From positions 16,225-80,224 of the IMG/VR virus record IMGVR_UViG_3300034351_000048: a stretch of 64,000 bases of DNA. The stretch is one strand, 5' to 3'. Under the pieces are notes generated by a model. It was not told the origin of the DNA, ran no database searches, and saw only the letters and a list, made by a program, of their open reading frames with translations. The position numbers and the translations under genes were made by a program. Shown here one piece after another: positions 1 through 64,000 of this stretch (position 1 is its first letter; every line of letters starts with the position of its first letter). This DNA comes from a virus.

Positions 1-161
1 AGTCGAATTTCCATTATGAAATTCTTTGTGTATATAGTGTTATTTATAATATCTTTAGATAAATCTTGATTAATCTCTATAAAATCTCCACTTCTTTTCA
101 GTTCGTATAAATCTTTTATGAATTTTTGTGAAATATCATATCTTTCTTTTAATGTTTTCAT
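1..161 (-). CDS. Hypothetical protein, partial (C-terminus outside window)
   Basis: A minus-strand frame starts with ATG at 161 behind a strong GGAGGAAAAA ribosome binding site and stays open to the edge of the window, giving at least 53 residues (begins MKTLKERYDI). The start overlaps the TGA stop of the upstream gene (ATGA), so translation is probably coupled. The visible part is charged and helical with no recognisable domain. It is the last visible gene of the leftward operon from the promoter at 750-778. Confidence 0.7.
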   Translation of the reverse strand, partial: MKTLKERYDISQKFIKDLYELKRSGDFIEINQDLSKDIINNTIYTKNFIMEIR

Positions 162-448
162 TTTTCCTCCAATTTTTTAATATATTTGTCAAAATTTGTG
201 TAAATTTTAGGGAGAATCTTAAAGTTTATTATATCATTTACATTTACTTCAAATTCCCCTAATATATGATCCTCATAATCACTCAAGATAAGATTATTTA
301 AAGCATTTTTTATTAATTTATTTCTTTTTTCTTTTAAGTTTGTAGATATATTTTCTTTGTTTTCATGTAAACTTTGAAATATTATTATCTCAAAATTCAC
401 CAACTCGGTTATTTTTGTTTCAATATTAGATACTATTTCACTAATCAT
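158..448 (-). CDS. Hypothetical protein, 96 aa
   Basis: ATG at 448 follows a GGAGGA ribosome binding site. The protein has a Lys/Glu-rich helical centre that may be a short coiled coil, and ends in EEK. It overlaps its neighbours at both ends (448 with 441, 158 with 161), the tight packing of a co-translated phage operon. I recognise no family. Confidence 0.7.
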   Translation of the reverse strand: MISEIVSNIETKITELVNFEIIIFQSLHENKENISTNLKEKRNKLIKNALNNLILSDYEDHILGEFEVNVNDIINFKILPKIYTNFDKYIKKLEEK

Positions 449-707
449 AGATCAAATCCTCCATTGTTTCATAAAGTTTATTATTATTGTCAGTTGATAA
501 TGTAGGATTGAATTTCATATATTTATCTTTGAAGTTACTTAAGAAGTCGATAGAAAAAACCCATAATTTATTGTCAGAGAAAGATAAATATACTTTTTGT
601 TGGTTTATAACGGTTACTTTGATATTATAATAACCTTTTTTGAACAAATAATTCATGTTGTCATGTATTAATTTTGTTTGTTCGTAAGATAATTCTTGAT
701 TTTCCAT
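441..707 (-). CDS. Hypothetical protein, 88 aa
   Basis: First gene of the leftward operon from the promoter at 750-778. ATG at 707 is preceded by AGGAG. The composition suggests a small alpha/beta cytoplasmic protein without membrane segments. No domain recognised. It overlaps the next gene by 8 bases. Confidence 0.7.
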   Translation of the reverse strand: MENQELSYEQTKLIHDNMNYLFKKGYYNIKVTVINQQKVYLSFSDNKLWVFSIDFLSNFKDKYMKFNPTLSTDNNNKLYETMEDLIYD

Positions 708-749
708 TTTTTAATCTCCTATTTTTTATTTTCTAATCTATATGTTATA

Positions 750-778
750 AATATACTAATATAATTATAAAAAGTCAA
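750..778 (-). promoter_or_regulatory. Sigma70-type promoter of the recurrent phage motif
   Basis: On the minus strand -35 TTGACT (778-773) and -10 TATATT (755-750) are separated by 17 bases, with the longer shared context TTGACTTTTTATAAT seen at 37334, 45053, 49239 and 58716. It points at the operon 707 to 1. I see nothing else in 779-894. Confidence 0.75.
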
Positions 779-894
779 CACTTTTGTAAAATATTTTTAA
801 AATAAATTTGAATTTTTTATTTAATGTTTTGTGTGTTTGCTTATTAGAAAAGTAAAATGGGTGGAATTAGAAAAATTAAAAAAGAAATTTTATG

Positions 895-1644
895 TTATTT
901 TTTGTATTCTTTGGCTACTTTCTTTCGTATATATTCAAACCCTTTTTTAGTAACTAAAGTTACGGGTTTATTTCCAACTTCTTTAATCATTTTCTCTTTA
1001 ACTTTGAAATATCCAAGTTCAATATAAGGTTGTTTAGGAACATTTGAACCATTCAGCATAAACAATATCTCTTCTTCTCTTAAGAACTTGAATAATCTTA
1101 CAACTCCAATATCAATGCCTTTACTACTTAACAACTTTGCAACTTCATTCATAGTCATTAAATTTTCATCATTCATAAAATCGTCGTAAGAATTTGCTTT
1201 TGGTAAAAGAACTTGTTTCTCAGCTTCTAATTTTTCATTTTCAAGTGCTAATCTTCCAGCTTCTAAGAGGGCTTCGGCATAGGATTGTGGAATGTTATAT
1301 TGTTTTTCTTGTATTTCTTTTAATTTAAAATAACTTTTAACAAGTTTATTATACACATCCCATGCTTCGGATGTACCAATACTTTTAGCGTGTTTCAAAG
1401 CTCCTGATTCTGTCCATAAGTATATAGGTCTTTGAGAATTCTCACTATTCGAAAATTTCGAATATTCTTTATTGGACTTAGAAATAAGTATATAATCGAT
1501 GTTTTCAGTATATTGATTTTTATTATTATTGAAATTTTGTTGGATTTTTATTGGTTTAACACCATAAAATTCTGCTAATTCTTTAGTTGTTAAGACTATT
1601 TTTTCTTTATATTGTTTTTGATTTAATTTTGTTAGGTCTGTCAT
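895..1644 (-). CDS. Phage antirepressor, ORF6N N-terminal plus KilAC (ANT) C-terminal domain
   Basis: The 249-residue protein opens with an ORF6N-type DNA-binding domain (about residues 10-110; motifs LTTKELAEFYGV and PIYLWTESGALKHAKSIGT) followed by a linker helix and a KilAC domain (about 140-249; MTMNEVAKLLSSKGI, RLFKFLREE, TKKGFEYI). Proteins of this type relieve repression or set the lysis-lysogeny choice, but the target here is unknown. The N-terminal 110 residues are a close paralogue of the gene at 36144-36914. Translation is predicted to be controlled by the structured leader at 1645-1769; the start follows GGAGT inside that leader. Confidence 0.9.
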   Translation of the reverse strand: MTDLTKLNQKQYKEKIVLTTKELAEFYGVKPIKIQQNFNNNKNQYTENIDYILISKSNKEYSKFSNSENSQRPIYLWTESGALKHAKSIGTSEAWDVYNKLVKSYFKLKEIQEKQYNIPQSYAEALLEAGRLALENEKLEAEKQVLLPKANSYDDFMNDENLMTMNEVAKLLSSKGIDIGVVRLFKFLREEEILFMLNGSNVPKQPYIELGYFKVKEKMIKEVGNKPVTLVTKKGFEYIRKKVAKEYKK

Positions 1645-1769
1645 AATTAGACTCCATCAACTATAAAAAACGCTCATTCACCAAAGGTAAACGTAACCAC
1701 AGCATTTAAATATAGTTAATGGATCAAAGAGGGTGGTTATTTCTCTTAAATCCATTAAAATAACTATAC
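1645..1769 (-). ncRNA. c4-like structured antirepressor leader 1 (stem, pseudoknot, RBS-sequestering strand)
   Basis: Minus strand. The predicted transcript starts 1-2 bases before a long stem: 5' strand 1768-1743, loop 1742-1732, 3' strand 1731-1711 (blocks TAATGGAT/ATCCATTA, AAGAG/CTCTT, TATAGT/ACTATA). Loop bases TAACCAC (1739-1733) are exactly complementary to GTGGTTA (1700-1694). The 3' strand TCCATTAACTATA (1723-1711) can also pair over 13 bases, with one G-U, to TATAGTTGATGGA (1665-1653), which carries the ribosome binding site. A small hairpin TTTACC/GGTGAA lies between. Structure is read from the sequence; function is inferred by analogy to P1/P7 c4 RNA. Confidence 0.75.
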
Positions 1770-1775
1770 AAATAA

Positions 1776-1803
1776 AATATAACATATTTATTTTAAAAGT
1801 CAA
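1776..1803 (-). promoter_or_regulatory. Promoter of antirepressor leader 1
   Basis: -35 TTGACT at 1803-1798, 16-base spacer, -10 TATATT at 1781-1776. The -35 hexamer overlaps the TGA stop of the upstream gene. The expected start near 1769 places the leader stem at the very 5' end of the RNA, as in leaders 3 and 5. Confidence 0.75.
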
Positions 1804-2093
1804 ATATTTAAGTTTAATTTTTTGAACCTCTCATCATTTATAACTTTATTTAGAGCTATTTTAAATAGCCTTGTAACATTCGATTTGTTACATTTTAAGA
1901 CCTTACTTATTCGAACATTCGAGTAATTTTCAAATACACGTAATCCGAATGCTAATTCTTGTTTTTCACTTAACTTTTCATCAATAATATCCTGAATTGT
2001 ATGCTTATTTGTTTTATCTTTGAAAAGTTGTCTTATTATATCAATTTTTTTTAATGTGCTTAAATTTTCCATGTTTTCTAACGTATTTTCCAT
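1800..2093 (-). CDS. Sigma-70 region 4-like HTH protein, 97 aa
   Basis: After about 40 residues the sequence matches the pattern of sigma region 4: LSEKQELAFGLRVFENYSN, then a helix-turn-helix ISKVLKCNKSNVTRLFKIAL. It lacks region 2, so it is more likely a small DNA-binding regulator (ArpU or YlxM-like class) than a full sigma factor. ATG at 2093 follows AAAGGAGA. Last gene of the four-gene operon 3341 to 1800. Confidence 0.7.
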   Translation of the reverse strand: MENTLENMENLSTLKKIDIIRQLFKDKTNKHTIQDIIDEKLSEKQELAFGLRVFENYSNVRISKVLKCNKSNVTRLFKIALNKVINDERFKKLNLNI

Positions 2094-2112
2094 TAAAATA
2101 TATCTCCTTTTA

Positions 2113-2562
2113 TTAAATTTTAGACCATTTTATTAAGCCCGTTAAGAATTCTACTAATTCACTTCTTTTTATTATAATTTCACTTTCCCTACTGAAAGCC
2201 CCGGATGCTATTTTTATATATTCAGATTTTTTAGGTTCAAAAGAATCTATAAAAGTACCTCTTATGGATGTTCCCCATGATATTTTATCATATAAGAAAG
2301 GCATATTGACCATTATAATGTAATTTTTGTAGTTCTTTTCGTTTTCTATATAGTGAAAAGTATCCTTATAAAGAATAGCTTCTAATACTTCGAGCATATC
2401 TTTTGCTAACATCTCATCCATTTCTCCATCATAGGTAGTAAAATCAAAAATTTCATTCCCTAAATGTTCTAATTTGCTATAATCGTCACCACCAACACAT
2501 GGATCATTTACCCAATCTTGGTAGTTTTTTTCAAGCATTTCAATATAATCATTCTCACTCAT
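2113..2562 (-). CDS. Conserved-looking phage hypothetical, 149 aa
   Basis: An acidic cytoplasmic protein. The N-terminal third (DPCVGGDDYSKLEHLGNEIF followed by TTYDGEMDEMLAKDMLEV) looks like a conserved motif block of phage proteins of unknown function; the C-terminal half is alpha/beta. No membrane segment or signal peptide. Third of four genes in the leftward early operon. I assign no function. Confidence 0.65.
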   Translation of the reverse strand: MSENDYIEMLEKNYQDWVNDPCVGGDDYSKLEHLGNEIFDFTTYDGEMDEMLAKDMLEVLEAILYKDTFHYIENEKNYKNYIIMVNMPFLYDKISWGTSIRGTFIDSFEPKKSEYIKIASGAFSRESEIIIKRSELVEFLTGLIKWSKI

Positions 2563-2580
2563 ATAAACACCTTCTATAAA

Positions 2581-3060
2581 TCATATTTTTTTTAACGTTT
2601 CAGATAAAAAATCTTTAGTTTTTTCTTCTTTTGATTTTATTAGAGCTTCTTCTTTTTCCTTTTCTTCTATATATTCGTCATACAACTTTATTGATTCTGG
2701 AATAGCTTCTTTGAAGATATTAAGTATTGTTTCAATAGATTTTTCATTTAAATAAGGATTAATAGAAGATTCCTCCCAAAATTCTTCATGTTTATAATAT
2801 TCAGTAAATCCTTTATCTTCTACATTTAGTTTAACATCTGGATTAGTAGGGTTATAATAATTCATTATCAACTCAATTTTTTCATCTAATTGGAATTTAT
2901 ATACATATTTGTTACCACTACACTCTCTATAAAAGTCAAACATTCCTTTTTTATAATATGGATATGGTAAATGGCAATTATATTTTTTCAAATGTTTAGC
3001 TCTAAATTTATCAAAAACGGTTTTAATTATACTAACATAATTTATATCACTATTATTCAT
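2581..3060 (-). CDS. Hypothetical protein, 159 aa
   Basis: Charged protein with aromatic-rich N-terminal half and a Lys/Glu coiled-coil-like helix around residues 125-150. Its start overlaps the end of the upstream gene by 4 bases, so translation is coupled. No family recognised. Confidence 0.65.
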   Translation of the reverse strand: MNNSDINYVSIIKTVFDKFRAKHLKKYNCHLPYPYYKKGMFDFYRECSGNKYVYKFQLDEKIELIMNYYNPTNPDVKLNVEDKGFTEYYKHEEFWEESSINPYLNEKSIETILNIFKEAIPESIKLYDEYIEEKEKEEALIKSKEEKTKDFLSETLKKI

Positions 3061-3341
3061 TTAAGCCTCTCTATGAATTTATCTAAATACAATATTTTTT
3101 CATCAGATTCTAAAAAATCTATAAATTTTAGGTTCAAAACATCCAATTTTAAATTTAAACTATCGGTTTTATTATGGCATCCAAATACCTTGATCTCTAT
3201 ATCAAGTTTTTTATTAATAAATTCTAACCATATACTAAATTTCTTACATGGTTCTAACATAGGGATTTCATAAATTATAAAATTAAAATTTATCAAATTA
3301 TCTAAATTATATACAACATCATTAATAATAATGAATCGCAT
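3057..3341 (-). CDS. Hypothetical protein, 94 aa
   Basis: First gene of the leftward operon diverging from the late genes. ATG at 3341 follows TTGGAGG. Alternating hydrophobic beta-type sequence with two Cys (around residues 32 and 54). No recognisable domain. Confidence 0.65.
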   Translation of the reverse strand: MRFIIINDVVYNLDNLINFNFIIYEIPMLEPCKKFSIWLEFINKKLDIEIKVFGCHNKTDSLNLKLDVLNLKFIDFLESDEKILYLDKFIERLK

Positions 3342-3473
3342 TCAAACCTCCAAAATTCATGAATATACTATAAAAATAATAAAAAATTTACAAAAATACA
3401 AAAAATTTTACAAAAAAATTTGTTTTAATTTAAAAGTGTTATTATTTTAATATATATAGTTAAAGGAATTTTA
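3342..3473. promoter_or_regulatory. Divergent early/late intergenic region with possible late promoter element
   Basis: 132 AT-rich bases between divergent operons. On the plus strand ATATAGTTAAA (3454-3464) sits just before the terminase gene, and the same 11 bases occur at 7904-7914 just before the protease gene. This may be a late promoter or start-site element. On the minus strand TTGTAA followed 15 bases later by TATAGT is a weak sigma70-type candidate. Confidence 0.4.
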
Positions 3474-5177
3474 ATGATTGATGTTTTTAATAAGTTATTA
3501 CAAATAAACTCAGGTAAAAAGATATCTTTAAGTAAGAAAGAGATACAACAATTACCTATAGAATTACAATATGAGTTATATAAACAACGTATTGATTATT
3601 TTACGAGGGATTTTTTAGATTTATTTCTATATAAGCACCATAGGCGGTGGATTAATCATATAGACACACATAAAAATTCTTTATTAATGGCTCCAAGAGA
3701 TCACGGTAAAAGTGAAACAGTGGGTAAAGCATTAGTTACACATAAGATATGTTTTAATCTTAATATACGAATTTTATTTATATCTGAAACAGTAGATAGT
3801 GTAGCGTTAAAATCTTTAAATCAAGTAAGACACGAATTAGAATTTAATGTAGAATTATTGGAATTTTTTAGAAAATATTATAAAAATCCAAGTTTTTCTT
3901 TTAGATTAAGAGGTAATACGTGGACTCAATCAGATTTTTTAGTAAATAGAACAAAGAACTTGAAAGAAAACACTGTTCACGCAGCTGGGGCTAAGACATC
4001 TATTACAGGCCAACATTATGATTTGATTATATGCGATGATATTATATCTGATAAGAGTGTAAGAGTAGAGAAACAAAGGGAAATTTTAAGAGAATGGTTT
4101 TCTAAAACATTAATAAACTTATTAGTAGATACAGAAGATTCTAAAATATGTGTAATAGGAACTCCAAAACATTATGATGATATATATAAAACATTAGAAG
4201 AGGGAAATGTATTTTCTGTATTAAGAGACAAAGCTATTATAGAAGGTGATTTAAATTCTGAGTATTATCAATATATTATAGATGAAAAAAATGATAGTGT
4301 GAAGGTTGTATTTCCACATGAAGAAGATAAATTAAGATATAAATTATTATGGCCTTATAATGAGAAAACAGGGCATGGTAAAACTATAGAAGCTTTATTA
4401 TTAAAAAAATATACGATGGACTCTATTGATCCAGGTCAATTCACACGTGAAATTCAGTGTGAAATTCTTGATGATGATTTATCTCTTTTTAGTTATTCTT
4501 TATTAGATTCGGCTAAAGACATACATCTTTCTTATATAGATGATATAAAAGAATTACCTAATTGGTATAGTAGTAAAAACATTCGATATATAATTCAATC
4601 TTGGGATTTGGCAGTAGTGTCTGATAAAAATAGAGCTACTCAAAGAGACACCGATTATACAGTTGGGATTACTTTTGGATTAGATGAGAATTTCAATAAA
4701 TATCTTTTAAATATATTTAGAGATCGTGGATTATCTCAATATGACTTAAAATCTAAAATATTTGAATTAGCAACTATTTTTAACCCTGATGCGGTTATAA
4801 TCGAAAGAAATGCGGCTCAAGATTTTATGGTTCAAGAATTGGCTGCGAGTACTAATATTCCTATATACCCACATACAACTACTAAAATGAATAAAAGCGA
4901 TAGTCTAAGAGGTCTTTTACAATTATGGCATACAAACTTATATAACCATAAGATAAAATTTCCTTATCATACAATGCAAGATAAGCGTAAAACAGATATT
5001 ATTTTTAATGAGTTACATCGATATGGAAGTGAAAAACACGATGATACTATAATGTCTATATGGTTTACGTTGTATTTTATAAGTAATAGTGAATTAATGA
5101 AAGCTTATAGAGAAACCCATGCTTTTCAGAGACCTACAAGGTCAAATAGACCGCAAATCCAAAGAGGGAAGCTATAA
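3474..5177 (+). CDS. Terminase large subunit
   Basis: ATPase-nuclease motor that packages DNA into the prohead. Walker A-like APRDHGKS at about residues 73-80, Walker B YDLIICDDI at about 180-190, then the RNase H-like nuclease: SWDLAVVSD (about 377), VIIERNAAQDF (about 440) and HDDTIMSIW (about 522), which supply the acidic metal ligands. Length 567 is normal for the family. ATG follows AAAGGA. It heads the rightward structural operon; the stop overlaps the next start. No small-subunit gene lies beside it; the gene at 63124 is one possible candidate. Confidence 0.95.
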   Translation: MIDVFNKLLQINSGKKISLSKKEIQQLPIELQYELYKQRIDYFTRDFLDLFLYKHHRRWINHIDTHKNSLLMAPRDHGKSETVGKALVTHKICFNLNIRILFISETVDSVALKSLNQVRHELEFNVELLEFFRKYYKNPSFSFRLRGNTWTQSDFLVNRTKNLKENTVHAAGAKTSITGQHYDLIICDDIISDKSVRVEKQREILREWFSKTLINLLVDTEDSKICVIGTPKHYDDIYKTLEEGNVFSVLRDKAIIEGDLNSEYYQYIIDEKNDSVKVVFPHEEDKLRYKLLWPYNEKTGHGKTIEALLLKKYTMDSIDPGQFTREIQCEILDDDLSLFSYSLLDSAKDIHLSYIDDIKELPNWYSSKNIRYIIQSWDLAVVSDKNRATQRDTDYTVGITFGLDENFNKYLLNIFRDRGLSQYDLKSKIFELATIFNPDAVIIERNAAQDFMVQELAASTNIPIYPHTTTKMNKSDSLRGLLQLWHTNLYNHKIKFPYHTMQDKRKTDIIFNELHRYGSEKHDDTIMSIWFTLYFISNSELMKAYRETHAFQRPTRSNRPQIQRGKL

Positions 5178-5476
5178 TGAAATACAAATATTTTAGATAT
5201 ATAGAATCAGGTGTTATACAACCCCTTGATGATTTAGATAATATTAAAGAATTAAAGAAAGATAGGAATATAGAATTATTATCCACACACCAAATTCAAG
5301 AAGAAATTTATGAAGTTATAAAAGAAACAAGGTTATTGTATAAAATTAGGAATAAAAAGAAATTGCTTGAAACTTGTATTGAACGTGTTAATTTTTATGT
5401 AGGATTAGATTTTGATGAATTTGATAAAGAATTTTCATGTTTTTACAACTATATCGTATCTAAAATATACACGTAA
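5177..5476 (+). CDS. Hypothetical protein, 99 aa
   Basis: Starts on the terminase stop (TAATG overlap), so it is translationally coupled. Mostly helical and charged, no membrane segment. Small proteins in this position may take part in packaging, but nothing in the sequence proves it. Confidence 0.6.
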   Translation: MKYKYFRYIESGVIQPLDDLDNIKELKKDRNIELLSTHQIQEEIYEVIKETRLLYKIRNKKKLLETCIERVNFYVGLDFDEFDKEFSCFYNYIVSKIYT

Positions 5477-5541
5477 TTATTTTAAATTTTAAATTTATTA
5501 TAATTTTAATTATATTTATAAACAAAATAAAGGATGGAAAT

Positions 5542-5781
5542 ATGGATACAAATAAAACTTTTATATGGGATTTGTTTTTTAAGTTGTTTGATACAGCAGT
5601 AGGAACAATTATAATAATGGCTTGTTATTTTAGCTATTATTTAACATTAGAAATTCAAGAATGTATACAAGCAAAAGAATTTTTAACAGGTGAAAACTTT
5701 GTTATGAGCTTAATTTCTTTAGGTGTATTAATTGGAAGTATTGTAACAGCTGTTAAAAAGACAGTAGATAAGAATGCTTGA
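5542..5781 (+). CDS. Small membrane protein with two TM segments, 79 aa
   Basis: Two hydrophobic helices (about residues 18-33 and 52-70) separated by a short polar loop, with a Lys-rich C-terminus. ATG follows AAAGGATGG. Size and topology fit a class II holin, yet it sits between terminase and portal, not beside lysis genes, so holin is only one possibility. Confidence 0.6.
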   Translation: MDTNKTFIWDLFFKLFDTAVGTIIIMACYFSYYLTLEIQECIQAKEFLTGENFVMSLISLGVLIGSIVTAVKKTVDKNA

Positions 5782-5959
5782 AATTAAATGCTGTCATATC
5801 TGTAAATATTTTAAAAAGTGTAAAATTGTAAAACAAATACAGAGAAAAGAATCTAATTTAAAGAAAAAAACTGATTTTGGTAAATTGTTTTGTATAGAAT
5901 TTGAAAAAATAAAAAGGATGGGAAGAGACTATAATGGAAAAGACAGAACAAACGAATAA
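5774..5959 (+). CDS. Cys-rich small protein, possible zinc finger, 61 aa
   Basis: CCHICKYFKKCK near the N-terminus and a further Cys at about residue 41 give a possible zinc-binding cluster. Overlaps both the preceding membrane protein and the portal start. Basic overall. Function unknown. Confidence 0.5.
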   Translation: MLEIKCCHICKYFKKCKIVKQIQRKESNLKKKTDFGKLFCIEFEKIKRMGRDYNGKDRTNE

Positions 5960-7742
5960 AACTAATAGCAATGTAAGACTAAAGGTGATTTCTAAGTCTA
6001 CACAATCAACTTTAGCTACTTATTTTGTAACTTCAAATGATATTGTGGATGGGGGTATTTTAGCTCCCATTTTTAATGAAAATTTGTATGATTTGATAAA
6101 TGATTCAGCCCCTTTCTCAATTTCTATACGAACAATTGCCAAATATACATGCGATAATGGGTTTAAGTTAGTATTAAAACAAAAAGAGCATGAAGAATTG
6201 ATAAAACAAAGTGAAAAATTAAAACGTAGGATAGAAGAATTACAACAACGACAATACAATTTAAATACTGAATTAGAAACAATAAAAAACGAAATTGGCA
6301 AATCCAATAATACAGTTACAAATGATGAAATACTTAAAGCAGAGGAAGATATAACTACACAAATATCTATATTACAGCATGAATTAAACGAGGCCCTCGA
6401 TAAGGAACGCTATGAAGAAGAAATAAGAAAAGAAAAAGCTCATATAGAGAATATACTGAAAAATATTAATCCTGAAAAATCTATAAATACCTTATTAAAA
6501 GAGGGATTAATACAAGGTTTGATTTATGGGTATACCGGATATGAGGTTGTTTTCAATTCTTTAAAAGATAGATTCCAATTAATTAGAATACCTACGCATG
6601 AATTAAGAATAACACAAAGAGATAGGGAATTTACAACATATAAAATTGAAGATGAAAATGGAAATGAAGTAGAAATGGATTGGAGATTTAGGAAATATGT
6701 TCAATATCAAGGAAATTTAGATATAACTGATAGCACTAAGTTTTCTACAGTTTATTTTAAAGATATAAACGATCCAAGAAATTTGAATTACACAACAGGA
6801 GAATATACTACAGAAACTCTACCAGATAATGTAGAAGCTAATCCTTGTATGTTTTTGAATTTTGGTATATTACAAGATAGAGAATACCCTTATCCTATAT
6901 GGTTAGGTGGATTCAATGATATAATGGGTTTCTATTACGCTACAAAATTAAATAAAAACTGGTTTGAAGATGGCATGCTTGTATCTATGGCTGTTGTTGT
7001 CGATGGTGTTCTTGATGAGGATACATACAATGAATTAACCACATTATTAGATTCGGCTAAAGGTATAGAGAACTCGGCAAAACTGATTGTAATAGAAAAC
7101 CTACAAAAGAACAACTCAGGATCTACAGTAGGATTAAATTTTAATTCAGGTATGGATAATAAATTTAATGTGAGTTTTGAAAAATTACCTGCTATGGATT
7201 TAAAAGATGGGCAGTTCTTAGAATACATTAGACAAACAATTAAAAATATTCGTATGTTGTTTAATATCCCTGCTATTTTACTTGGATTAGAAGAAAGTTA
7301 TAACAGAAATACTGCGATAATGGCGGTTGAAATGGCTAATCAGCAGTTTCAATCGTATCGATCCGAATTAGAAAACATGGTAAATAGAATACTTAAAGAA
7401 ATAGGGATAAAATACCATGAATTTAAGCTTAATACTCCAAACATTACCGATTATAAAGAAGTTGTTGAGATGCTTAAACCTTTTATAGAAAATGATATCA
7501 TACCTGTTAAGAATATACATGATATTTTTAATGAAATATTTAATACCGATGTTAAAGTAGAAGGTGAGGAAGATTTATTAATTTCTGAATGGAAAAATGA
7601 ACGTATTACAGAATTTGATAATATGAATAACACGGAAGAATCTAATGAAAATAGCATTGAAATACCTGAAAATGTTCAAAATGAAATCGGTAAAGTGTTA
7701 CAAAAACATAATATAAACTATACATTTTTTAAAATAAAGTAA
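5934..7742 (+). CDS. Portal protein
   Basis: 602 residues, normal for a phage portal, placed between terminase and protease. The body contains LFNIPAILLGLEESYNRNTA and MANQQFQSYRSELENMVNRI, typical of the stem and wing region of Mu/SPP1-type portals. Residues about 80-170 are an unusually long charged coiled coil inserted near the N-terminus. The dodecamer forms the unique vertex for DNA entry and tail attachment. The start overlaps the preceding small gene. Confidence 0.85.
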   Translation: MEKTEQTNKTNSNVRLKVISKSTQSTLATYFVTSNDIVDGGILAPIFNENLYDLINDSAPFSISIRTIAKYTCDNGFKLVLKQKEHEELIKQSEKLKRRIEELQQRQYNLNTELETIKNEIGKSNNTVTNDEILKAEEDITTQISILQHELNEALDKERYEEEIRKEKAHIENILKNINPEKSINTLLKEGLIQGLIYGYTGYEVVFNSLKDRFQLIRIPTHELRITQRDREFTTYKIEDENGNEVEMDWRFRKYVQYQGNLDITDSTKFSTVYFKDINDPRNLNYTTGEYTTETLPDNVEANPCMFLNFGILQDREYPYPIWLGGFNDIMGFYYATKLNKNWFEDGMLVSMAVVVDGVLDEDTYNELTTLLDSAKGIENSAKLIVIENLQKNNSGSTVGLNFNSGMDNKFNVSFEKLPAMDLKDGQFLEYIRQTIKNIRMLFNIPAILLGLEESYNRNTAIMAVEMANQQFQSYRSELENMVNRILKEIGIKYHEFKLNTPNITDYKEVVEMLKPFIENDIIPVKNIHDIFNEIFNTDVKVEGEEDLLISEWKNERITEFDNMNNTEESNENSIEIPENVQNEIGKVLQKHNINYTFFKIK

Positions 7743-7933
7743 TAGAATATATTACTTATCAATCCTTAACGCAAATCTTAAAAAATAATTAAAAAAATTC
7801 AATAATTTTTACAAATCTTTTCAATACAAGGGTATAATACAGTTTAAGTTTGTATATTATATGTTTTTATTTTACTATAGTATATATTAAAATGTTATAT
7901 TACATATAGTTAAATTTAAATTGGAGAAATTCT
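7743..7933 (+). promoter_or_regulatory. Intergenic region before the capsid operon, possible promoters
   Basis: 191 non-coding bases. It holds a small inverted repeat AAGTAAT/ATTACTT at the portal stop, a consensus -10 TATAAT at 7833-7838 without a good -35, and the 11-base element ATATAGTTAAA at 7904-7914 shared with the terminase upstream region. This could allow higher transcription of protease and capsid genes. Confidence 0.4.
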
Positions 7934-8926
7934 ATGAGTAAAGCACTATTTAAATTATCCAATGTTGATATTCATGAAATTTCTGTTACAAAATCACCCG
8001 CAGTTGAGGAAGCTACAGTAATTGTAAGAAAATCTGATAATTCTATTCAAATAGAAACAAACATTATACATAAAAATGATAAAGGCCAAATATTTCAATA
8101 TGCATTAGTCCCAAATAAACCTGACAAACAAGGGGATGTAATAACCGATAGTGAAATAGAAAAAGCTACAGAGAGATTAAAGAAAACAATATTTGACGGT
8201 GGATTACGTATAGGCAAGGAACATACGGACTTTAACAATGATGTTGTGGATTATGCTTTTACAGAGTATGACGATTCAGGATTTATAGCAAAACATTATG
8301 GGTTTCCGGAAGATAAAATAGTTAAAGGTGCTATGATTGTTGGAATGCAATTAACAGAATTCGGTAAAAGTGAATTTGATAATGGGAATTTTAAAGGAAT
8401 TTCTATAGGTGGAATAGCAGAAAAAGAAGATATAGAAAAATCTATAAATAACAATTCTAATGATATAATAAAATCGTTATTATCTACAATTTTAGGTATA
8501 AAAACAGATATAAATTTAGAACAGTTAATAAAAAATGCTGTAAATGAACAAATAGAAATTTTAAAAAATGATAAAACAGATAAATCGGAGGTTAAAAAAT
8601 CTATGGCTGATGAAAATAAAGATCAAAAATTAGATGAAACAAAGACTGGAAATGAAGTTTCAAAATCTAATACAGATCCAACACAAGAAAAGTTGTTAGA
8701 GCTTGAAAAAAGCTACAATGAACAGGTGAACAATAACAAGATTTTAATGGATTCTATAACAGAATTGAAAGATATTGTTAAAAATCTTAGTGGCAAACTG
8801 GATACAAATATAGAAACTGTAGATAAATTAGCAAAAGCTAAGGGTGTATCTAAAACCAATGATCCTCAACCATTTGAAAAAATGTTCCAAAATGGTTTAT
8901 TCGGGGATGATGAAGATCAAAAGTAA
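7934..8926 (+). CDS. Prohead protease (XkdF/S78_2-like) fused to scaffold region
   Basis: 330 residues. The N-terminal 180 look like an XkdF-type serine protease: His in GKEHTDF (about 95) and Ser in FKGISIGG (about 155) are the likely catalytic residues. The C-terminal 150 are charged and coiled coil (ELEKSYNEQVNNNK), typical of internal scaffold, and end just before the capsid gene. The protease would process the scaffold and possibly the capsid during maturation. A strong internal start at 8603 probably makes the scaffold alone. Confidence 0.85.
   Translation: MSKALFKLSNVDIHEISVTKSPAVEEATVIVRKSDNSIQIETNIIHKNDKGQIFQYALVPNKPDKQGDVITDSEIEKATERLKKTIFDGGLRIGKEHTDFNNDVVDYAFTEYDDSGFIAKHYGFPEDKIVKGAMIVGMQLTEFGKSEFDNGNFKGISIGGIAEKEDIEKSINNNSNDIIKSLLSTILGIKTDINLEQLIKNAVNEQIEILKNDKTDKSEVKKSMADENKDQKLDETKTGNEVSKSNTDPTQEKLLELEKSYNEQVNNNKILMDSITELKDIVKNLSGKLDTNIETVDKLAKAKGVSKTNDPQPFEKMFQNGLFGDDEDQK
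8603..8926 (+). CDS. Putative nested scaffold protein from internal in-frame start
   Basis: Within the protease gene, GGAGG at 8587-8591 lies 11 bases before an in-frame ATG at 8603. Translation from there gives 107 residues (begins MADENKDQKL) containing only the coiled-coil scaffold. Phage lambda uses the same design, with Nu3 nested in C. The ribosome binding site is seen directly; use of the start is inferred. Confidence 0.6.
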   Translation: MADENKDQKLDETKTGNEVSKSNTDPTQEKLLELEKSYNEQVNNNKILMDSITELKDIVKNLSGKLDTNIETVDKLAKAKGVSKTNDPQPFEKMFQNGLFGDDEDQK

Positions 8927-8946
8927 GAGCAAAGGAGTTTTAAATT

Positions 8947-9873
8947 ATGGGTAATGTAGTAGATTTAAGAAAAGCGTTATCAACAGATAAACTTGGTACA
9001 TTGGGTGTTAGATCACCTGAACAGGCAAGAAGATTTATAGAAAAGCTTAGAGCTGAACCAACAACGTTACAATACGCAAATGTTGTTCAAATGAGTAATG
9101 AGAGTAGAGTTTTTAATAAATTAGATATAACAAGTAGATTTATAAAACCTGCTAATGAAGGTATAAGATTAAGTGATGGAGATAAAGTAGATCCCGCACA
9201 TAGCACTGTAACACTAACAACTTATAAATACATTGGTGAAATGGATATTACATATGAAACTATTGAAGATAATATCGCAAGAAACCAATTAATCCCACAA
9301 CTTAGAAGTTTAATTTCTAGAAAAGTTGCTGAAGATATTAGTGATTATGTTATGAATGGCGATACTACAAGTTCCGATGTTGAACTGAAAAGAATGAATG
9401 GGTTTTTGAAATTAGCTACTTCAAATGTATATGATTTAGTAAACAATCCTATTTCTTTAACACACTTTGATGGAGCTTTAGCTTTATTTCCTCTTAGATA
9501 TAGAACTCAATTAAGAAACTGTAAATGGATTTTACAACCAAGAACAAGAGATACATATATTTTAGGATTAACAAATGTAGATACAATGCTCGGTGATGAG
9601 GCAAGAAACACAAGATTAAACCCTAATCCTTTAGGTTATCCTATACAATTAGATTCTATTATCGATACTTATGCAAGTGGAAGTAATACAGACACAAGAG
9701 GTCTTTTTACAACACCTGAAAACATGTTAATAGGAATCTATAGACAATTTAATATTGATTTAATCGATGATAGACATAGAGAAGTGTTTACACTTCATGT
9801 AAGTGGTAGAGTTGGTTGTCAATACTTAGAAGAAGAAATGGTTGTTAAATTAAACAATATTCAAATTGCTTAA
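8947..9873 (+). CDS. Major capsid protein, HK97-fold
   Basis: 308 residues directly after protease-scaffold, the usual order. Contains an E-loop-like region with GIRLSDGDKVDPA (about residues 73-85), a spine helix RNQLIPQLRSLISRKVAEDI and C-terminal P-domain. No protease processing site can be named with confidence; the N-terminus is short, suggesting a separate scaffold, which fits the nested start upstream. ATG follows AAAGGAG. Confidence 0.8.
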   Translation: MGNVVDLRKALSTDKLGTLGVRSPEQARRFIEKLRAEPTTLQYANVVQMSNESRVFNKLDITSRFIKPANEGIRLSDGDKVDPAHSTVTLTTYKYIGEMDITYETIEDNIARNQLIPQLRSLISRKVAEDISDYVMNGDTTSSDVELKRMNGFLKLATSNVYDLVNNPISLTHFDGALALFPLRYRTQLRNCKWILQPRTRDTYILGLTNVDTMLGDEARNTRLNPNPLGYPIQLDSIIDTYASGSNTDTRGLFTTPENMLIGIYRQFNIDLIDDRHREVFTLHVSGRVGCQYLEEEMVVKLNNIQIA

Positions 9874-9895
9874 TTGAAAATTTTGGAGGAAGTGA

Positions 9896-10186
9896 ATGAA
9901 ATTAGCTTTAAAGGTTGGATCACAATATTCGGTGGCAATACCTAATAAAAAATCAACAGGGCATAATGATAAGTTTTTAAAAATTAAATTTGTTAAGAAT
10001 GAACCTGTTGAAGTAGATGAAACTTTAAAAACAAGTGATAATCAAAAATTAACTAAGTATCTTTTATCCATGAAAGAAATTATTTCACATGGTGGAGATA
10101 CAATTGAAAGAAATATTTTTGATGAAATTAAAGAAGAAATAGAAGAAGATAATAAAATAGATACAAACAAGAAAGGAGCTAAATAA
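9896..10186 (+). CDS. Hypothetical structural-region protein, 96 aa
   Basis: Lies between capsid and decoration-type genes, ATG behind TTTGGAGGAA. N-terminal half beta-rich, C-terminal third acidic (EIKEEIEEDNK). Could be a capsid accessory or head-tail protein; no domain recognised. One base separates it from the next gene. Confidence 0.6.
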   Translation: MKLALKVGSQYSVAIPNKKSTGHNDKFLKIKFVKNEPVEVDETLKTSDNQKLTKYLLSMKEIISHGGDTIERNIFDEIKEEIEEDNKIDTNKKGAK

Positions 10187-10187
10187 G

Positions 10188-10562
10188 ATGGCTGATATAA
10201 ATTGGATTAGATCCAAAAGACCATGTACTACAATTGTTGCTGCTAAAAGATTTATAAATACACAAGGAACAACCTATCCTACAGGAGCGGGCGATGATTC
10301 TTTAGGGTGTAACATGGTTACAGGCGCTATAGGTGATTATTTATCTTATGCGGGTATTGGAGCCGAAATTGTAGCTACATGTGCGGATTCAAGTGCCTTA
10401 ACTTTAGGAACAAGCTTTGAATTAATGGTAGAAGCTTTAACAGGTAAATTAATCGCAGCTACCACGGGTGAAAAAGTAGTTGCTGAATTGATTGATATTT
10501 TAGGTACACCTGGAGTAGATGGAGATATTGTAGTAAGAGTTGTAAGTTATTACATGCCTTAA
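10188..10562 (+). CDS. Probable capsid decoration protein (DUF2190-like), 124 aa
   Basis: Glycine- and alanine-rich beta protein with the pattern of capsid cement proteins that follow capsid genes: GAIGDYLSYAGIGAEIVATC, ALTGKLIAATTGEKVVAEL, DGDIVVRVVSYYMP. It would bind the outside of the mature head. It is unusually small. Assignment rests on composition and position, not on catalytic residues. Confidence 0.5.
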   Translation: MADINWIRSKRPCTTIVAAKRFINTQGTTYPTGAGDDSLGCNMVTGAIGDYLSYAGIGAEIVATCADSSALTLGTSFELMVEALTGKLIAATTGEKVVAELIDILGTPGVDGDIVVRVVSYYMP

Positions 10563-10585
10563 TATTAATACACAGAGAGGTTATT

Positions 10586-11599
10586 ATGGAATTTAAAAGA
10601 ATGGAAGATGGCACTATAGCTATAAAAAGTTATAAGGTAGCCAACGAAGCAATGGTTAAAGGTGATGCGTTAGACTCTCTTGGTGATAGAAAATCGACAA
10701 CAGGTTCATGTGTTGGTATTATGGCAGAAAATACTTCAAGTGGAACTTTTTTTTACTATTATCCATTGAATACAAACATTGCTAGAATAACAATAGCTAC
10801 CGGATTTGATGCTAATACCGGTATAGAATTAAAATATACTCATGGTACAGGTTGGGAACAGGCAAGCTCTACAGATATAGTTGGTGCTGTATTGATTGAA
10901 CCTGTAGACAAAACACCTACAGCCTCTACAATACTAGCTGGAGAAGATGTATATGCTGTTGTTATAAGAGGAGTAGGTGGGGCTTCTTCAGGAACTAATT
11001 TCTTATCCTTGACAGACACTCCAAGTGCTTATACTTCAAGTGGCAGTAAGTTACTTGCCGTAAATGCGGGTGGGACTGCTGTTGAATTCACGGATGCTTT
11101 AGCTACAAAAAAGACAATTACAATTGCGGATACAGTAAATTCTGAATGTTTAGCATTAGTTCAAAATGATGTTACAAATAATCCTGACACCTTATTAATA
11201 ACAAACACTGGAACAGGTAATGAAATTGAAGTAAACACAGATGAATTCGTAGTTGATAAAGGTTCTATATTACATAAAGGTCAAATAAGTGCTCCAATAG
11301 TAACACTTGTGGATGGTGCTACAATTACACCTGATTTCAATGATGGGAATGTTCAATCTATTACACTTGGAGATAATAGAAACATGGCTAACCCATTGAA
11401 TATGACAAGTGGAGCTAGATATACATTATTTGTTATACAAGATGGTACTGGTAGTAGAACTATAACTTGGGATACAGCTTATTTATGGGAAAGTGGCACA
11501 GCTCCAACATTATCTACTGGTGCAGGAGACGTTGATATTATAGAATTTATTAGTGACGGAACAAACATGTATGGAGTAGATTATTTAGATTTTAGCTAA
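10586..11599 (+). CDS. Capsid decoration/fibre protein, 337 aa
   Basis: The N-terminal 120 residues resemble a DUF2190-type capsid-binding module (MVKGDALDSLGDR). Then comes the fibre motif FLSLTDTPSAYTSSGSKLLA (about residues 137-156) and a beta domain ending near NMYGVDYLDFS. The motif recurs in the next gene (FTGLNDTPSTY), so the two genes share parts. Likely a head-attached fibre or decoration protein that may bind carbohydrates or the host surface. Confidence 0.6.
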   Translation: MEFKRMEDGTIAIKSYKVANEAMVKGDALDSLGDRKSTTGSCVGIMAENTSSGTFFYYYPLNTNIARITIATGFDANTGIELKYTHGTGWEQASSTDIVGAVLIEPVDKTPTASTILAGEDVYAVVIRGVGGASSGTNFLSLTDTPSAYTSSGSKLLAVNAGGTAVEFTDALATKKTITIADTVNSECLALVQNDVTNNPDTLLITNTGTGNEIEVNTDEFVVDKGSILHKGQISAPIVTLVDGATITPDFNDGNVQSITLGDNRNMANPLNMTSGARYTLFVIQDGTGSRTITWDTAYLWESGTAPTLSTGAGDVDIIEFISDGTNMYGVDYLDFS

Positions 11600-11609
11600 G
11601 GGTGGAAAT

Positions 11610-14021
11610 TTGGAAACTAGGTTGATAAATGACAAATTAGCATATAAAATATACAAAACATCCATTGAAGATGTTAATCAAGGCGATGGTATAGACCTAA
11701 GGGGAGACCGCTTAAACAGGGGGAACTCCCCTATCTTAGGTATATCAGCTTTGAATATTAAAGCAGGTCAAAATATTTGGGTTTATCTACCTGGTACTGT
11801 TTCTGAAATAGTAATAAATGAAATTGTAGATTTAACATCCAATGCAGAATTATATTATGATGCGGATTTCGGCGGATGGGTAAATTCAGCTTCTACAGAA
11901 TATACAAATTTTATTATAACTAACCCTTCAAATAAAACTTTAACATCCACTTTACCTATAGGGACTAAAGTTGAAGGTATAATTATATATAGTAAAGATA
12001 TAAATTCTTCCCCATCAACAATTTTTAATAAAATACAATTTGATACAACATATACACCAGGTACAGAACCCGAAGGATTGGTATGGTGGAATTCTGATGA
12101 TTATACATTAAATATCTCAACGGGTATTGGCCCTGTATTACAAGTAGGACAAGAAGACTATATAGTTGTATATAATGCTAATGCTTATCAAATTGATAAT
12201 GGGAAAGTCGTTCAACCGTCAGGTGGTTTAACGGGAAATATTATAAATATTGACAAAGCTATTGCAAATACTCATGAAGGTTTTGAACGTGCTATATGGG
12301 TAACAACAATGGATATCCCTGCCAGTTCTATAGGATTAGCTGTAAAATTTGGTAAGGTAAGAAATTTAGACACCTCAACTTTTAATCTTGGCGATACAGT
12401 TTATTTAAGTGATACTACAGCGGGTGAGTTAACTTCAACTCCTCCATCTTTTCCAAGTTATAGAGTTCAAATAGGTGGAATTGCTGTTAAGGATAGTACA
12501 AATGGGGAATTATTTGTATCTCCAAGAGGAGAAGAATCACAAGATACAGCAATTAATTTTTGGAATGGGGCGTTTAGGGAAAGTTTTGATTTTAGAATTG
12601 AAAGTAATGGCAGTGTTATAACCGGTTATCTTAATCCATCAAACGGGCATGATGATATGACAATGATATTTAGTGATGGATTCTCAATGCTTACAACAAT
12701 GCCACCTGTTGAAATAGTATTAACTGCAGGAACAGATACAAACCCACAGGTTAATTACGTATATGTTCCTAAATCAACTAAAACATTAACGGTATCTACG
12801 TCATCTTTTCCTTACGATAGTGAGCATATCAAAGTTGCACAAGTTTTACTACAATCAGTTGTAAGTGTTCAGCATAATGGTGCATTACGTAATCAAAATT
12901 GGAATGATCATATTGAAGATACTAAAACTTTTCAAGGTCACCTTTTACATATAGGGGAAAAACTTAGACAATTTGAAGCACAGTGGTTTTCTGGAACTTC
13001 AGGTTCTGTTACTATTAATTCAACTCCAACTCCTGATAATGTGTTTATAAAAGTAACTTCTGGTATAGTTTATCAGTTACATAGGCAAAATTTTCCTATA
13101 TTAGATATGAATCCTCATACAATTGATGCTGTAGATATAGTGTTAAAAACATTCACAATAAGTGGAGATGGGGACTTAAGTTCTATATTTCCTGATGGTA
13201 GATTAATAAATGTAAATGGGTCAACTGGAAATAATGGGTTATATACAATAGATTCAACAACATATTCAGCACCAGATTTTATTATAACAGTTGAAGAGCC
13301 TATACCAGATACAACCGCTGATGGATATATAGCTGATGATATACATGTTGTAAATAATTTTACAACTTCTTATAAAAAAATATTAAATCTTAATTCTGAA
13401 ACTACAGATGCTTTAGGAAATACATTAGCAAATAAATCTTTTAGTTTTGTTTTATGGGGGGTAGCAAATAAATCAGGTGAACCCTCACATATAATGTTAA
13501 ACTTACCTACTGGATCGTATGCAAGATTATCACCTGATTTGGCTGTAAATGATGCTAATAATTATTCAGTTTATTCTATACCAGATGAATTTAAGGGAGT
13601 AGGTTTTCTTATAGCAAGATTTACTTTCCAATTAGGACCTGTAGGACAATCATGGACATTATATAATACAGAAGATTTGAGAGGTAAAATTCCTAATTCA
13701 ACCGCTGGCGGTGGTGCTGGTGGTGGAGGAGTAACCGAGTTTACAGGACTTAACGATACACCCTCCACATATATAAGCGAAGCGGGGAATTTTACAAAAG
13801 TAAACGATTCTGAAAATGCGATAGAGTTTTCAAGCTTAAATGAAGATAGCTCTGGTAATATAAGCATAAGTGGGGTTCTTAAAATAGGTCAATTCAATGC
13901 AACTGAAGCCTCTGGATTGACACCCGCGAATGGGGATTTTATATATGTAACATCTACAAACGGAACTTTTACAAGCATTGGTTTTTGGGGTTATGAAAGC
14001 GGATCATGGGTAAAATTATAG
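11610..14021 (+). CDS. Large head fibre/decoration protein, 803 aa, TTG start
   Basis: Starts with TTG at 11610 behind GGGTGG. The N-terminal module is a paralogue of the preceding protein (NQGDGIDLRGDR versus VKGDALDSLGDR). A long beta-rich body follows, then a Gly-rich hinge GGGAGGGGV near residue 700 and the motif FTGLNDTPSTYISEAG. Size and composition suggest a fibre anchored to the head. A strong RNA hairpin lies in the early coding region at 11695-11741. Confidence 0.55.
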   Translation: METRLINDKLAYKIYKTSIEDVNQGDGIDLRGDRLNRGNSPILGISALNIKAGQNIWVYLPGTVSEIVINEIVDLTSNAELYYDADFGGWVNSASTEYTNFIITNPSNKTLTSTLPIGTKVEGIIIYSKDINSSPSTIFNKIQFDTTYTPGTEPEGLVWWNSDDYTLNISTGIGPVLQVGQEDYIVVYNANAYQIDNGKVVQPSGGLTGNIINIDKAIANTHEGFERAIWVTTMDIPASSIGLAVKFGKVRNLDTSTFNLGDTVYLSDTTAGELTSTPPSFPSYRVQIGGIAVKDSTNGELFVSPRGEESQDTAINFWNGAFRESFDFRIESNGSVITGYLNPSNGHDDMTMIFSDGFSMLTTMPPVEIVLTAGTDTNPQVNYVYVPKSTKTLTVSTSSFPYDSEHIKVAQVLLQSVVSVQHNGALRNQNWNDHIEDTKTFQGHLLHIGEKLRQFEAQWFSGTSGSVTINSTPTPDNVFIKVTSGIVYQLHRQNFPILDMNPHTIDAVDIVLKTFTISGDGDLSSIFPDGRLINVNGSTGNNGLYTIDSTTYSAPDFIITVEEPIPDTTADGYIADDIHVVNNFTTSYKKILNLNSETTDALGNTLANKSFSFVLWGVANKSGEPSHIMLNLPTGSYARLSPDLAVNDANNYSVYSIPDEFKGVGFLIARFTFQLGPVGQSWTLYNTEDLRGKIPNSTAGGGAGGGGVTEFTGLNDTPSTYISEAGNFTKVNDSENAIEFSSLNEDSSGNISISGVLKIGQFNATEASGLTPANGDFIYVTSTNGTFTSIGFWGYESGSWVKL
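11695..11741 (+). other. GC-rich RNA hairpin inside coding sequence
   Basis: ACCTAAG (11695-11701) pairs with CTTAGGT (11735-11741) and GGGAG (11702-11706) with CTCCC (11726-11730), leaving a 4-base bulge. The loop holds AGGGG that could alternatively pair with CCCCT. This is strong for an AT-rich genome. The encoded protein aligns without a gap to the paralogous upstream gene, so it is not an insertion. Confidence 0.5.
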
Positions 14022-14030
14022 GAGTGAATT

Positions 14031-14531
14031 ATGAGTGATTATTACACAAGCCCTAAATATGGGGTTGCAGTTAAAGAAGGTTCTTCTTCTTGGATAGTAA
14101 AATTAAATGATTTAAATCAAATTTTAACAGATTCAGATTTAGAACAATTACAAAATGAATACAGGGAATATTATGCACCTAATGCGGTCAAATGGTTATT
14201 ATTTTTAGAAGTAGATACAAATTATATAGCTCAAAATCCATTGTTATTAACAAATATAGATGATTTAATAACAGGTTATCAAACATCACCACCTTCAACC
14301 GAACCAAATGTAGGAACTAAATATATTGTTAAGACTACGGGTTTAAGCGGATGGGCATCACAGGATGAAAAATTAGCGGTTTATATTAATACTGCAAATC
14401 CTTATGACCCAACTGATGCAACACAATGGGCGTTTTTAACACCTTCGGATGGGTATGTTGTTCAAAATAAAGCGGATGATAAGGTTTATGAGTGGAGTAG
14501 TGCTATTTCAGCACAATGGGGTGAATTATAA
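14031..14531 (+). CDS. Fibre-associated protein with DUF2793-like C-terminus, 166 aa
   Basis: The C-terminal part (PPSTEPNVGTKYIV, GLSGWASQDEKLAVY, DGYVVQNKADDKVYEW) resembles the DUF2793 module found at the ends of phage fibres. The N-terminal part is unknown. It may be a fibre tip, chaperone or accessory for the 803-residue protein upstream. Confidence 0.45.
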   Translation: MSDYYTSPKYGVAVKEGSSSWIVKLNDLNQILTDSDLEQLQNEYREYYAPNAVKWLLFLEVDTNYIAQNPLLLTNIDDLITGYQTSPPSTEPNVGTKYIVKTTGLSGWASQDEKLAVYINTANPYDPTDATQWAFLTPSDGYVVQNKADDKVYEWSSAISAQWGEL

Positions 14532-15076
14532 TGTATTGTAGTATAGAGGAAGTCAGAAATAAAGATACTTTAAATTTAACAACTGCTATGACAGATAGTG
14601 AAATAGAAAATTACATTCAAGTTTCTATGGATATGATAGACCATTTAACTAAAAGTATTTTTGATGTAAGATATTTAAAGTTTACATATGATGATTTGAA
14701 TATCTATGACTACTCTATATTTACACCCTATCCAGTAATTAGTTTGGATTATGTGAAAGATTATGATACTGAGATTGAAGTAAAATACACCAAAGGAAAA
14801 AGGAAAATAACGTCTATAATAAGCTATGTAGATAAATATAAATTTTCTAAATATACAACCGTTGAAGGTTATTTTGGTTATGAGGAAACACCTTTTGAAA
14901 TCAAAGAGGCTACATGTATATTAGCTTTATGGATTATAGAATATAAAGATGATTTAAGTCCTAATATATTAAGAGAAAGTATAGATACTATTACGGTTCA
15001 ATATGGCAGTAAATTACCTAATCAAGTATTGAATTTATTGTTTTCTAAGACAAGGACACGTATGAAGTTGATTTGA
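14531..15076 (+). CDS. Head-tail connector (gp6/adaptor-like), 181 aa
   Basis: Starts on the stop of the previous gene. N-terminal CSIEEVRNKD, ALTDSEIENYI-type pattern (here AMTDSEIENYIQVSMDMID) is typical of the helical head-tail adaptor that docks under the portal. Position between decoration genes and tail genes agrees. Length 181 is ordinary. Confidence 0.6.
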   Translation: MYCSIEEVRNKDTLNLTTAMTDSEIENYIQVSMDMIDHLTKSIFDVRYLKFTYDDLNIYDYSIFTPYPVISLDYVKDYDTEIEVKYTKGKRKITSIISYVDKYKFSKYTTVEGYFGYEETPFEIKEATCILALWIIEYKDDLSPNILRESIDTITVQYGSKLPNQVLNLLFSKTRTRMKLI

Positions 15077-15085
15077 GGTTAATAA

Positions 15086-15457
15086 ATGATTTCAAGATTT
15101 TTATGGGATCGATTTAAAGTATCCTTAACTATAAAAAATAATGATGAAATATTTTACATAAATGGAATTAGGAAATTAAAAAATCCTGGAACTAAATCAA
15201 GTTTATTAACTTCCCCTGAAACAAATGTAGGGTATTCAAGTGAGAAAACACAAACTTTTTATATATATCCGAAAGATAAAGAATTGTTAGAAGAAGGGTA
15301 TAACATAATACATATAGGAACAGATAATTATGAAAATAATCCTTTTGTAATTAAATATATACATCCAAATGCTTATAGATTAGGTAGTGCGATGTTTTAT
15401 GTAATAGAATGTGAGAATGACAGAAAAATAACCTTAAGTGAGGGGGGAATTTTATAA
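15086..15457 (+). CDS. Putative head closure / head-tail joining protein, 123 aa
   Basis: Beta-rich small protein following the adaptor, where head closure (stopper) proteins usually lie. No firm motif. Start ATG behind TTGAGGTTAATAA. Stop overlaps next start. Confidence 0.4.
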   Translation: MISRFLWDRFKVSLTIKNNDEIFYINGIRKLKNPGTKSSLLTSPETNVGYSSEKTQTFYIYPKDKELLEEGYNIIHIGTDNYENNPFVIKYIHPNAYRLGSAMFYVIECENDRKITLSEGGIL

Positions 15458-15714
15458 TGGAATTTAGATATAAATTAAAAATAGATTATACAGACACAAA
15501 ATTAAAAAATGTTTATAAGGAATATGATAAAATCTACAATATACCAAATGAATTAGTAAAATACGCTAAAAATTTAAAATTTCAAGGAATTAATGTATTT
15601 GAAGAAATTTCAAAAATTGAAATCAAGAAAGTAGAAAAAAAAGAAAAGATTTCAAAAAATGAAGACTCTAAGAATGACAAAGATAAAAAAGATTTCAAAG
15701 AAGAAAAAGAGTAA
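15457..15714 (+). CDS. Hypothetical protein with Lys-rich tail, 85 aa
   Basis: Compact N-terminal 55 residues followed by a very charged tail made of Lys, Glu and Asp (about residues 55-85). Overlaps the preceding gene by one base. Function unknown; position suggests a head-tail accessory. Confidence 0.5.
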   Translation: MEFRYKLKIDYTDTKLKNVYKEYDKIYNIPNELVKYAKNLKFQGINVFEEISKIEIKKVEKKEKISKNEDSKNDKDKKDFKEEKE

Positions 15715-15736
15715 AAAGTAAAGGTGTATTCACATA

Positions 15737-16165
15737 ATGGTTAATATTAGAGTAGATGATAGACAATTAAGAAATCACATACTTAAATTAAATACCAGAT
15801 TAAAAAGTGGTATGAAGAAAGTATTTAATAAATTGGCTAATGAGACATTAAAAAGAACTGATAAAAGATGGGATCAACAGGTCAACCCTGATTTCGAACC
15901 TTGGAAACCTTTAGCATTTTCCACAATTATGAGAAAAGGGCATGCTACTATTTTATATGATACAGGATTATTACAAGATTCAATAGAAAAAGAAATATAT
16001 AATGACGGATATAAAATATTTACAGATGTGGATTATGCCGTTTATCATCAATATGGAACACATAACATAGAAAAAAGAGAATTCTTAGGGTTTGAGGAAG
16101 AGGAAGTAAAAAGAGCAAGAGAAATAATAGTAAACTTCTTGGAAAAAGGTGATATACGTGAGTGA
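15737..16165 (+). CDS. Phage virion morphogenesis / tail completion protein (gpS-like)
   Basis: 142 residues. Family pattern is clear: WKPLAFSTIMRKGHATILYD, TGLLQDSIEKE, DYAVYHQYGTHNIEKREFLG. Proteins of this Mu gpG / P2 gpS type complete the tail and help joining to the head. Overlaps the next gene. Confidence 0.75.
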   Translation: MVNIRVDDRQLRNHILKLNTRLKSGMKKVFNKLANETLKRTDKRWDQQVNPDFEPWKPLAFSTIMRKGHATILYDTGLLQDSIEKEIYNDGYKIFTDVDYAVYHQYGTHNIEKREFLGFEEEEVKRAREIIVNFLEKGDIRE

Positions 16166-16706
16166 TGTAAACAGTGTGGCTAACATAGTATATAGTTTCT
16201 TAAAAACGAAATTAATAACAATAGGTATTCCATCCGAAAAATGTTTTTTATATGTTTTGGATGATACACCTACAAAGTTTTATGATATACCCGCTGCCAT
16301 GATATACTTTGATATAGCTAATGATGAAAATATATTTACTAAACAGTATTCACAAAGAAATATTTCAAATACTGAAAATTATATTTATAATAAAGTTGTC
16401 AGTCAGACTTTAAATTGCATTGTTAATATCTTTGATTCAAGGGAAAAGATATTTTTACATAAAGATAGGTTTTATACTGTATTTAATACAGATGTAATAC
16501 CATATGAAGAAAACGATATTACAAATAACATAAAATTAAATTTTAAAAGAAATCAAATAGCATCTTTAGAATCTAAAAAACCAGGTGTATGTGTAGCACA
16601 GATTTTTATGGAATTTATGTACTCCTTATTTTTTATTCAAGAAGGTGGCTATAAAATTACAGATATCGATACAAGTAATGTAAGATATCGAGAAGAAATT
16701 CAATAA
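16158..16706 (+). CDS. Putative tail terminator, 182 aa
   Basis: GTG at 16158 lies 7-8 bases behind AAAGGTG and is preferred over the GTG at 16149 inside that ribosome binding site. Alpha/beta protein between tail completion and sheath, the usual place of the tail terminator in myoviruses. No diagnostic motif. Confidence 0.45.
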   Translation: MSDVNSVANIVYSFLKTKLITIGIPSEKCFLYVLDDTPTKFYDIPAAMIYFDIANDENIFTKQYSQRNISNTENYIYNKVVSQTLNCIVNIFDSREKIFLHKDRFYTVFNTDVIPYEENDITNNIKLNFKRNQIASLESKKPGVCVAQIFMEFMYSLFFIQEGGYKITDIDTSNVRYREEIQ

Positions 16707-16718
16707 TAGGAGGGTTAA

Positions 16719-18428
16719 ATGACACCAAGAACGATTACAAGATTAGCAGAAACCGCAAGTATACCAAATTTAGAAGATGTTGATTTCACACCGTTAATTG
16801 TAGCTAACGGCCCAAGTGGTGCTATAAGTAGTGTAACAGCCGACGCAGGAAATACAGGTGATGGAACAGTTGCATTTGCTAATGAACCTACAGCGGATTT
16901 GGATTTAGTTATAGATGTAACAACAACAGGTGTAGTTGGTGTAATGGCTTTTAGATATTCAATCGATGGGGGAACTAATTATTCAGATCCTATATCTTCT
17001 GTAGGTCAAACAAGTGGAGTAGCTTTTGATTTTATAGAAAACATGACTATAACTTTAACAGATGGAACATCACCTTTTACATTAGGTGATAAATGGTACG
17101 CTACAATGAATGGATCAATGTTGGCTAATTATCCTGTATTAGTAACTCCTGATTCTGTAGATACTATAGTTAAAGGCGGACATTTATATGACGCTATAAA
17201 GATGTATTTTAATGCGAGTGTAAATACTTATGGATCACCAGGAAGATGTTATGCTATAAGACCTACAAATGATAATGCGGGTAGTTTAGGAACTGTAACA
17301 AGTGTTATAACAGGTAATGGAACTATAGGAATCGCGGGGACACCTACACGAGATATGGAAATAAAAGTAGAAATAATATTAGTAGGCGGTCAATGTGCAA
17401 CGGCTAAATATAGATATTCTATAAACGGTGGAGATACTTGGAGTGATACTTATACAACCCCTGCATCTGGAACAGGTGTTTATATAGGTTATGGTGTAAC
17501 AGTTACATTTACAGATGGTTCGGCTCCAAGTTATAACATAGGAGATTATGCCGAAGTTACTGCAACAGCACCTTACGCAACTGATATATTAAAAGCATTT
17601 TCCGATAGTTTAAGCACTATATTAGTAAGAGATGATGTTAAATATAATGGAAATTTCGGGATGATATTAGTTGCAGAGGATACAGAATATTCAGAATGGC
17701 TATACATGACAGAAATTCTTGACCAAATTGAGGATGCGGGTTATCCACAATGGTGTATAATGCAACCGGATCAAAGAACCTCTGTTGAAACTGTTTCAGC
17801 ATGGGTTACAGATACAGTTAATGAAGCAACACCGTTTTTTGATAAAAGAATTGCTATAACACCATTTTCTATAAATACAAATCTATATACAAATAAGAAC
17901 TTTTCATCCATATTAATGGGTGTTTATTCAGTAGTTCCAGTAGGATTCGACGCAGGAGATATCAATTATGTAAATTTATTAGACTCAGGTATAACAAGTG
18001 TAGTTGATAAAGATGCTTTAAGAGCTTATAGAGATACTTTGGATGAGGCAAGATATGTAGTTGTATATGACAAACCAAATATTGACGGGGACTTTATAGC
18101 TAATTCAAACTTGATGAGTACAAGTGGTAGTTCATATAAATATATAAGAGATATTAGAGTAGCTAATAGAGTAAGAAGATTGGCACAGGTTAAAGGTGAT
18201 ACGATGTTGAAGAGGACTTATTTAAATAATGCCTCTTCTCTAATAGCAATAGCTACAGAAATAGAAACTTATATACTGAATAATACTCGTGGCCAAGTTA
18301 CAGATATTAATGTAGAAGTTCTTTCAAGTTTAACAGATTTACAGAATGGTACTGTTAGATTAAAAATAGTTATAGATAAAACATTATTGCTTGATGAATT
18401 AGATATAACAGTTCAATATAGCGCATAG
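16719..18428 (+). CDS. Tail sheath protein (DUF2586-like) with two inserted Ig-like repeats
   Basis: 569 residues; the contractile outer layer of the tail. Two related beta domains are inserted in the N-terminal half: about residues 35-140 (RYSIDGGTNYSDPI, DGTSPFTLGDKW) and about 190-285 (RYSINGGDTWSDTY, DGSAPSYNIGDYAE). The C-terminal half carries the sheath core with RDIRVANRVRRLAQV and the final strand domain. The inserts would be exposed on the tail surface. ATG follows AGGAGGG. Confidence 0.85.
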   Translation: MTPRTITRLAETASIPNLEDVDFTPLIVANGPSGAISSVTADAGNTGDGTVAFANEPTADLDLVIDVTTTGVVGVMAFRYSIDGGTNYSDPISSVGQTSGVAFDFIENMTITLTDGTSPFTLGDKWYATMNGSMLANYPVLVTPDSVDTIVKGGHLYDAIKMYFNASVNTYGSPGRCYAIRPTNDNAGSLGTVTSVITGNGTIGIAGTPTRDMEIKVEIILVGGQCATAKYRYSINGGDTWSDTYTTPASGTGVYIGYGVTVTFTDGSAPSYNIGDYAEVTATAPYATDILKAFSDSLSTILVRDDVKYNGNFGMILVAEDTEYSEWLYMTEILDQIEDAGYPQWCIMQPDQRTSVETVSAWVTDTVNEATPFFDKRIAITPFSINTNLYTNKNFSSILMGVYSVVPVGFDAGDINYVNLLDSGITSVVDKDALRAYRDTLDEARYVVVYDKPNIDGDFIANSNLMSTSGSSYKYIRDIRVANRVRRLAQVKGDTMLKRTYLNNASSLIAIATEIETYILNNTRGQVTDINVEVLSSLTDLQNGTVRLKIVIDKTLLLDELDITVQYSA

Positions 18429-18440
18429 GAGGTAATAAGA

Positions 18441-18914
18441 ATGGCAATAAGTAATTTTCCTGATTCAATCGGTGAGGTTATCGGTTGGAGTCAAATGGTT
18501 ATTACTATAAATGGAATAGTTTTCCCAGGTATACAAAGAATAAAAACACCTGATATAGAATTTGGAGTAGAAAACATTTATGGTCAAGGGGTAAGTGGTA
18601 TAGGTTATTCTGTAGGAAATACGGAACCAGATGTAGGTGCGATTGATGTATTAAAAGATAGTTATTTAGATATGTTAGTTCAATTAACTGCGAATGCTCA
18701 AGAAGTAGAATTAACAAATACACCATTGACAATTGTAATATCATCTGATCCAGATCAGAATGCTATCGTAGATCAAGTTATAGAAACATATAGAAATGTA
18801 AAAGTTACTAAGATAACTAAACCTGATATGAATCAAGGTGATAAATCATTTATGTATACTTTAGATTTAAGATTCCCTAATGAGGGTGATTTAGATATAA
18901 CAAGGAAAGTATAA
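18441..18914 (+). CDS. Tail tube protein
   Basis: 157 residues directly after the sheath gene, ATG behind AGGAGG. Beta-rich with a C-terminal pattern NVKVTKITKPDMNQGDKSFM typical of tube proteins of Mu/P2-like tails. It forms the inner hollow tube through which DNA passes. Confidence 0.75.
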   Translation: MAISNFPDSIGEVIGWSQMVITINGIVFPGIQRIKTPDIEFGVENIYGQGVSGIGYSVGNTEPDVGAIDVLKDSYLDMLVQLTANAQEVELTNTPLTIVISSDPDQNAIVDQVIETYRNVKVTKITKPDMNQGDKSFMYTLDLRFPNEGDLDITRKV

Positions 18915-18915
18915 T

Positions 18916-19509
18916 ATGGCATTTGAAACCCTTGTAAATACTTTAGGAAATATAGAAAACACAGTGGGGATTATAAGTGGTCAAATAGCGGATTACGATG
19001 TAAGACAAATAACAGGTCTAATCCCCAACCTGTTTTTGCAACATGGATGGTCTTCCACAATGTATTTAATTAATGCGTTGTATCTACCAGGAATACAAGA
19101 ATTTGAACCTCCTACTTTTGGAGGTGTAAATGATATATCCAATATGGATTATGAGGAAGTATATACACCTAATTATAGTTTTCCAATAGGTAGAAGATAT
19201 AAAAACGCTTCGGGTTCTAATAATTCTGATACACAAAGTGGGTATTTTAATGTATTAAGACAAGATTTAGTATCATTCTTAAGATGGATAGAAACACCAC
19301 AAGCAGACAAAAACAATATGTTGATATTAGAAGTTATGGGATCGGCAAGAGCCGAACCAACTGTAAATTCTATAACTGTTTATAAAAATGTAAAATTGAA
19401 AAGTTGTAAAGAATCTACAAGAAAACAAGGTGATAAGGCATATACGGGTAGGATCAATTTAATTTTTACAGAAAGACCTCATATTTATACGGCATTAGGG
19501 GAAGTTTAA
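18916..19509 (+). CDS. Tail protein of unknown role, 197 aa
   Basis: One base after the tube gene, so surely co-translated with it. No coiled coil or membrane segment; the last 70 residues (VYKNVKLKSCKESTRKQGDK) resemble a tube-like strand arrangement. Could be a second tube-fold protein such as a tube initiator or a baseplate component. Confidence 0.5.
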   Translation: MAFETLVNTLGNIENTVGIISGQIADYDVRQITGLIPNLFLQHGWSSTMYLINALYLPGIQEFEPPTFGGVNDISNMDYEEVYTPNYSFPIGRRYKNASGSNNSDTQSGYFNVLRQDLVSFLRWIETPQADKNNMLILEVMGSARAEPTVNSITVYKNVKLKSCKESTRKQGDKAYTGRINLIFTERPHIYTALGEV

Positions 19510-19511
19510 AT

Positions 19512-19540
19512 TTGACTTATTTTTAAATTTGTATTATTTT
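19512..19540 (+). promoter_or_regulatory. Promoter inside the tail operon
   Basis: TTGACT (19512-19517) with TATTTT 17 bases on (or TATTAT at 14). It lies in the 60-base gap before the small membrane protein and could give extra transcription of that gene and the chaperones. Confidence 0.5.
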
Positions 19541-19569
19541 AATTTAAAATATACAAAAAAGAGGAAAAT

Positions 19570-19860
19570 ATGACAAAAAATATAACTATTATAATATTAA
19601 TATTCGTAATATTAGTATTATTTATAAACACTAACCAAAATAATCTAAGCTCACAAGAATTAAAAATAGATACTGTAATTTTCAGTGATTCTACACAAGA
19701 TATATATGATGAATACCAAGAAATACTCAACAAAAATAATCCAAATACAAGTGATTTAAAGCGTCTTAATTCAATCTTTTTAACAATTATGTATGATAAC
19801 ATTAAAAATCAACAAAAGGTGTATAATAACCTTAAAATTTTAACTAAAAGTTGTAAATAA
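19570..19860 (+). CDS. Membrane-anchored small protein, 96 aa
   Basis: Single N-terminal hydrophobic helix (about residues 5-20) followed by a soluble helical region. Such a protein is unexpected between tail genes and has its own possible promoter at 19512. It may be a moron-type gene acting at the envelope, for example in superinfection exclusion, but this is inference. Confidence 0.55.
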   Translation: MTKNITIIILIFVILVLFINTNQNNLSSQELKIDTVIFSDSTQDIYDEYQEILNKNNPNTSDLKRLNSIFLTIMYDNIKNQQKVYNNLKILTKSCK

Positions 19861-19871
19861 TCGGAGGAAAT

Positions 19872-20276
19872 ATGATAAAAATAGAGGAAAAAACAAATTA
19901 TCAACAAAGAATTGATAAGGTAATCAAAGAAGAAAAAGAGAAAAGACACAATCTTTTTGATTGGGAATTGGAAATACCTGAAGAAGATGGAAAACATATA
20001 GATTCAGAAGGCAATAAATATAACATTTATTATTGTGTATATAGAATGCCTACTTCACAAGAATTTAAAGAGATAAAAAAGAAAGCAAGCCTCTTTAATT
20101 CGGGTAAATTACAAGATTTTGATAATGAAGATATACTCCAAAATTGTTGTATATTTCCAACATTTCAGGAAATGCAACGTTTTGAAGAGGCACATTTAGG
20201 AACTTTTGATGAATTAGTAAAAGAAATTATATCTAAGACAAGTTTAAATGCGGTTAGCCGCTCAAAAAAGTTGTAG
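19872..20276 (+). CDS. Tail assembly chaperone (short form, gpG-like)
   Basis: 134 residues, ATG behind CGGAGG. It lies before the tape measure gene, where nearly all long-tailed phages encode a chaperone pair joined by programmed frameshift. The end contains the heptamer A AAA AAG at 20264-20270, two codons before its stop. The pattern MPTSQEFKEIKKKA fits the helical chaperone type. The protein coats the tape measure before tail assembly. Confidence 0.75.
   Translation: MIKIEEKTNYQQRIDKVIKEEKEKRHNLFDWELEIPEEDGKHIDSEGNKYNIYYCVYRMPTSQEFKEIKKKASLFNSGKLQDFDNEDILQNCCIFPTFQEMQRFEEAHLGTFDELVKEIISKTSLNAVSRSKKL
20264..20270 (+). promoter_or_regulatory. Programmed -1 ribosomal frameshift site
   Basis: A AAA AAG in the zero frame of the chaperone gene is the canonical X XXY YYZ slippery site used by dnaX and many phages. 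Slipping back one base continues in an open frame from 20270 to 20596. GTAG/CTAC downstream could form a weak hairpin. Confidence 0.8.
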
Positions 20277-20596
20277 ACTATGGTAAGGACTACTTTAAAG
20301 AGAACGAGCTGTTCAATTATTTGATTGAAACTTTCTTTGTACAAGATTATATTAAAAATAATCTTAGAAATAATGTATTTTATAGAATAAAAAAGAATGT
20401 ATTAGCTCTCTTTGGTAAGGAACCTAAAAATAAAGTAAACGAGTTTTTTACTAAAGATATAAATAAAGTAGATGTGTTCTCTGATGAATACCTTACCGCG
20501 GTTGGATATGTGTTATCCTTAAGAGATTTCTTTAAGGATATAATAAGAGATGGAACTATGGAAGCCTTAGCAGAGGTGTTGAAAAAGGTAAAATAA
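20270..20596 (+). CDS. Tail assembly chaperone frameshift extension (gpT-like part)
   Basis: Open frame entered by -1 frameshift at 20270, adding 108 residues (begins VVDYGKDYFK, ends LAEVLKKVK) to make a 241-residue fusion. It lacks a good ribosome binding site of its own; the TTG at 20321 is unlikely to be a real start. It ends exactly one base before the tape measure start. Confidence 0.75.
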   Translation, partial: VVDYGKDYFKENELFNYLIETFFVQDYIKNNLRNNVFYRIKKNVLALFGKEPKNKVNEFFTKDINKVDVFSDEYLTAVGYVLSLRDFFKDIIRDGTMEALAEVLKKVK

Positions 20597-23500
20597 ATGG
20601 CTAAAAATGTAGATGTTTCGATACATTTTCTAACAAAAGGTAAAGATGCTGTTTTAAACTCTATGAAGAGTATAACAGGTTCTATTGGGCATATGGCTAA
20701 AGTAGGTGCCGTTCAACTTGGTAATTTCTTCAAAGATTCTATTCAACTTGGCCAAGATTTTGAAATGGCTATTACACAAGTAGGAGTTACAGCGGGAGCT
20801 ACAGAAGAAGAATTTAATCAATTGTCTGAAGCCGCTAAAAAAGCAGGTGAAACAACTATGTTTACAGCCGTCGAATCCGCGGATGCTTTAAATAATTTAG
20901 CCTCTGCGGGTTTTGGTGTTAAAGGTTCTATAGATTTATTACAACCAACTTTAAAATTAGCAGTTGGAGGAAATTTAAGTTTAGAAAAATCATCTAAGGT
21001 TGTAACAGCCGCATTAAAAGGATTTGGAGTTGAAAGCGAAAATGCTGAGGGGCTTTTAGATAAATTATTAAAAACTACTCAAGTAAGTAGTATCAAAATG
21101 GGTGATTTAACGGCTGTTTTAGGTAATATGAGTGCTAAAGTAGTAGTATTCCAAGGGCACATTGAAGGTTTTATAGGGACTTCACTCGCAATGGCGGGTG
21201 CTTTAAAAGATTCAGGTATATCAGCAAGCAAGGCTGGGACTGATGTTGCGAGGTTAGTTGAGAGGTTTGGTGCGGCGGGTGAAAAGGAATCTGTAATAGC
21301 CAGTTTATTTGAAGGAGATGCGAAGGCTTTATTTGATACCGAAGGTAAAATGCTTGATGTTTTGGATATTGTAGATAAGTTTCAAGAAAAATTTAAAGGT
21401 TTTAAAAATGAAGGGTTATTATTTAAGGATTTAAATTCTACTTTTGAGAATTTAATGCCAAGATTCAATGAGTTATTACCTGACACTCAATCCGCATTAG
21501 ATGCTATAACTCAATTATACGCGGCTCATCCTGATCAATTAAAAAAAATAATGGAAACTTTTAATAAGACTTCTAAAGATTCTCAAAAGGATTTTTTAAT
21601 AGAGACACTTAATAAAAGTCAACAATCCTTAAATGCTTTAGGAAGACTTGGTACCGAAGGGGCTGTATCTTTTATAGGAAACTTGATAAAAGATAATGAG
21701 GAAATGTCAGAAAGATTCTTCAATAGTTTAGGCAAGTTTACAGATGCGGATACTTGGAACATAATGAAAGATTTATTAGGAACAAAAGGTCTTTCTACTT
21801 TCTTCACATTAGTTAATCAAGGAACTGATAACATAAGAGCTAACGCTAAAAAAATAAATGAAGCAAGTGGGGAATTAGCCGCGGCCGAAAAAAAGTTCAA
21901 TGATACTCTAAAAGGTCAAGTGGCTTTATTTCAATCGGCATGGCAAGGATTTCAATTAAGAACATCTGATCAATTACAAAGTACTATAAAAAATACTATA
22001 GGAGGCGTTAGAAATTTATTATTTGGTGGGGAAGAAGTTCAAATTCCAGTGGATTTAGGCCTGGATGAGGCTGATAAGTTTATAAGTCAAAAATTAAATG
22101 AAGGTTTTCAAAAAGTTGATGGAAAACTTGTAAAAAAAGGTTTGTTAGATTTAATTGATTTAGAAGCTATAGGAAACGCATTTAAAGGCCTTATGGATAG
22201 TGCTTTAAGTATGGCAAATAAACTTGTTCCAATTATAACAGATATATTTGATAAATTCAAAACAGGTGATTTTGGTGGAATTGTTACAATAATAATGGAT
22301 ATGGTAATTAAAGGATTAAATAAAATGGCTGAAAGGATACCCGCCATTATAAACTCTATTGCGGAAGCTTTACCTGGGATAATAACTTCCTTAGCAACAT
22401 CTTTGCCTAAAATAGCTACAGCTTTAACAAAGATATTAACTACTTTATTAAGTAGTTTTATAAAAGTATTACCGAATATAATAGAAGCAATATTAACAGA
22501 ATTACCTAAAATTATCGAGGCGATATTAACAGAATTACCTAAAATTGTTGAAATGTTAATTGGGTTATTACCTGATATTGTAGAATCTTTAAGTGCCTTA
22601 TTACCAAATCTTATTAATACTATAATAAGTGTTTTACCTCAAATAATAAATTCTATAATTCAACTATTGCCTACATTGATAAATAGTATTATAGGAATAT
22701 TACCAACGTTAATAAATGCTATTGTGGAATTATTACCTGGCCTTATTGCTGGTATTTTAGCTCTTTTACCAGGTTTAATTGAAAATATAATTGGGTTATT
22801 ACCAACATTGATTCAAGCTATAATATCCCTTATACCCGAACTTATTGGTGGTATAATTGAAGTTTTACCATATCTTATTCAATCTTTAGTAGAATTATTA
22901 CCTGGTATCATTACAGGGATTATTGATCTTTTACCTGGGTTGATAGAATCTATTATTTCACTATTACCAACATTAATTGAGGCTATTGTAACTTTAATAC
23001 CTACTTTAATAGATACAATAGTTAATTTAATTCCAATTATTATAAATTCTATTATTACAATGATACCAGAAATAATAAATTCAATAGTTGAGGCAATACC
23101 TCAAATTATAAATTCAATAGTCGAAGCTATTCCACAGATTATAACTTCTATATTAGATGCTTTGCCTGAAATAATAATGAGTATTATTGAAGCTATACCA
23201 GATATAATATTATCAATAGTTGAGGCAATACCTCAAATTATAACAGCAATAAATGAAAAAGCTCCTGATATAATATTAGCAATTTTAAAGGAACTTCCAA
23301 GAATAATTAAAGTCTTAGTGTTTGATTTACCTAAACAAATAATAGACGCGTTAATAGCTCAAGTTCCTAAATTAGCAACCGCGTTAGGTAAAGCCATATC
23401 TGGGGTTTTTAGTGGCATTAGTGGTTTTTTTGATAATTTATTTGGTAAAAGTGGCCCTCAAAAAAAAGCTAACGGTGGATTAATAACAGGCCCAAGTTCA

Positions 23501-23818
23501 CCATTAGATTCTATTCCAGCTTTATTAACAGGTGGCGAGTTTGTAGTAAATGCGGATTCTACAAGGAAATTTTTACCTTTATTGGAACAAATAAATACAA
23601 ACGGGTTTCCTAAATTCGCTACAGGTGGCAAGGTAGAATTACCAAATATTACACCTACAAATGTTACAAATATGGGAAGTGAAACACAAAATAAAAACGT
23701 TAGTTTAAGTATAGGTAATATAAGTATAAATGGTGTAAAGAGTGATATAAACGCATCAGAATTGGCTGCTATGATAAAGAAAGAAATAGCAGACGAATTA
23801 AATTTATTGATATCGTAG
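20597..23818 (+). CDS. Tail tape measure protein, 1073 aa
   Basis: Sets tail length. The N-terminal region (about residues 20-270) has the TP901-type core (FEMAITQVGVTAGATEEEF, AGFGVKGSIDLLQPTLKLA). A middle region follows, then 26 hydrophobic 11-residue repeats (about 625-910), then GISGFFDNLFGKSG and a C-terminal Gly-rich motif GGLITGPSSPLDSIPALL common in tape measures. By the usual 1.5 angstrom per residue the tail would be about 160 nm. It follows the chaperones by zero bases. Confidence 0.9.
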   Translation: MAKNVDVSIHFLTKGKDAVLNSMKSITGSIGHMAKVGAVQLGNFFKDSIQLGQDFEMAITQVGVTAGATEEEFNQLSEAAKKAGETTMFTAVESADALNNLASAGFGVKGSIDLLQPTLKLAVGGNLSLEKSSKVVTAALKGFGVESENAEGLLDKLLKTTQVSSIKMGDLTAVLGNMSAKVVVFQGHIEGFIGTSLAMAGALKDSGISASKAGTDVARLVERFGAAGEKESVIASLFEGDAKALFDTEGKMLDVLDIVDKFQEKFKGFKNEGLLFKDLNSTFENLMPRFNELLPDTQSALDAITQLYAAHPDQLKKIMETFNKTSKDSQKDFLIETLNKSQQSLNALGRLGTEGAVSFIGNLIKDNEEMSERFFNSLGKFTDADTWNIMKDLLGTKGLSTFFTLVNQGTDNIRANAKKINEASGELAAAEKKFNDTLKGQVALFQSAWQGFQLRTSDQLQSTIKNTIGGVRNLLFGGEEVQIPVDLGLDEADKFISQKLNEGFQKVDGKLVKKGLLDLIDLEAIGNAFKGLMDSALSMANKLVPIITDIFDKFKTGDFGGIVTIIMDMVIKGLNKMAERIPAIINSIAEALPGIITSLATSLPKIATALTKILTTLLSSFIKVLPNIIEAILTELPKIIEAILTELPKIVEMLIGLLPDIVESLSALLPNLINTIISVLPQIINSIIQLLPTLINSIIGILPTLINAIVELLPGLIAGILALLPGLIENIIGLLPTLIQAIISLIPELIGGIIEVLPYLIQSLVELLPGIITGIIDLLPGLIESIISLLPTLIEAIVTLIPTLIDTIVNLIPIIINSIITMIPEIINSIVEAIPQIINSIVEAIPQIITSILDALPEIIMSIIEAIPDIILSIVEAIPQIITAINEKAPDIILAILKELPRIIKVLVFDLPKQIIDALIAQVPKLATALGKAISGVFSGISGFFDNLFGKSGPQKKANGGLITGPSSPLDSIPALLTGGEFVVNADSTRKFLPLLEQINTNGFPKFATGGKVELPNITPTNVTNMGSETQNKNVSLSIGNISINGVKSDINASELAAMIKKEIADELNLLIS
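22469..23326 (+). repeat. 26 tandem 33-bp (11-residue) repeats in the tape measure
   Basis: Unit pattern [LI]P-x-[IL]-[IV]-x-x-[IL]-[IVL]-x-x, for example LPTLINSIIGI and IPQIITSILDA. 26 units fill 858 bases without a single insertion or deletion. DNA copies have diverged, so selection keeps the 11-residue period. The segment is highly hydrophobic with a Pro every 11 residues. Confidence 0.9.
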
Positions 23819-23826
23819 GTTAAAAA

Positions 23827-25182
23827 ATGGCAAGAGTTACTTATGATTTAAAAATATACGATGGAACATTAACACCTAAGTTAAATATACCTGGAGTAAC
23901 AAAAGTTACTGTTAAACGTAAGCTTGAAGAACCAAGTGAAATAGAGATAATATTACCTACTTATGAGAATTTACCAAGAAAGTCAATAAAATTTGGAGAT
24001 AAAATAGTTTGGAAACGTGGTTATGATGATGAAAATGAAACGGTGTTTATAGGTTATGTTACAGAAATGACTGAAGAACAGCCTTATACGATAAGAGGGA
24101 AAGATATTCTATATTTTATTTTCAGAAATACAAATACAGTACCCCCTGTATTTAGAAGAACTGATTCTCTTTTATATATTAATGAATTTTTTTCAGAATT
24201 ATTAAAAGATCCTTCTCATAAAACAAGAATAAAAGTTGATTGGACATTAAAAAATAATTTTTTTCCAATGACACGGTTATTTTATACGTATGGAACTCCT
24301 AGTTATAAATTTTATTTTGATAGACTAAAATTAATAACAATACCGAGAATAAATTACTATATGGATTTTAATGATGAGGAAGAAGAGGTATTAACTTTTT
24401 TTGAAGATTTAAATTTAGTAGCAATACCTCGGGTTACTATTTCTGATAATAATATCATTTCAAAATCTTTAAAATTAAAAAAACAAGTTCAAAAAAATAT
24501 AAGGGTTTTTGTATATCAAGTATCGCCTTACACTGATTATAATGATGAAGGAAGAAAAAAATATGATTACAATGTGACTATGTATCCTCCAAGAGGATTT
24601 AATTACACATTGAAACAAAAAACTGACTTCCCTTCAATATATGAGATCGTAGAAACTGCTTCTAACGTGGTTGTTAATACTACTGTTGATTTGGCAAAAT
24701 CCCCATTAGATTTGACTCTTGTTGCAACAGATCTTGATCGGGATGCGTCAATGCGATTATATGCAGTAAAAAAAGAAAATGAAAAAGAAATTGTCACAAC
24801 TGGATTATTAAATCCCGATACATTAGAAGTAGAAATAGTAGAGTTTTATTTGAAAGTTAGTGATGTTAAAAGATTAAGAGATAATGCCATAGAAAAAGAA
24901 AGAGACCCGTTAACAGGAGAGGAAAGGGGCAGGTTTAATCCCAAGGATTATGCTATAGAACAATGGAAAAAACTTACATTGTTCAATGGGTTAGTAGGTG
25001 GAGAATTCACAATATTTGGTAAACCACTTGTAAAGCCTGGAGACAAAATTGATTTAATATTAACTAATTTAGAAGAATATCATTTTGGTCAATATGTCTC
25101 TGAAGTTGAGGATATAACCTATCAAGGTATAAAACAAAAAATAACTTTGAGAGAAAGGGATATAAATGAGTCAGCTAGTTAA
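23827..25182 (+). CDS. Baseplate hub protein (gpD-like)
   Basis: 451 residues after the tape measure. The start (LTPKLNIPGVTKVTVKRKLE, SEIEIILPTYE, FGDKIVWKRG, FIGYVTEM) is typical of hub proteins with a tube-like N-terminal fold; the C-terminal part contains FTIFGKPLVKPGDKIDLI and GQYVSEVED, typical of gp27/gpD domain. Joins tube and spike. The stop overlaps the next start. Confidence 0.7.
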   Translation: MARVTYDLKIYDGTLTPKLNIPGVTKVTVKRKLEEPSEIEIILPTYENLPRKSIKFGDKIVWKRGYDDENETVFIGYVTEMTEEQPYTIRGKDILYFIFRNTNTVPPVFRRTDSLLYINEFFSELLKDPSHKTRIKVDWTLKNNFFPMTRLFYTYGTPSYKFYFDRLKLITIPRINYYMDFNDEEEEVLTFFEDLNLVAIPRVTISDNNIISKSLKLKKQVQKNIRVFVYQVSPYTDYNDEGRKKYDYNVTMYPPRGFNYTLKQKTDFPSIYEIVETASNVVVNTTVDLAKSPLDLTLVATDLDRDASMRLYAVKKENEKEIVTTGLLNPDTLEVEIVEFYLKVSDVKRLRDNAIEKERDPLTGEERGRFNPKDYAIEQWKKLTLFNGLVGGEFTIFGKPLVKPGDKIDLILTNLEEYHFGQYVSEVEDITYQGIKQKITLRERDINESAS

Positions 25183-25882
25183 TTCTATACAAAAAGCTAT
25201 ATATAAAACAATGGATAAACAATGTAAAATAATTGTAGGTACTATAACTGAAATCGACGAGGAAAATTATTCATGTACTATTGAATCAGGGGAAAAAACA
25301 TATCAAGGAGTTGAATTAGATACTATCCATTTAGAAGAAGAGAATAAGTTGTTTAGGAGTATTATAATAATACCTGAAATAAGCTCTTATTGTGTAGCTA
25401 TATCATACAGAGACGATCAAATAAGTTTAATATCGGCTAAATTGATAGATAGGATTTTAATTGGTAATAAAGAAAATGATTTTGTTTTCACTATAGATAT
25501 AATAAACAATACTTTTGATTTACAAAGTGGGGAAGATATAAACATTAATATAACAGATAGTACTATAAATATTACAAATAAAAATTCAAGTGCGGTTTTA
25601 GAAAACGATAAAATAACTGTTAATTCTACAGCATTAGAACTAAATGGAAACGGTGAATCCGCACCTTTAGGGGATACTATATCAAGTGCCTTAGCTTCTA
25701 CTTTAGGATATATAAGTGACACTTTAGGATTTATTACATCACATACACATGTTGATCCTATAAGTGGATTATTGCCTATAAACCCTGCGGATATACCATT
25801 TATAACCGCAAAACAAGGAGAAGTTTCGGCGTTACAAGGACAAGAAAGCACGTGGAAAAGCACAAAAACGAAATTGGAGTAA
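25166..25882 (+). CDS. Baseplate spike protein (gpV-like)
   Basis: 238 residues. N-terminal OB-like segment (VGTITEIDEENYSCTIESG), central beta-helix-like repeats (INNTFDLQSGEDININITD), and a C-terminal region with SHTHVDPISG, a common motif of central spikes. It would cap the tube and pierce the envelope. Overlaps the hub gene by 17 bases. Confidence 0.65.
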   Translation: MSQLVNSIQKAIYKTMDKQCKIIVGTITEIDEENYSCTIESGEKTYQGVELDTIHLEEENKLFRSIIIIPEISSYCVAISYRDDQISLISAKLIDRILIGNKENDFVFTIDIINNTFDLQSGEDININITDSTINITNKNSSAVLENDKITVNSTALELNGNGESAPLGDTISSALASTLGYISDTLGFITSHTHVDPISGLLPINPADIPFITAKQGEVSALQGQESTWKSTKTKLE

Positions 25883-25888
25883 TTTAAA

Positions 25889-26503
25889 ATGGCTACAAAT
25901 TTACCATTAACGTTAAACGATCCTACATATTTATCACAACTTGGTGTTGCTTCTTATGACAATACAAGAATTTATGTTCCAACGGGTTATACTGATGAGT
26001 ATATTAATCAAGAATTTTGGGAAAATAGAGTTGTAATTAATGGTAATATAATAAATTTTCCAATTTCTATTACAAATATGACTGCTAAAAACAGAATATT
26101 TGAATACCCTGTAGAATCTGGATTAGGAAACGGGTTAGAATTTTCAGGTAGGGATCCTTATTCTTTTACTATAAATATTAAAATTCTTGATGATACTACG
26201 TATACATACGAAAGTTCTTTAAATCTGATATTAAATCTATTAAATACATCTGTTAATGAACAATTAACCATAGTGCATCCTTTATTACTACAACATGGAA
26301 TAAATCAATTTTATGTGTTAGGTTGGTCTAAAACAGATATAGATAGAACAAGTGAGATTAATATTAGTTGTAAAGAATACAGAGATAATTTTGTAGAATT
26401 TTTAGGTTCGTTTATTTATGAAAATGATGAACAAGATATTAATAATAATTTAAATCCAACATTAATTGATGAGTTTACAAATTATTTAGAATCTTTATCT
26501 TAA
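25889..26503 (+). CDS. Baseplate-region protein, 204 aa
   Basis: Beta-rich protein between spike and wedge genes. The segment SGRDPYSFTINIKILDDTTY and HPLLLQHGINQFYVLGWS resembles DUF6046-like proteins of phage baseplates, but I am not certain. Its place suggests a baseplate component. Confidence 0.5.
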   Translation: MATNLPLTLNDPTYLSQLGVASYDNTRIYVPTGYTDEYINQEFWENRVVINGNIINFPISITNMTAKNRIFEYPVESGLGNGLEFSGRDPYSFTINIKILDDTTYTYESSLNLILNLLNTSVNEQLTIVHPLLLQHGINQFYVLGWSKTDIDRTSEINISCKEYRDNFVEFLGSFIYENDEQDINNNLNPTLIDEFTNYLESLS

Positions 26504-26512
26504 GGAGGAAAA

Positions 26513-26872
26513 ATGCTTGATTGGGATTTAGTTAAAGAAACGAGTGAAGAAACGGGAGTAATAGCAGGCGATATTATTATAAATTCCAAAGGTGATATAA
26601 AAACTATAGGTGATTATACATCAGAATCTTATACAAATCTATTAACTGGAAATAATATTCTTAATGGGTTAATATGGGAAAGAACGGCTATTTTTAATTT
26701 ATATAGAACTGATATAAGTGCGGCTATGACTTATATAGAAAGTTTATATGAAACAAATAATAAAATACAAAGTATAATTGTTAGTTTAGATACGGATACA
26801 AATACTTTAATTATTACTTATACTACAAACAACGAATCAAATTTATTGGAGGTGCAGTTAAGTGGCATTTAG
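26513..26872 (+). CDS. Putative baseplate wedge protein (gpW/gp25-like)
   Basis: 119 residues, ATG behind AAGGAGGAA, directly before the baseplate J gene, where gp25-like proteins lie in P2, Mu and T4. N-terminal DWDLVKETSEETGVIAGDI and the C-terminal IIVSLDTDTNTLIITYTT fit a small alpha/beta wedge protein. The classical EPR motif is not obvious, so confidence is moderate. Confidence 0.5.
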   Translation: MLDWDLVKETSEETGVIAGDIIINSKGDIKTIGDYTSESYTNLLTGNNILNGLIWERTAIFNLYRTDISAAMTYIESLYETNNKIQSIIVSLDTDTNTLIITYTTNNESNLLEVQLSGI

Positions 26873-27977
26873 TAGACCTACAATTGACGATATAAAAGCC
26901 GATTATATAGCGGCTGCGGTTTCTAATTTTCCAGAAGCAAGTGCTATACTTGATTGGAGTAATTTTTCTATTATAAGGGGGCATTCTCTTGCCTTTGTAG
27001 TAATGACAGATAAATTATATGAAAATTTAGAACAAGCAAGAAATGATATTTGGTATGATACAGCATCCGAGGATGCATTAGAGCAACATTTGGAAGATAA
27101 AGGTTTAACAAGAGGTGTTGCAACAAAAGCAAGTGGAACCGTAAGAATAGGTAGTACAACTTTACCTACAAGTACCATAACAATACCTGGACTTTTTCAG
27201 GTTTCTACAAGCGATGAAACGCCAATAGTCTTTGAAACTGATGAACAAGTAACAATAAGCCCGGCTACTCCTGTTGATGGATTAGGATATTATACCGTTG
27301 AAGTCGATGTAACAGCTTTTCAAGCAGGCAGTGATGGGAATACAGTTCAGGGTGCTATAAATACAGTAGTTACAAGTTTAGCGGGTGTAAATATAGTGTA
27401 TTCAACAACCGTAACAGGTGGTGGAACTGATGAAGAAAGTATCGCTTCCATGAGAGAAAGACTTAAAAACGTTATAACTCCTGCACCACACACTAAAAGT
27501 TGGTATATAACTGAAGCAAGCAATTTTGCTTTTATAAAAGATGCTTATGTAGAATGTTCTTCAGAAGGCAATGGTCATGTAAATATATTCTTAGCGGGGG
27601 TAGCTTCCTTATCTCCTGCTCAAATACAAGAAGTTGAAGATTATTTTAACGATCCTGAACAAAGCGAATGTGTTGCTAATGTAGTTACTGCAAGTGAAGT
27701 TATGGATGTTCCAATTAATATTACTATAAATGTTTATAGAACGGATACAAGTGTGGATGTAACCACTATACAAAACGCAATAGATGGATTCTTTACTACT
27801 TTAGGTGTTAAAGAAGATTTTGTTTTGAGTGCATGTGCGGGTTATATAAGAGATAATGTAGATTATATTTACGATATAACATTTACATTACCAACCGCAA
27901 ATGTGGTTATAAATGCGGGGGAAGTAGCTACATTGAACACCTTAAATGTAAATCTTATTGATACTACAAATGATTAA
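26862..27977 (+). CDS. Baseplate J-like protein
   Basis: 371 residues, GTG start at 26862 behind TTGGAGG, overlapping the previous gene. Typical J motifs: RPTIDDIKADY, ASEDALEQHLEDKGLTR, ATKASGTVRIG, TGGGTDEESIASMRERL and the C-terminal VMDVPINITINVYR. The protein builds the wedge of the baseplate that changes shape on contraction. Confidence 0.9.
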   Translation: MAFSRPTIDDIKADYIAAAVSNFPEASAILDWSNFSIIRGHSLAFVVMTDKLYENLEQARNDIWYDTASEDALEQHLEDKGLTRGVATKASGTVRIGSTTLPTSTITIPGLFQVSTSDETPIVFETDEQVTISPATPVDGLGYYTVEVDVTAFQAGSDGNTVQGAINTVVTSLAGVNIVYSTTVTGGGTDEESIASMRERLKNVITPAPHTKSWYITEASNFAFIKDAYVECSSEGNGHVNIFLAGVASLSPAQIQEVEDYFNDPEQSECVANVVTASEVMDVPINITINVYRTDTSVDVTTIQNAIDGFFTTLGVKEDFVLSACAGYIRDNVDYIYDITFTLPTANVVINAGEVATLNTLNVNLIDTTND

Positions 27978-27988
27978 GGGGAAATTAG

Positions 27989-29362
27989 ATGTATAGTTTT
28001 AATTTAGATGATATAAAAAAAGATGAAAATTTTCCTAAAAATCTTAATGTGTTAGAATATGATTATTTAAATAATACAAACTTAAATAAACCAAATTCTA
28101 TTAAATTATTAGAAACGGATTATAATTTCAGTGATCCTGCAAATGACAATATTAATGATTATGTATATAACGCTATTTTTATTACAACTGCAACCGGAAC
28201 AGACTTAGATAATTTGGGTAGAAACTTAGGTATACCAAGAATTTCAGGCGAAAGTGATAATGATTACAGATTTAGGCTATTAGGTTTAACGGGATTATTT
28301 GATGGATATGCTTATGTTCAAAAAATATTGGATTATTTCACATATTTTGGAGAAACTGTAAATTTTTGGTATAAATATTTTTTTGTTAAAAGAAAAAGTA
28401 TGTATGATAATGCCATGTGTTTTGATATTGACGCAGGATCTAATCTTGAGGATAATTTAGCAAATGGTATACCTCTTACAGTAGCTTCTTATCTTAATTA
28501 TACAATAAGATTCGATTTAGACCCTAAGGTTACAACATTAGCAGGGGGTTCTACATACTCCCCTGTTTTAGATAGTGTTATAAGTGGATTAGTTTTAAAT
28601 GATTATACAGGATTAGACTTTTTAACACAAGCTGAAATTGATGCGCATATCTTAGCTATAAGTAAGTTAGCAAAGATATGCTCAAAATTTATTGTTACAC
28701 CTACACAAGTTCATATACCAGATCATAATTGGAATTTACAAGAAACAAGTGGAACTGATGTTTTTGATACAGGTTTTGTTGGTAGAAATGGAACAAATAC
28801 AAACGCTACTGTAAATAATGCGGGTGTGTCTACAAATCATAAAAGTTATTATTTCGGTGGAACAGCTTATCTTAAACATGATACAATTCCATCTTATCAT
28901 AATTTCTTTTATTCAATTTGGATAAATACTACAAATACAAGTGGAAATATAATTAATATTGTTGATACAAGTGGAAACTTAGATTGGGAACTTAAATTAA
29001 ATACTAATGTATTAAGATTAGTCGTAGATAGGTTTGAAGGTTCACCATTAACTTACGATGGAACAACTACAGTGAATGATGGAAATTGGCATCATATTGT
29101 TATAAAGAGTGATAATGATAAATTTTATTTATATATAGATACAGTTGAAGAATTCACACAAGATAAAACATTAACAAATTTATCAAAATGGGCTTATACA
29201 AGTAAGGCTGTAGAAATATATCATGGTGTAAGTTATGAAGGTGCTTCTTTAAATAATTACATCAATAATACATATATGGAAAATATTCAATTTATTACAA
29301 ACCCGTTATCATTGGCTTATGTAGATTATTATTACAATAATGGTGATGGAAGATTATTATAA
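27989..29362 (+). CDS. Tail protein I-like N-terminus fused to a LamG/concanavalin-like domain
   Basis: Residues 1-220 match the place and pattern of gpI-type baseplate proteins (IFITTATGTDLDNLGRNLGI, GESDNDYRFRLLGLTGLF). Residues about 240-440 are a LamG-like jelly roll: WNLQETSGTDVFDTGFVGRN, GNWHHIVIKSDNDKFYLYID. This carbohydrate-binding type domain suggests a role in receptor or glycan recognition. The fusion of a wedge protein with a lectin-like module is unusual. Confidence 0.7.
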   Translation: MYSFNLDDIKKDENFPKNLNVLEYDYLNNTNLNKPNSIKLLETDYNFSDPANDNINDYVYNAIFITTATGTDLDNLGRNLGIPRISGESDNDYRFRLLGLTGLFDGYAYVQKILDYFTYFGETVNFWYKYFFVKRKSMYDNAMCFDIDAGSNLEDNLANGIPLTVASYLNYTIRFDLDPKVTTLAGGSTYSPVLDSVISGLVLNDYTGLDFLTQAEIDAHILAISKLAKICSKFIVTPTQVHIPDHNWNLQETSGTDVFDTGFVGRNGTNTNATVNNAGVSTNHKSYYFGGTAYLKHDTIPSYHNFFYSIWINTTNTSGNIINIVDTSGNLDWELKLNTNVLRLVVDRFEGSPLTYDGTTTVNDGNWHHIVIKSDNDKFYLYIDTVEEFTQDKTLTNLSKWAYTSKAVEIYHGVSYEGASLNNYINNTYMENIQFITNPLSLAYVDYYYNNGDGRLL

Positions 29363-29376
29363 AACGGAGGATATGA

Positions 29377-32019
29377 ATGAGTACAAGTTTAGATAAATAT
29401 TCAAAATATAGAGATTCTTTAGGTGTTAAATTACCTATCAAACAATTTGTGGAAGATTTTGAATTAAACAGAGACAACTTCTTAGATATGTCTCAAAATA
29501 TACGTGAAGATTTAATAAATGATGGAATTTTAAGTGGATTATTAGGTTCAGGTGCAACTACTTCTCAATTCGACTTATCAACTGGGTATTTTCAACAAAC
29601 AAATATAAGAAGTGGATTAGAAACTATTTATAATTTAGATGTATCCTTATATGTGGATGATACTTATTATGTATATATCAATAATGCAGAAACTACATTA
29701 AATATATCTGTTCCACAAGATCCAGTATTAACATCACACCCTTACATACAAAATCAAGGAACTGTAACTGTAAGTTCTAATGACGCTTTATCTGGAATAA
29801 AGGTATGTAGTTTTATAACCGTAAGTGGTGTAATATCGAGTGTTGATAATAATACCTTTAGAGATATAGCCACAATAAAAACTGTAACGGATGATACAAA
29901 AGTTGAATCAGATACACCTAATTCATATACATCGGGTGTGACAATTACTCAAGGCGTTCAAGCTGATTGGGGAATAAATGCGAGTAATATTTATAGTGAT
30001 GTTATAGTAATAACTTATAAAACGGATTCTGATAATATAGTAACACAAAAAGTCTCTGGATTTGATTCAAGTTCAAGTGGGGATTTAAGACCTATAGCTA
30101 CAAGAACTTCTACAAGTGGTTCAGCTTGGAGTAGTTGGTATATATCAGGTATAAGCACTACAAATTGGGAATTTTTACACACAACTCAAGCGGGTAATGC
30201 TGATTTAGTAATGGCAAAAGATGGAAGTGGTGATTTAACATTTAAAAAATTAGAAAATGATAATTTCGATTACAATAGAAATAGAACTGTATCTGTAACT
30301 GTCGCGGCTTACAATTCAACTGCAAAAGATAAAGCAACAGCTGACTATGTGTGTGATGGAACATCTGATGAGGTAGAAATAAACGCCGCGATTGTAGAAA
30401 CCGGGGCTGCCAATGGGGGTATCGTAATGTTATTGCCCGGAACATATGCATTAGATGATACAATTGATATTACTTATGACGATGTATATCTAAAAGGAAG
30501 TGGTAAGCAATCTACAGATATAAAAACAGTTGTTAGTGATACTTTCCATTCTATAGAAATTCAAGGTGCCTCGAATATAGTTGTTTCGGATTTAGCTATT
30601 ACAAGAGCTGATTCTACTGGTTATGGTATACGTTGTGTTAATGCCATAGGAACTAATAGAATACAAGTAAATAATTGTCATATAGAAGGTGGGGCTTATA
30701 ATGTAGCTATAGATTCAAATCAATTTTGTAATATTACAAATTGTGAATTAGAAGCGGATACTTCGGCTATTTTTGTAAATGACGGCGATAATATAGAAAT
30801 TTCAAGTAATAATTTCACAAATACATCCACTCCTATTTCTATTAGTGTAGTAGGATTATCACCTTCTAAACTTAAAATTTTAAACAACTATTCTGTATCA
30901 GATCAGTTTTTGACAATGACAGGTTGCGATGATAGTGTTATTTCAGGTAATACCCAAATTGCGGGAAATGATACGGCGATAGAATTAATCTCAAGCGATA
31001 ACAATCATATTATTAATAACAATATATCTACTTCTACAACTTATGGTGCTATTGAAATAACAGGAACAAGTGAGGGTAATATTATTTCTGAAAATATTAT
31101 AGAGAATAGAAGTTATGGTATTTTATTTAGTAATTCTACAGCGGGAAACAAATATTACAATAAAATCCAAAACAATGTTTTCAATGATATGAATGGAACT
31201 ATAATTACGCTTACATCTGAGTGCTTTAATACTGAAATAAACTCAAACAAGTTTATAGGTTCTAATGTTGCAGCGGCTGAACATGGTATATCCGCTACAA
31301 GTGATGATAATACAGTTATACAAAACAACCAATTTACAGAATTTGCAAGTGGGTTAAGTAGTGCTTTAATAGTATGTACTGGTAGCTCTGTTTTAAAAAT
31401 ACATAATAATACATTGATTGATAATTCTGCAAGTAACATACGATTAACAGGGTGTAGTAATACACAAGTTACATCTAACTATATTACGAGTGGAACTAAT
31501 GGTATATATATAGAAAATGGTACTTATCATCAAATAAGTAATAATCATATTTTAAGTGTAGCAAATGAAGGTATATTATGTACTAATACAGGTGGTGCGG
31601 GTGATGACAGTATAATAACAGGAAATATTATATATAATGCTTCCTCAGATGGGATAGGATTATCTGGAAATAATATAACTATAACAGGAAATGGTATTAC
31701 TCATTGTTCAGGATATGGGGTAAGGATATATACAAGTGGTAATTATTGCACTGTAACTGGAAATACCATTACAGATAACGGTAATGCTGGGATTTATGTG
31801 GGTGATGGGGATTATAATACAGTAACAGGTAATAGTCTTTATAATAACACAACATATGAAATTTGGGTAAGAGGTAGTGGATTAAGAAATACAATCACAG
31901 GGAATAATTGTAGAGCGGGTATCATACAAATAGACGGCGATTATAACGCGATTGTTTCAAATATAGCTACTGTCAACAATACAGGTACAGGTAATCAATT
32001 ATCTACAAATATTGTATAA
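29377..32019 (+). CDS. Tail spike with right-handed beta-helix (pectate-lyase-like)
   Basis: 880 residues. N-terminal 300 form baseplate attachment and connecting beta domains. From about residue 305 the pattern ADYVCDGTSDEVEINAAI and GIVMLLPGTYALDDTIDI marks the start of a pectate-lyase superfamily beta-helix, followed by many short coils rich in Asn and Ser (NNHIISTS-type, GNIIYNASSDGIGLSGNNIT) to the end. Probable host receptor-binding or polysaccharide-degrading spike. Active-site residues cannot be named. Confidence 0.8.
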   Translation: MSTSLDKYSKYRDSLGVKLPIKQFVEDFELNRDNFLDMSQNIREDLINDGILSGLLGSGATTSQFDLSTGYFQQTNIRSGLETIYNLDVSLYVDDTYYVYINNAETTLNISVPQDPVLTSHPYIQNQGTVTVSSNDALSGIKVCSFITVSGVISSVDNNTFRDIATIKTVTDDTKVESDTPNSYTSGVTITQGVQADWGINASNIYSDVIVITYKTDSDNIVTQKVSGFDSSSSGDLRPIATRTSTSGSAWSSWYISGISTTNWEFLHTTQAGNADLVMAKDGSGDLTFKKLENDNFDYNRNRTVSVTVAAYNSTAKDKATADYVCDGTSDEVEINAAIVETGAANGGIVMLLPGTYALDDTIDITYDDVYLKGSGKQSTDIKTVVSDTFHSIEIQGASNIVVSDLAITRADSTGYGIRCVNAIGTNRIQVNNCHIEGGAYNVAIDSNQFCNITNCELEADTSAIFVNDGDNIEISSNNFTNTSTPISISVVGLSPSKLKILNNYSVSDQFLTMTGCDDSVISGNTQIAGNDTAIELISSDNNHIINNNISTSTTYGAIEITGTSEGNIISENIIENRSYGILFSNSTAGNKYYNKIQNNVFNDMNGTIITLTSECFNTEINSNKFIGSNVAAAEHGISATSDDNTVIQNNQFTEFASGLSSALIVCTGSSVLKIHNNTLIDNSASNIRLTGCSNTQVTSNYITSGTNGIYIENGTYHQISNNHILSVANEGILCTNTGGAGDDSIITGNIIYNASSDGIGLSGNNITITGNGITHCSGYGVRIYTSGNYCTVTGNTITDNGNAGIYVGDGDYNTVTGNSLYNNTTYEIWVRGSGLRNTITGNNCRAGIIQIDGDYNAIVSNIATVNNTGTGNQLSTNIV

Positions 32020-32042
32020 TGAATACAAATGGAGGTAAAATA

Positions 32043-32666
32043 ATGAAAAACTTTTTATTTAAACTATATTTGGTTTTTTCTTATATATATACATATATGA
32101 TAATTCTATTTACAACAATAATATTTAATTTATATTATTTTATTAAATTTAAAAAAATGGGTGTATATAATAAGAAAAAAAATGATTTGTTATATATGAT
32201 AAATCACGTTAAAAATATACAAGATATGTTTGATTTACAAAAAACTCTTATACCAAATTATTATAATGATCCCTTATTTGGGGCATTAAATTGGTTTTCA
32301 ACAACATTAATAACATATCTTAGAACTTTTTATTTAAATCTTGAAAAACATTCCAAAAATTGTTATGAATACGCAAGAATTATAAAAGATGTTATAGATA
32401 AAAGTGATTTAGGAGAAACTTATTTTAAAACAGAATTAGTAAGTTTACTTTCTTATAAACCTTTTATAAAATACAATCATGTTATTACACTTGCGTATAG
32501 AAAAAGCTCTACAAATAAAACTGTTGTGGATGTTTTTTCACCTTACGATTTAATTGAAACTGTTTTAGAAGAAGATTTAAAGAGTAAATTATATAAAATA
32601 ATGGAAAAATATTTTGAAAAAGACAATGTAAAATATATTCCATATTATTTAAGAATATTGTTTTAG
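32043..32666 (+). CDS. Membrane protein, 207 aa
   Basis: ATG at 32043 has GGAGG at ideal distance, better than the ATG at 32019 that overlaps the spike stop. One long hydrophobic segment in the first 45 residues (LYLVFSYIYTYMIILFTTII) is followed by a basic soluble region. First gene of a block of envelope proteins; may belong to lysis or to host-envelope modification. No family recognised. Confidence 0.6.
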   Translation: MKNFLFKLYLVFSYIYTYMIILFTTIIFNLYYFIKFKKMGVYNKKKNDLLYMINHVKNIQDMFDLQKTLIPNYYNDPLFGALNWFSTTLITYLRTFYLNLEKHSKNCYEYARIIKDVIDKSDLGETYFKTELVSLLSYKPFIKYNHVITLAYRKSSTNKTVVDVFSPYDLIETVLEEDLKSKLYKIMEKYFEKDNVKYIPYYLRILF

Positions 32667-32681
32667 AATTTGGAGGAAACA

Positions 32682-32963
32682 ATGGATAAAGAAAATAAAA
32701 AAGTAAAAATATTTAATTTATTACTAGTACTTATAGGCATTTTATGTACAAGTTTAGCGATACTTGTTATATCCACAGGTATATTCGGGTTAGACTTGGA
32801 AGCCAATACCTTAATAGAATTTGGGGATGAGATTAATAATAAAGACGAAAGCTTGAAACAAGATAGAACCTTTGAAAATGTAGAAGGGGATGATTATTTA
32901 TATAAATTTGAGATAGATTCTAATAAGAACTCTCAATTCTTAAAAAATTACAACAAAAAATAA
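32682..32963 (+). CDS. Small single-TM membrane protein, 93 aa
   Basis: ATG at 32682 follows GGAGGAAACA; the TTG at 32670 lies within that ribosome binding site and is rejected. One TM helix at about residues 10-33, then an acidic soluble tail. Topology fits an accessory lysis protein or pinholin-like protein, but sequence alone does not decide. Confidence 0.55.
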   Translation: MDKENKKVKIFNLLLVLIGILCTSLAILVISTGIFGLDLEANTLIEFGDEINNKDESLKQDRTFENVEGDDYLYKFEIDSNKNSQFLKNYNKK

Positions 32964-32981
32964 TAAAAAGTTGGAGGAAAT

Positions 32982-34103
32982 ATGAAGAAGATAGATAAAA
33001 AATCTTTGATAACATCTATAATTTCTATTGTTTTACTTATCCTATCTTTAGTATTTAGTAATAAAGTAAAATTGAAAATGGAATTATCTGTTCTACATAC
33101 AGAATCATCTATAGTTATAGAAAAAGATAATAAATTATATAAACCAATAGATGGGCTGAATGAAAAAGATGGAATAAATGACGTATTAGAAATAGAATTA
33201 GCATTAAACAATACAAAATTATATTATCCAAATGTTGTTAATAATAAAATAGAAGAAGATGATATAAAATTAATTGAAGAATTTAACGATTTTTATTTTA
33301 TAGATAAAGAAGTAGATACAGAGGATATTTTAAAAGATGTAAATTTTTTGAATAGATTGTATGAATTAACCACAAAAATTATAAAAAGAAATGACACCAA
33401 ATATTTGAATCAAAGGTTAAGTAGTGATCCTAAAATAGCTTATAATAGTTGTGTTCCTTATTCAGCAACAATTGGGTTGCAAACACTTGGTATTGATATA
33501 AATCCAGATGATTTAACACATTATTTCAAAGGGGAATTAAAAGAATATGCTTTACAATACCATAGCATTGTAGATTATGCAGTTAGAAATTATGGAAACT
33601 GGATTGAAACTTATGTAAGAGATAGAAAACTATACCAAATATTTGGTGTTTTAAAATATGGCATAAATATCCACCCTAAAGTGATGAAATCAAAATATTA
33701 TTTAAAATTTGGTTATAAGAATATAAACTGGATAGAAAACTATATAAACAAAAATAACACAGGGTTAGTTATAAGCACATTTTTACCTTATTTAGTAGAT
33801 AACAAATGGGAACCTGAGAATAAAACTAAATTTAAGGGGGGGCATGCTGTTTATTTAAGAGATATATTATCTTTAAATATAAAGGAAAATGATTATACAA
33901 GTAAAGAAATTCTCGGTGTTATTTTACAAGATCCTTTCGGTAATCCTAATACTAATTATGATTTATTAGATGGACATGGAGTATTATTAAGAATAGACAA
34001 GTTTCAAAAATGTGTAAAAACAGACTTAACCGATAATAGGAAATTCTATAGTAGTGATGATGAAATTCGGGTTTTATATTGGGATTTAAAAACAAATTAT
34101 TAA
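32982..34103 (+). CDS. Membrane-anchored papain-like (C39-type) peptidase, candidate endolysin
   Basis: 373 residues with an N-terminal signal anchor (about residues 8-25). The C-terminal domain has the order of a C39-like cysteine peptidase: Cys in NSCVPYSATIGLQTLG (about 155), His in KGGHAVYLRDI (about 287) and Asp in LQDPFGNP (about 316). It could cut peptide cross-links in the cell wall, which would make it an exported endolysin, or process a host envelope protein. No other endolysin is visible in the window. Confidence 0.6.
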   Translation: MKKIDKKSLITSIISIVLLILSLVFSNKVKLKMELSVLHTESSIVIEKDNKLYKPIDGLNEKDGINDVLEIELALNNTKLYYPNVVNNKIEEDDIKLIEEFNDFYFIDKEVDTEDILKDVNFLNRLYELTTKIIKRNDTKYLNQRLSSDPKIAYNSCVPYSATIGLQTLGIDINPDDLTHYFKGELKEYALQYHSIVDYAVRNYGNWIETYVRDRKLYQIFGVLKYGINIHPKVMKSKYYLKFGYKNINWIENYINKNNTGLVISTFLPYLVDNKWEPENKTKFKGGHAVYLRDILSLNIKENDYTSKEILGVILQDPFGNPNTNYDLLDGHGVLLRIDKFQKCVKTDLTDNRKFYSSDDEIRVLYWDLKTNY

Positions 34104-34113
34104 GGAGACAGTT

Positions 34114-34794
34114 ATGAGAAAGTTTATTATATATATATTAATTATATTTGCATTCATATTTTCCTCCATTTATGGATGTGATAAGGGGTATAACCCTGAT
34201 TTAGGCATACATGTAGATAAGAAATTAAGTTTTGAGTTAAACTCTATAGATTCTCAAAATCTTAAAAATAATATCTATAGCCTCACAAAAGATTACTACA
34301 AAAAAGGTTATACTTCTTATCTATTTTTGGATAGGTATTATAATATACCAAAATTAAATGATGATAGTGAAAAAAATGATTTGAAAGATATCTTGTTGGA
34401 ATTTGACAATAATTTTAAATATAGAGATGGAACGTTTGATTGTGATAAGTTTTCACGAATATTTCAAGCTTTCTGCATTCTGAGTAATAATGATGATATT
34501 ATTAAGAATGAAAAGATGCTTTCAATTGGTATTTTAAATTTCTATTATACCAATTTACATAATGAAAAATCAGGGCATAGTATTAATATTCTTGCTTACT
34601 TGAATGATAAAGATGAAATAGAAATAAGATTATTAGAACCTCAATTATTATCAACAAAATTTCTTAGATCATATGTAGACACATTTGAAGAAGATCAAAA
34701 GAAAAAAGATATAATTTTCCAATATGCTATTACTACAATAGATGATTATTTTGAAGATTTTAAAGATGTATATATAGGATTAATGTTATTTTGA
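34114..34794 (+). CDS. Lipoprotein with papain/transglutaminase-like Cys-His arrangement, 226 aa
   Basis: Signal sequence ending in SSIYGC with lipobox Cys at residue 22. The mature part has Cys in GTFDCDKFSRIF (about 110) and His in KSGHSINILAYL (about 153) followed by EIRLLEPQ, the order of a transglutaminase-like or papain-like fold. It follows a second such protein and is coupled to the next gene by a TTGA overlap. Might be an outer-membrane-linked lysis or exclusion protein. Confidence 0.5.
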   Translation: MRKFIIYILIIFAFIFSSIYGCDKGYNPDLGIHVDKKLSFELNSIDSQNLKNNIYSLTKDYYKKGYTSYLFLDRYYNIPKLNDDSEKNDLKDILLEFDNNFKYRDGTFDCDKFSRIFQAFCILSNNDDIIKNEKMLSIGILNFYYTNLHNEKSGHSINILAYLNDKDEIEIRLLEPQLLSTKFLRSYVDTFEEDQKKKDIIFQYAITTIDDYFEDFKDVYIGLMLF

Positions 34795-35435
34795 AAAAAT
34801 TTAAAGAAATCCTAAAAAAAGTTTGGGAATTTATAAAAAAACATCTCGATAAAATAATAATTATTGGGGTTATATTAATTTTAATATTAAATATTTTTAA
34901 TTTAAATAAAACTAACCCCGATATATCTAAACTTGAAAAAACGATTGAAGAACAAAGAAAAAAATTAGATAAAAAAGATAGCGAATTACAAGTAAAAATC
35001 CAAGAACTTAAAAATAAGAGCTCAGAATCAGAACTTTTTAGGCAAAAAGGTATACAATTACTAAACGAGTTAAAAAGTGCTAAAAATGATAGTAATTTTA
35101 ACGCCTATTTGAATTATTTTACATTTGCTTCTGAGTTTTCTATTTTTAACGAGAATTTTGCTAAAGAAAATGAACAAACTTATATAATGCTTACTGGATA
35201 TTATAACGAATTAGTTGTATATGATAATCAACTAAAAGAATATAAAAAAGCTGTAGACACACAAATATATAAATTATCTGTAATACCTTATGTAATGGGT
35301 TGGAAATCAGATAAGTTTTATATAGGTGGTGGAATAGATTTAAGAGTTCCTATTAACTATAAATTTGCTATTATTGGAGGGGTTGGATATTATAATCAAC
35401 CTTTTGTTAAAATTGGAATTGATATAAAATTTTAA
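34791..35435 (+). CDS. TM plus coiled coil plus beta-strand tail protein, possible spanin-like or envelope linker
   Basis: TTG start overlapping the previous stop. Cytoplasmic basic start, one TM helix (about residues 19-38), a coiled coil (about 48-90, ISKLEKTIEEQRKKLDKK) and a C-terminal strand region (YIGGGIDLRVPINYKFAIIG ... IKF) with terminal Phe, as in outer membrane proteins. A protein spanning inner membrane to outer membrane would serve as a spanin in a diderm host. Inference from topology only. Confidence 0.5.
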   Translation: MKKFKEILKKVWEFIKKHLDKIIIIGVILILILNIFNLNKTNPDISKLEKTIEEQRKKLDKKDSELQVKIQELKNKSSESELFRQKGIQLLNELKSAKNDSNFNAYLNYFTFASEFSIFNENFAKENEQTYIMLTGYYNELVVYDNQLKEYKKAVDTQIYKLSVIPYVMGWKSDKFYIGGGIDLRVPINYKFAIIGGVGYYNQPFVKIGIDIKF

Positions 35436-35440
35436 TTTAA

Positions 35441-35770
35441 TTATATTCCTATACTTGTATCTGATTTTGTATTACTATTATCTACGATATTATGAGTTAC
35501 TTTACACTTATCATCAAATATATCACTCCAAGTATTATTTGGATATTCACAATCTTGAAATTTACAATCCTTAATAATACAATTATCAAAAGAAGCTTTC
35601 TTAAAGTCGCAATTTATGAATCTCATATGTTTGAATGTAATGTTTTCAAAAACAGTTGTAATAGTTTCGTTTTCGATTGTTTCATTTTCAAAAGTTGTAT
35701 TATTCCCGATAAAATAAAGTTCACTTTTCCCATCTATTTTATCGAACTCTAAAAATTTTTTAAAAGTCAT
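35441..35770 (-). CDS. Short pentapeptide-repeat-like protein, 109 aa
   Basis: Residues about 40-90 show the five-residue rhythm of a quadrilateral beta-helix: FENITFKHMRFINCDFKKAS followed by FDNCIIKDCKFQDCEY. Few coils, so it is a small example. Pentapeptide proteins can mimic DNA or act as scaffolds; no function is proven. Convergent with the late operon, only 5 bases between stops. Confidence 0.6.
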   Translation of the reverse strand: MTFKKFLEFDKIDGKSELYFIGNNTTFENETIENETITTVFENITFKHMRFINCDFKKASFDNCIIKDCKFQDCEYPNNTWSDIFDDKCKVTHNIVDNSNTKSDTSIGI

Positions 35771-36144
35771 TATTTATTCTCCTTATTTGAAATCTTTTCC
35801 ATAAAATTTTCTAATACACTTTTACATATAAATAACATATCGTTTTGTGTATAAAAATCTTCGTAAAATTTGATTTTTATTTTTCTTATTTCGACAAATT
35901 TAGATAAATTCTCATCTTCATAAATATTTTCTATAATTTCAAAATGTGAATCATTTATATCTATAAATCCATGACTGAATATGATTTCATATGATTTCTC
36001 ATTTTCATAAAAATATTCTAAATATAAATATTGAGCTTTATCAGAAAAAGACATATCTCTTTCTATCTTAATATTTGGGTTATATTTATATATTATATTT
36101 CTGAATTCATTTTTTGTCTTATGTATAAAATCTAAATTATCCAT
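35770..36144 (-). CDS. Hypothetical protein, 124 aa
   Basis: Soluble alpha/beta protein with start overlapping the antirepressor stop by one base, so it is translated with it. It probably shares the regulation of the antirepressor. No recognised domain. Confidence 0.6.
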   Translation of the reverse strand: MDNLDFIHKTKNEFRNIIYKYNPNIKIERDMSFSDKAQYLYLEYFYENEKSYEIIFSHGFIDINDSHFEIIENIYEDENLSKFVEIRKIKIKFYEDFYTQNDMLFICKSVLENFMEKISNKENK

Positions 36145-36914
36145 TATCGATTCTCCTTACCGAATAATTCAGAAGCTAAATCATACAAATCTTTTAATTT
36201 ACCATTTTGATCTATAATATCTAATTTTGTTAATTTACCTGTTTCTTTTTGTTTTCTTTCTCTTGCGTATACATCAAAATGATATCTATACTTGAACTGT
36301 AAATATAACTTTTTCCAAGTATCATGCATACTCAAATATTTAGTTTGAGCGTATGTTCTAACAATAAGATTAATTTTTGATCTTGTAGTTAATTCATTTG
36401 CATTGTCATGAGAAAGGGGTAATTCATTAAAAGTATTCTCGTTTTCTTCCTGAACTTGTTTTATAGAATTTACATCTTCTTGTAATTTTAGCATGTTTTC
36501 TTCATGTTCAACTAATTTATTTACACAAGCTTGTAAAGCATATATATTAGACAAATCAGGCCTTTCTATTTGTTTTTCTTGTATTTCTTTTAATTTAAAG
36601 TAACTTTTAACAAGTTTATTATAAACATCCCATGCCTCAGGAGTCCCAATACTTTTAGCGTGTTTTAAGGCTCCTGATTCTGTCCATAGATATATAGGGC
36701 GTTTTCCATTTTTGTTATCTTGAAATTCACGATAACTATTATCACTAAATGATATAATCAAATAATCAATATTTTCAATATATTTCTCATTGTTTCTATT
36801 AAAATTGTAACTTATAATTTTTGTATCAACACCATAAAATTCTGCTAATTCTTTAGTTGTTAATACAATAGTGTCATTATATTGTTTTTGATTTAATTTT
36901 GAAATGTCGGTCAT
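36144..36914 (-). CDS. Phage antirepressor, ORF6N plus ORF6C domains
   Basis: Start chosen at 36914 (begins MTDISKLNQK) because the ATG at 36947 lies inside the leader and the ribosome binding site AATAGGAGT is 10 bases before 36914. The N-terminal domain (LTTKELAEFYGVDTK, PIYLWTESGALKHAKSIGT) is paralogous to 895-1644. The C-terminal domain (LTTRSKINLIVRTYAQTKY, WKKLYLQFKYRYHFD, LYDLASELFG) is ORF6C instead of KilAC, a domain swap. Probably expressed from the tRNA promoter at 37280-37308 through leader 2. Confidence 0.9.
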   Translation of the reverse strand: MTDISKLNQKQYNDTIVLTTKELAEFYGVDTKIISYNFNRNNEKYIENIDYLIISFSDNSYREFQDNKNGKRPIYLWTESGALKHAKSIGTPEAWDVYNKLVKSYFKLKEIQEKQIERPDLSNIYALQACVNKLVEHEENMLKLQEDVNSIKQVQEENENTFNELPLSHDNANELTTRSKINLIVRTYAQTKYLSMHDTWKKLYLQFKYRYHFDVYARERKQKETGKLTKLDIIDQNGKLKDLYDLASELFGKENR

Positions 36915-37022
36915 GTTAAGACTCCTATTAAATAAAATATCATTCATTATAAAATGAAAGGGGATAAAAATTTCATTTAATAGGATTAGAGAATTATCCC
37001 GGTTTCCTAATCCTATTAAAAA
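36915..37022 (-). ncRNA. c4-like structured antirepressor leader 2
   Basis: Minus strand. Perfect 14-bp stem TTTAATAGGATTAG (37020-37007) with CTAATCCTATTAAA (36989-36976). Loop core GGGATAA (37000-36994) is complementary to TTATCCC (36967-36961). The 3' strand piece TCCTATTAAA can alternatively pair, 10 exact bases, with TTTAATAGGA (36932-36923) carrying the ribosome binding site. Same architecture as leaders 1, 3 and 4 with different sequence. A hairpin TCATT/AATGA lies between. Confidence 0.8.
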
Positions 37023-37033
37023 TCTATGTAAAA

Positions 37034-37080
37034 TAAACCCCGAAGTATATAGATCGTAAATGAGGTGGTATCGGGGTTTA
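37034..37080 (-). terminator. 10-bp hairpin between tRNA-Leu and leader 2 (terminator or regulatory hairpin)
   Basis: TAAACCCCGA/TCGGGGTTTA forms a perfect 10-bp stem with a 27-base loop. On the minus strand it is followed by ATTTTAC, a weak U tract. The loop carries, on one strand or the other, AGATCGTAA/TTACGATCT, exactly the 9 bases around the loop partner of leader 4 (57349-57357). It may be a partial terminator, a processing site or a decoy for leader 4. Confidence 0.5.
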
Positions 37081-37136
37081 TACTAAAAAATATTAAAGGA
37101 GATCAAATGAAAAAATTAATTTTCAATATTAGAAAA

Positions 37137-37220
37137 TGCGAAGTAAAGGAATCGAACCTTCAAGCTCTTACGAGCGGCAGATTTTAAGTCTGTTGCGTTT
37201 ACCTGTTTCGCCAACCTCGC
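37137..37220 (-). tRNA. tRNA-Leu (anticodon UAA)
   Basis: 84 bases on the minus strand: acceptor GCGAGGT/ACTTCGC, D arm GCG/CGC with GG in the loop, anticodon loop CTTAAAA (UAA), class II variable arm GCTC/GAGC, T arm GAAGG TTCGATT CCTTT, discriminator A, no encoded CCA. Position 27-43 is a mismatch. It leads the transcript of leader 2 and the ORF6N/ORF6C antirepressor. Confidence 0.9.
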
Positions 37221-37279
37221 AAAATTACCACTTAACGTGGTAAAAACAATTTGCCAAAAAGTATTTTTATCATAATTTA

Positions 37280-37308
37280 AATATACTAAATTAGATTAAA
37301 ACAGTCAA
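37280..37308 (-). promoter_or_regulatory. Promoter of tRNA-Leu and the minus-strand antirepressor operon
   Basis: Minus strand TTGACT (37308-37303), 17-base spacer, TATATT (37285-37280). No better promoter is seen between the tRNA and leader 2, so the antirepressor probably depends on this one. Confidence 0.75.
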
Positions 37309-37333
37309 ATTTATTTTAAATAAAATTTAAAAG

Positions 37334-37362
37334 TTGACTTTTTATAATCATTTTAGTATATT
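37334..37362 (+). promoter_or_regulatory. Promoter of the rightward replication operon
   Basis: TTGACT (37334-37339), 17-base spacer, TATATT (37357-37362), in the shared long motif TTGACTTTTTATAATCATTT. Divergent to the tRNA promoter. Confidence 0.8.
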
Positions 37363-37381
37363 TAAATTGTGGAGGTGAAAT

Positions 37382-38146
37382 ATGATAGATAAAGATAAAT
37401 TAAGATTATCACCAACAAAAATTTTATTATACCAACAATGCCCTTATAAATTTAAAAAACAGGTTATAGATAAAGATTATAAACCTTCAATATGGTTAGA
37501 TTTAGGATCAGTTACACATGGTATTATTGAAGAACTCACAAAAAATCGTATGGAAAAAGATACAAGTTTTATAAATTTGTTTATAGATGATTATTTAGAT
37601 AAAACAGAATATAATAATACAGAAAAACAAGAAATTAAAAAAACATCCACAAATATGGTTGATACTTGTTATAATTCTATAGATGATTTTATAAGGAAAT
37701 TGGAAGATTATTATGTAGAAATGTGGTTTGAAACTAATTTAAATGGATTTAAGTTTGTAGGTAAATCAGATTTAATAGGTAAATCCAAAAACGGTAATTA
37801 TTATATTGTAGATTACAAAACAAGTAAACCAAATAAAAAAACAGGTTTACACTATGAAACGGATTTTGACCAATGGTTAATGTATGCTCTATTGTTTAGA
37901 ATAGATAAAAGATTAGAAGGATTGAACCCTATTTGTAGGGCTTGGTATTTAAGAACTAATACCATACATGAAAAAAAGTTCACAAATGATGATATAGATA
38001 AAATATTTATAAAAGCTCATTGTATATTGGATATGATAGACAATGACATATATAATTACAATAAAAGCGGTGAGCGAAAAGGATTTCACCCAAAAAGAAA
38101 CAAATTTTGTAATTGGTGTGATTATAATAGGATATGCAGGAGGTAA
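37382..38146 (+). CDS. PD-(D/E)XK nuclease, RecB/Cas4-like with Fe-S cysteines
   Basis: 254 residues. RecB-type motif FVGKSDLIGKSKNGNYYIVD followed by YKTSK supplies the catalytic D-x(n)-D-x-K. Cys in QQCPYKFK at the start and CNWCDYNRIC at the end make the four-cysteine Fe-S cluster of AddB/Cas4-type exonucleases. Probably a 5' or single-strand exonuclease for recombination with the annealing protein at 45118. Start ATG behind GGAGG. Confidence 0.85.
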   Translation: MIDKDKLRLSPTKILLYQQCPYKFKKQVIDKDYKPSIWLDLGSVTHGIIEELTKNRMEKDTSFINLFIDDYLDKTEYNNTEKQEIKKTSTNMVDTCYNSIDDFIRKLEDYYVEMWFETNLNGFKFVGKSDLIGKSKNGNYYIVDYKTSKPNKKTGLHYETDFDQWLMYALLFRIDKRLEGLNPICRAWYLRTNTIHEKKFTNDDIDKIFIKAHCILDMIDNDIYNYNKSGERKGFHPKRNKFCNWCDYNRICRR

Positions 38147-38147
38147 T

Positions 38148-39044
38148 GTGGCAAATATTCTTAAAGAATTAAATGGTGTAAATTATCATACAATTGGAAA
38201 GTATCTTGGAAGTAATAAAGAACATATATTCTACCTTGTATATTTGGATGAGGAACAAAAATTACAAAAAAGAATTGAAGAAAACAAAGATAAAATATAT
38301 TCTGATATAATACGAATACCTATACAAAGCTTTATAGATAATGATGTGTTTAAAAAGTGGAGTTCTAAAGATATTGTAGTTGATTATTTCAGTGATAAAA
38401 CAAAAATAGAAAAAAAATTAGTAAATGATTTTATAGATGGAAAAGAAAATTCTTATGAAATAGCATTAGAAATAAATAGGTATATAAAATTCTTTGATTG
38501 TGAGTTAAAATCTATACATAGAAATAAATCGTTAAAAGAACAAAAAAAACAAAAGATAAGAGTTATAATGAACCGATTGTTTGATTTATTCTATGATTAC
38601 AATATATCTTTAAAATCTTTTATTATGATAATGGAATCAAGCAAAGGTAAACTCTATAATGCTGTAAATAATTATAGAATTAGTAGAAATATACAACAAC
38701 ATTTAAACCTATTTTTACATGATTTTCCTACTAAATATGAAGAAAAGAAGAGATTATTTTTAGAATATATTGAACTATACAAAGATGTTAAAAACATGCT
38801 ATGTGTTTATAGAGACAAAATAAATAAAGAGAGATTTAAGCTAAACTATCAATACTACAAAATATTTTTAGATACTCCTATAGTAAAGGTTCAAAAGCTT
38901 ATGGATATTTATACATACGTGAGAAATAGAGGTTTAATGTCTGTTGATGAGCCTTTAAGATTAAATTTTAATGAAAATATAGAGAAGTTGAAAGTCTTAA
39001 ATCAAATTGCGGATATAAAAGAATTTAAAGATTTGGCTTTGTAA
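38148..39044 (+). CDS. Hypothetical protein, 298 aa, GTG start
   Basis: GTG at 38148 follows AGGAGG at 38138-38143 and the stop of the nuclease, so it is preferred over an ATG 105 bases upstream inside that gene. The protein is Lys-rich, helical, with no catalytic motif that I recognise. Co-transcribed with the nuclease; perhaps a DNA-metabolism accessory. Confidence 0.65.
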   Translation: MANILKELNGVNYHTIGKYLGSNKEHIFYLVYLDEEQKLQKRIEENKDKIYSDIIRIPIQSFIDNDVFKKWSSKDIVVDYFSDKTKIEKKLVNDFIDGKENSYEIALEINRYIKFFDCELKSIHRNKSLKEQKKQKIRVIMNRLFDLFYDYNISLKSFIMIMESSKGKLYNAVNNYRISRNIQQHLNLFLHDFPTKYEEKKRLFLEYIELYKDVKNMLCVYRDKINKERFKLNYQYYKIFLDTPIVKVQKLMDIYTYVRNRGLMSVDEPLRLNFNENIEKLKVLNQIADIKEFKDLAL

Positions 39045-39061
39045 AAATATTTTATTTAAAT

Positions 39062-39089
39062 TTGACTTTTTTAAATTTATTGTTATATT
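39062..39089 (+). promoter_or_regulatory. Promoter upstream of a possible small RNA
   Basis: TTGACT (39062-39067), 16-base spacer, TATATT (39084-39089). It is 220 bases before a second promoter and no gene starts between them, which suggests a non-coding transcript. Confidence 0.65.
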
Positions 39090-39095
39090 TTAATA

Positions 39096-39285
39096 TATAT
39101 TATTTATCATAGATTAATTAATTGCTTCCCATAACCTCTTTTAAAAAGAATTATGAGGAGTTGGAATTCAAAATCAATATCTTCAATAGAAGAAATAATT
39201 TGCTTTACATGCCTTTTATATGAGCTATGGTCGGAACTCATATGATAAAAATCTAAACACCTCTTAATTTTTCAAATAAAATTAC
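39096..39285 (+). ncRNA. Candidate small RNA with three hairpins
   Basis: About 190 bases without a credible gene, behind its own promoter. Three hairpins: CATAA...TCTTT/AAAGA...TTATG, then TCTTC AATA GAAGA, then TTATATGAG/CTCATATGATAA with a loop containing TATGGTCGG. Loop bases TATGG can pair with CCATA in the first hairpin, and GTCGG matches the loop partner of leader 3. No clear terminator. Function unknown. Confidence 0.4.
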
Positions 39286-39313
39286 TTGACTTTTAAAATA
39301 GTTTTATTATTAT
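39286..39313 (+). promoter_or_regulatory. Promoter of antirepressor leader 3
   Basis: TTGACT (39286-39291), 16-base spacer, TATTAT (39308-39313). Expected start near 39320, right before the leader stem. Confidence 0.7.
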
Positions 39314-39319
39314 TTATAA

Positions 39320-39442
39320 GTATAAACTAAAAATTAACCAGATTAAGATATATACCGACTTTCTTAATCTTGTTAGTTTATATGTTGTCGGTACATCCAC
39401 CTTTGGTGGGTGAACATATTTTCTAACAAGGTGATAAAAACC
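39320..39442 (+). ncRNA. c4-like structured antirepressor leader 3
   Basis: Stem: TAAACTAA (39323-39330) and AACCAGATTAAGA (39336-39348) pair with 39362-39380 with one mismatch and a 5-base bulge. Loop core TACCGAC (39353-39359) is complementary to GTCGGTA (39387-39393). The 3' strand CTTGTTAG (39369-39376) is also complementary to CTAACAAG (39423-39430), next to the ribosome binding site AAGGTG. A hairpin CCACC TTT GGTGG follows the pseudoknot. Confidence 0.8.
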
Positions 39443-40126
39443 ATGTCAAATTTAATAAAAATAACAAATAACATCTCAATTGAAGAAATACTCTACAAAG
39501 GACAAAGAGTATTAACTTCAAAGCAACTTGCCGAAATTTACAATTGTAATGAAAGGCAAATCCGTCAAAACTTTAATAATAATAAGGATAAATTTATTGA
39601 AGGTAAACATTATGTTAAGCTTATTGGAGAAGATTTAAAAGAATTTAAGAAAGATATTAAAACAAAAAATTTAGTAAATAAATACACACCTGAATTAAAT
39701 TTATTCACTTTGAAAGGTTGCTTATTACAAAGTAACTTCATTACATCTATCAATGATAAAAATTTACAGTCTATTTATAAATATTTTGGGGTTGAAAATA
39801 ATCTTACAATAGGTAATTCTATTCAAAGAACAGAGTATTATTATTTAGATGAACTTAGAAAGGCTTTCGATGGAATATTTGATATAACTTCACAATTGAC
39901 TATAGGAATGTATAGAATAGATTATTACATACAGAAATACAATATAGCAATAGAATGTGATGAAAACAATCATAACGATAGAGATAGAGACTATGAAATA
40001 CAAAGAGAAAAGTTTATAAAAAAAGAATTAGGTTGTAAAATTATACGATTTGATCCTAAATTTATATCTATTGGAGAATTAATAAATAAAATCTTATGTG
40101 CTATAAAGGAGATGGATAATGAATAG
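39443..40126 (+). CDS. ORF6N domain fused to a DUF559-like PD-(D/E)XK nuclease domain
   Basis: Start at 39443 (AAGGTG before it); the ATG at 39410 is inside the leader. N-terminal ORF6N-like module (VLTSKQLAEIYNCNERQIRQ). The C-terminal half is a restriction-endonuclease-like fold: LTIGMYRIDYYIQKYNIAIE then CDENNHNDRDRDYEIQREKF and GCKIIRFDP, the D...E-x-D and His pattern of DUF559/Vsr-like nucleases. A regulator with a nuclease in place of KilAC is unusual. 8-base overlap with the next antirepressor. Confidence 0.75.
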   Translation: MSNLIKITNNISIEEILYKGQRVLTSKQLAEIYNCNERQIRQNFNNNKDKFIEGKHYVKLIGEDLKEFKKDIKTKNLVNKYTPELNLFTLKGCLLQSNFITSINDKNLQSIYKYFGVENNLTIGNSIQRTEYYYLDELRKAFDGIFDITSQLTIGMYRIDYYIQKYNIAIECDENNHNDRDRDYEIQREKFIKKELGCKIIRFDPKFISIGELINKILCAIKEMDNE

Positions 40127-40883
40127 TATTGTTAAAATAACTGAAAATATCATGATAGAGGAAATAATTTATAATGGCAAAAGAATGCTTACTTCAAAGC
40201 AATTAGCAAGTATCTATGATACAGAGTTGAAAAACATACAATATAACTTTAAATATCATGAAAATAAATTTATTGAAGGTAAGCATTATATTAAACTTTC
40301 TGGAAATGAATTAAAAGAATTTAAAGACTTACCTGGAATTTCAAGGTTAGTTTCTAAAAATACCCCCACGCTGGTTTTATGGTGTGAAGAAGGTGCCGTT
40401 TTAATGGCTAAAACTATAAACACAGATCAAGCATGGGAAGTTTCACATAAGCTTGTAAATTTTTATTTTGAAAATAAAGATCAAAAACAAATTCCTGAAA
40501 ACCTATCTAAACTTGAAATATTAAAGATGGCTTTGGAAAGTGAAGAAAAGAGAATAAAATTAGAAGAAGAAAATAAAAAATTACTTCCAAAAGCTGAATT
40601 TTACGATGCCGTTACACAAAGTGAAAACTGGACTTCTATTGGAAAAGTTTCAAAAATATTATCAATTAAGAATTTAGGTAGGAATAATTTATTCAAAAAA
40701 TTAAGAGAATTAGGATTATTAAGTCCTGAGAATGAACCTTATCAACCTGGTATTGAAGCTGGATATTTTAAAGTTATAGAAGAACCTTATGAAAAATCCG
40801 ACGGCAGTGTAGATATATACTACAAAACCGTCGTTTCTCAAAAAGGTATTGACTATATACTAAAAAAATTGAAAGAACAATAA
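40119..40883 (+). CDS. Phage antirepressor, ORF6N plus KilAC
   Basis: 254 residues, start behind AAGGAGATGG and overlapping the previous gene, so the two regulators are made together from leader 3. ORF6N part (MLTSKQLASIYDTELKNIQY, CEEGAVLMAKTINTDQAWEV) resembles its upstream neighbour; linker LEILKMALESEEKRIKLEEE is nearly identical to that of 48084-48854; KilAC part NWTSIGKVSKILSIKNLGRN and VSQKGIDYILKKL. Confidence 0.9.
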   Translation: MNSIVKITENIMIEEIIYNGKRMLTSKQLASIYDTELKNIQYNFKYHENKFIEGKHYIKLSGNELKEFKDLPGISRLVSKNTPTLVLWCEEGAVLMAKTINTDQAWEVSHKLVNFYFENKDQKQIPENLSKLEILKMALESEEKRIKLEEENKKLLPKAEFYDAVTQSENWTSIGKVSKILSIKNLGRNNLFKKLRELGLLSPENEPYQPGIEAGYFKVIEEPYEKSDGSVDIYYKTVVSQKGIDYILKKLKEQ

Positions 40884-40893
40884 TTGATAAACA

Positions 40894-40912
40894 ACCCCCT
40901 GGTGTAGGGGGT
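40894..40912 (+). promoter_or_regulatory. Leader hairpin before the replication regulator
   Basis: ACCCCCT GGTGT AGGGGGT, a 7-bp GC stem between the antirepressor and the next gene, without a U tract. It may be an attenuating or RNA-stabilising hairpin. Confidence 0.5.
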
Positions 40913-40944
40913 GTAACTATATTAACTTAGAGGAGATTTTACAT

Positions 40945-41703
40945 ATGATTTTACCAATCATCTTTAATAAAGATAATAAAACTAATCTAAAAAGGCAAAT
41001 TTTAAAAGAAAAAAAATTAACTCCAACCGAAAGATTAATTTTAATGGATATATGTGATTACATTGATATTGGCTATCATAAAGAGAAAATCAACTATGCT
41101 TATTGTTCTTATATACACCTAAGTGAAGAATTAGGAATTTCTAAAAAAACTGTTATAAATTCTATAAAAAAATTAGAATATTTAAAATATATAAAAATCG
41201 AAAAAACTAAAAATTCTACTAATAAATATTTTTTATTATCAAATAATTTTACAAAAAATAAGAATTTTGAAGATGATACAAGTAGTGAAAAAATTACACC
41301 ACCTAAAAATATAGAACAGAATAACATTAAAGATGAATTTATACCTAAAGAAGGTAGTGAAAAATTTACACTGGGGGTGGTGAAAAATTTACACCCAATA
41401 TATAAGAATATAAGAATTAAGAATTCTAGAATAAAGAAATTTAAAAAAAAGAAAGAAAAAAATTTGATTAATAATAAAAATTTTATATCATTTACAGATG
41501 AGTATAATAAATTTAAAAAAGGAGCTTTTATGAAAGATCCAGATGATATGACTTTAGAAGAGAAAAGAGAAGAGGTATTGAAAATGTTTGAGAATGTTCA
41601 AACAGAGGAAGAAATATTAAAAAAAAGAAAGAAAATGGAAGAACAAAAAAAGAAGTTTATGAAAGAGTGTGAAGAAAAAGAAAATAATGAATTTTATTAT
41701 TAG
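40945..41703 (+). CDS. Winged-helix (HTH_36-like) replication initiator or helicase loader, 252 aa
   Basis: Residues about 25-100 form a winged helix: LTPTERLILMDICDYIDIGY, HLSEELGISKKTVINSIKKL, EYLKYIKIEKTKNSTNKYFL. The rest is Lys-rich and ends in a long charged helix. It lies directly before the DnaB-type helicase, the position of DnaD/loader-type proteins, so a replication initiation or loading role is likely. Confidence 0.7.
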   Translation: MILPIIFNKDNKTNLKRQILKEKKLTPTERLILMDICDYIDIGYHKEKINYAYCSYIHLSEELGISKKTVINSIKKLEYLKYIKIEKTKNSTNKYFLLSNNFTKNKNFEDDTSSEKITPPKNIEQNNIKDEFIPKEGSEKFTLGVVKNLHPIYKNIRIKNSRIKKFKKKKEKNLINNKNFISFTDEYNKFKKGAFMKDPDDMTLEEKREEVLKMFENVQTEEEILKKRKKMEEQKKKFMKECEEKENNEFYY

Positions 41704-41711
41704 GAGATTTT

Positions 41712-43037
41712 ATGACTGATACACTTAGAATGAGTTTACCTTATAATGAATATGCTGAAAAGGCTTTATTAATAAAGATATTACAAAATATAGATAACGA
41801 TATCATGGAAAACATGGTGTCGAGGCTTAAACCAAATGATTTTTATAATTCTGAATATAAGAAAATTTATAAGAAATTTTATGATTTATATAATGCTGAT
41901 AAGGAATTTACAAAATCTAATTTAATTGAAACTATGAATGACGGTTCTATTTTAGATGATACTCTTAGATCACTAATGGAACCAAGTTATAACACGGATA
42001 CTACGAACACTTTAATTAATGTGATAAAGCAAAAATCCTTATTGAGAGTTTTTATAAAAAAACAAACTGCCTTAATTGAGAAGGCTTATCAAAGCGATAA
42101 TTTAGAATCTTTAACAGAAGAAGCTAACCAGATATTTACACAATTATCTAATATGACTACAGATCAGGATTTGAAACAAATTGGAGAAGATTTTGACAAC
42201 TTCGTTTATGGGTTAGAAAAGAAAGTAGTTGGGCATATTATACCAACTTATTTGAAAGATCTTGATAATACAATAGTTGGGTTTAAAAAAGGCGAGTTTG
42301 TAACTTTAGCCGGTAGACCTGGAATGGGTAAGAGTGCTTACATGTCAACAATGGCAAAAAATCAAGCTCAACACGGATTTAAAGTTGGTATTTATAGCTT
42401 AGAAATGACTAAAGATACCGTTTTTTCAAGGTTGGTTTGTGATATTTGTAATGTTGATTCAAAAAAGATTAGACAACGAGATTTTACAAACGATGAAATA
42501 GAAAGAATTGTTGATAAAAGAAAAGAGATTAGAGATTTACCAATATATCTTAGTGATAGTCCTTATACGGATGTATTAAAAATAAAAGCAAATGTCCGTA
42601 AATTACATAAACAAACAGGTATTGATATTCTATACATAGATTACCTTGATTATTTACTTAATTTTTCTGATAAAAATGTAAATGTTAAAGATCAAATAGC
42701 AAACATCACAAAACATTTATCGCAATTAGCTAAGGAACTTGGAATAGTTGTTGTGTTACTATCACAATTAAACAGAGATATTGAAAGCCGAAAAGACAAA
42801 ACACCTAAACTGTCAGATTTAAAGAATAGTTCAAATATTGAACAAGAAAGCGACATGGTGTTATTTGTGGATAGACCTGACTATTACACTGATAAAAAGT
42901 ATGAAGATAAAGAATGTGAAATAGCTTCTATACATATAGCTAAAAACAGGTCGGGTTCTCCTGGTAAGATAGATATAGAATTTGAGAAGAAATATATAAG
43001 ATTTAAAGATTTATCATCAGAAAATTTTGATTCTTGA
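41712..43037 (+). CDS. dnaB: Replicative DNA helicase, DnaB family
   Basis: 441 residues. N-terminal domain PYNEYAEKALLIKILQNI; RecA core with Walker A AGRPGMGKSAYM at about 199-210, IYSLEMTKDTVFSRL, Walker B DILYIDYLDYL, and LSQLNRDIESR, DLKNSSNIEQESDMV. All motifs of the hexameric fork helicase are present. Works with the primase at 54778 and polymerase at 50905. Confidence 0.95.
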   Translation: MTDTLRMSLPYNEYAEKALLIKILQNIDNDIMENMVSRLKPNDFYNSEYKKIYKKFYDLYNADKEFTKSNLIETMNDGSILDDTLRSLMEPSYNTDTTNTLINVIKQKSLLRVFIKKQTALIEKAYQSDNLESLTEEANQIFTQLSNMTTDQDLKQIGEDFDNFVYGLEKKVVGHIIPTYLKDLDNTIVGFKKGEFVTLAGRPGMGKSAYMSTMAKNQAQHGFKVGIYSLEMTKDTVFSRLVCDICNVDSKKIRQRDFTNDEIERIVDKRKEIRDLPIYLSDSPYTDVLKIKANVRKLHKQTGIDILYIDYLDYLLNFSDKNVNVKDQIANITKHLSQLAKELGIVVVLLSQLNRDIESRKDKTPKLSDLKNSSNIEQESDMVLFVDRPDYYTDKKYEDKECEIASIHIAKNRSGSPGKIDIEFEKKYIRFKDLSSENFDS

Positions 43038-43055
43038 TAAAATTTTATTATATTA
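43028..43055 (+). promoter_or_regulatory. Promoter of the AntA-type gene
   Basis: TTGATT (43028-43033), 16-base spacer, TATATT (43050-43055); the -35 lies in the last codons of dnaB. Expected start near 43062. Confidence 0.55.
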
Positions 43056-43061
43056 TAAATG

Positions 43062-43140
43062 ATTTTCTAATTTTGAAAATTTAAATTGTTCATAATTACC
43101 CTCCTTTATTGGAGGGGTATTTTAACAAAGAGGAAATAAG
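43062..43140 (+). ncRNA. Structured leader of the AntA-type gene (or terminator of dnaB)
   Basis: Hairpin ATTTTC/GAAAAT, then a GC hairpin TACCCTCC (43097-43104) with GGAGGGGTA (43111-43119), one bulged G. The same 5' strand, CCTC(C)TTT, could pair with AAAGAGG (43127-43133), which is the ribosome binding site. The hairpin is followed by TTTTAAC, so it may also act as a weak terminator. Confidence 0.5.
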
Positions 43141-43974
43141 ATGAGAGAATTTAATAGAAATGAGTTTGAATCTTTAGTAAAAATCCAAAACAATAATAAG
43201 TTACAAATAGATACTATAAATGCCCGTGATCTATGGGAATATTTGGAAGTGGATACTCGATTTAACGATTGGATAAAGAATCGTATTTATAAATATCAAT
43301 TTGTTGAATCACACGATTATATATGCCTTACTAAAAAAAAAGAAACGCGTAGAAATGACGGTCAAAAAGGCTCTGCAGTCATTACTGAATACCATATTTC
43401 TATTAATATGGCAAAAGAGTTGTCTATGGTAGAAAACAGTAATCTTGGTAGGGCAGTAAGATTATATTATATAGAATTAGAAAAAGAATTAAAAGAAATT
43501 AGAAATAATGATGATAGACAAACGGCTTTATGGGAAACAATAAGAGTAGAATCTAAAATAGAAAGAAAAGATTTTACTGATTCTATACAATCTTTAGTAA
43601 ATTATGCAATTGATATGGGTGCGAGTGATGGCGTTAAATGGTATTATAAGCACATTACAAGTGCTTTAAACAAAGCTCTTTTTAGAATAGAATCTTTACA
43701 AAAAGTTCATAAAAACCTAAGGGATGAAATAAGTTATATTCAATTAAGTCATATTATCACATTAGAAACTATCCTTAGAAATAGAATATTAGAAATGGTA
43801 AATATGGGGTTTGAATATAAGACAATATATGAGAATTTAAAGGAATTATGTATACAACAAGGAAAACTTATAGGCAAAGAAAAACCACGATATATTACAG
43901 AAAAAGAATACAAATCATGTATGAATAAAAAGGAATTAAAATTATATAGCAAAGATCAAAATTTATTATTTTAG
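43141..43974 (+). CDS. AntA/AntB-type antirepressor
   Basis: 277 residues. N-terminal AntA/AntB domain (TINARDLWEYLEVDTRFNDW, FVESHDYICL, EYHISINMAKELSMVE). The C-terminal domain (about 145-277: WYYKHITSALNKAL, LQKVHKNLRDEISYIQLSHI, EKEYKSCMNKKELK) matches that of the Rha-type gene at 57413, so the same tail is used with two different DNA-recognition heads. Start ATG behind AAAGAGG. Confidence 0.85.
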   Translation: MREFNRNEFESLVKIQNNNKLQIDTINARDLWEYLEVDTRFNDWIKNRIYKYQFVESHDYICLTKKKETRRNDGQKGSAVITEYHISINMAKELSMVENSNLGRAVRLYYIELEKELKEIRNNDDRQTALWETIRVESKIERKDFTDSIQSLVNYAIDMGASDGVKWYYKHITSALNKALFRIESLQKVHKNLRDEISYIQLSHIITLETILRNRILEMVNMGFEYKTIYENLKELCIQQGKLIGKEKPRYITEKEYKSCMNKKELKLYSKDQNLLF

Positions 43975-43983
43975 GAGGAATTT

Positions 43984-44232
43984 ATGAGTAAAATTGATAA
44001 GAACTCACAGGCTTATGAAATAGTAAAAAATTTTTTATATTATATTTTATATACTTTATTAAGTCCGATTATCATTATTATACCTACTTTGATAACGTTC
44101 GTATTATATAATAATGTTATTCGTTATACTTTTAATTTAAAAAATTTGGCTTTTTTAGAAATTTGGAGTATATTTATTATTATATATATTATTATCTTAA
44201 GTTTTGTAAAATTTATTAAAAAATTTAATTAG
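43984..44232 (+). CDS. Membrane protein with two TM helices, 82 aa
   Basis: Hydrophobic segments at about residues 14-38 and 53-75. ATG follows TAGGAGG. It lies in the replication region. Function unknown. Confidence 0.6.
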   Translation: MSKIDKNSQAYEIVKNFLYYILYTLLSPIIIIIPTLITFVLYNNVIRYTFNLKNLAFLEIWSIFIIIYIIILSFVKFIKKFN

Positions 44233-44243
44233 GATTTAAAATC

Positions 44244-44546
44244 TTGGATAAAAAAAAGTTTATAGAAGAATTTCAATTATACTTAGCAATAAAAGGCGAA
44301 AGATATTCACACAGAAAATTAAAATTTATTGTAAGTTCTTTTTTTGAACTTATGGAAAAGGTTTTAATAGAAAATGAAGAGAACATAAAATTCAGTGAAT
44401 TTGGCGTATTTAGTTCTTATATTAGAAAGCCGAGAGATTCATATGATCCTTATAATCGACAGAAAGTAAAAATTAAAATGTCTCGATATCCTAAATTTAA
44501 ATTTTCTAAGAAATTACTTACAAGATTTAAAAAGAAAAGGATATGA
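44244..44546 (+). CDS. HU/IHF-like DNA-binding protein, TTG start
   Basis: 100 residues. Motifs of the HU family: RKLKFIVSSFFELMEKVL in the dimer helices, KFSEFGVFSSYIRKPRD in the beta arm, and SRYPKFKFSKKLL at the end. The NP of the arm tip is replaced by DPYNR. It would bend DNA for replication, recombination or packaging. TTG at 44244 follows AGGATTTAAA. Confidence 0.75.
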   Translation: MDKKKFIEEFQLYLAIKGERYSHRKLKFIVSSFFELMEKVLIENEENIKFSEFGVFSSYIRKPRDSYDPYNRQKVKIKMSRYPKFKFSKKLLTRFKKKRI

Positions 44547-44548
44547 TT

Positions 44549-44725
44549 ATGGAACATCAAACATGTGCTTGTTGTGGGATTACCTTATATGATTCATCTA
44601 AGATTAGAACAATCTATTTACCAGATCATAACAAAGAAATATTATCGCTTGTATGTATAGATTGTTATAATAGATTGAAAAGTCAAAAGCATAAAACAGA
44701 GGAGATAAAAGATAATGAATGTTGA
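44549..44725 (+). CDS. Small zinc-finger protein, 58 aa
   Basis: Two Cys pairs, CACCGI (residues about 6-10) and VCIDCYNR (about 36-41), fit a zinc ribbon. ATG at 44549 is 8 bases after AAAAGG and preferred to ATG 44543. Overlaps the next gene. Confidence 0.6.
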   Translation: MEHQTCACCGITLYDSSKIRTIYLPDHNKEILSLVCIDCYNRLKSQKHKTEEIKDNEC

Positions 44726-45056
44726 TTTTAAATATTATACAGAAAGATCGTTAAGGACCTGTAATTATTATAACGAAATAAAAAAACATAATGACAACCC
44801 ATATTTGATTGAGGAATTAGATTATAAACGTATGAATAATAATGCTATGGGTATAGGTGGAGAAAGTGGTGAAATAATAGATATTTTAAAAAAACATTTA
44901 CATCAAGGTAAAAATTTGGATAAAGAACATTTAAAAGAAGAGATTGGGGATTTGTTTTGGTATTTATCTAATTTAATAAATCAAATGGGTTTTGATTTAA
45001 ATGAAATTTTGGAAGAAAATATAAAAAAATTAGAGAATAGATACTTAAATTGTTGA
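44715..45056 (+). CDS. MazG-like nucleotide pyrophosphohydrolase
   Basis: 113 residues with the MazG metal-binding pattern: GGESGEIIDILKK and KEEIGDLFWYLSNL (ExxE and ExxD). Such enzymes hydrolyse NTPs or dNTPs and, in phages, may remove modified nucleotides or reset the stress alarmone state. The stop TGA lies inside the -35 of the next promoter. Confidence 0.8.
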   Translation: MNVDFKYYTERSLRTCNYYNEIKKHNDNPYLIEELDYKRMNNNAMGIGGESGEIIDILKKHLHQGKNLDKEHLKEEIGDLFWYLSNLINQMGFDLNEILEENIKKLENRYLNC

Positions 45057-45081
45057 CTTTTTATAATTATTTTATTACATT
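45053..45081 (+). promoter_or_regulatory. Promoter before the annealing protein gene
   Basis: TTGACT (45053-45058), 17-base spacer, TACATT (45076-45081), with the shared TTGACTTTTTATAAT motif. Confidence 0.7.
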
Positions 45082-45117
45082 TAATATATCCTTACTAAAT
45101 TATAAAAAGAGGTTTTT

Positions 45118-46029
45118 ATGAAATATATAAAAAATGATTTACCTAAAATGAGTATAAAAGGTAATGATTATGTTAAGGTGCACGAAAGAATCTTATTTTT
45201 TAGAGAGAATTACCCAGAATTTTCGATATTAACAGAAATATTAAATATTATTAACTCAAGTGTAGTTATTAAAGCTTCTATACTTGATGAAAAAAGGGAA
45301 ATTAGGTTTACAGGATTAGCTTGTGGTTCTTTTGGGAATGAAAAAGAATTAGAAAAAACAGAAAGTGTGGCGGTAGGAAGAGCATTAGCTAACGCGGGCA
45401 TTGGGATTATTGACGGCATAGCAAGTGCGGATGAGATGGCAAATTATTACAATAAAGCTGAAAATAATAATACACAAGATAAATCAACTCAAAGAACTAA
45501 TACTAATACACAATCTTCTAAAAAACAATATAATAAGGTTAATAATGATGAACAATGGTATCAAATAGAAGAAAAGAAAAAAGGCTTCTTATATAAAAAC
45601 AAAGATACTTTAAAAAAAGAATACTTAATTAGATACGATATACACAAGTTAGGAAATAAAAAATGGTATGTAAGTGAATCCCAAAAAGACAGGTTATTAG
45701 GAGATTATATAGATTCAATATCGGTTTTAGATGCGGATACAAAAAACGATACACAAGCCGTAACTTCTAATACTGAAAGAACAGATTTGACACCTATATT
45801 TATAGAATTATCAGATGTAATAGCGGATTCAAAAGAGTTGGCTCAGAAGTGTAAAGATCTATATGAGGATCAATCAGAAATGGGAAAAACTTTTAGAAAA
45901 CAGATTATAGGATTTACAGGTAAAGATTTAAAAACGGTTACAGAAAAAGACCTTAACGAAATGATAAATATGATAAAAATTGGAGAAGATGAGATAATCA
46001 ATAATATCAATAGTTTAGTAGCATTTTAA
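45118..46029 (+). CDS. Putative single-strand annealing/recombination protein
   Basis: 303 residues. The N-terminal 120 show DYVKVHERILFFRENYPEFS, IRFTGLACGSFGNEKELEKT and ESVAVGRALANAGIGIIDGI then ASADEM, a pattern I associate with phage ssDNA-annealing proteins of the Sak/Erf type. The C-terminal half is hydrophilic with an Asn/Thr-rich linker. With the exonuclease at 37382 and RuvC at 46779 it would make a recombination set. Family assignment is tentative. Confidence 0.5.
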   Translation: MKYIKNDLPKMSIKGNDYVKVHERILFFRENYPEFSILTEILNIINSSVVIKASILDEKREIRFTGLACGSFGNEKELEKTESVAVGRALANAGIGIIDGIASADEMANYYNKAENNNTQDKSTQRTNTNTQSSKKQYNKVNNDEQWYQIEEKKKGFLYKNKDTLKKEYLIRYDIHKLGNKKWYVSESQKDRLLGDYIDSISVLDADTKNDTQAVTSNTERTDLTPIFIELSDVIADSKELAQKCKDLYEDQSEMGKTFRKQIIGFTGKDLKTVTEKDLNEMINMIKIGEDEIINNINSLVAF

Positions 46030-46038
46030 GGATTATAA

Positions 46039-46782
46039 ATGATTAAACAAAATGTTTTAGAAGCTTTGAACAAAGAATATACCCTTATAGACTTATCCAC
46101 TGATGTGGATAAGTCCCTTCTTTTTATTAATTATTTCAGCACATTTTTTCCTAATGTTGAAAGCACTTCATATATGGATGATAATAATGATAGGGTATTA
46201 ATCTTATTATTGAAAAAATATGATTTTAAAATATTTAAAACATTTATGGAATTAACTTTTCTTTACGATAATTTTAAAAAATATGTAGTTCTATTTAGAA
46301 AGATGAAAAAAGGATTAATACCTATTTACAAAATGGATTTTTATGATATAGAAAAACATAGGTTATTTTATAGTAATCTGTTATCATCACACCAAAGAAA
46401 TACTACAAAAGCAGAATTAATTAAGTTGCATTTTGAAAACGATACACAAGTAGAAATTTTTGATACATATATTGAAAAGATAAAAAAAGAATATCAAGAA
46501 GTAATTTCAAAAGTATTTGATTACAATGTGTTTATGTATCATATAAATAAATATAGTATTATACCCATTGATGATTTTGATGAGAGTGATATAGATTTAT
46601 ATAATACCATGCATATATATAATATAGATACAAAAAAGATTGAGTATGAAAAATGTAAATTTTTATGTTTGAAAGGTAAAAAGATGTATGTGAAAAAAAA
46701 TGGTAAAATGATACCTTATCACGAATTTTTGATTGATGAGAAACTAAAAATATTTGATTTTATAATTGGAGAAAAGAAATGA
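46039..46782 (+). CDS. Hypothetical protein, 247 aa
   Basis: Soluble Lys-rich protein between the annealing protein and RuvC, overlapping RuvC by 4 bases. No recognised motif. Position suggests a recombination or replication role. Confidence 0.6.
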   Translation: MIKQNVLEALNKEYTLIDLSTDVDKSLLFINYFSTFFPNVESTSYMDDNNDRVLILLLKKYDFKIFKTFMELTFLYDNFKKYVVLFRKMKKGLIPIYKMDFYDIEKHRLFYSNLLSSHQRNTTKAELIKLHFENDTQVEIFDTYIEKIKKEYQEVISKVFDYNVFMYHINKYSIIPIDDFDESDIDLYNTMHIYNIDTKKIEYEKCKFLCLKGKKMYVKKNGKMIPYHEFLIDEKLKIFDFIIGEKK

Positions 46783-47288
46783 GAGTTTTGGCAGTTGACC
46801 CATCTATATTAGATTTAGGCATAGTAGTTATAAATGATCTAAACGATAGATTAAATATAATGGATACAAGACATGTAAATTTTAAACCTTCCACTAAAAA
46901 AAACTTAAAAACTGTAAAGAAACCGATGTTACAAAGATTTAAAGAATATTCAGATGTGGTTTTAGAATATATAGATAAATATACCCCCGACTATATATGT
47001 ATAGAAATGCCTTTTGTAAGAGTATCACAAAGAAGTCTTATTCTTTTAGTAAAATTTATAGGATATTTACTAAAATGTTTTATGCTTAAAGTAGATGAGG
47101 CTCATATAATAGAGATAGACCCACAAGAGGTTAAAGGATTTATTACGGGTAATAGGCGTGGATCAAAAGAGGAAATAAGGGATTTAATGGGTAAGTATTT
47201 CAGAGTAGATATGAGTGAACTTACATTAGATCAAAGTGATGCTATTGCTATAGCTTATACATGCTATTTTACAAAAATCAATTCTTAA
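46779..47288 (+). CDS. ruvC: RuvC-like Holliday junction resolvase
   Basis: 169 residues with the RNase H-fold catalytic set: Asp in RVLAVDPSILDLG (residue 7), Glu in YICIEMPF (about 75), and Asp in LDQSDAIAIAY (about 150-155). Resolves branched DNA before packaging. Follows the annealing protein cluster. Confidence 0.85.
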   Translation: MRVLAVDPSILDLGIVVINDLNDRLNIMDTRHVNFKPSTKKNLKTVKKPMLQRFKEYSDVVLEYIDKYTPDYICIEMPFVRVSQRSLILLVKFIGYLLKCFMLKVDEAHIIEIDPQEVKGFITGNRRGSKEEIRDLMGKYFRVDMSELTLDQSDAIAIAYTCYFTKINS

Positions 47289-47307
47289 AATTTAATAGGA
47301 AAAATAT

Positions 47308-47634
47308 ATGGAAGAAAAATTTAATTTAATTAAAGTTTCTTTAAATAACTATGATTTTTTGTTATTTATAACTGAAGTAATGACAGATATTACATTACAC
47401 CGTATAGAGAATGAAAATAAGGGTTATGGGCTAAATAATTCGGATTTGGATTTTTGTTATAATTGTATAGAATATTCTAAAAATAAGATTTTATCAAACA
47501 AACAGAAAGCTATGTTAGAAAAGATAATGTATAAATACAGAAAACAACTTTTAGGAATAATTTTTCAGAATCAATTTTATGTAAATGAATTAAATAAATC
47601 TATAAAAAAGGAAGTGGCTAATGAAATTCTTTGA
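47308..47634 (+). CDS. Hypothetical protein, 108 aa
   Basis: Helical, Lys/Asn-rich, no motif recognised. Overlaps the next gene by 14 bases and follows RuvC in the operon. Confidence 0.6.
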   Translation: MEEKFNLIKVSLNNYDFLLFITEVMTDITLHRIENENKGYGLNNSDLDFCYNCIEYSKNKILSNKQKAMLEKIMYKYRKQLLGIIFQNQFYVNELNKSIKKEVANEIL

Positions 47635-47917
47635 TATTGATGATAAAAGATTTTTGATAAAAGATACTATAAGAAATAGAAAGACAATAAATATTAATTT
47701 GGAAAATGGAAACGGATATCATGAATGTAAGTTCTCATATGAATTTGATAAGATAGAACATGCTGAATATATAGAATCTGAGTTGAAATATAAATATATT
47801 TATTCAAAAAATGATTTGGATTTTTTCATGAACGAATCAGGAATACAATTTAAGTTTGAAATAAAAAAACCTATCTATAAAAAATCTAAAAACAAATCTA
47901 AGATTTATATAAATTAA
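47621..47917 (+). CDS. Hypothetical protein, 98 aa
   Basis: Alternating hydrophobic/polar pattern in the middle and a basic C-terminal tail (KKPIYKKSKNKSKIYIN), possibly nucleic-acid binding. Starts behind AAGGAAG. Confidence 0.6.
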   Translation: MKFFDIDDKRFLIKDTIRNRKTININLENGNGYHECKFSYEFDKIEHAEYIESELKYKYIYSKNDLDFFMNESGIQFKFEIKKPIYKKSKNKSKIYIN

Positions 47918-47948
47918 TCGAAAAAACTAATTATTTATATGTAAATAT

Positions 47949-47976
47949 TTGATTTTTAAAATAATTTTATTATATT
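47949..47976 (+). promoter_or_regulatory. Promoter of leader 5
   Basis: TTGATT (47949-47954), 16-base spacer, TATATT (47971-47976). Expected start near 47983. Confidence 0.65.
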
Positions 47977-47982
47977 TAGTAT

Positions 47983-48083
47983 ATTACTACCTTAATATTT
48001 ATTTTATGGGGCTCATTATGTATTATGTAATGGGCTCTTATTTATAGGGTAGCAATAAAATATAAATATTGAGGTATTCAATT
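47983..48083 (+). ncRNA. Structured leader 5 of the Bro-N antirepressor
   Basis: A 10-bp hairpin GGGCTCATTA (48009-48018) with TAATGGGCTC (48028-48037) is enclosed by CTACC (47987-47991) pairing with GGTAG (48048-48052). The same 5' strand TACCTTAAT (47988 on) is complementary to ATTGAGGTA (48068-48076), the ribosome binding site, with flanking A/T pairing of about 15 more bases. The two foldings exclude each other. It differs in layout from leaders 1-4 but has the same logic. Confidence 0.65.
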
Positions 48084-48854
48084 ATGCATAACAATTCTAT
48101 CCAATTATTTAATTTCCAAGAAAATGAAGTAAGAACATTTACGGATGAAAACAATAATATATGGTTTTGTTTAAAAGATATTTGTGATATTTTAGAGTTA
48201 AGTAATCCAAGAAAAGTAGCTTCCGATTTAGACAAAGACGACGTAACTATTAGTTACGTAGGGGTGAAAACAGGCGTGAAAAAGGATGGAACAGATGCTG
48301 TTCAAAATATTGAAATGAACTTTATAAATGAGAGCGGTTTATATCAAGTAATATTCAAAAGTCGTAAACTTATAGCTAAGAAATTTAGTAAATGGATAAC
48401 AAGTGAAGTAATCCCATCTATTAGAAAAACGGGTCAATACGGCATAGAGAACTTATCAAGATTAGAAATTCTTAAAATAGCATTAGATAGTGAAGAAAAG
48501 AGACTACAATTAGAAGAAGAAAACAAAAAATTGCTTCCAAAAGCACAGATTTTTGATGATTTTCTTGAAAGTATTAATACGATTAGTGTTGGAGAATTAG
48601 CGAAATTATTATGTAAAAATGGTTATAATACAGGTCAAAAAAGATTATTCAAATTTTTAAGAGAAAATAAAATTCTTATGGAAAAAGATAACCTCCCCTA
48701 TCAAGAATATATAGACAGGGGTTATTTTGAGGTATCTACTTTCATAATTAATCATACACATAGTAATTACAAAGAGACTAAACCACAAACTAAAGTTACA
48801 AAGAAAGGTTGTTTGTTTATACGGAATTTATTTATTAAAGCAACTTCTATGTAA
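48084..48854 (+). CDS. Bro-N plus KilAC antirepressor
   Basis: Start ATG 48084 behind TGAGG; the TTG at 48069 is in the ribosome binding site. N-terminal Bro-N domain (FTDENNNIWFCLKDICDILE, FINESGLYQVIFKSRK, FSKWITSEVIPSIRKTGQYG), linker LEILKIALDSEEKRLQLEEE shared with 40119-40883, and KilAC (TISVGELAKLLCKNGYN, KRLFKFLRENKIL, TKKGCLFI). 256 residues. Confidence 0.9.
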   Translation: MHNNSIQLFNFQENEVRTFTDENNNIWFCLKDICDILELSNPRKVASDLDKDDVTISYVGVKTGVKKDGTDAVQNIEMNFINESGLYQVIFKSRKLIAKKFSKWITSEVIPSIRKTGQYGIENLSRLEILKIALDSEEKRLQLEEENKKLLPKAQIFDDFLESINTISVGELAKLLCKNGYNTGQKRLFKFLRENKILMEKDNLPYQEYIDRGYFEVSTFIINHTHSNYKETKPQTKVTKKGCLFIRNLFIKATSM

Positions 48855-49152
48855 TAAAATCGATATATTTTAAATCAATGTTAGTAATATTATTACTTTT
48901 AACAGTAAGATTGTTCCTTTCTAAAAATGCTTTTACCCTATCCATAGTCCACCCATAATCTGTTTTATTGAAAATATAAGATTGAGCTACCATAGAATCA
49001 TTTCCGTTTAACAACTTCCCCATTACAACCTTTATTCCATTTTCTTTTCCATCTTTATCTTTTAAAGTTATGGTTCTAAAAGAAGATTGTATAAATTCAT
49101 TTGGTAATCGAACTCTCGCCCTAATAGAATTTTGATTTTCTTCAATTGGCAT
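48847..49152 (-). CDS. Hypothetical protein, 101 aa, isolated minus-strand gene
   Basis: Only minus-strand gene in the region after the tRNA. ATG at 49152 behind TTAGGAGG. Contains FIQSSFRTITLKDKDGKENG, KVVMGKLLNGNDSMVAQSYI and YGWTMDRVKAFLERN; the last piece resembles the end of prohead-protease-like domains, but it is too short to be one. Its 3' end overlaps the end of the antirepressor by 8 bases. Possibly a moron with its own promoter (TTTGTATTATATTTATACTATAA before it). Confidence 0.6.
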   Translation of the reverse strand: MPIEENQNSIRARVRLPNEFIQSSFRTITLKDKDGKENGIKVVMGKLLNGNDSMVAQSYIFNKTDYGWTMDRVKAFLERNNLTVKSNNITNIDLKYIDFIT

Positions 49153-49238
49153 AATTGCCTCCTAAATAATTTAAGTTTATAGTATAAATATAATACAAAT
49201 TCTTTATAAATAAAATTTAATTTTTTTATTAAATTTTG

Positions 49239-49267
49239 TTGACTTTTTATAATCATTTTAGTATATT
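49239..49267 (+). promoter_or_regulatory. Promoter of the 49307-57141 operon
   Basis: TTGACT (49239-49244), 17-base spacer, TATATT (49262-49267), nearly identical to the promoter at 37334-37362 over 29 bases. Confidence 0.8.
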
Positions 49268-49306
49268 TATAATATATAGATTAGAAAATAAAAAAGAGGT
49301 ATAAAG

Positions 49307-49462
49307 ATGAAAACTAAAAAAACAAAAAAAGAAAATCAAACAAAAGAGATTTTAGCAGGATTTGATAGAATTGAAGCGATGTTATCAGAATTAAAAAAGA
49401 CAAAAACACCAAAGCAAATGGAAAAAATATACAAAAGCTTAAACAAAATATTAGGAGGCTAA
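49307..49462 (+). CDS. Small basic protein, 51 aa
   Basis: ATG behind AAGAGG in the expected place after the promoter; begins MKTKKTKKEN and ends YKSLNKILGG. The stop leads directly into the next gene and the AGGAGG of the next gene is inside its last codons. Helical with a basic start; function unknown. Confidence 0.65.
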   Translation: MKTKKTKKENQTKEILAGFDRIEAMLSELKKTKTPKQMEKIYKSLNKILGG

Positions 49463-49463
49463 A

Positions 49464-49853
49464 ATGAAATTAGCAATTATCGGCTCAAGAACCTTGTTTC
49501 CATCAACAAAATGTATATATAATATTATTACTAAAAAACTATTCCTAAAAATAGAAAATATAGAAACTGTCATTAGTGGCGGAGCTAAGGGAGTAGATAC
49601 ACAAGCAGGCTTATTCGCAAATGAATACAACATAAGTTTAAAAGAAATATTTCCTAATTATAAGAAATTCTCATCTAAACAAGCACCTATAATTAGAAAT
49701 ACAGAGATTGTAGAATCTTGTGATATGTTATTAGCTTTTTGGGATGGATTTAGTAGAGGCACCTTGGATACTATCAACAAAGCAAGGAAATCAGGTAAAA
49801 ATATTATTATTATAGAAAAAGATTATATCGATAAGGAGAATAGAAATGAATAA
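49464..49853 (+). CDS. SLOG-family protein (DUF2493/YspA-like)
   Basis: 129 residues with a Rossmann-type nucleotide-binding pattern: KLAIIGSRTLFP, ETVISGGAKGVDTQAGLFAN, CDMLLAFWDGFSRGTLDTI. SLOG proteins bind nucleotides or nucleotide-derived ligands. In a phage it could sense or degrade a signalling nucleotide; this is inference. Confidence 0.75.
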   Translation: MKLAIIGSRTLFPSTKCIYNIITKKLFLKIENIETVISGGAKGVDTQAGLFANEYNISLKEIFPNYKKFSSKQAPIIRNTEIVESCDMLLAFWDGFSRGTLDTINKARKSGKNIIIIEKDYIDKENRNE

Positions 49854-50091
49854 AGTTGAATCGGCATTAGAAATGATAAATGAAATAATAGAGATTACAA
49901 ATAACATGACTAATATTGCAGAAAATATGGATATGGAAGACATGCTAAGTCCTAATAGTTCAAACATAGAACCTTATGTTGATTTTGATGATACTTTTAT
50001 TATTGATGTGGCTTTATACATTAGAAAATATAATAAAGTTACAGATAAACAATATCAAGCGATATTAAATATATATAACACTTATGTTTAG
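49846..50091 (+). CDS. Hypothetical protein, 81 aa
   Basis: Acidic helical protein overlapping both neighbours. C-terminal DVALYIRKYNKVTDKQYQAI looks like a small helical module common in phage proteins. Function unknown. Confidence 0.6.
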   Translation: MNKVESALEMINEIIEITNNMTNIAENMDMEDMLSPNSSNIEPYVDFDDTFIIDVALYIRKYNKVTDKQYQAILNIYNTYV

Positions 50092-50101
50092 GAGATTAAA
50101 A

Positions 50102-50554
50102 ATGAAAAATAATGGATATTATGGAATAGGTGTGGAAAACATGAAAAACACCATAAACTATGGAACTCTGTTTAGATCAGCGGTATTATTAGGGGCTGGG
50201 TTTATATTTTTAATTGGAAAAAGATTTAAAAGGCAGGCTTCGGATACTGTAAATTCTCATAAGAGAATTCCTCTTTATGAATATGAAACTTTTGAAGACT
50301 TTTATGCACATATTCCACATGGTTGTATATTGGTAGGTATAGAATTAACAGATACAGCAAAGAACCTTGTAGAATACACTCATCAAAGAAATTGTATATA
50401 TTTACTTGGATCGGAAGATAAAGGATTATCAAAAGAAGCTATGAAGAAATGTCATGACTTTATAAAAATACCCATGCCAAGTTCTTTGAATGTGGCAACT
50501 ACTGGGAGTATTGTTATGTATGATAGATTATTAAAGCAAACAAGAAAAATATAA
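50102..50554 (+). CDS. SpoU/TrmH-like RNA 2'-O-methyltransferase
   Basis: 150 residues from ATG 50102, 6 bases behind AGGAG. SPOUT motifs are complete: N-terminal NTINYGTLFRSAVLLGA, central CIYLLGSEDKGLSKEAM, and C-terminal knot IPMPSSLNVATTGSIVMYDR. It would 2'-O-methylate a tRNA or rRNA position. Such an enzyme is uncommon in phages; substrate unknown but could be the phage-encoded tRNAs. Confidence 0.85.
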   Translation: MKNNGYYGIGVENMKNTINYGTLFRSAVLLGAGFIFLIGKRFKRQASDTVNSHKRIPLYEYETFEDFYAHIPHGCILVGIELTDTAKNLVEYTHQRNCIYLLGSEDKGLSKEAMKKCHDFIKIPMPSSLNVATTGSIVMYDRLLKQTRKI

Positions 50555-50566
50555 GGAGAATTAATT

Positions 50567-50908
50567 ATGAATAGATACATAAAATCTAATCTTGAAGTAA
50601 TAAAATTTGAAACTTTTGATGTTTGGGAATTTAATGTTTTTTGTAAATTTTTTAATATAGAAAAAAGTAGACTCGATGAAATATATCGAAAATACAATAA
50701 CCTTGATGATAAGGATATATTACGTTATTCTTTAGAAGATGTATTATTTAACAAAGAAGATTTAATAAGAAAAGAATTTCAAGAACATATTAGTAATTTA
50801 CTTTCATCTAAACAATATTTTGATATAGAATATCATGAAAACTATCATAGCATAGATGGGGCGTATATATCCTATACATTATATCAATTAAAAGGGAAAA
50901 ATAAATGA
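50567..50908 (+). CDS. Hypothetical protein, 113 aa
   Basis: Soluble charged protein, ATG behind AAGGAG, 4-base overlap with the DNA polymerase start. No recognised domain; may be a polymerase accessory by position. Confidence 0.6.
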   Translation: MNRYIKSNLEVIKFETFDVWEFNVFCKFFNIEKSRLDEIYRKYNNLDDKDILRYSLEDVLFNKEDLIRKEFQEHISNLLSSKQYFDIEYHENYHSIDGAYISYTLYQLKGKNK

Positions 50909-52686
50909 ATTACGAATTTATAACTACAAAAGAAAATTTATATAAAAGTATAGATAAATTAAGTAATAATAATATAATAGCGGTTGATACTGAAACAACA
51001 GGATTAAGCATTTTTGAAAATAATTTACTTTTAATCCAAATTTCAGATAAAACAAACAATTTTATATATGATTGTAGAAAATTAAAAGAAGATATAGGAA
51101 ATTTAAAGTATATATTAGAAAATGAGGATGTAATTAAAATACTACATAACGCCAAATTTGACTATAAGTTTTTAAAATATAAATATAATATAGAAATGAA
51201 TAATATATATGATACACAAGAAACTGAAAAATTAATTCAAAACGGATTACAAAAGAGAGGGTTTGCTTTAAAGGATTTAATAAGTAAATATTTAAAGATT
51301 GAAATAGATAAAACAGAAAGAGAATCATTTATAGATTTTAAAGGTGAATTTAATCAATCACAATTAGAATATGCCATTAAGGATGTTTTATATTTGTTTG
51401 ATATTAGGAAAGAACAATTAAAAAATTTGGAATTATTCAAATTAGAAAATGTCCATAAAATGGAAATGGCTTTAATACCAGTTATTGCCGAGATGGAAAT
51501 TAATGGAATGAAAGTAGACAAGGAAAATTGGAAAAAGTTAATAACAAAATACGAAAAATTATTAAAAGAAAAAAAGGAATTTTTAGAAGATTACATAAAA
51601 AATAGTGGTGTTTTGGATGAAAAATTTAACCAAATGGATTTATTCTCATCTGATTATAATTTCGATATAAATTTAGATTCTCCTAAACAATTATCGGATA
51701 TACTTAAAAAGCTTGATTACAAATGTAGCTCTACAAATATAGATGAATTAGAAAAATATAAAGATGATAAATTTATAAAGCAGCTTATAGAATATAAAAC
51801 ATATTCAAAAATCCTTAGTAGTTTTGGGGAATCTTTCTTAGAAAAAATCAACAAAAAAACAGGTAGAATCCATACAGAATTCTTTCCTTTGGATATGCTC
51901 GCGGGTAGAATAGCCTCTCGACACCCTAATATGCAACAAATACCAAATACAGAAGAGTTCAGAAGTTTATTTATATCTGAAAAAGGATATAAATTAATAG
52001 ATGCCGATTATTCACAAGCCGAGTTAAGAATATTAGCCGAATTTAGCAATGATAAAAATATGTTGAAAGCTATAAATGATGGATTAGATTTACACAAAGC
52101 AACCGCAAGTATGATGTTTAATATAAAGTTTGATGATATAACAAAATCGCAAAGAAGTCAAGCAAAAGCTATTAATTTCGGATTAGCTTATGGAAGAGGT
52201 GCGGGTAGTTTATCGGGTCAACTTGGGGTAAGTTATAAAGAAGGTAAGAAATTAATTGACTTATATTTCAAAAATTATTATTCTGTAAAATATTGGTTAG
52301 ACAAACAAAAAAAACTTGCATTTGATAATTTATCAGTTAGAACTATTTCAAACAGGATAAGAAGATTTAAATTAAAGTATGATAATGAAAAAGACTTTCA
52401 ATCACAAAAGGCAAGTATAGAAAGACAGGGCGTAAATACACCTATACAAGGAAGTAATGCCGATATTACAAAAATGGCTTTGATATTATTACATAACAGA
52501 CTAAAAGGAAAGAAAGCTTTTATAATAAATACTGTCCATGACGAAATTATTGTAGAATGTAAAGAGGAAATTTCAGATGAAATAAGTAAAATTGTAAGAG
52601 AATCTATGATTGACGGTGCAAGATATTTTCTAAAAAAAGTATCTATGGAAGTAGATTTAAATGTAAACACTTACTGGGAGCATTAG
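50905..52686 (+). CDS. polA: DNA polymerase, family A with 3'-5' exonuclease
   Basis: 593 residues. Exonuclease motifs IIAVDTETTGL (about 25), LHNAKFDYKFL (about 80), YAIKDVLYLFDI. Polymerase motifs A (DADYSQAELRILAEF, about 370), B (RSQAKAINFGLAYGRGAG, about 415) and C (VHDEIIVE, about 550). No 5'-3' exonuclease domain. This is the replicative polymerase of the phage. Confidence 0.95.
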   Translation: MNYEFITTKENLYKSIDKLSNNNIIAVDTETTGLSIFENNLLLIQISDKTNNFIYDCRKLKEDIGNLKYILENEDVIKILHNAKFDYKFLKYKYNIEMNNIYDTQETEKLIQNGLQKRGFALKDLISKYLKIEIDKTERESFIDFKGEFNQSQLEYAIKDVLYLFDIRKEQLKNLELFKLENVHKMEMALIPVIAEMEINGMKVDKENWKKLITKYEKLLKEKKEFLEDYIKNSGVLDEKFNQMDLFSSDYNFDINLDSPKQLSDILKKLDYKCSSTNIDELEKYKDDKFIKQLIEYKTYSKILSSFGESFLEKINKKTGRIHTEFFPLDMLAGRIASRHPNMQQIPNTEEFRSLFISEKGYKLIDADYSQAELRILAEFSNDKNMLKAINDGLDLHKATASMMFNIKFDDITKSQRSQAKAINFGLAYGRGAGSLSGQLGVSYKEGKKLIDLYFKNYYSVKYWLDKQKKLAFDNLSVRTISNRIRRFKLKYDNEKDFQSQKASIERQGVNTPIQGSNADITKMALILLHNRLKGKKAFIINTVHDEIIVECKEEISDEISKIVRESMIDGARYFLKKVSMEVDLNVNTYWEH

Positions 52687-52694
52687 GATATAAT

Positions 52695-53383
52695 ATGGAA
52701 ACAAATAAAATATATTTGGGGGATTGCTTAGAAGTCATGGGGGCTTTTCCTAATAATTCTATAGATTGTATTGTAACTGATCCTCCTTATATGATTAATT
52801 ATAAAACAGGATACCGTAAGAATAAGAATCATGATTTTTGTAATGTTATAAATAATGATGATAATTTTGATTTAATTGTAACCATAATGCCTGAAATGTA
52901 TAGAATATTAAAAGATAATACTGCAATTTATATGTTTTGTAATTCTACCTATATAGATAAATTTAAGGTTGAATTTGAAAAATATTTTAATTTAAAAAAT
53001 ATAGTCGTTTGGGTAAAAAATAACTGGACAGCGGGGGATTTAAAAAACGCATTTGGTAAACAATACGAGTTTATATTGTATGGAAACAAGGGGGCTTGTA
53101 ATATAAAATCAAAAAGGTATTCAGATATATGGAATTTCAAAAGAATAGTTGGTAGTAATCAATTACATCAAAATCAAAAACCAGTATCTTTAATACAAAG
53201 ATGTTTATATCAAGTAGCAACGAGGGCGACGTTGTATTCGATCCTTTTATGGGTAGTGGAACTACCGCGGTAGCTTGTATACAGAATAACCGTCAATATA
53301 TAGGATGTGAGATATACAAAGACTATTACGATATTATTATGAATAGGATAAAACAAGAAAATCAACAAGAGAGGTTGTTTTAA
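52695..53383 (+). pseudogene. Beta-class DNA methyltransferase, split by a -1 frameshift
   Basis: Frame 52695-53273 carries GDCLEVMGAF and CIVTDPPYMINY (catalytic DPPY) and reaches QNQKPVSLIQRCLYQ, after which it runs into unrelated sequence. The continuation SSNEGDVVFDPFMGSGTTAV (SAM-binding FMGSG) lies one frame back, 53201-53383. One missing A near 53212 would repair it. No slippery heptamer is present, so a mutation or sequencing error is more likely than programmed shifting. An amino-methyltransferase acting on adenine or cytosine. Confidence 0.75.
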
Positions 53384-53392
53384 GGAGATTTT

Positions 53393-54028
53393 ATGTTATT
53401 TAGAGTAGATAGGAATAATTATTTTGATAAACCAAAAGATAACGCCATATTTACACCGAAAATGGTGATTGATATGATTATGTATATTTTAGATGAAAGA
53501 TTTAATAATTTTAATCCGGAATATATTTTAGAACCAAATTTCGGATCGGGTAATATTTTAAATCCATTATTAGAAAAATATCCAAAATCAAAATTCTATG
53601 CTATAGAGATGAACAAAAAAACTTTTGATAAATTTGATAAAAAAAATAAAAATGTTAAATTTATAAATAAAGATTTTTTAATCTCAGATATTTATCAAGA
53701 ATTTGATTTATGTATATGTAATCCACCTTTCAATTGCTTTTATGGTGAAAAGGTTAAAAAGGGAGCTTGGAAAGACTTTTTAAATAAAACATTCAACTTG
53801 TTATCAGATAAGGGTAAGATGATATATATTTTACCTAATTATTGGTGTATGAATTCTCCTAAATATATTATAGAGTATGTGAAATATATGCCAAGTATGA
53901 ATTTTATACCATTGCCAAAGGATGTTTTTTATAAGAATTCTATTCCATGCCAAATAGTAATTTTTGATAAAGAGAATAAAGATTTTAAATTACACGAAAT
54001 TTATAAGAAATTGTATAGGATTGATTGA
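53393..54028 (+). CDS. N6-adenine-type DNA methyltransferase with NPPF
   Basis: 211 residues. SAM site ILEPNFGSGNILNPLLEKYP, acidic FYAIEMNKKTF, and catalytic LCICNPPFNCF in gamma-class order (SAM motif first). Similar to Eco57I-type domains but without a specificity domain. Second of three methyltransferases in 5 kb. Confidence 0.8.
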   Translation: MLFRVDRNNYFDKPKDNAIFTPKMVIDMIMYILDERFNNFNPEYILEPNFGSGNILNPLLEKYPKSKFYAIEMNKKTFDKFDKKNKNVKFINKDFLISDIYQEFDLCICNPPFNCFYGEKVKKGAWKDFLNKTFNLLSDKGKMIYILPNYWCMNSPKYIIEYVKYMPSMNFIPLPKDVFYKNSIPCQIVIFDKENKDFKLHEIYKKLYRID

Positions 54029-54029
54029 T

Positions 54030-54761
54030 ATGGGAAAAATAAATAAGAAGTTCAATAAAAAAGAAATAAATGAAAAGCAAATGGAGATGTTAAAAAGATA
54101 TATAGATACGGGTAGAACGGATATTAAACTTAGAAATGAAATAGTTTTATCATACACACCCTTGTTGATGTGGATTTTATCACGTAAGCTTAATTTTTTT
54201 AAATTGTTTCCAAATTTAATTGATAGTGAAGATTTATATCATTGGTGCGTATTAGGCATGATACAAGCTTTAAAAACATTCAATATAGTTGAGGGTAAAG
54301 ATCAAAACATAATATATTTGACGTATAAGATCATGGGTGATTCTTTAACATATGGTATTAGATACATAAGAGGTTCCCAAAAAAATGCTAAACAAACTAA
54401 ACATTTAGTAAAAAATTTAAAAGATTTGGAAACGAATAATTTTTTTCATTATTTAACACCTATAAAAATCACTTCTAAATTAAGTATAAAAGATATAAGG
54501 ATAAATATCGAAAAAGATTATATAAAAAAAGAAAGAGACCGAGATATATTCAAAGTATTATATAAAATATGCCCAGATAGAATACCTTTAAAAATATTAA
54601 AAATGCAATATATTTATGGGTATCAACTTAAAGAAATAGCAAAAATTTTACAAATTAACCTTTCAACAATAGGAACATTAAAAAGAAGATACTTAGAGAA
54701 ATTAAGAGAACGTTTAAATGATCCTAAAAATCAAGAAATAAAAGAATATTTATTATCTTAA
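54030..54761 (+). CDS. Sigma-70-like RNA polymerase sigma factor
   Basis: 243 residues from ATG 54030. Region 2-like part (RNEIVLSYTPLLMWILSRKL, IDSEDLYHWCVLGMIQALKT, FNIVEGKDQNIIYLTYKIMG) and region 4-like HTH (PLKILKMQYIYGYQLKEIAK, LQINLSTIGTLKRRYLEKLR). It would direct host polymerase to phage promoters, perhaps the late element ATATAGTTAAA. Confidence 0.7.
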   Translation: MGKINKKFNKKEINEKQMEMLKRYIDTGRTDIKLRNEIVLSYTPLLMWILSRKLNFFKLFPNLIDSEDLYHWCVLGMIQALKTFNIVEGKDQNIIYLTYKIMGDSLTYGIRYIRGSQKNAKQTKHLVKNLKDLETNNFFHYLTPIKITSKLSIKDIRINIEKDYIKKERDRDIFKVLYKICPDRIPLKILKMQYIYGYQLKEIAKILQINLSTIGTLKRRYLEKLRERLNDPKNQEIKEYLLS

Positions 54762-54777
54762 AATAAAGGAGATTTTT

Positions 54778-56481
54778 ATGAATATTGTATCAATCAACGA
54801 ATTAAAGTCTTATGTTAATATTTTAGATGTTGTTTCAGATTATGTTTTTGATATACAAAAGATAGGGAAAGATTATAAATGTATATGCCCTTTCCATAAT
54901 GAAAAGACACCCTCATTTATTATAAGCCCTGAAAAGAATTTATATAATTGTTTTGGATGTGGGGAAAGTGGCGATGCTTTTACTTTTGTGATGAAACACG
55001 AGAATTGCTCTTTTATAGAAGCTTCTAAAATAATAGCAAGATACTACAACTTAGAATTAGATATAAAGGTATCTAAAACTAATGAACTTAAGAAAATATA
55101 TTATAGAATAAATGAATTAGCTATGAACTATTTCCACGATAGTTTAATAGAAGATTATAAAGAAGCTATTAATTATTTAAAGGATAGAGCCTTGCATCTA
55201 TCAATTCCTACACAAAAAATAGGATATTGTGATAATAATTCAGATGGGTTGTATTTATATTTAAAAAATCATGGTATTGAAGATAAATATATTTTTAATT
55301 CTGATATTTTATACAAAAAAAATGATTATATTTATTCAAAGTTTCATGATAGGATAATATTCCCTATAAGAGATAAAAACAAAAATGTTATAGCGTTTAT
55401 TGGTAGAACTATTGATGAAAATACCCAACCAAAATATTTACATTCTAAAGATACTATATTTTTTAGAAAATCTGAAATGTTTTATAATATAGAAAGTGCT
55501 AATTTAAAGGATTATGTTATTATAACAGAGGGGAATATAGATACATTAAAAATCAAACAAAAAAGTGATTTTAATGTTGTCAGTTGTTTAGGAACTAAAA
55601 TATCAGATTACCAACTGAAATATATTAAAAAACATTATGAAAAAGTATACTTAATATTTGATTCAGACAAAGCGGGTAAAACTGCGATGTTTAACCTTGT
55701 TGATTTATTTTATAAATACGGAATATCTTTATATATTGTTGATTTAGGGGAAGGTTTAGACCCAGATAATTATATAGATAAATACGGTATAGACCTACTT
55801 AAAATAAAAATATTCAATGAATCTATATCGGGCATACAATTTAAAATAAATTCTTATTTATCTAAATATGATGTAAAGGATTCTAATCAAAAGATAGAAT
55901 TTATAAAAAAAGTCATGAATTTTGGGAATAAATTAGATAAATTTTATCAACAAGAAATTTTACATATATTGTCAAAACTTTTAAATTTGAATAATGAAGA
56001 TTTAAATTACTATGCTTTTAAAAACACGTCAAAAAACACCTCAAATTTGAATGTTTCCAATGCAAGTAATACCAAAACACTTAGAAATGAAAAAGAGCTT
56101 AATTTGATATCAATTTTGTTGTATTATGAGGAATCTATTAATTTTTTAGATTCTATTAAAGAAAATCTGTTTAAAAATTTAGAATTTCGTAAAATCTTTG
56201 ATATCATGAAAGAAAATTTGGAAGAAAAATTAAAGATTGACGATATCTCATTTATTTTAGATAAAGATTTGAAAAAAGAAATATTTAAATTTGAAACAAA
56301 TGAACCAATAAGTAATGAAATTTTTAAACTGATTTACCAATTAAAATTAATGAATATTGATGAACAAATAAATGAATTAAGAGTAGAGAATCAAGAAACT
56401 AAAATAAAATTTGATATAAATAAATTACAATTACTTGATTTATACAAAGAAAGAGAAAGAATAGTAAAATTAATAGGATAA
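54778..56481 (+). CDS. dnaG: DNA primase, DnaG family
   Basis: 567 residues. CHC2 zinc ribbon CICPFHNEKTPSFIISPEKN with CFGCG (about 37-64), then the TOPRIM core with VIITEGNIDTLKI (about 245-257) and VYLIFDSDKAGKTA (about 290). The C-terminal region is helical and would contact the helicase. ATG behind AAGGAG. Confidence 0.95.
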   Translation: MNIVSINELKSYVNILDVVSDYVFDIQKIGKDYKCICPFHNEKTPSFIISPEKNLYNCFGCGESGDAFTFVMKHENCSFIEASKIIARYYNLELDIKVSKTNELKKIYYRINELAMNYFHDSLIEDYKEAINYLKDRALHLSIPTQKIGYCDNNSDGLYLYLKNHGIEDKYIFNSDILYKKNDYIYSKFHDRIIFPIRDKNKNVIAFIGRTIDENTQPKYLHSKDTIFFRKSEMFYNIESANLKDYVIITEGNIDTLKIKQKSDFNVVSCLGTKISDYQLKYIKKHYEKVYLIFDSDKAGKTAMFNLVDLFYKYGISLYIVDLGEGLDPDNYIDKYGIDLLKIKIFNESISGIQFKINSYLSKYDVKDSNQKIEFIKKVMNFGNKLDKFYQQEILHILSKLLNLNNEDLNYYAFKNTSKNTSNLNVSNASNTKTLRNEKELNLISILLYYEESINFLDSIKENLFKNLEFRKIFDIMKENLEEKLKIDDISFILDKDLKKEIFKFETNEPISNEIFKLIYQLKLMNIDEQINELRVENQETKIKFDINKLQLLDLYKERERIVKLIG

Positions 56482-56484
56482 TTT

Positions 56485-57141
56485 ATGAATTATATTTATA
56501 ATGATGATTGTTTTGAAGTAATTAATAATTTAAACTTAAACAATAAAAAAATATGCTTGCTCACGGATCCTCCTTATGGAATTTTAGGAGGTTCTAAATC
56601 TATAGGAGGTTCTAAATTATACCATGCTAATAATTATGATTGTAGTTGGGATAATAACAGATTGACGAAAGAACAAATTAATTTATTAATTTCTTTATCC
56701 AATAAGGCATTTATTTTTGGTTATAATTACATATCTGATTTATTACCTCCTACAAATTCTTTAATTGTATGGGATAAAAAGTGCAAAAATAATTGGTTTG
56801 ATAATTTTTCAGATGGGGAAATAATATGGACAAATATAAATACCCCATTAAGAATCTATAGGCATTTATGGATGGGGGCATTAAGAAAAGGTAAGAACAC
56901 CAAAAGAATACATCCTACACAAAAACCAGTAGAATTAATGGGTTGGATAATAGAAAATTTTACAAAAAATGATGATATAATATTTGACCCTTTTATGGGT
57001 TCAGGTTCTACTATAATTGCATGTATAGAATTAAATAGACAATATATAGGTATTGAAAAGAATAAACATTATTTTGATATAGCAAAAAATAGAATAGATG
57101 AATATAGATATAATAAAGATTCTCAAAATAACTTGTTTTAA
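56485..57141 (+). CDS. Beta-class DNA methyltransferase
   Basis: 218 residues. CLLTDPPYGILGG near the start and HPTQKPVELMGWI, IIFDPFMGSGSTIIACIELN near the end, in beta-class order (DPPY first). Intact, unlike the related gene at 52695. Its stop is 3 bases before a promoter-like TTGTAT. Modifies phage or host DNA, possibly to evade restriction. Confidence 0.85.
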   Translation: MNYIYNDDCFEVINNLNLNNKKICLLTDPPYGILGGSKSIGGSKLYHANNYDCSWDNNRLTKEQINLLISLSNKAFIFGYNYISDLLPPTNSLIVWDKKCKNNWFDNFSDGEIIWTNINTPLRIYRHLWMGALRKGKNTKRIHPTQKPVELMGWIIENFTKNDDIIFDPFMGSGSTIIACIELNRQYIGIEKNKHYFDIAKNRIDEYRYNKDSQNNLF

Positions 57142-57144
57142 ATT

Positions 57145-57172
57145 TTGTATTTTTTAATTTTATTGTTATATT
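57145..57172 (+). promoter_or_regulatory. Promoter of the tRNA-like gene and Rha leader
   Basis: TTGTAT (57145-57150), 16-base spacer, TATATT (57167-57172). The expected start, 7 bases on, is 57179, exactly the first base of the tRNA-like acceptor stem. Confidence 0.6.
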
Positions 57173-57178
57173 ATATAT

Positions 57179-57300
57179 AGAATAATAGCAGAATTGGCAA
57201 ATGCCTTAATTGAGATATAATCTAATTTGATAAAAAACGATTTTGGTTATATTGAGATTAAGCCTCTTTGAGGGTGGGGGTTCAAGTCCCCCTTATTCTT
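57179..57300 (+). tRNA. tRNA-Leu-like gene (probable GAG) with about 41-base insertion in the anticodon loop
   Basis: Acceptor AGAATAA/TTATTCT (7 bp), D arm GCA/TGC with GG in the loop, class II variable arm CCTC TTT GAGG, T arm GGGGG TTCAAGT CCCCC. The anticodon stem CTTAA/TTAAG encloses 51 bases in place of 7: 8-base direct repeats ATTGAGAT lie at both ends of a segment that folds as TATAATC/GGTTATA. Removing 41 bases gives the loop TTGAGAT, anticodon GAG. The discriminator would be T, odd for tRNA-Leu. Function as tRNA is uncertain. Confidence 0.65.
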
Positions 57301-57412
57301 ATAATAGGATTAGAAAACAAGATCGTTTCTCTAATCCTGTTAGAAATATTACGATCTCGTTTGTTTTAAATTAAAAATAATTCAAATGAATATTGTCTAA
57401 CAGGAGGTATTA
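57301..57412 (+). ncRNA. c4-like structured leader 4 of the Rha-type gene
   Basis: 12-bp stem AATAGGATTAGA (57303-57314) with TCTAATCCTGTT (57330-57341), one G-U. Loop core AGATCGT (57320-57326) is complementary to ACGATCT (57351-57357). The 3' strand TCCTGTTAGA (57335-57344) is complementary over 10 exact bases to TCTAACAGGA (57396-57405), which carries the ribosome binding site. Homologous in sequence to leader 2, with paired changes in both helices. The stem starts 3 bases after the tRNA-like 3' end. Confidence 0.8.
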
Positions 57413-58192
57413 ATGAAAGATAATATAATCAAATTAAATAAAGAAAATGAACCAATGACTACAAGTTTAATTATAGCTAAAGAATTCGGTAAACCGCATG
57501 ATGATGTTTTAAAAGCTATACGAAGCTTAAAATGTAGCGAGAAATTTAGAGTCGGTAATTTTACCGAGTCCTCTTATACTAATACCCAAAATAAAAAACA
57601 ACCTATGTATGAAATGAAAAGAGATGGATTTATGTTTTTAGTAATGGGTTTTACTGGTGATAAGGCTGCGGAGATTAAAGAAAAGTTTATATATGCGTTT
57701 AATGATATGTATACCTATATAAAACAATTAGAACAAAACAAATACAATGAACACTGGTTGGATATACGATTCAAAGGTAAATTATTACGATGTAGTTTAA
57801 CAGATGAAATAAAAAAGTTTGTTGAATATGCCAAAAGTCAAGGAAGCCAGCATGCTGAATTCTACTACATGGCAATAACAAAACTTGTAAATAATAAATT
57901 ATTTGGTGTAACTTCTTTAAATAAAATAGGTAAGAACTTAAGAGATTATTGTGATTTCGTTCAATTGGCACATATAACAACCGCGGAGAGTATAATAATT
58001 ACTACATTAGTAAATGAAATAGATAATGGAACCGTTTACAAAGAAATTTATGAAATTATAAGAAGTAAAATAGATGATTTTGGGTTGTTAATTCCTCAAG
58101 ATAAGCCTTCAAACATCCCACAAATTGAATACAATAAATGCTTATCTAAAAAGAAACAAAAAGAATTAGCTAATAGTAAATTATTAAATTAG
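57413..58192 (+). CDS. Rha-family phage regulatory protein
   Basis: 259 residues. N-terminal Rha domain (MTTSLIIAKEFGKPHDDVLK, NFTESSYTNTQNKKQPMYEM, MTGDKAAEIK-like FTGDKAAEIKEKFIYAFNDM). The C-terminal 130 residues match those of the AntA gene at 43141 (KNLRDYCDFVQLAHITTAES against KNLRDEISYIQLSHIITLET). ATG behind CAGGAGG, which lies in the leader. Rha proteins can block growth in unsuitable hosts; role here inferred as antirepressor-like. Confidence 0.85.
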   Translation: MKDNIIKLNKENEPMTTSLIIAKEFGKPHDDVLKAIRSLKCSEKFRVGNFTESSYTNTQNKKQPMYEMKRDGFMFLVMGFTGDKAAEIKEKFIYAFNDMYTYIKQLEQNKYNEHWLDIRFKGKLLRCSLTDEIKKFVEYAKSQGSQHAEFYYMAITKLVNNKLFGVTSLNKIGKNLRDYCDFVQLAHITTAESIIITTLVNEIDNGTVYKEIYEIIRSKIDDFGLLIPQDKPSNIPQIEYNKCLSKKKQKELANSKLLN

Positions 58193-58202
58193 GAGACCTA
58201 TT

Positions 58203-58628
58203 ATGGGTATGTATACAAAATTTAAAGTTGTAACAATAGTAAAAAATCTATATATATCTTTTATAGAAGAGATAATAAATGGAAAATATAGTTTTTCTGA
58301 TATTATAAAAGAAGAGAATTTAAAAGAATTTGAATTTATTCCTGGTGAAATAAAAAAATTTATTGAAGAAGATGTTAAATCAGGTGGTAGAATAGACCAT
58401 ATTCCAGGCAACTGCAATTATTTTGATAAAGAATCTGGTCTTTGGATTTTCTCTGTCGAAATAAAAAATTATTGGAATACTATAGAAAATTTTATGCCTA
58501 TTTTAGGGTTTATCTCTAAAAAAATTATATATGCTCATAATTGGTATGAAGAAAATAAAAAACCTCGTGTAATGATTGGAGATAAGATAACCACCGAATT
58601 GTTTACCGATTATTATATGTATGAATAA
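58203..58628 (+). CDS. Hypothetical protein, 141 aa
   Basis: Begins MGMYTKFKVVTIVKNLYISF, a start common in phage proteins of unknown function that bind no known ligand. Co-transcribed with the Rha gene, ATG behind AGGAGACC. Ends just before the terminator at 58666. Confidence 0.65.
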   Translation: MGMYTKFKVVTIVKNLYISFIEEIINGKYSFSDIIKEENLKEFEFIPGEIKKFIEEDVKSGGRIDHIPGNCNYFDKESGLWIFSVEIKNYWNTIENFMPILGFISKKIIYAHNWYEENKKPRVMIGDKITTELFTDYYMYE

Positions 58629-58665
58629 ATCAAATAATTTTCATAAAATTTTTTTCCTTTCCCTT

Positions 58666-58697
58666 AACCTCAAATTTTTAATTTGGGGTTTTTTTTG
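58666..58697 (+). terminator. Rho-independent terminator
   Basis: Stem AACCTCAAAT / ATTTGGGGTT with one G-U and a short TTTTA loop, followed by TTTTTTTTG. Ends the tRNA-like/Rha transcript. It is the clearest terminator in the window. Confidence 0.9.
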
Positions 58698-58715
58698 TAT
58701 TATTTTAAATAATTG

Positions 58716-58744
58716 TTGACTTTTTATAATTTAATTGTTAAATT
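58716..58744 (+). promoter_or_regulatory. Promoter of the 58796-62536 operon
   Basis: TTGACT (58716-58721), 17-base spacer, TAAATT (58739-58744), shared TTGACTTTTTATAAT motif, directly after the terminator. Confidence 0.7.
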
Positions 58745-58758
58745 TATAATAAATGGAG

Positions 58759-58783
58759 GAAGATATGAAATTCTAATATCTTC
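58759..58783 (+). promoter_or_regulatory. Hairpin with a three-codon minicistron
   Basis: GAAGATAT/ATATCTTC forms an 8-bp stem. GGAGGA immediately before it is a strong ribosome binding site for ATG AAA TTC TAA (58765-58776), which lies in the stem and loop. It is the first translatable unit of the operon and may control the next gene. Confidence 0.5.
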
Positions 58784-58795
58784 TAAGGATAAACA

Positions 58796-58885
58796 ATGAA
58801 CAAAACAAATTTAATAATATTTTTATTTATAATATTAGCAGTTACTATAACAATAGGTTTCATAATGTGGAGGCTTAATTTATAA
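58796..58885 (+). CDS. Single-TM microprotein, 29 aa
   Basis: ATG behind TAAGGATAAAC; almost entirely a hydrophobic helix (LIIFLFIILAVTITIGFIMW), then RLNL. Its stop directly abuts the next ATG. Could be a toxin-like or inhibitor peptide or an accessory membrane anchor. Confidence 0.6.
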   Translation: MNKTNLIIFLFIILAVTITIGFIMWRLNL

Positions 58886-59476
58886 ATGGTAGAGATAAAG
58901 AATGTAAATGTTTATGGGTTAGATAAGAGTATTTTAGATAGTCATTATCCAAAATCTACTATTAATTGGTATGATATCTCAACTCCAAAAGTTGTATTAG
59001 ATAAAGATATTCAAAGGGCGGTTCGATTAGGTAAAGTCAGTACCGGTACTGGGCATGATAGCTTTTTAAAAGGAATAATCGTTCAATTTGATATAAAATA
59101 CCCTCAATATTGGATACCCGAAGCAGATAGATATCACTGGTTTGATATTGTATCAAGTCAAACAAAATCTTTTACTTTAAAATTTATTTCAATAGAAAAA
59201 TCAATTAACAAATATGTTGATCAAAAAAGTTTAGATATTATGAATGAGTATAGGGAAAAGTGGTTAGAAAACCCAACTTATGACAACTACATACGATTAC
59301 TTTCTAATGTAGTGTTAGGATATGAGATGATTATGGGTATTACTACAAATTATTTACAATTAAAGACAATGTATTTCCAAAGGAAAAATCACAGGCTTAA
59401 AGAAGATTGGGGAAACTTTATAAAAATGTGTGAAGAATTGCCTTTATTTTTGGAAATAATAGGAGAAAAGAAATGA
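58886..59476 (+). CDS. Conserved-looking phage protein, 196 aa
   Basis: Contains GKVSTGTGHDSFLKGIIVQF, YPQYWIPEADRYHWFDIVSS and NYLQLKTMYFQRKNHRLKED followed by WGNFIKMCEELP. I recall similar pattern in many phage proteins of unknown function. The His/Arg-rich motifs loosely recall ThyX-type folds, but the ThyX signature is absent. Overlaps the next gene by 4 bases. Confidence 0.65.
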   Translation: MVEIKNVNVYGLDKSILDSHYPKSTINWYDISTPKVVLDKDIQRAVRLGKVSTGTGHDSFLKGIIVQFDIKYPQYWIPEADRYHWFDIVSSQTKSFTLKFISIEKSINKYVDQKSLDIMNEYREKWLENPTYDNYIRLLSNVVLGYEMIMGITTNYLQLKTMYFQRKNHRLKEDWGNFIKMCEELPLFLEIIGEKK

Positions 59477-60021
59477 TAGAACCAATTAAAATATTAATAA
59501 ACTTTATAAAAAAACAATTTAATATTAAATTATATATCATATATATGAGTATATTTATAATAATTTATACGTTGTTATATAATGCTTCAATTATAAAAGA
59601 AATACCCGTTATAGCTATATTAATAGGTGGATTGATTGGAATAATTTGTGGTGATTGTTTTATATTCTCATCTATAGTAAATAAAAAAATCAAGGTTATT
59701 AAAGAGCTACAAAAGTTTCTTGATAATATATATACTGATACTGAAAACATAAGAAAGTATATTTCAAAATATAAGCATGCTACTAAAGATGTTATATCGG
59801 ATCATTCTTATAAATTTATAGTAATGATATTGGAATATTTTATTTATAAGATAAGAGATAAAAAGTTTGATCTGAGTGGAGAACTTATATTAAAAAGTTA
59901 TATATCATATATAACATATATATTAGCCAATCCAGATTTCATATATATGAATGAGGTTGAATATAACAACCATAAGGTAAATTTAAGCCTAATATTATTA
60001 GGCCGTGAACCAGTTGAATAA
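59473..60021 (+). CDS. Membrane protein with two TM helices, 182 aa
   Basis: TM helices at about residues 18-37 and 44-66, then a cytoplasmic helical domain with ITYILANPDFIYMNEVEYNN. Coupled to the upstream gene. May act at the membrane in host takeover or exclusion; unknown. Confidence 0.6.
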   Translation: MIEPIKILINFIKKQFNIKLYIIYMSIFIIIYTLLYNASIIKEIPVIAILIGGLIGIICGDCFIFSSIVNKKIKVIKELQKFLDNIYTDTENIRKYISKYKHATKDVISDHSYKFIVMILEYFIYKIRDKKFDLSGELILKSYISYITYILANPDFIYMNEVEYNNHKVNLSLILLGREPVE

Positions 60022-60038
60022 AGAGAGAGGAAAATTTT

Positions 60039-60326
60039 ATGACTAAAACTGAACAATTAAATAAAAAAGCTTTGTTATTTCATATATATTCACAAACACA
60101 CAATCAAGATCAATTATATTGGTTAAGATATTCTTATACACAAAAAGAATGTGAAATGGGTATTTATTTTGCTTTAGATGAATTAGAAAAAGTTGTAAAT
60201 CCACCTGAAAATTATTTAGAGGATACAACGTTTTATCAAAGATTGATGGCTTATGAGAGTTTGAATAAAAGGAATATGTTTAATTTACCAATGTTCGATT
60301 TTAAGAAGGGAGAAAGAATTTTATGA
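60039..60326 (+). CDS. Hypothetical protein, 95 aa
   Basis: Soluble protein, ATG behind GAGAGG. Overlaps the next gene by 4 bases. No motif recognised. Confidence 0.6.
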   Translation: MTKTEQLNKKALLFHIYSQTHNQDQLYWLRYSYTQKECEMGIYFALDELEKVVNPPENYLEDTTFYQRLMAYESLNKRNMFNLPMFDFKKGERIL

Positions 60327-60709
60327 GTTTTAAAGAACATAAAAAAATGTTAAATGAAATAATGTATTATAACGTTTATTCATATCTTGATGGAATAATT
60401 AAATCTTATAGGATAGAGAAACCTGAAGATTATGGGTATATTTGTAAGTTGTTTATAGAACTATCTGAAAAAAACGATATCGAATCAGATAAACATTACA
60501 ACATATTTAAGTTGGAAATGGAATTAGATTTAAGTTTTGATGATGGAACTTATTGTTATACGGATGATTTTGGCAATAAATATGATTTACAAGATAAACA
60601 AGCTATAAGCTTATTAATATTCCAATTTCTACTAACACATATAGATAAATTACAATCTACATTAGAGAAAGAAAGATATCTATATAACAAAAAGGAGGAA
60701 AACAAATGA
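60323..60709 (+). CDS. Hypothetical protein, 128 aa
   Basis: Acidic and aromatic-rich (LDLSFDDGTYCYTDDFGNKY). ATG behind AAGGGAG, overlapping both neighbours by 4 bases. No motif recognised. Confidence 0.6.
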   Translation: MSFKEHKKMLNEIMYYNVYSYLDGIIKSYRIEKPEDYGYICKLFIELSEKNDIESDKHYNIFKLEMELDLSFDDGTYCYTDDFGNKYDLQDKQAISLLIFQFLLTHIDKLQSTLEKERYLYNKKEENK

Positions 60710-60975
60710 AAGAATTCACAACTTTTAGAGAATTTGTAGATTATCTTGATGATGAAATATTTTATAATTCGCATAGTTATGTATATAGTTTATTCTACAA
60801 ACAATATAAATTTGATACTTCTTATCAAGGACATTATTCGGATTTTTTAGATTTAAAATTATATGATAAGGATAGTTTAGAAAATATTATGGATGGTTTG
60901 GAAAATGACTTTGATATAGATTATACAATAGAAAAGGTTAAATATAATAATTACAAGGTTGTAATAAAGAACTAA
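60706..60975 (+). CDS. Hypothetical protein, 89 aa
   Basis: ATG behind AAGGAGG, 4-base overlap with the previous gene. Acidic aromatic protein (YLDDEIFYNSHSYVYSLFYK). Function unknown. Confidence 0.6.
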   Translation: MKEFTTFREFVDYLDDEIFYNSHSYVYSLFYKQYKFDTSYQGHYSDFLDLKLYDKDSLENIMDGLENDFDIDYTIEKVKYNNYKVVIKN

Positions 60976-60994
60976 AGTTTGGAGAACAAATAAA

Positions 60995-61348
60995 ATGGAA
61001 GAAATAGAACAAAAGTTTATTAAAGATGATTTACTATATAAATTAGAAGATATATTAGAATCTAATAGTATAATTTACAATGATATTAGCCCCTCAGGAG
61101 ATACTCTTTTGACCTTAGAACTTAATATCAATAATAATATTATTTATATACATACGTTTGAATTTTTCCTAAAATTAGGAGAAAATATTATAAATAATAT
61201 AGAATTTTCTTTATATAAAGATATAAACAATAGACCTTACAAAAACCACCAATTTTTACAAATAGAATTCGATAGACTTGTATTTTCTAATGAATTTATT
61301 ATTAATTTCATATGCGATTCGATTATTAATCTTAAAATAAATGAATGA
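60995..61348 (+). CDS. Hypothetical protein, 117 aa
   Basis: Beta-rich acidic protein; composition and spacing of strands (TLLTLELNINNNIIYIHTFE) are similar to 62171-62536, so they may share a fold. Function unknown. Confidence 0.6.
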   Translation: MEEIEQKFIKDDLLYKLEDILESNSIIYNDISPSGDTLLTLELNINNNIIYIHTFEFFLKLGENIINNIEFSLYKDINNRPYKNHQFLQIEFDRLVFSNEFIINFICDSIINLKINE

Positions 61349-61359
61349 GGAAATAAATA

Positions 61360-61461
61360 ATGGAAATAATATTAAACCAGTGGAGTATTTTTGATATAAT
61401 TAATATAGCGATTGGTATTATAGCTATACTAATAAGCTTATATGTTCTTATAAAGAATTAA
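61360..61461 (+). CDS. Single-TM microprotein, 33 aa
   Basis: ATG at 61360 behind GAGGAAATAA; sequence is one hydrophobic helix (IINIAIGIIAILISLYVLIK) after a short start MEIILNQWS. Second TM microprotein of this operon. Confidence 0.6.
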   Translation: MEIILNQWSIFDIINIAIGIIAILISLYVLIKN

Positions 61462-61476
61462 AATGGAGTATAATAA

Positions 61477-61827
61477 ATGAATAAATATATTTTTCATAAT
61501 TTTGGTGTATGTAACAACTTAGAATGGGAGAATATAAATGAAAAACCTTACAAATTTGATAAAATAATTGTAGATAAAATTTCCACTAAGGATAAATATA
61601 TAGTTTTATATTTACATAATGAAGATATTGAACATGATATGGGGTTATTTATACACATAGATTACAATGCTTCTTATACATATACACGAGGGAAATTACT
61701 TTATTTAATAAAAAACTATAAAGAAAGTAATATAGAACCAACTTTACTTATAGATTATTTAAATGAAACTGAAAAAGATAATTTTTATATAGAAAAATTG
61801 GAGGAAAATAAATATGAGGAGGAATAA
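61477..61827 (+). CDS. Hypothetical protein, 116 aa, tandem paralogue A
   Basis: Begins MNKYIFHNFGVCNNLEWENI, and EKPYKFDKI follows; the next gene begins MYKYIFHHYGDSICHWLEVI with QKPYYFNKI. The two are a tandem duplication with diverged bodies. Both are beta-rich. Function unknown. Confidence 0.65.
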   Translation: MNKYIFHNFGVCNNLEWENINEKPYKFDKIIVDKISTKDKYIVLYLHNEDIEHDMGLFIHIDYNASYTYTRGKLLYLIKNYKESNIEPTLLIDYLNETEKDNFYIEKLEENKYEEE

Positions 61828-62142
61828 ATGTATAAATATATTTTTCACCACTATGGTGATTCTATATGCCATTGGTTGGAAGTAATTCAAAAACCTTACT
61901 ATTTTAATAAAATATCACTTGAATTACCTAATGACAGTAAAACCCATATACATATAAGATTATATAAAGATAAAAAAGATGATACCAAAAATATTTTACT
62001 TAATATAGATACTGATTGTAGCACACCGAAAACAAATTATTTTCTTAAGAACTTTTCGGAAGGTAGGATAAATGAATATATTTTCATTGAATATTTAAAT
62101 TCTTTATATCCTTATGATTGGTTTATTGAAACGGTAAGTTAA
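61828..62142 (+). CDS. Hypothetical protein, 104 aa, tandem paralogue B
   Basis: Follows its paralogue with no gap (ATG directly after TAA). N-terminal 30 residues similar to the preceding gene; also shares the final LIDYLNE/FIEYLNS region. Ribosome binding site GAGGAGG lies in the end of the previous gene. Confidence 0.65.
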   Translation: MYKYIFHHYGDSICHWLEVIQKPYYFNKISLELPNDSKTHIHIRLYKDKKDDTKNILLNIDTDCSTPKTNYFLKNFSEGRINEYIFIEYLNSLYPYDWFIETVS

Positions 62143-62170
62143 ATTATAATATAAAACACGGGAGAAATAA

Positions 62171-62536
62171 ATGAAATTTGAAAAAAGAAAAGAAATCCTA
62201 ACACATGTTATATCTAAATTTGATTTAATTATAAAACAACATTATAAAACTAAAACATCTCTTGAAGTCCATATAAGTGAAGATGAATCTTATTTTTCTA
62301 TATTATTCGATCAATATAGTATTTGTTTCAATTATAACAATATATATGATGCTACTACAACCTTTGAATTAAATAAAATAATATATACTGATAAGAAATA
62401 TAAAAAATATAACGTGAAACCACTTATAAATATAGAATTTCTTGTAGACTACAATAATATTGATGAAATAGTAGATACTTGTTGTCAGAACATAATAATA
62501 CAATCTAATATCCTAAAAAATCGGGAAGAAATATAA
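62171..62536 (+). CDS. Hypothetical protein, 121 aa
   Basis: Last gene of the rightward early operon, ATG behind GGGAGAAA. Beta-rich with LEVHISEDESYFSILFDQYS and CQNIIIQSNILKN. Function unknown. Confidence 0.6.
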   Translation: MKFEKRKEILTHVISKFDLIIKQHYKTKTSLEVHISEDESYFSILFDQYSICFNYNNIYDATTTFELNKIIYTDKKYKKYNVKPLINIEFLVDYNNIDEIVDTCCQNIIIQSNILKNREEI

Positions 62537-63023
62537 ATATTATCTATATATACTATACAACCTATATAAATATATATAAAATCTACATATCTATATAAAA
62601 TATATTAAACTTAAAATTATTATATTACTATTATTACTAATAATACTACTATTATTAATTCAAATTCATATCCTTATTCTTATTATCTTAATATTATTAT
62701 TATAACATATTAGTTGAAATATATAATATATATCTTTATATCAAATTACCAATATATTTATATACCATATATAAAAAAAATAATAAAAAATATACATCAA
62801 TTCTTTACTTTATTTAAATTCAATATTATTATATACATATAGATTGAATTTTATTTTTATCTATACAAAATTTCAAATTCATATGTGAAATATATACAAC
62901 AAGATCTAAATATAACTATATAATTAAATTAGTATATATTAATACAAACAATTGAAATATACAATAATCAATCTATATAAGCATATTAGCAATTACTAAT
63001 ATACTACAAAAGTTATATTTATA
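62537..63023. other. Extremely AT-rich region without genes, possible origin or DNA-unwinding region
   Basis: Almost 490 bases made nearly only of A and T, with runs of TAT/ATA triplet-like sequence (for example around 62615-62710) and few G. No frame with a credible start is visible on either strand. Long non-coding stretches of this kind in compact phages are often origins, promoters for late control or genome junctions; no proof here. Confidence 0.6.
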
Positions 63024-63029
63024 AAATAT

Positions 63030-63065
63030 GTCCAGAATATGGACATTTATCCAGAATATGGACAT
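63030..63065. promoter_or_regulatory. Duplicated palindromic binding site
   Basis: 16-bp direct repeat TCCAGAATATGGACAT at 63031-63046 and 63050-63065, 19 bases apart. Each unit is an inverted repeat TCCA/TGGA with a GAATA centre; the first is extended to GTCCA/TGGAC. This is typical of an operator, iteron pair or terminase-binding site just upstream of the gene at 63124. Confidence 0.7.
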
Positions 63066-63123
63066 CTACAATGTTAGTATCACAAATAATGTGAATAACA
63101 AAATTAATTATAAGGAAATGTGT

Positions 63124-64000
63124 ATGAAAATAACTAAAGATTTATGGAAGGAAATTTATGAGCTTGCCCAACTGAATGCGGACTTGACAATAAAAGAACT
63201 ACACGCACTTGTGCACAACACGATACTTGAGCCAGCGGGTATGAAAATTTCTTTTCAAGGTCTGCTAACTAATTTAAATCGAAATGGTATATACTTAAAT
63301 GGTCAGTTACCTATTAAACAGGAAAAGGAAAAGGTAAGGCGAAAACAGGAAATTGTTGAAAGAAAAACAAAATTTACTCATCTTGATAAAAGAGGTAGGG
63401 AGAAATGGAATGAAGAAACGGTTCTTGAAGCTTTTGTTCGATCTGGATTAAGCACGGAAAGGTTCTCTAAACAATCCGAAAGTATAATAGGCAAACATAT
63501 CAAATTTAGTAGATTAACGACTATGATTAAGGCCAATATACGATATATGAAAGCACTGACTAATGAAAGATTAAGAAGGTTAGGTGTTGAGGTTGGATTA
63601 GAATTAGAGCATGAATTAAGTAATAATATTAATATACAGTCTATTCTTAGAGAGAGTAAAGAAAAGACTATTGAACAGTTGGTTACTAAATTAGATGGAT
63701 TAATGAGCGAATTTACTGTTACAGATCCATCAGATACAAGTAAATCTATACCTCTTAAAAAAGATATAGAATTTTGTCTTAGTATGATAAAGAAGATGAA
63801 AAATTTGAATATGGTTGATGAAATAAAAAATATTAGAAATAACTTCTTAGTAGATTTTCAGATAAATTTGGAAAATTTGGAAGAGAATGAGAGAGGGATG
63901 CTTACGGATAATCAATTGAATGATGATAAAGTCTTTATACAACAATTTAAAGATGCTATGAAAAAGCTTGTTATTAATCCCGAGTTGGAAGAAATGGCGG
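63124..64000 (+). CDS. Unknown DNA-related protein, partial (C-terminus outside window)
   Basis: ATG at 63124, 7 bases behind AAGGA, opens a frame of at least 292 residues to the window edge. The N-terminus (DLWKEIYELAQLNADLTIKE, MKISFQGLLTNLNRNGIYLN) looks like a helical DNA-binding region; the rest is charged and helical. Base composition is clearly more GC-rich than the neighbours (codons GCG, CTG, CGA, ACG). Could be a terminase small subunit or replication/partition protein acting on the duplicated palindrome upstream; unproven. Confidence 0.6.
   Translation, partial: MKITKDLWKEIYELAQLNADLTIKELHALVHNTILEPAGMKISFQGLLTNLNRNGIYLNGQLPIKQEKEKVRRKQEIVERKTKFTHLDKRGREKWNEETVLEAFVRSGLSTERFSKQSESIIGKHIKFSRLTTMIKANIRYMKALTNERLRRLGVEVGLELEHELSNNINIQSILRESKEKTIEQLVTKLDGLMSEFTVTDPSDTSKSIPLKKDIEFCLSMIKKMKNLNMVDEIKNIRNNFLVDFQINLENLEENERGMLTDNQLNDDKVFIQQFKDAMKKLVINPELEEMA

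Follow-up and report, generated by a model that had tools for sequence, protein, structure and literature searches.

Candidate c4-like RNA switches with separate seven-nucleotide addresses ahead of five antirepressor genes in a virus contig

Introduction

The C4 RNAs of P1 and P7 (Rfam RF01695), like the leaders described here, sit upstream of antirepressor genes. In C4, and by prediction in the leaders, a variable hairpin-loop address (a') pairs with a site (a) located at the Shine-Dalgarno region (SD) or ahead of it, and a second segment (b') covers the SD, in the order a'-b' and a-b. Pairing of a hairpin loop with a site beside a sequestered SD is also known from the IncB/IncI repZ leader, which, unlike the present leaders, involves no antirepressor; there the pseudoknot activates translation in plasmid replication, and plasmid incompatibility depends on short loop sequences of the Inc antisense RNA. 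C4 acts in trans (PMC8546580), and one A. baumannii genome was reported to hold 21 C4-like sRNAs whose only difference from P1/P7 C4 lies in the 7–11 nt a' loop, so variable C4 addresses inside one genome are an already published idea and not a new one (PMC5320573). The Group 1 RNAs of that species resemble our leaders in being many per genome, with the target set by the a' loop, and in having proposed antisense RNA controllers; unlike our leaders, they have the canonical three-stem C4 fold and were described as sRNAs, not as phage antirepressor leaders (PMC5320573). In Salmonella prophage Gifsy-1, the IsrK-anrP leader of an antirepressor region likewise has two alternative folds, with silent or active translation, which are toggled by a small RNA of the same locus; unlike the present leaders, IsrK activates, works through an upstream ORF and has no loop/bulge address (PMC4825925).

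Here we analyzed a window of 64,000 nucleotides from a virus contig of 80 kb. A preliminary description had proposed that it carries several c4-like switches, each with its own address. The sequence bears this out, with five such leaders on the contig rather than four.

Results

Shared architecture of the five leaders

All five leaders contain a hairpin with a 7-nt address (a') in its loop and a complementary site (a) downstream, and the 3' arm of the hairpin (b') is complementary to two segments, the 5' arm opposite it and the SD region (Table 1). In each of them the a'·a pairing extends over exactly 7 bp and the target is framed as U[N7]C, while spacing is near-constant, with 24–32 nt between a' and a and 46–55 nt between a and ATG. 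The four loop/partner pairs reported before (loops TAACCAC, GGGATAA, TACCGAC and AGATCGT), all different, were each located; leader 5 had been missed because it lies outside the window. Genes of antirepressor families follow all five leaders (ORF6N+KilAC, ORF6N, ORF6N+DUF559, Rha and AntA). The starts regulated by leaders 2 and 3 are ATG 36914(-) and ATG 39443(+), whereas the mechanical ORF list had misplaced them at 36947 and GTG 39410. A pattern scan also gave TTGACT-N16/17-TATATT promoter matches upstream of leaders 1, 2 and 5.

Table 1. Leaders, their target regions and associated genes (window positions for leaders 1–4, contig position for leader 5)
Leader	Feature	Position	Strand	Remarks
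1	Promoter-like TTGACT-N16-TATATT	1776..1803	-	Pattern scan
1	Hairpin S	1711..1768	-	5' arm 1743-1768; a' TAACCAC 1733-1739; b' (3' arm) 1711-1731
1	Target a GTGGTTA	1694..1700	-	Exact 7-nt bulge of SD-sequestering hairpin (predicted)
1	Apical hairpin and SD region	1650..1693	-	Apical hairpin 1675-1693; b'-complementary SD region 1650-1665
1	Antirepressor gene 1, ORF6N + KilAC	895..1644	-	PF10543, PF03374
2	Promoter-like TTGACT-N17-TATATT	37280..37308	-	Upstream of tRNA-Leu and leader 2; pattern scan
2	tRNA-Leu(TAA)	37136..37221	-	Between promoter and leader 2
2	10-bp hairpin upstream of leader	37034..37080	-	Loop with ACGATCT (37051-37057), the leader-4 target address
2	Hairpin S	36976..37020	-	5' arm 37007-37020; a' GGGATAA 36994-37000; b' (3' arm) 36976-36991
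2	Target region	36920..36967	-	a TTATCCC 36961-36967; apical hairpin 36943-36959; SD region 36920-36932
2	Antirepressor gene 2, ORF6N	36144..36914	-	Start corrected
3	Promoter-like TTGACT-N16-TATATT	39062..39089	+	For RNA upstream of leader 3; pattern scan
3	7-bp hairpin ATATGAG/CTCATAT	39218..39243	+	a1 GGTCGG (39229-39234) in loop, complementary to leader 3 loop
3	Hairpin S	39331..39379	+	5' arm 39331-39348; a' TACCGAC 39353-39359; b' (3' arm) 39362-39379
3	Target region	39387..39433	+	a GTCGGTA 39387-39393 (7-nt bulge, predicted); apical hairpin 39394-39412; SD region 39423-39433
3	Antirepressor-like gene 3, ORF6N + DUF559	39443..40126	+	Start corrected
3	Second gene of operon, ORF6N + KilAC	40119..40883	+	Without leader of its own
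4	tRNA-like RNA	57179..57300	+	Acceptor, T and class-II variable arms; long hairpin in place of anticodon arm
4	a1 AAACGATTTTG	57235..57245	+	In extended anticodon arm of tRNA-like RNA
4	Hairpin S	57302..57344	+	5' arm 57302-57314; a' AGATCGT 57320-57326; b' (3' arm) 57330-57344
4	Target region	57351..57407	+	a ACGATCT 57351-57357 (bulge, 1-nt shift, predicted); apical hairpin 57358-57388; SD region 57396-57407
4	Antirepressor gene 4, Rha family	57413..58192	+	PF09669, phrog_2657
5	Leader ahead of AntA antirepressor gene	contig 9467	-	Rank 5 in start-codon scan

An initial, loose-helix scan found as many matches in shuffled DNA, and an energy-scored scan took its place. In this blind scan of the whole contig, the four leaders in the window took ranks 1–4 among 428 candidate start codons, followed at rank 5 by leader 5, and for each of leaders 1–4 none of 100 dinucleotide shuffles of its own sequence was as good. 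Chance complementarity in AT-rich leaders draws on the 27% GC content and on the frequency of lone 7-mers (1–13 expected per window). The ranks, the shuffles, the fixed spacing and the fixed 7-bp length refute it, and we give it practically no credence: the joint architecture, unlike lone 7-mers, is not common by chance. Moreover, a combined 7-nt-bulge test was passed by four of the five leaders here and by 0/162 other antirepressor leaders.

Alternative folds and their possible action

Site a is predicted as an exact 7-nt bulge of an SD-sequestering hairpin in three leaders and as a one-base-shifted bulge in another. In the predicted ON fold, b' is kept in the 5' hairpin and the SD is free; in the predicted OFF fold, b' lies on the SD and a is mostly shown as a 7-nt bulge. 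The two predictions differ by at most 3 kcal/mol in leaders 1–4. We consider that each leader is probably a c4-like RNA switch that holds its antirepressor untranslated. The a'·a pairing would drive the switch to OFF, whether in cis, in trans or both; in the trans version, the leader RNA may be freed by processing or premature termination, as is C4 in P1, and five different addresses would allow separate control of five antirepressor genes. Counted against the switch are the missing match to the C4 covariance model and the missing three-stem fold (see below), the lack of any terminator or proven cleavage site able to release a short RNA, and of any recognised integrase, partition gene or repressor in the contig, for which reason a prophage state is unproven.

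The pairing might in principle have the opposite effect, with a loop-target pseudoknot that retains b' within its own hairpin and leaves the SD open, like that of IncB/IncI repZ. A 7-bp second stem is of ordinary H-type pseudoknot size, and b' can stay on the 5' arm during a'·a pairing if the outer stem frays. The full-length stems of leaders 2 and 4, however, leave only ~8 nt to span 13–15 bp, and canonical C4, whose parts follow the same order, represses, so we judge activation unlikely.

A stronger competitor, possible although we do not favor it, is a set of bistable leaders working in cis only, where one RNA flips between the 5' hairpin (ON) and the SD hairpin (OFF), a'·a is an internal pseudoknot, and the state is set by timing, temperature or protein. 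It gains from the near-equal energies of the two folds in leaders 1–4, and every pairing is possible within one molecule. In leaders 4 and 5, and to some extent in leader 3, the predicted OFF fold also keeps a small hairpin that presents a', with a bulged, so that a'·a and b'·SD could coexist. On the other hand, C4 has the same part order and is trans-acting (PMC8546580), and leaders confined to cis would make little sense of the additional address copies at leaders 3 and 4 and of the tRNA-like RNA.

Upstream address copies and the tRNA-like RNA

These third, upstream copies (a1) recall C4, where one was present at all ten loci tested; none was found in the ~220–255 nt upstream of leaders 1, 2 and 5, which counts against a c4-like switch. 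Hairpins as good as that carrying the leader 3 copy arose in 4 of 2000 shuffles. The leader 4 copy, AAACGATTTTG, forms 11 contiguous pairs, including G-U, with the leader 4 loop (1/2000 shuffles equally good), and the leader 4 hairpin begins 2 nt past the tRNA-like RNA that contains it. Such copies would titrate the address loop and so relieve repression. The tRNA before leader 2 and the tRNA-like RNA adjoining leader 4 give only hints of possible RNase P processing to a short RNA.

ARAGORN assigns the tRNA-like RNA to tRNA-Leu(gag) with an intron. We rejected this assignment, as an insert of 51 nt is not among the known bacterial tRNA introns and the hairpin of the anticodon arm is uninterrupted.

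Address specificity

According to the earlier description, no loop is complementary to any downstream segment but its own. Energetically the own target is indeed the best, but strict uniqueness fails, since extra copies exist. The leader-4 target ACGATCT recurs in a hairpin loop before leader 2 (37051-37057, minus strand), where 121/2000 shuffles were equally good and the hairpin alone is not significant, and in a G-U-tolerant copy within the tRNA-like RNA; the leader-3 target GTCGGTA recurs within the Rha gene (57551-57557). In the 5x5 energy matrix, the diagonal is best in each row and column for both a'·a (cognate -9.2 to -12.1 kcal/mol, best non-cognate -7.0) and b'·SD (-15.3 to -23.2 against -12.5 kcal/mol), although cognate preference among unlike 7-mers is the chance expectation and compensatory change is the informative part.

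Comparison with the C4 family and search for relatives

The C4 covariance model gave no match for leaders 1, 2, 3 and 5 at E<=10 or for leader 4 at E<=5, whereas the RCS47 control scored 75.4 bits. The three-stem C4 fold is absent from the leaders, which are predicted to form one hairpin and an alternative SD hairpin, without the P1/P2 stems of C4. Furthermore, b' is the 3' arm of the hairpin rather than a linker; a and b are ~25–30 nt apart with a small hairpin between them rather than contiguous; a is mostly predicted as a 7-nt bulge; address and b' are both variable; and five leaders share one contig, ahead of differing antirepressor kinds. That they are nevertheless divergent true C4 members overlooked by the model is improbable, even with the order a1, a', b', a, b and the downstream gene families shared, and with some C4-like leaders (L027) likewise below the gathering score. 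It is well supported that the leaders work like c4 and not well supported that they are C4.

The order a'-b' / a-b is also that of the P1-type C4 of RCS47, in agreement with the published description (PMC5320573). Its P3 loop pairs GTCAAAGG at the SD, so that the opposite (nested) order considered for canonical C4 was wrong, and its linker pairs GAGGCTGCC just downstream. All ten canonical C4 loci tested have the order a1-a'-a, and their loop addresses, which differ, each match the target at the same locus. Related phages carrying different addresses had been anticipated: in the real C4 family, 15 C4-positive loci contained 8 different loop addresses that match the SD site of the same locus over a long stretch, and one contig has two of these. 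Protein searches of viral and genome collections and blastn of the leaders brought up no close relative of the present phage. A hairpin-pattern search gave five chance matches, all without the architecture. Because no related phage was found, there is no covariation across homologues, a further point against the switch.

Among other antirepressor leaders, those of Fusobacterium Fnu1/FNU2, Marinitoga and Clostridioides showed no structure of this kind. A Thomasclavelia leader was matched by 0/60 of its own shuffles and, in a second run, was better than all but 3/200. The Vibrio LP.2 Rha leader was better than 200 shuffles, yet its would-be target lies upstream of a likely promoter, and it was not accepted.

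Discussion

Taken as a whole, the earlier reading of an orthogonal c4-like address code is partly supported at the sequence level. We put forward only tentatively, as a doubtful extension, that the leaders form an RNA immunity code with several channels, built on a scaffold other than C4. In it, five hairpins would act in trans on five antirepressor mRNAs, each through its own 7-nt loop-to-bulge kiss, and a tRNA-shaped decoy presenting the address in a rebuilt anticodon arm would tune one or more of the channels.

As c4-like switches, the leaders would carry the C4 principle over to an RNA scaffold that Rfam C4 does not include, with five differently addressed copies in one contig ahead of different antirepressor types. 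Since the address spans exactly 7 bp and its frame is fixed, specificity is testable by a seven-letter swap. Tuning such a switch by an address copy within a tRNA-like RNA would be unusual. The canonical C4 loci surveyed carry several different addresses, each matched in three places (a1, a' and a), so that a code of immunity groups at the RNA level can be tested directly.

Candidate leaders on the contig

The DNA studied has a GC content of 27% and comprises bases 16225-80224 of an 80,224-base IMG/VR virus record, which carries myovirus genes (large terminase, portal, tail sheath, tape measure, DNA polymerase and DnaB helicase). No close relative emerged when IMG/VR and GTDB genomes were searched by protein pattern, and the best identity of the terminase to phages of the collection is about 23-26%. 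Nine antirepressor-type genes were recognised on the contig, and the leader set was read from the sequence of this one contig.

Antirepressor-type genes and associated RNAs (bare coordinates refer to the window, "contig" to the whole record)
Feature	Coordinates	Strand	Remark
ORF6N+KilAC gene	895-1644		
ORF6N gene	36144-36914		gene 2, corrected start ATG 36914
ORF6N+DUF559 gene	39443-40126		gene 3, corrected start ATG 39443
ORF6N+KilAC gene	40119-40883		
AntA gene	43141-43974		
Bro-N+KilAC gene	48069-48854		
Rha gene	57413-58192		
KilA-N gene	contig 610-1278		
AntA gene	contig 8667-9467	minus	start at 9467; downstream of leader 5
Leader 5 with its AntA gene	contig 8667-9626	minus	about 6.6 kb left of window; loop TGGGCAC, target GTGCCTA
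tRNA-like RNA	57179-57300		ends 2 nt 5' of leader 4 hairpin

Each leader score is the sum of three helices: the hairpin S, the pairing of its loop address (a') with a downstream site (a), and the pairing of the 3' arm of S (b') with the Shine-Dalgarno (SD) region, with energies from nearest-neighbour models without pseudoknots. The four loop/partner pairs of the preliminary description were all found at their loci, and leaders 1-4 score -40 to -41 apiece, matched by none of 100 shuffles of each. Among 428 start codons scored over the whole contig they occupy ranks 1-4, followed at rank 5 by leader 5 (-39.2); the best unrelated start below it scores -36.0. The scheme was devised after the four leaders were known, and leader 5, the other starts, the shuffles and the other loci played no part in setting it. 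Three further antirepressor genes (40119, 43141 and 48069) had leader scores not clearly better than those of their own shuffles. The Bro-N+KilAC leader (47980-48084, plus strand; ATG 48084) has a 13-bp complementarity, CCTTAATATTTAT/ATAAATATTGAGG, that spans the SD, and in addition a crossing CTACC/GGGTAG pair (equalled by 6 of 60 shuffles); it may be related to the switch in a simpler form.

TTGACT-N16/17-TATATT promoter matches lie immediately 5' of leaders 1 and 5 (N17 for leader 5), 5' of the tRNA-Leu preceding leader 2 and 5' of the RNA preceding leader 3. Five near-identical promoter-like sites, TTGACTTTTTATAAT...TATATT (contig 2788, 9709, 17002 on the minus strand, 53558 and 65463), have a likewise conserved spacer and may serve a phage regulator as a common operator. 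Sigma70 region-4 proteins are encoded on the contig.

Anatomy, predicted folds and specificity

In all five leaders a' pairs with a over exactly 7 bp, mismatched on either side (one of the seven pairs in leader 5 is G-U), and the target stands in the frame U[N7]C: U[GUGGUUA]C, U[UUAUCCC]C, U[GUCGGUA]C, U[ACGAUCU]C and U[GUGCCUA]C in leaders 1-5. The a'-to-a gaps are 32, 26, 27, 24 and 27 nt, and the distances from a to ATG are 49, 46, 49, 55 and 46 nt, respectively.

The segment from b' to the SD is predicted to form a long SD-sequestering hairpin (-18 to -29 kcal/mol), in which a is an exact 7-nt bulge flanked by two helices in leaders 1, 3 and 5; in leader 4 the predicted bulge is off by a single base. 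The target of leader 2 is unpaired solely in a slightly weaker fold (-17.4 vs -18.1). None of 162 other antirepressor leaders showed this combined bulge architecture. The predicted alternative partner of b' is its own 5' arm, which would free the SD. The gap between this ON fold and the OFF fold is 1-3 kcal/mol in leaders 1-4 and 9 kcal/mol, favouring OFF, in leader 5. Because the small a'-presenting hairpin is kept in the predicted OFF folds of leader 4, leader 5 and, in part, leader 3, a'-a and b'-SD pairing could coexist there; in those of leaders 1 and 2 the 5' part adopts other local folds. From this anatomy and the two predicted folds we infer that a'-a together with b'-SD pairing would repress translation.

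Cognate loop-target energies are -9.2, -9.6, -11.0, -11.5 and -12.1, and the strongest non-cognate value is -7.0; for b'-SD pairing they are -18.3, -16.7, -18.1, -15.3 and -23.2, and the strongest non-cognate value is -12.5 (leader 3 arm, leader 4 SD). The earlier proposal that each address is complementary only to its own target thus stands for the strength of pairing, but not as strict uniqueness: the leader-4 address recurs in a hairpin loop 5' of leader 2 (not significant alone, 121/2000 shuffles), and the 5' portion of Rha holds a small inverted repeat (CGGTAATTTTACCG) in which the leader-3 target GTCGGTA recurs (57551-57557). Cognate preference is expected anyway for unlike 7-mers; what is informative is that loop and target have changed together in five leaders with length, frame and spacing constant.

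Upstream copies and comparison with C4

The leader 4 loop is complementary to AAACGATTTTG (57235-57245) over 11 contiguous pairs including G-U, which 1 of 2000 shuffles equalled. This copy sits within the extended anticodon arm of the tRNA-like RNA (Rfam tRNA score 38.6 bits), which has intact acceptor and T arms, a class-II variable arm and a long hairpin in place of the anticodon arm, and for which ARAGORN's sole call is an intron-containing tRNA (51-nt intron). The leader 3 loop is complementary to GGTCGG (39229-39234), which lies within the loop of an upstream 7-bp hairpin (4/2000 shuffles equal). No upstream copy was found near leaders 1, 2 and 5.

A similar layout occurs with C4, the antisense RNA of phages P1/P7. 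In the P1-like phage RCS47 (Rfam C4 match, 75.4 bits), the P3 loop CCTTTGAC is complementary to a site at the downstream ORF's SD, GTCAAAGG, the linker GGTAGTCTC to the adjoining GAGGCTGCC, and a further address copy, TGTCAAAGG, lies 5' of C4. Rfam C4 is present at 17 of 20 AntA/Rha loci checked in IMG/VR. As the preliminary description had considered for related phages, C4 loop addresses do vary: 15 of the 17 gave 8 distinct ones, each with long complementarity to its own SD site, and they pair mostly weakly with targets of other loci, except for near-identical pairs such as CTCTGTAC/CTCTGTATC. The 59-kb contig IMGVR_UViG_2600255024_000001 has two canonical C4 RNAs (L144 and L145), which differ in address and precede separate AntA-type genes. 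All ten canonical C4 loci tested (L013, L119, L125, L143, L144, L145, L149, L160, L164 and L180) have an upstream address copy (per-locus shuffles as good, 0 to 20/600), which covaries with loop and target. In one A. baumannii genome, 21 C4-like RNAs are reported to differ in the a' loop, 7-11 nt long, that specifies the target (PMC5320573); separately addressed C4-type RNAs are therefore an already known kind. The Rfam C4 model does not match the leaders. Unlike C4, they have a single-hairpin scaffold, a b' of variable sequence that is a stem arm changing partners, and an a set apart from the SD and mostly bulged; five copies precede antirepressors of different kinds, and the set includes a tRNA-like RNA bearing an address copy.

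The main rival is switching in cis only, but upstream address copies are hard to make sense of in such an element. On that ground, and by analogy with the trans-acting c4 RNA (PMC8546580), released leader RNA may act in trans, and the upstream copies would relieve repression. The leaders most likely hold the antirepressors untranslated and would open under some condition.

Follow-up and report, generated by a model that had tools for sequence, protein, structure and literature searches.

Compensatory changes in a folded leader element upstream of five antirepressor-type genes in one phage

At least five copies of a single folded RNA element occur in the genome of an unclassified, AT-rich bacterial virus. 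All five of the copies described here immediately precede genes of the antirepressor type (ORF6N-ANT, ORF6N, ORF6N-DUF559 [followed by ORF6N-ANT], AntA, and Rha), whose products break lysogeny, and each copy is predicted to be able to hide the ribosome-binding site of its gene. Four copies (leaders 1–4) are in the window, which is the whole 64,000-nucleotide stretch of DNA that was analyzed; leader 5 lies beyond it and came to light when we inspected a further antirepressor gene of the virus. Judged from the aligned copies, the RNA fold and its covariation are real: the contact sites vary from copy to copy yet stay complementary, so that each copy appears to have its own private lock.

Leaders 2 and 4 illustrate this most directly. 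A sequence-only reading had held that the two align, that the loop core, its partner, and the ribosome-binding-site pairing had changed between them, and that double changes inside one genome had preserved both helices, and each of these claims was borne out. Leader 2 occupies 36912–37022 (−), with the hairpin stem P1 at 37020–37007/36989–36976 and the start codon ATG at 36914; leader 4 occupies 57301–57412 (+), with the hairpin AATAGGATTAG...CTAATCCTGTT and ATG at 57413. The two can be aligned with no gaps in either contact segment. The loop core (a) reads GGGATAA in leader 2 (37000–36994) and AGATCGT in leader 4 (57320–57326), and its partner (a') reads TTATCCC (36967–36961) and ACGATCT (57351–57357), respectively. 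The pairing at the ribosome-binding site (b:b') is TCCTATTAAA (36985–36976) with TTTAATAGGA (36932–36923) in leader 2 and TCCTGTTAGA (57335–57344) with TCTAACAGGA (57396–57405) in leader 4. When paired and unpaired substitutions were counted, 6 of the 7 a:a' pairs and 2 of the 10 b:b' pairs showed double changes and none was broken; MAFFT, which is blind to structure, placed a on a, a' on a', and b on b, column by column, and left the b' (SD) strands unaligned (split), the b:b' count there being matched by sequence. Substitutions fell in 12 of the 14 a/a' columns compared with 24 of the 91 other columns (Fisher p = 3e-5, a post hoc comparison). The two leaders share the P1 hairpin, and the P1 stem of leader 4 has a U-G wobble at the site of the b change, because the P1 5' arm itself is unchanged.

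The element begins with the P1 5' arm, a loop containing a, the P1 3' arm (which overlaps b), and an inner stem strand, b2; these are followed by a' (a 7-nt bulge), an apical hairpin (P3), b2', b' with the SD, and the start codon. The SD motif is repeated in the P1 5' arm of most leaders, and the anti-SD strand is contested by P1 and b:b'. The a:a' helix crosses P1 as well as the stem made by b:b' and b2:b2', which makes the predicted fold a pseudoknot. In leader 4, the P1 5' arm (57302–57313) contains the SD mimic TAATAGGATTAG, the 3' arm CTAATCCTGTTA (57331–57342) is overlapped by b, and P3 (CGTTTG...CAAATG) spans 57358–57388. P1 core and b:b' barely overlap in leader 3, and a switch there would depend on an extended P1. 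In the RNAfold predictions for leaders 1, 3, and 5, the 7-nt bulge coincided exactly with a'; in leader 4 the two agreed to within 1 nt.

Leader 1 (1642–1766, −) has P1 at 1758–1749/1725–1716, a at 1739–1733, b at 1723–1711, a' at 1700–1694, and b' at 1665–1653, and its ATG (1644) opens an ORF6N-ANT antirepressor gene (895–1644, −; Pfam ANT 1e-22, ORF6N 6e-17). The gene behind leader 2 (36144–36914, −) encodes an ORF6N antirepressor-like protein (Pfam ORF6N 1e-14; PHROG anti-repressor). The longest open reading frame behind leader 2 would include the SD, so the start was placed at the internal ATG at 36914 rather than at 36947. This start is backed by an N-terminal match, MTD(L/I)(T/S)KLNQKQY, to the leader-1 protein; the leader-2 protein then opens MTDISKLNQKQY and resembles the leader-1 protein, MTDLTKLNQKQY. 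Leader 3 (39324–39445, +) has P1 at 39340–39347/39363–39370, a at 39353–39359, b at 39369–39376, a' at 39387–39393, and b' at 39423–39430. Its ATG (39443) starts a gene (39443–40126, +; Pfam; PHROG anti-repressor) whose product joins an ORF6N domain to a nuclease-like domain of the DUF559/MTES_1575 type, and a second antirepressor gene, ORF6N-ANT (40119–40883; Pfam; PHROG anti-repressor), comes after it. A Rha-family regulator (57413–58192, +; Pfam Phage_pRha 8e-30; PHROG transcriptional regulator) is encoded behind leader 4, and leader 5 (G000:C1 [L067] 9465–9588, −) is upstream of an AntA antirepressor gene. Leaders 1 and 3 have ACCTTTGGTG in common in their apical hairpins (1675–1693, −, and 39394–39412, +, respectively), which are terminator-like and stand just before the SD.

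Promoter-like sequences, recognized by consensus match only, are found just upstream of leader 1 (TTGACT-16-TATATT, 1776–1803, −), just upstream of leader 3 (TTGACT-16-TATTAT, 39286–39313, +), and upstream of an intact tRNA-Leu(UAA) gene and leader 2 (TTGACT-17-TATATT, 37280–37308, −). We saw no significant structure in the stretch between a promoter at 39062 and leader 3. The tRNA-Leu(UAA) gene (37136–37221, −), upstream of leader 2, apparently lies behind the same type of promoter. Genes for tRNA-Leu precede two of the five leaders, the other being an interrupted tRNA-Leu(GAG) gene (57179–57300, +; Rfam tRNA score 38.6) that abuts the 5' end of leader 4. It has an intron-like insertion in the anticodon loop, measured as 42 nt between two copies of ATTGAGAT by reading and as 51 nt by the intron mode of ARAGORN; ARAGORN without that mode misses the gene. 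A hairpin of 11 bp (37027–37080, −) immediately precedes leader 2, and its 27-nt loop contains ACGATCT, the a' of leader 4. We considered this sequence as a decoy, but it may be there by chance, as 7-mers recur.

The claim that both helices were kept extends to all five leaders in structure-blind alignments, and compensatory double changes in both helices are supported by the sequences. All of the covariation comparisons are between paralogous leaders within one genome. In the MAFFT alignment of the four window leaders, a fell in columns 30–36 and a' in columns 69–75; all 28 a:a' cells were paired, 7 of 7 pairs covaried, and none of 500 shuffles matched this, a count that, with so few sequences, is not a probability. 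With leader 5, which fell in the same columns, 35 of 35 cells were paired (one as G-U), and all seven pairs again showed double changes. Sliding the partners by 1–3 columns in these alignments brought pairing down to 29%–61%. The complete fold (P1, a:a', inner stem, and apical hairpin) was 90.9% paired across the five leaders, with double changes at 23 of 33 pairs; slid controls gave 38%–45%, and 0 of 500 shuffles reached it, which again is a count and not a probability.

We also assessed the element outside the alignment. The 7-nt loop complement alone gave p values of 0.03, 0.09, 0.008, and 0.02 in the four window leaders (Fisher combined 2.8e-4). A descriptor made up of pairing and SD-overlap rules, which were relaxed after a stricter version missed leader 5 and re-run with their own shuffle control, ranked the five leaders at the top of 124 SD-preceded starts in the 80-kb record (scores 81, 75, 74, 73, and 68.5; next best, 46.5). 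None of 18,300 dinucleotide shuffles scored ≥60 with this three-part descriptor upstream of a start codon. Compared with shuffles, leaders 1–5 folded with z scores of −4.1, −1.9, −4.2, −3.8, and −4.0, leader 2 being only moderately better than its shuffles.

The 80-kb record contains at least eight antirepressor-type genes (four ORF6N, Rha, two AntA, and Bro-N) plus one KilA-N gene. The element is absent before the KilA-N gene, the second AntA gene (43141), and the Bro-N-ANT gene (48084). The Bro-N-ANT gene is preceded by a different, long SD-sequestering hairpin (47985–48087, +; ACCTTAATATTTATTTTAT with ATAAAATATAAATATTGAGGT; z = −4.7). The phage also encodes a sliding clamp (L067 11975–13084) and a Clp-like protease (L067 2137–2697).

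Queries with Rha, ORF6N, DNA polymerase, and capsid sequences identified no close kin of the phage in the collections searched. The element was found at none of the 53 viral and 10 bacterial loci from the ORF6N alignment, nor in phages of Fusobacterium, Marinitoga, and Thomasclavelia. Two patterns based on P3 gave zero hits, and an exact P1 pattern gave eight matches in viral_contigs, all of them unrelated. In a blastn search of leaders 1, 3, and 4 against 50,697 phages, short matches covered promoter-like stretches only and none covered the leaders. A covariance model built from the five leaders recovered no convincing further member in 71 sequence sources; a 27.5-bit hit in L075, between an integrase gene and another small gene, was judged to be a chance match. 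Run against about 300 bacterial genomes, the same model gave no hit; this result carries little weight, as the host group may be outside that sample.

We lean, if only slightly, toward reading each leader as a cis-encoded translational switch on a phage antirepressor mRNA, with a:a' as its lock. The anti-SD strand b would pair either with the P1 5' arm (the SD mimic) or with the true SD (b'). The 7-bp pseudoknot between the P1 loop (a) and the 7-nt bulge of the downstream stem-loop (a') would lock P1 and so favor the SD-open form, and if the lock failed or P1 were lost, the long b:b' hairpin would capture the SD. The outcome might be set by co-transcriptional order (P1, then a', then the SD) or by 5' processing. 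We infer that translation is regulated and that a:a' favors the open state. Calculated energies of the SD-open P1 form and the SD-closed form are −26.2/−32.6, −20.1/−22.8, −29.2/−29.3, and −24.1/−24.2 kcal/mol for leaders 1–4. The gap between the two forms (0.1–6.4 kcal/mol) is smaller than the predicted contribution of the a:a' duplex (−7.4 to −9.2 kcal/mol), although these energies exclude the costs of pseudoknot loops and the argument is a rough one. If those loops are not too costly, the lock would be large enough to tip leaders 1–4 toward the open form. In leader 5, the closed form is favored by 11 kcal/mol (open/closed −22.5/−33.7), and a:a' (−9.5 kcal/mol) is too small to tip it. Geometry also bears on this question. 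Because a and b are joined by just 8–9 nt, a:a' would be hard to combine in cis with the full b:b' stem, which favors switching in cis, with P1 held by the lock and the SD thereby left free.

The main rival is that a processed leader acts in trans, in the manner of C4. In that case, processing of the antirepressor transcript would release the leader, and its P1 hairpin, now a free RNA, would bind the mRNA through a kissing contact between loop a and a' while b covered the SD; the five cores would be five private addresses. C4 of the P1 phage family is likewise located ahead of an ORF6N-ant operon, and its targets are an upstream site and the SD (PMC12197685). The cores here form the most variable helix and yet stay complementary, and non-cognate a:a' pairs reach no better than −3.4 kcal/mol compared with −7.4 to −9.5 for cognate pairs, although random 7-mers would show similar orthogonality. 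Core variability fits trans action, but a need to avoid mispairing among five leaders that exist side by side could produce it as well. Maturation of the tRNAs that precede two leaders could free the leader 5' ends; there is, however, no apparent cleavage site between b and a', and a leader RNA that extended to P3 would hold both a and a' and could quench itself. As the segments also stand in crossing, pseudoknot-like order and not in the nested order of C4, we consider action in trans possible but improbable.

Three other explanations seem to us less probable still. P3 and a U-rich tail might terminate some of the transcripts immediately ahead of the SD, so that a short RNA would be made alongside a long mRNA with poor translation; the long form might in turn be activated or repressed by the short one. 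IsrK is a leader with such short and long isoforms and with alternative structures that control translation of Gifsy-1 orf45-anrP (PMC4825925), and P3 is terminator-like in leaders 1 and 3. A comparable terminator is missing from leaders 2 and 4, however, the U-run of leader 3 is weak, and the isrK Rfam model is unmatched, and we regard attenuation of this kind as unlikely. We think it slightly more unlikely again that a sensor for a ligand or for temperature resides within the fold. AU-rich, SD-sequestering hairpins with near-isoenergetic alternatives are typical of riboswitches and thermosensors, and the leaders fit that description, but they lack the conserved unpaired nucleotides required of an aptamer, variability is greatest at the presumed contact site, and no Rfam model matches. 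Finally, chance complementarity in AT-rich DNA could account for the a:a' match of any single leader, where the p values are modest (0.008–0.09). As the source of the whole fold, chance is refuted by the covariation of five leaders out of five at fixed columns and by the 18,300 shuffles, and we give it almost no weight.

It is conceivable, though we hold it doubtful, that the phage has five mutually orthogonal, self-addressed RNA locks, in which each 7-nt core recognizes its own partner only. If that were true, each antirepressor mRNA would carry or release its own leader RNA, the five could be silenced or released singly, and new specificities would come about by coordinated change on both sides of the core. 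The element suggests that phages with many antirepressors wire each one separately at the RNA level. It also opens the evolution of RNA contact specificity to direct testing, as the scaffold has been kept while the contact core has been replaced pair by pair, and it illustrates that the internal covariation of at least five copies in one genome can suffice to define a fold without relatives. The known cases of RNA control over phage antirepressors come from a few phages of enterobacteria, and the present element would be a structurally different solution.

We found no description of this leader element in the paper collection searched. Apart from the tRNAs, the leaders gave no Rfam match, and no riboswitch aptamer model matched them. 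In mRNAs of the hok/sok type, a metastable 5' hairpin pairs locally first and later permits or stops the long-range pairing that closes the SD. By analogy, the leaders may likewise be 5' elements with metastable local pairing before an SD-closing pairing, but neither a toxin nor an antisense gene was seen here, and we know of no loop-bulge pseudoknot in hok/sok-type mRNAs. The leaders would resemble P22 sar RNA in the RNA control of antirepressor translation; sar, however, is a separate antisense RNA that acts on ant mRNA (PMC12197685), whereas the leaders pair within the same strand. IsrK of Gifsy-1 (RF01394) is likewise the leader of a phage operon, orf45-anrP, in which alternative structures decide translation, and it shows that leaders of such operons can act as translational switches, both by folding in alternative ways and in trans (PMC4825925). 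IsrK pairs with orf45, and its short, terminated isoform acts in trans, whereas the leaders would capture the SD directly and have a conserved pseudoknot. Two near-isoenergetic folds are predicted for the leaders, and a terminator-like P3 is present in leaders 1 and 3 only; the IsrK model matched neither the window nor the leaders and was found only in the control, the P1-like phage RCS47.

The closest likeness is to C4 of phages P1 and P7. C4 also lies directly upstream of an ORF6N-type antirepressor operon, has two segments complementary to downstream sites, one of them the SD, and has copies that differ in matching segments; the leaders, too, are upstream of an antirepressor gene and complementary to its SD. 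The Rfam C4 model (RF01695) had no hit in the window at the gathering cut-off and none in the four window leaders at E values up to 5–10, and in RCS47 it scored 75.4 bits upstream of the ORF6N-type ant operon. The C4 segments of RCS47 read b-a-a'-b', a nested order that permits an ordinary antisense duplex, whereas all five leaders read a-b-a'-b'. C4 acts in trans as a processed small RNA. The leaders further differ from C4 in that the 5' arm of P1 mimics the SD, a' is displayed in a bulge of 7 nt, and one genome holds five copies.
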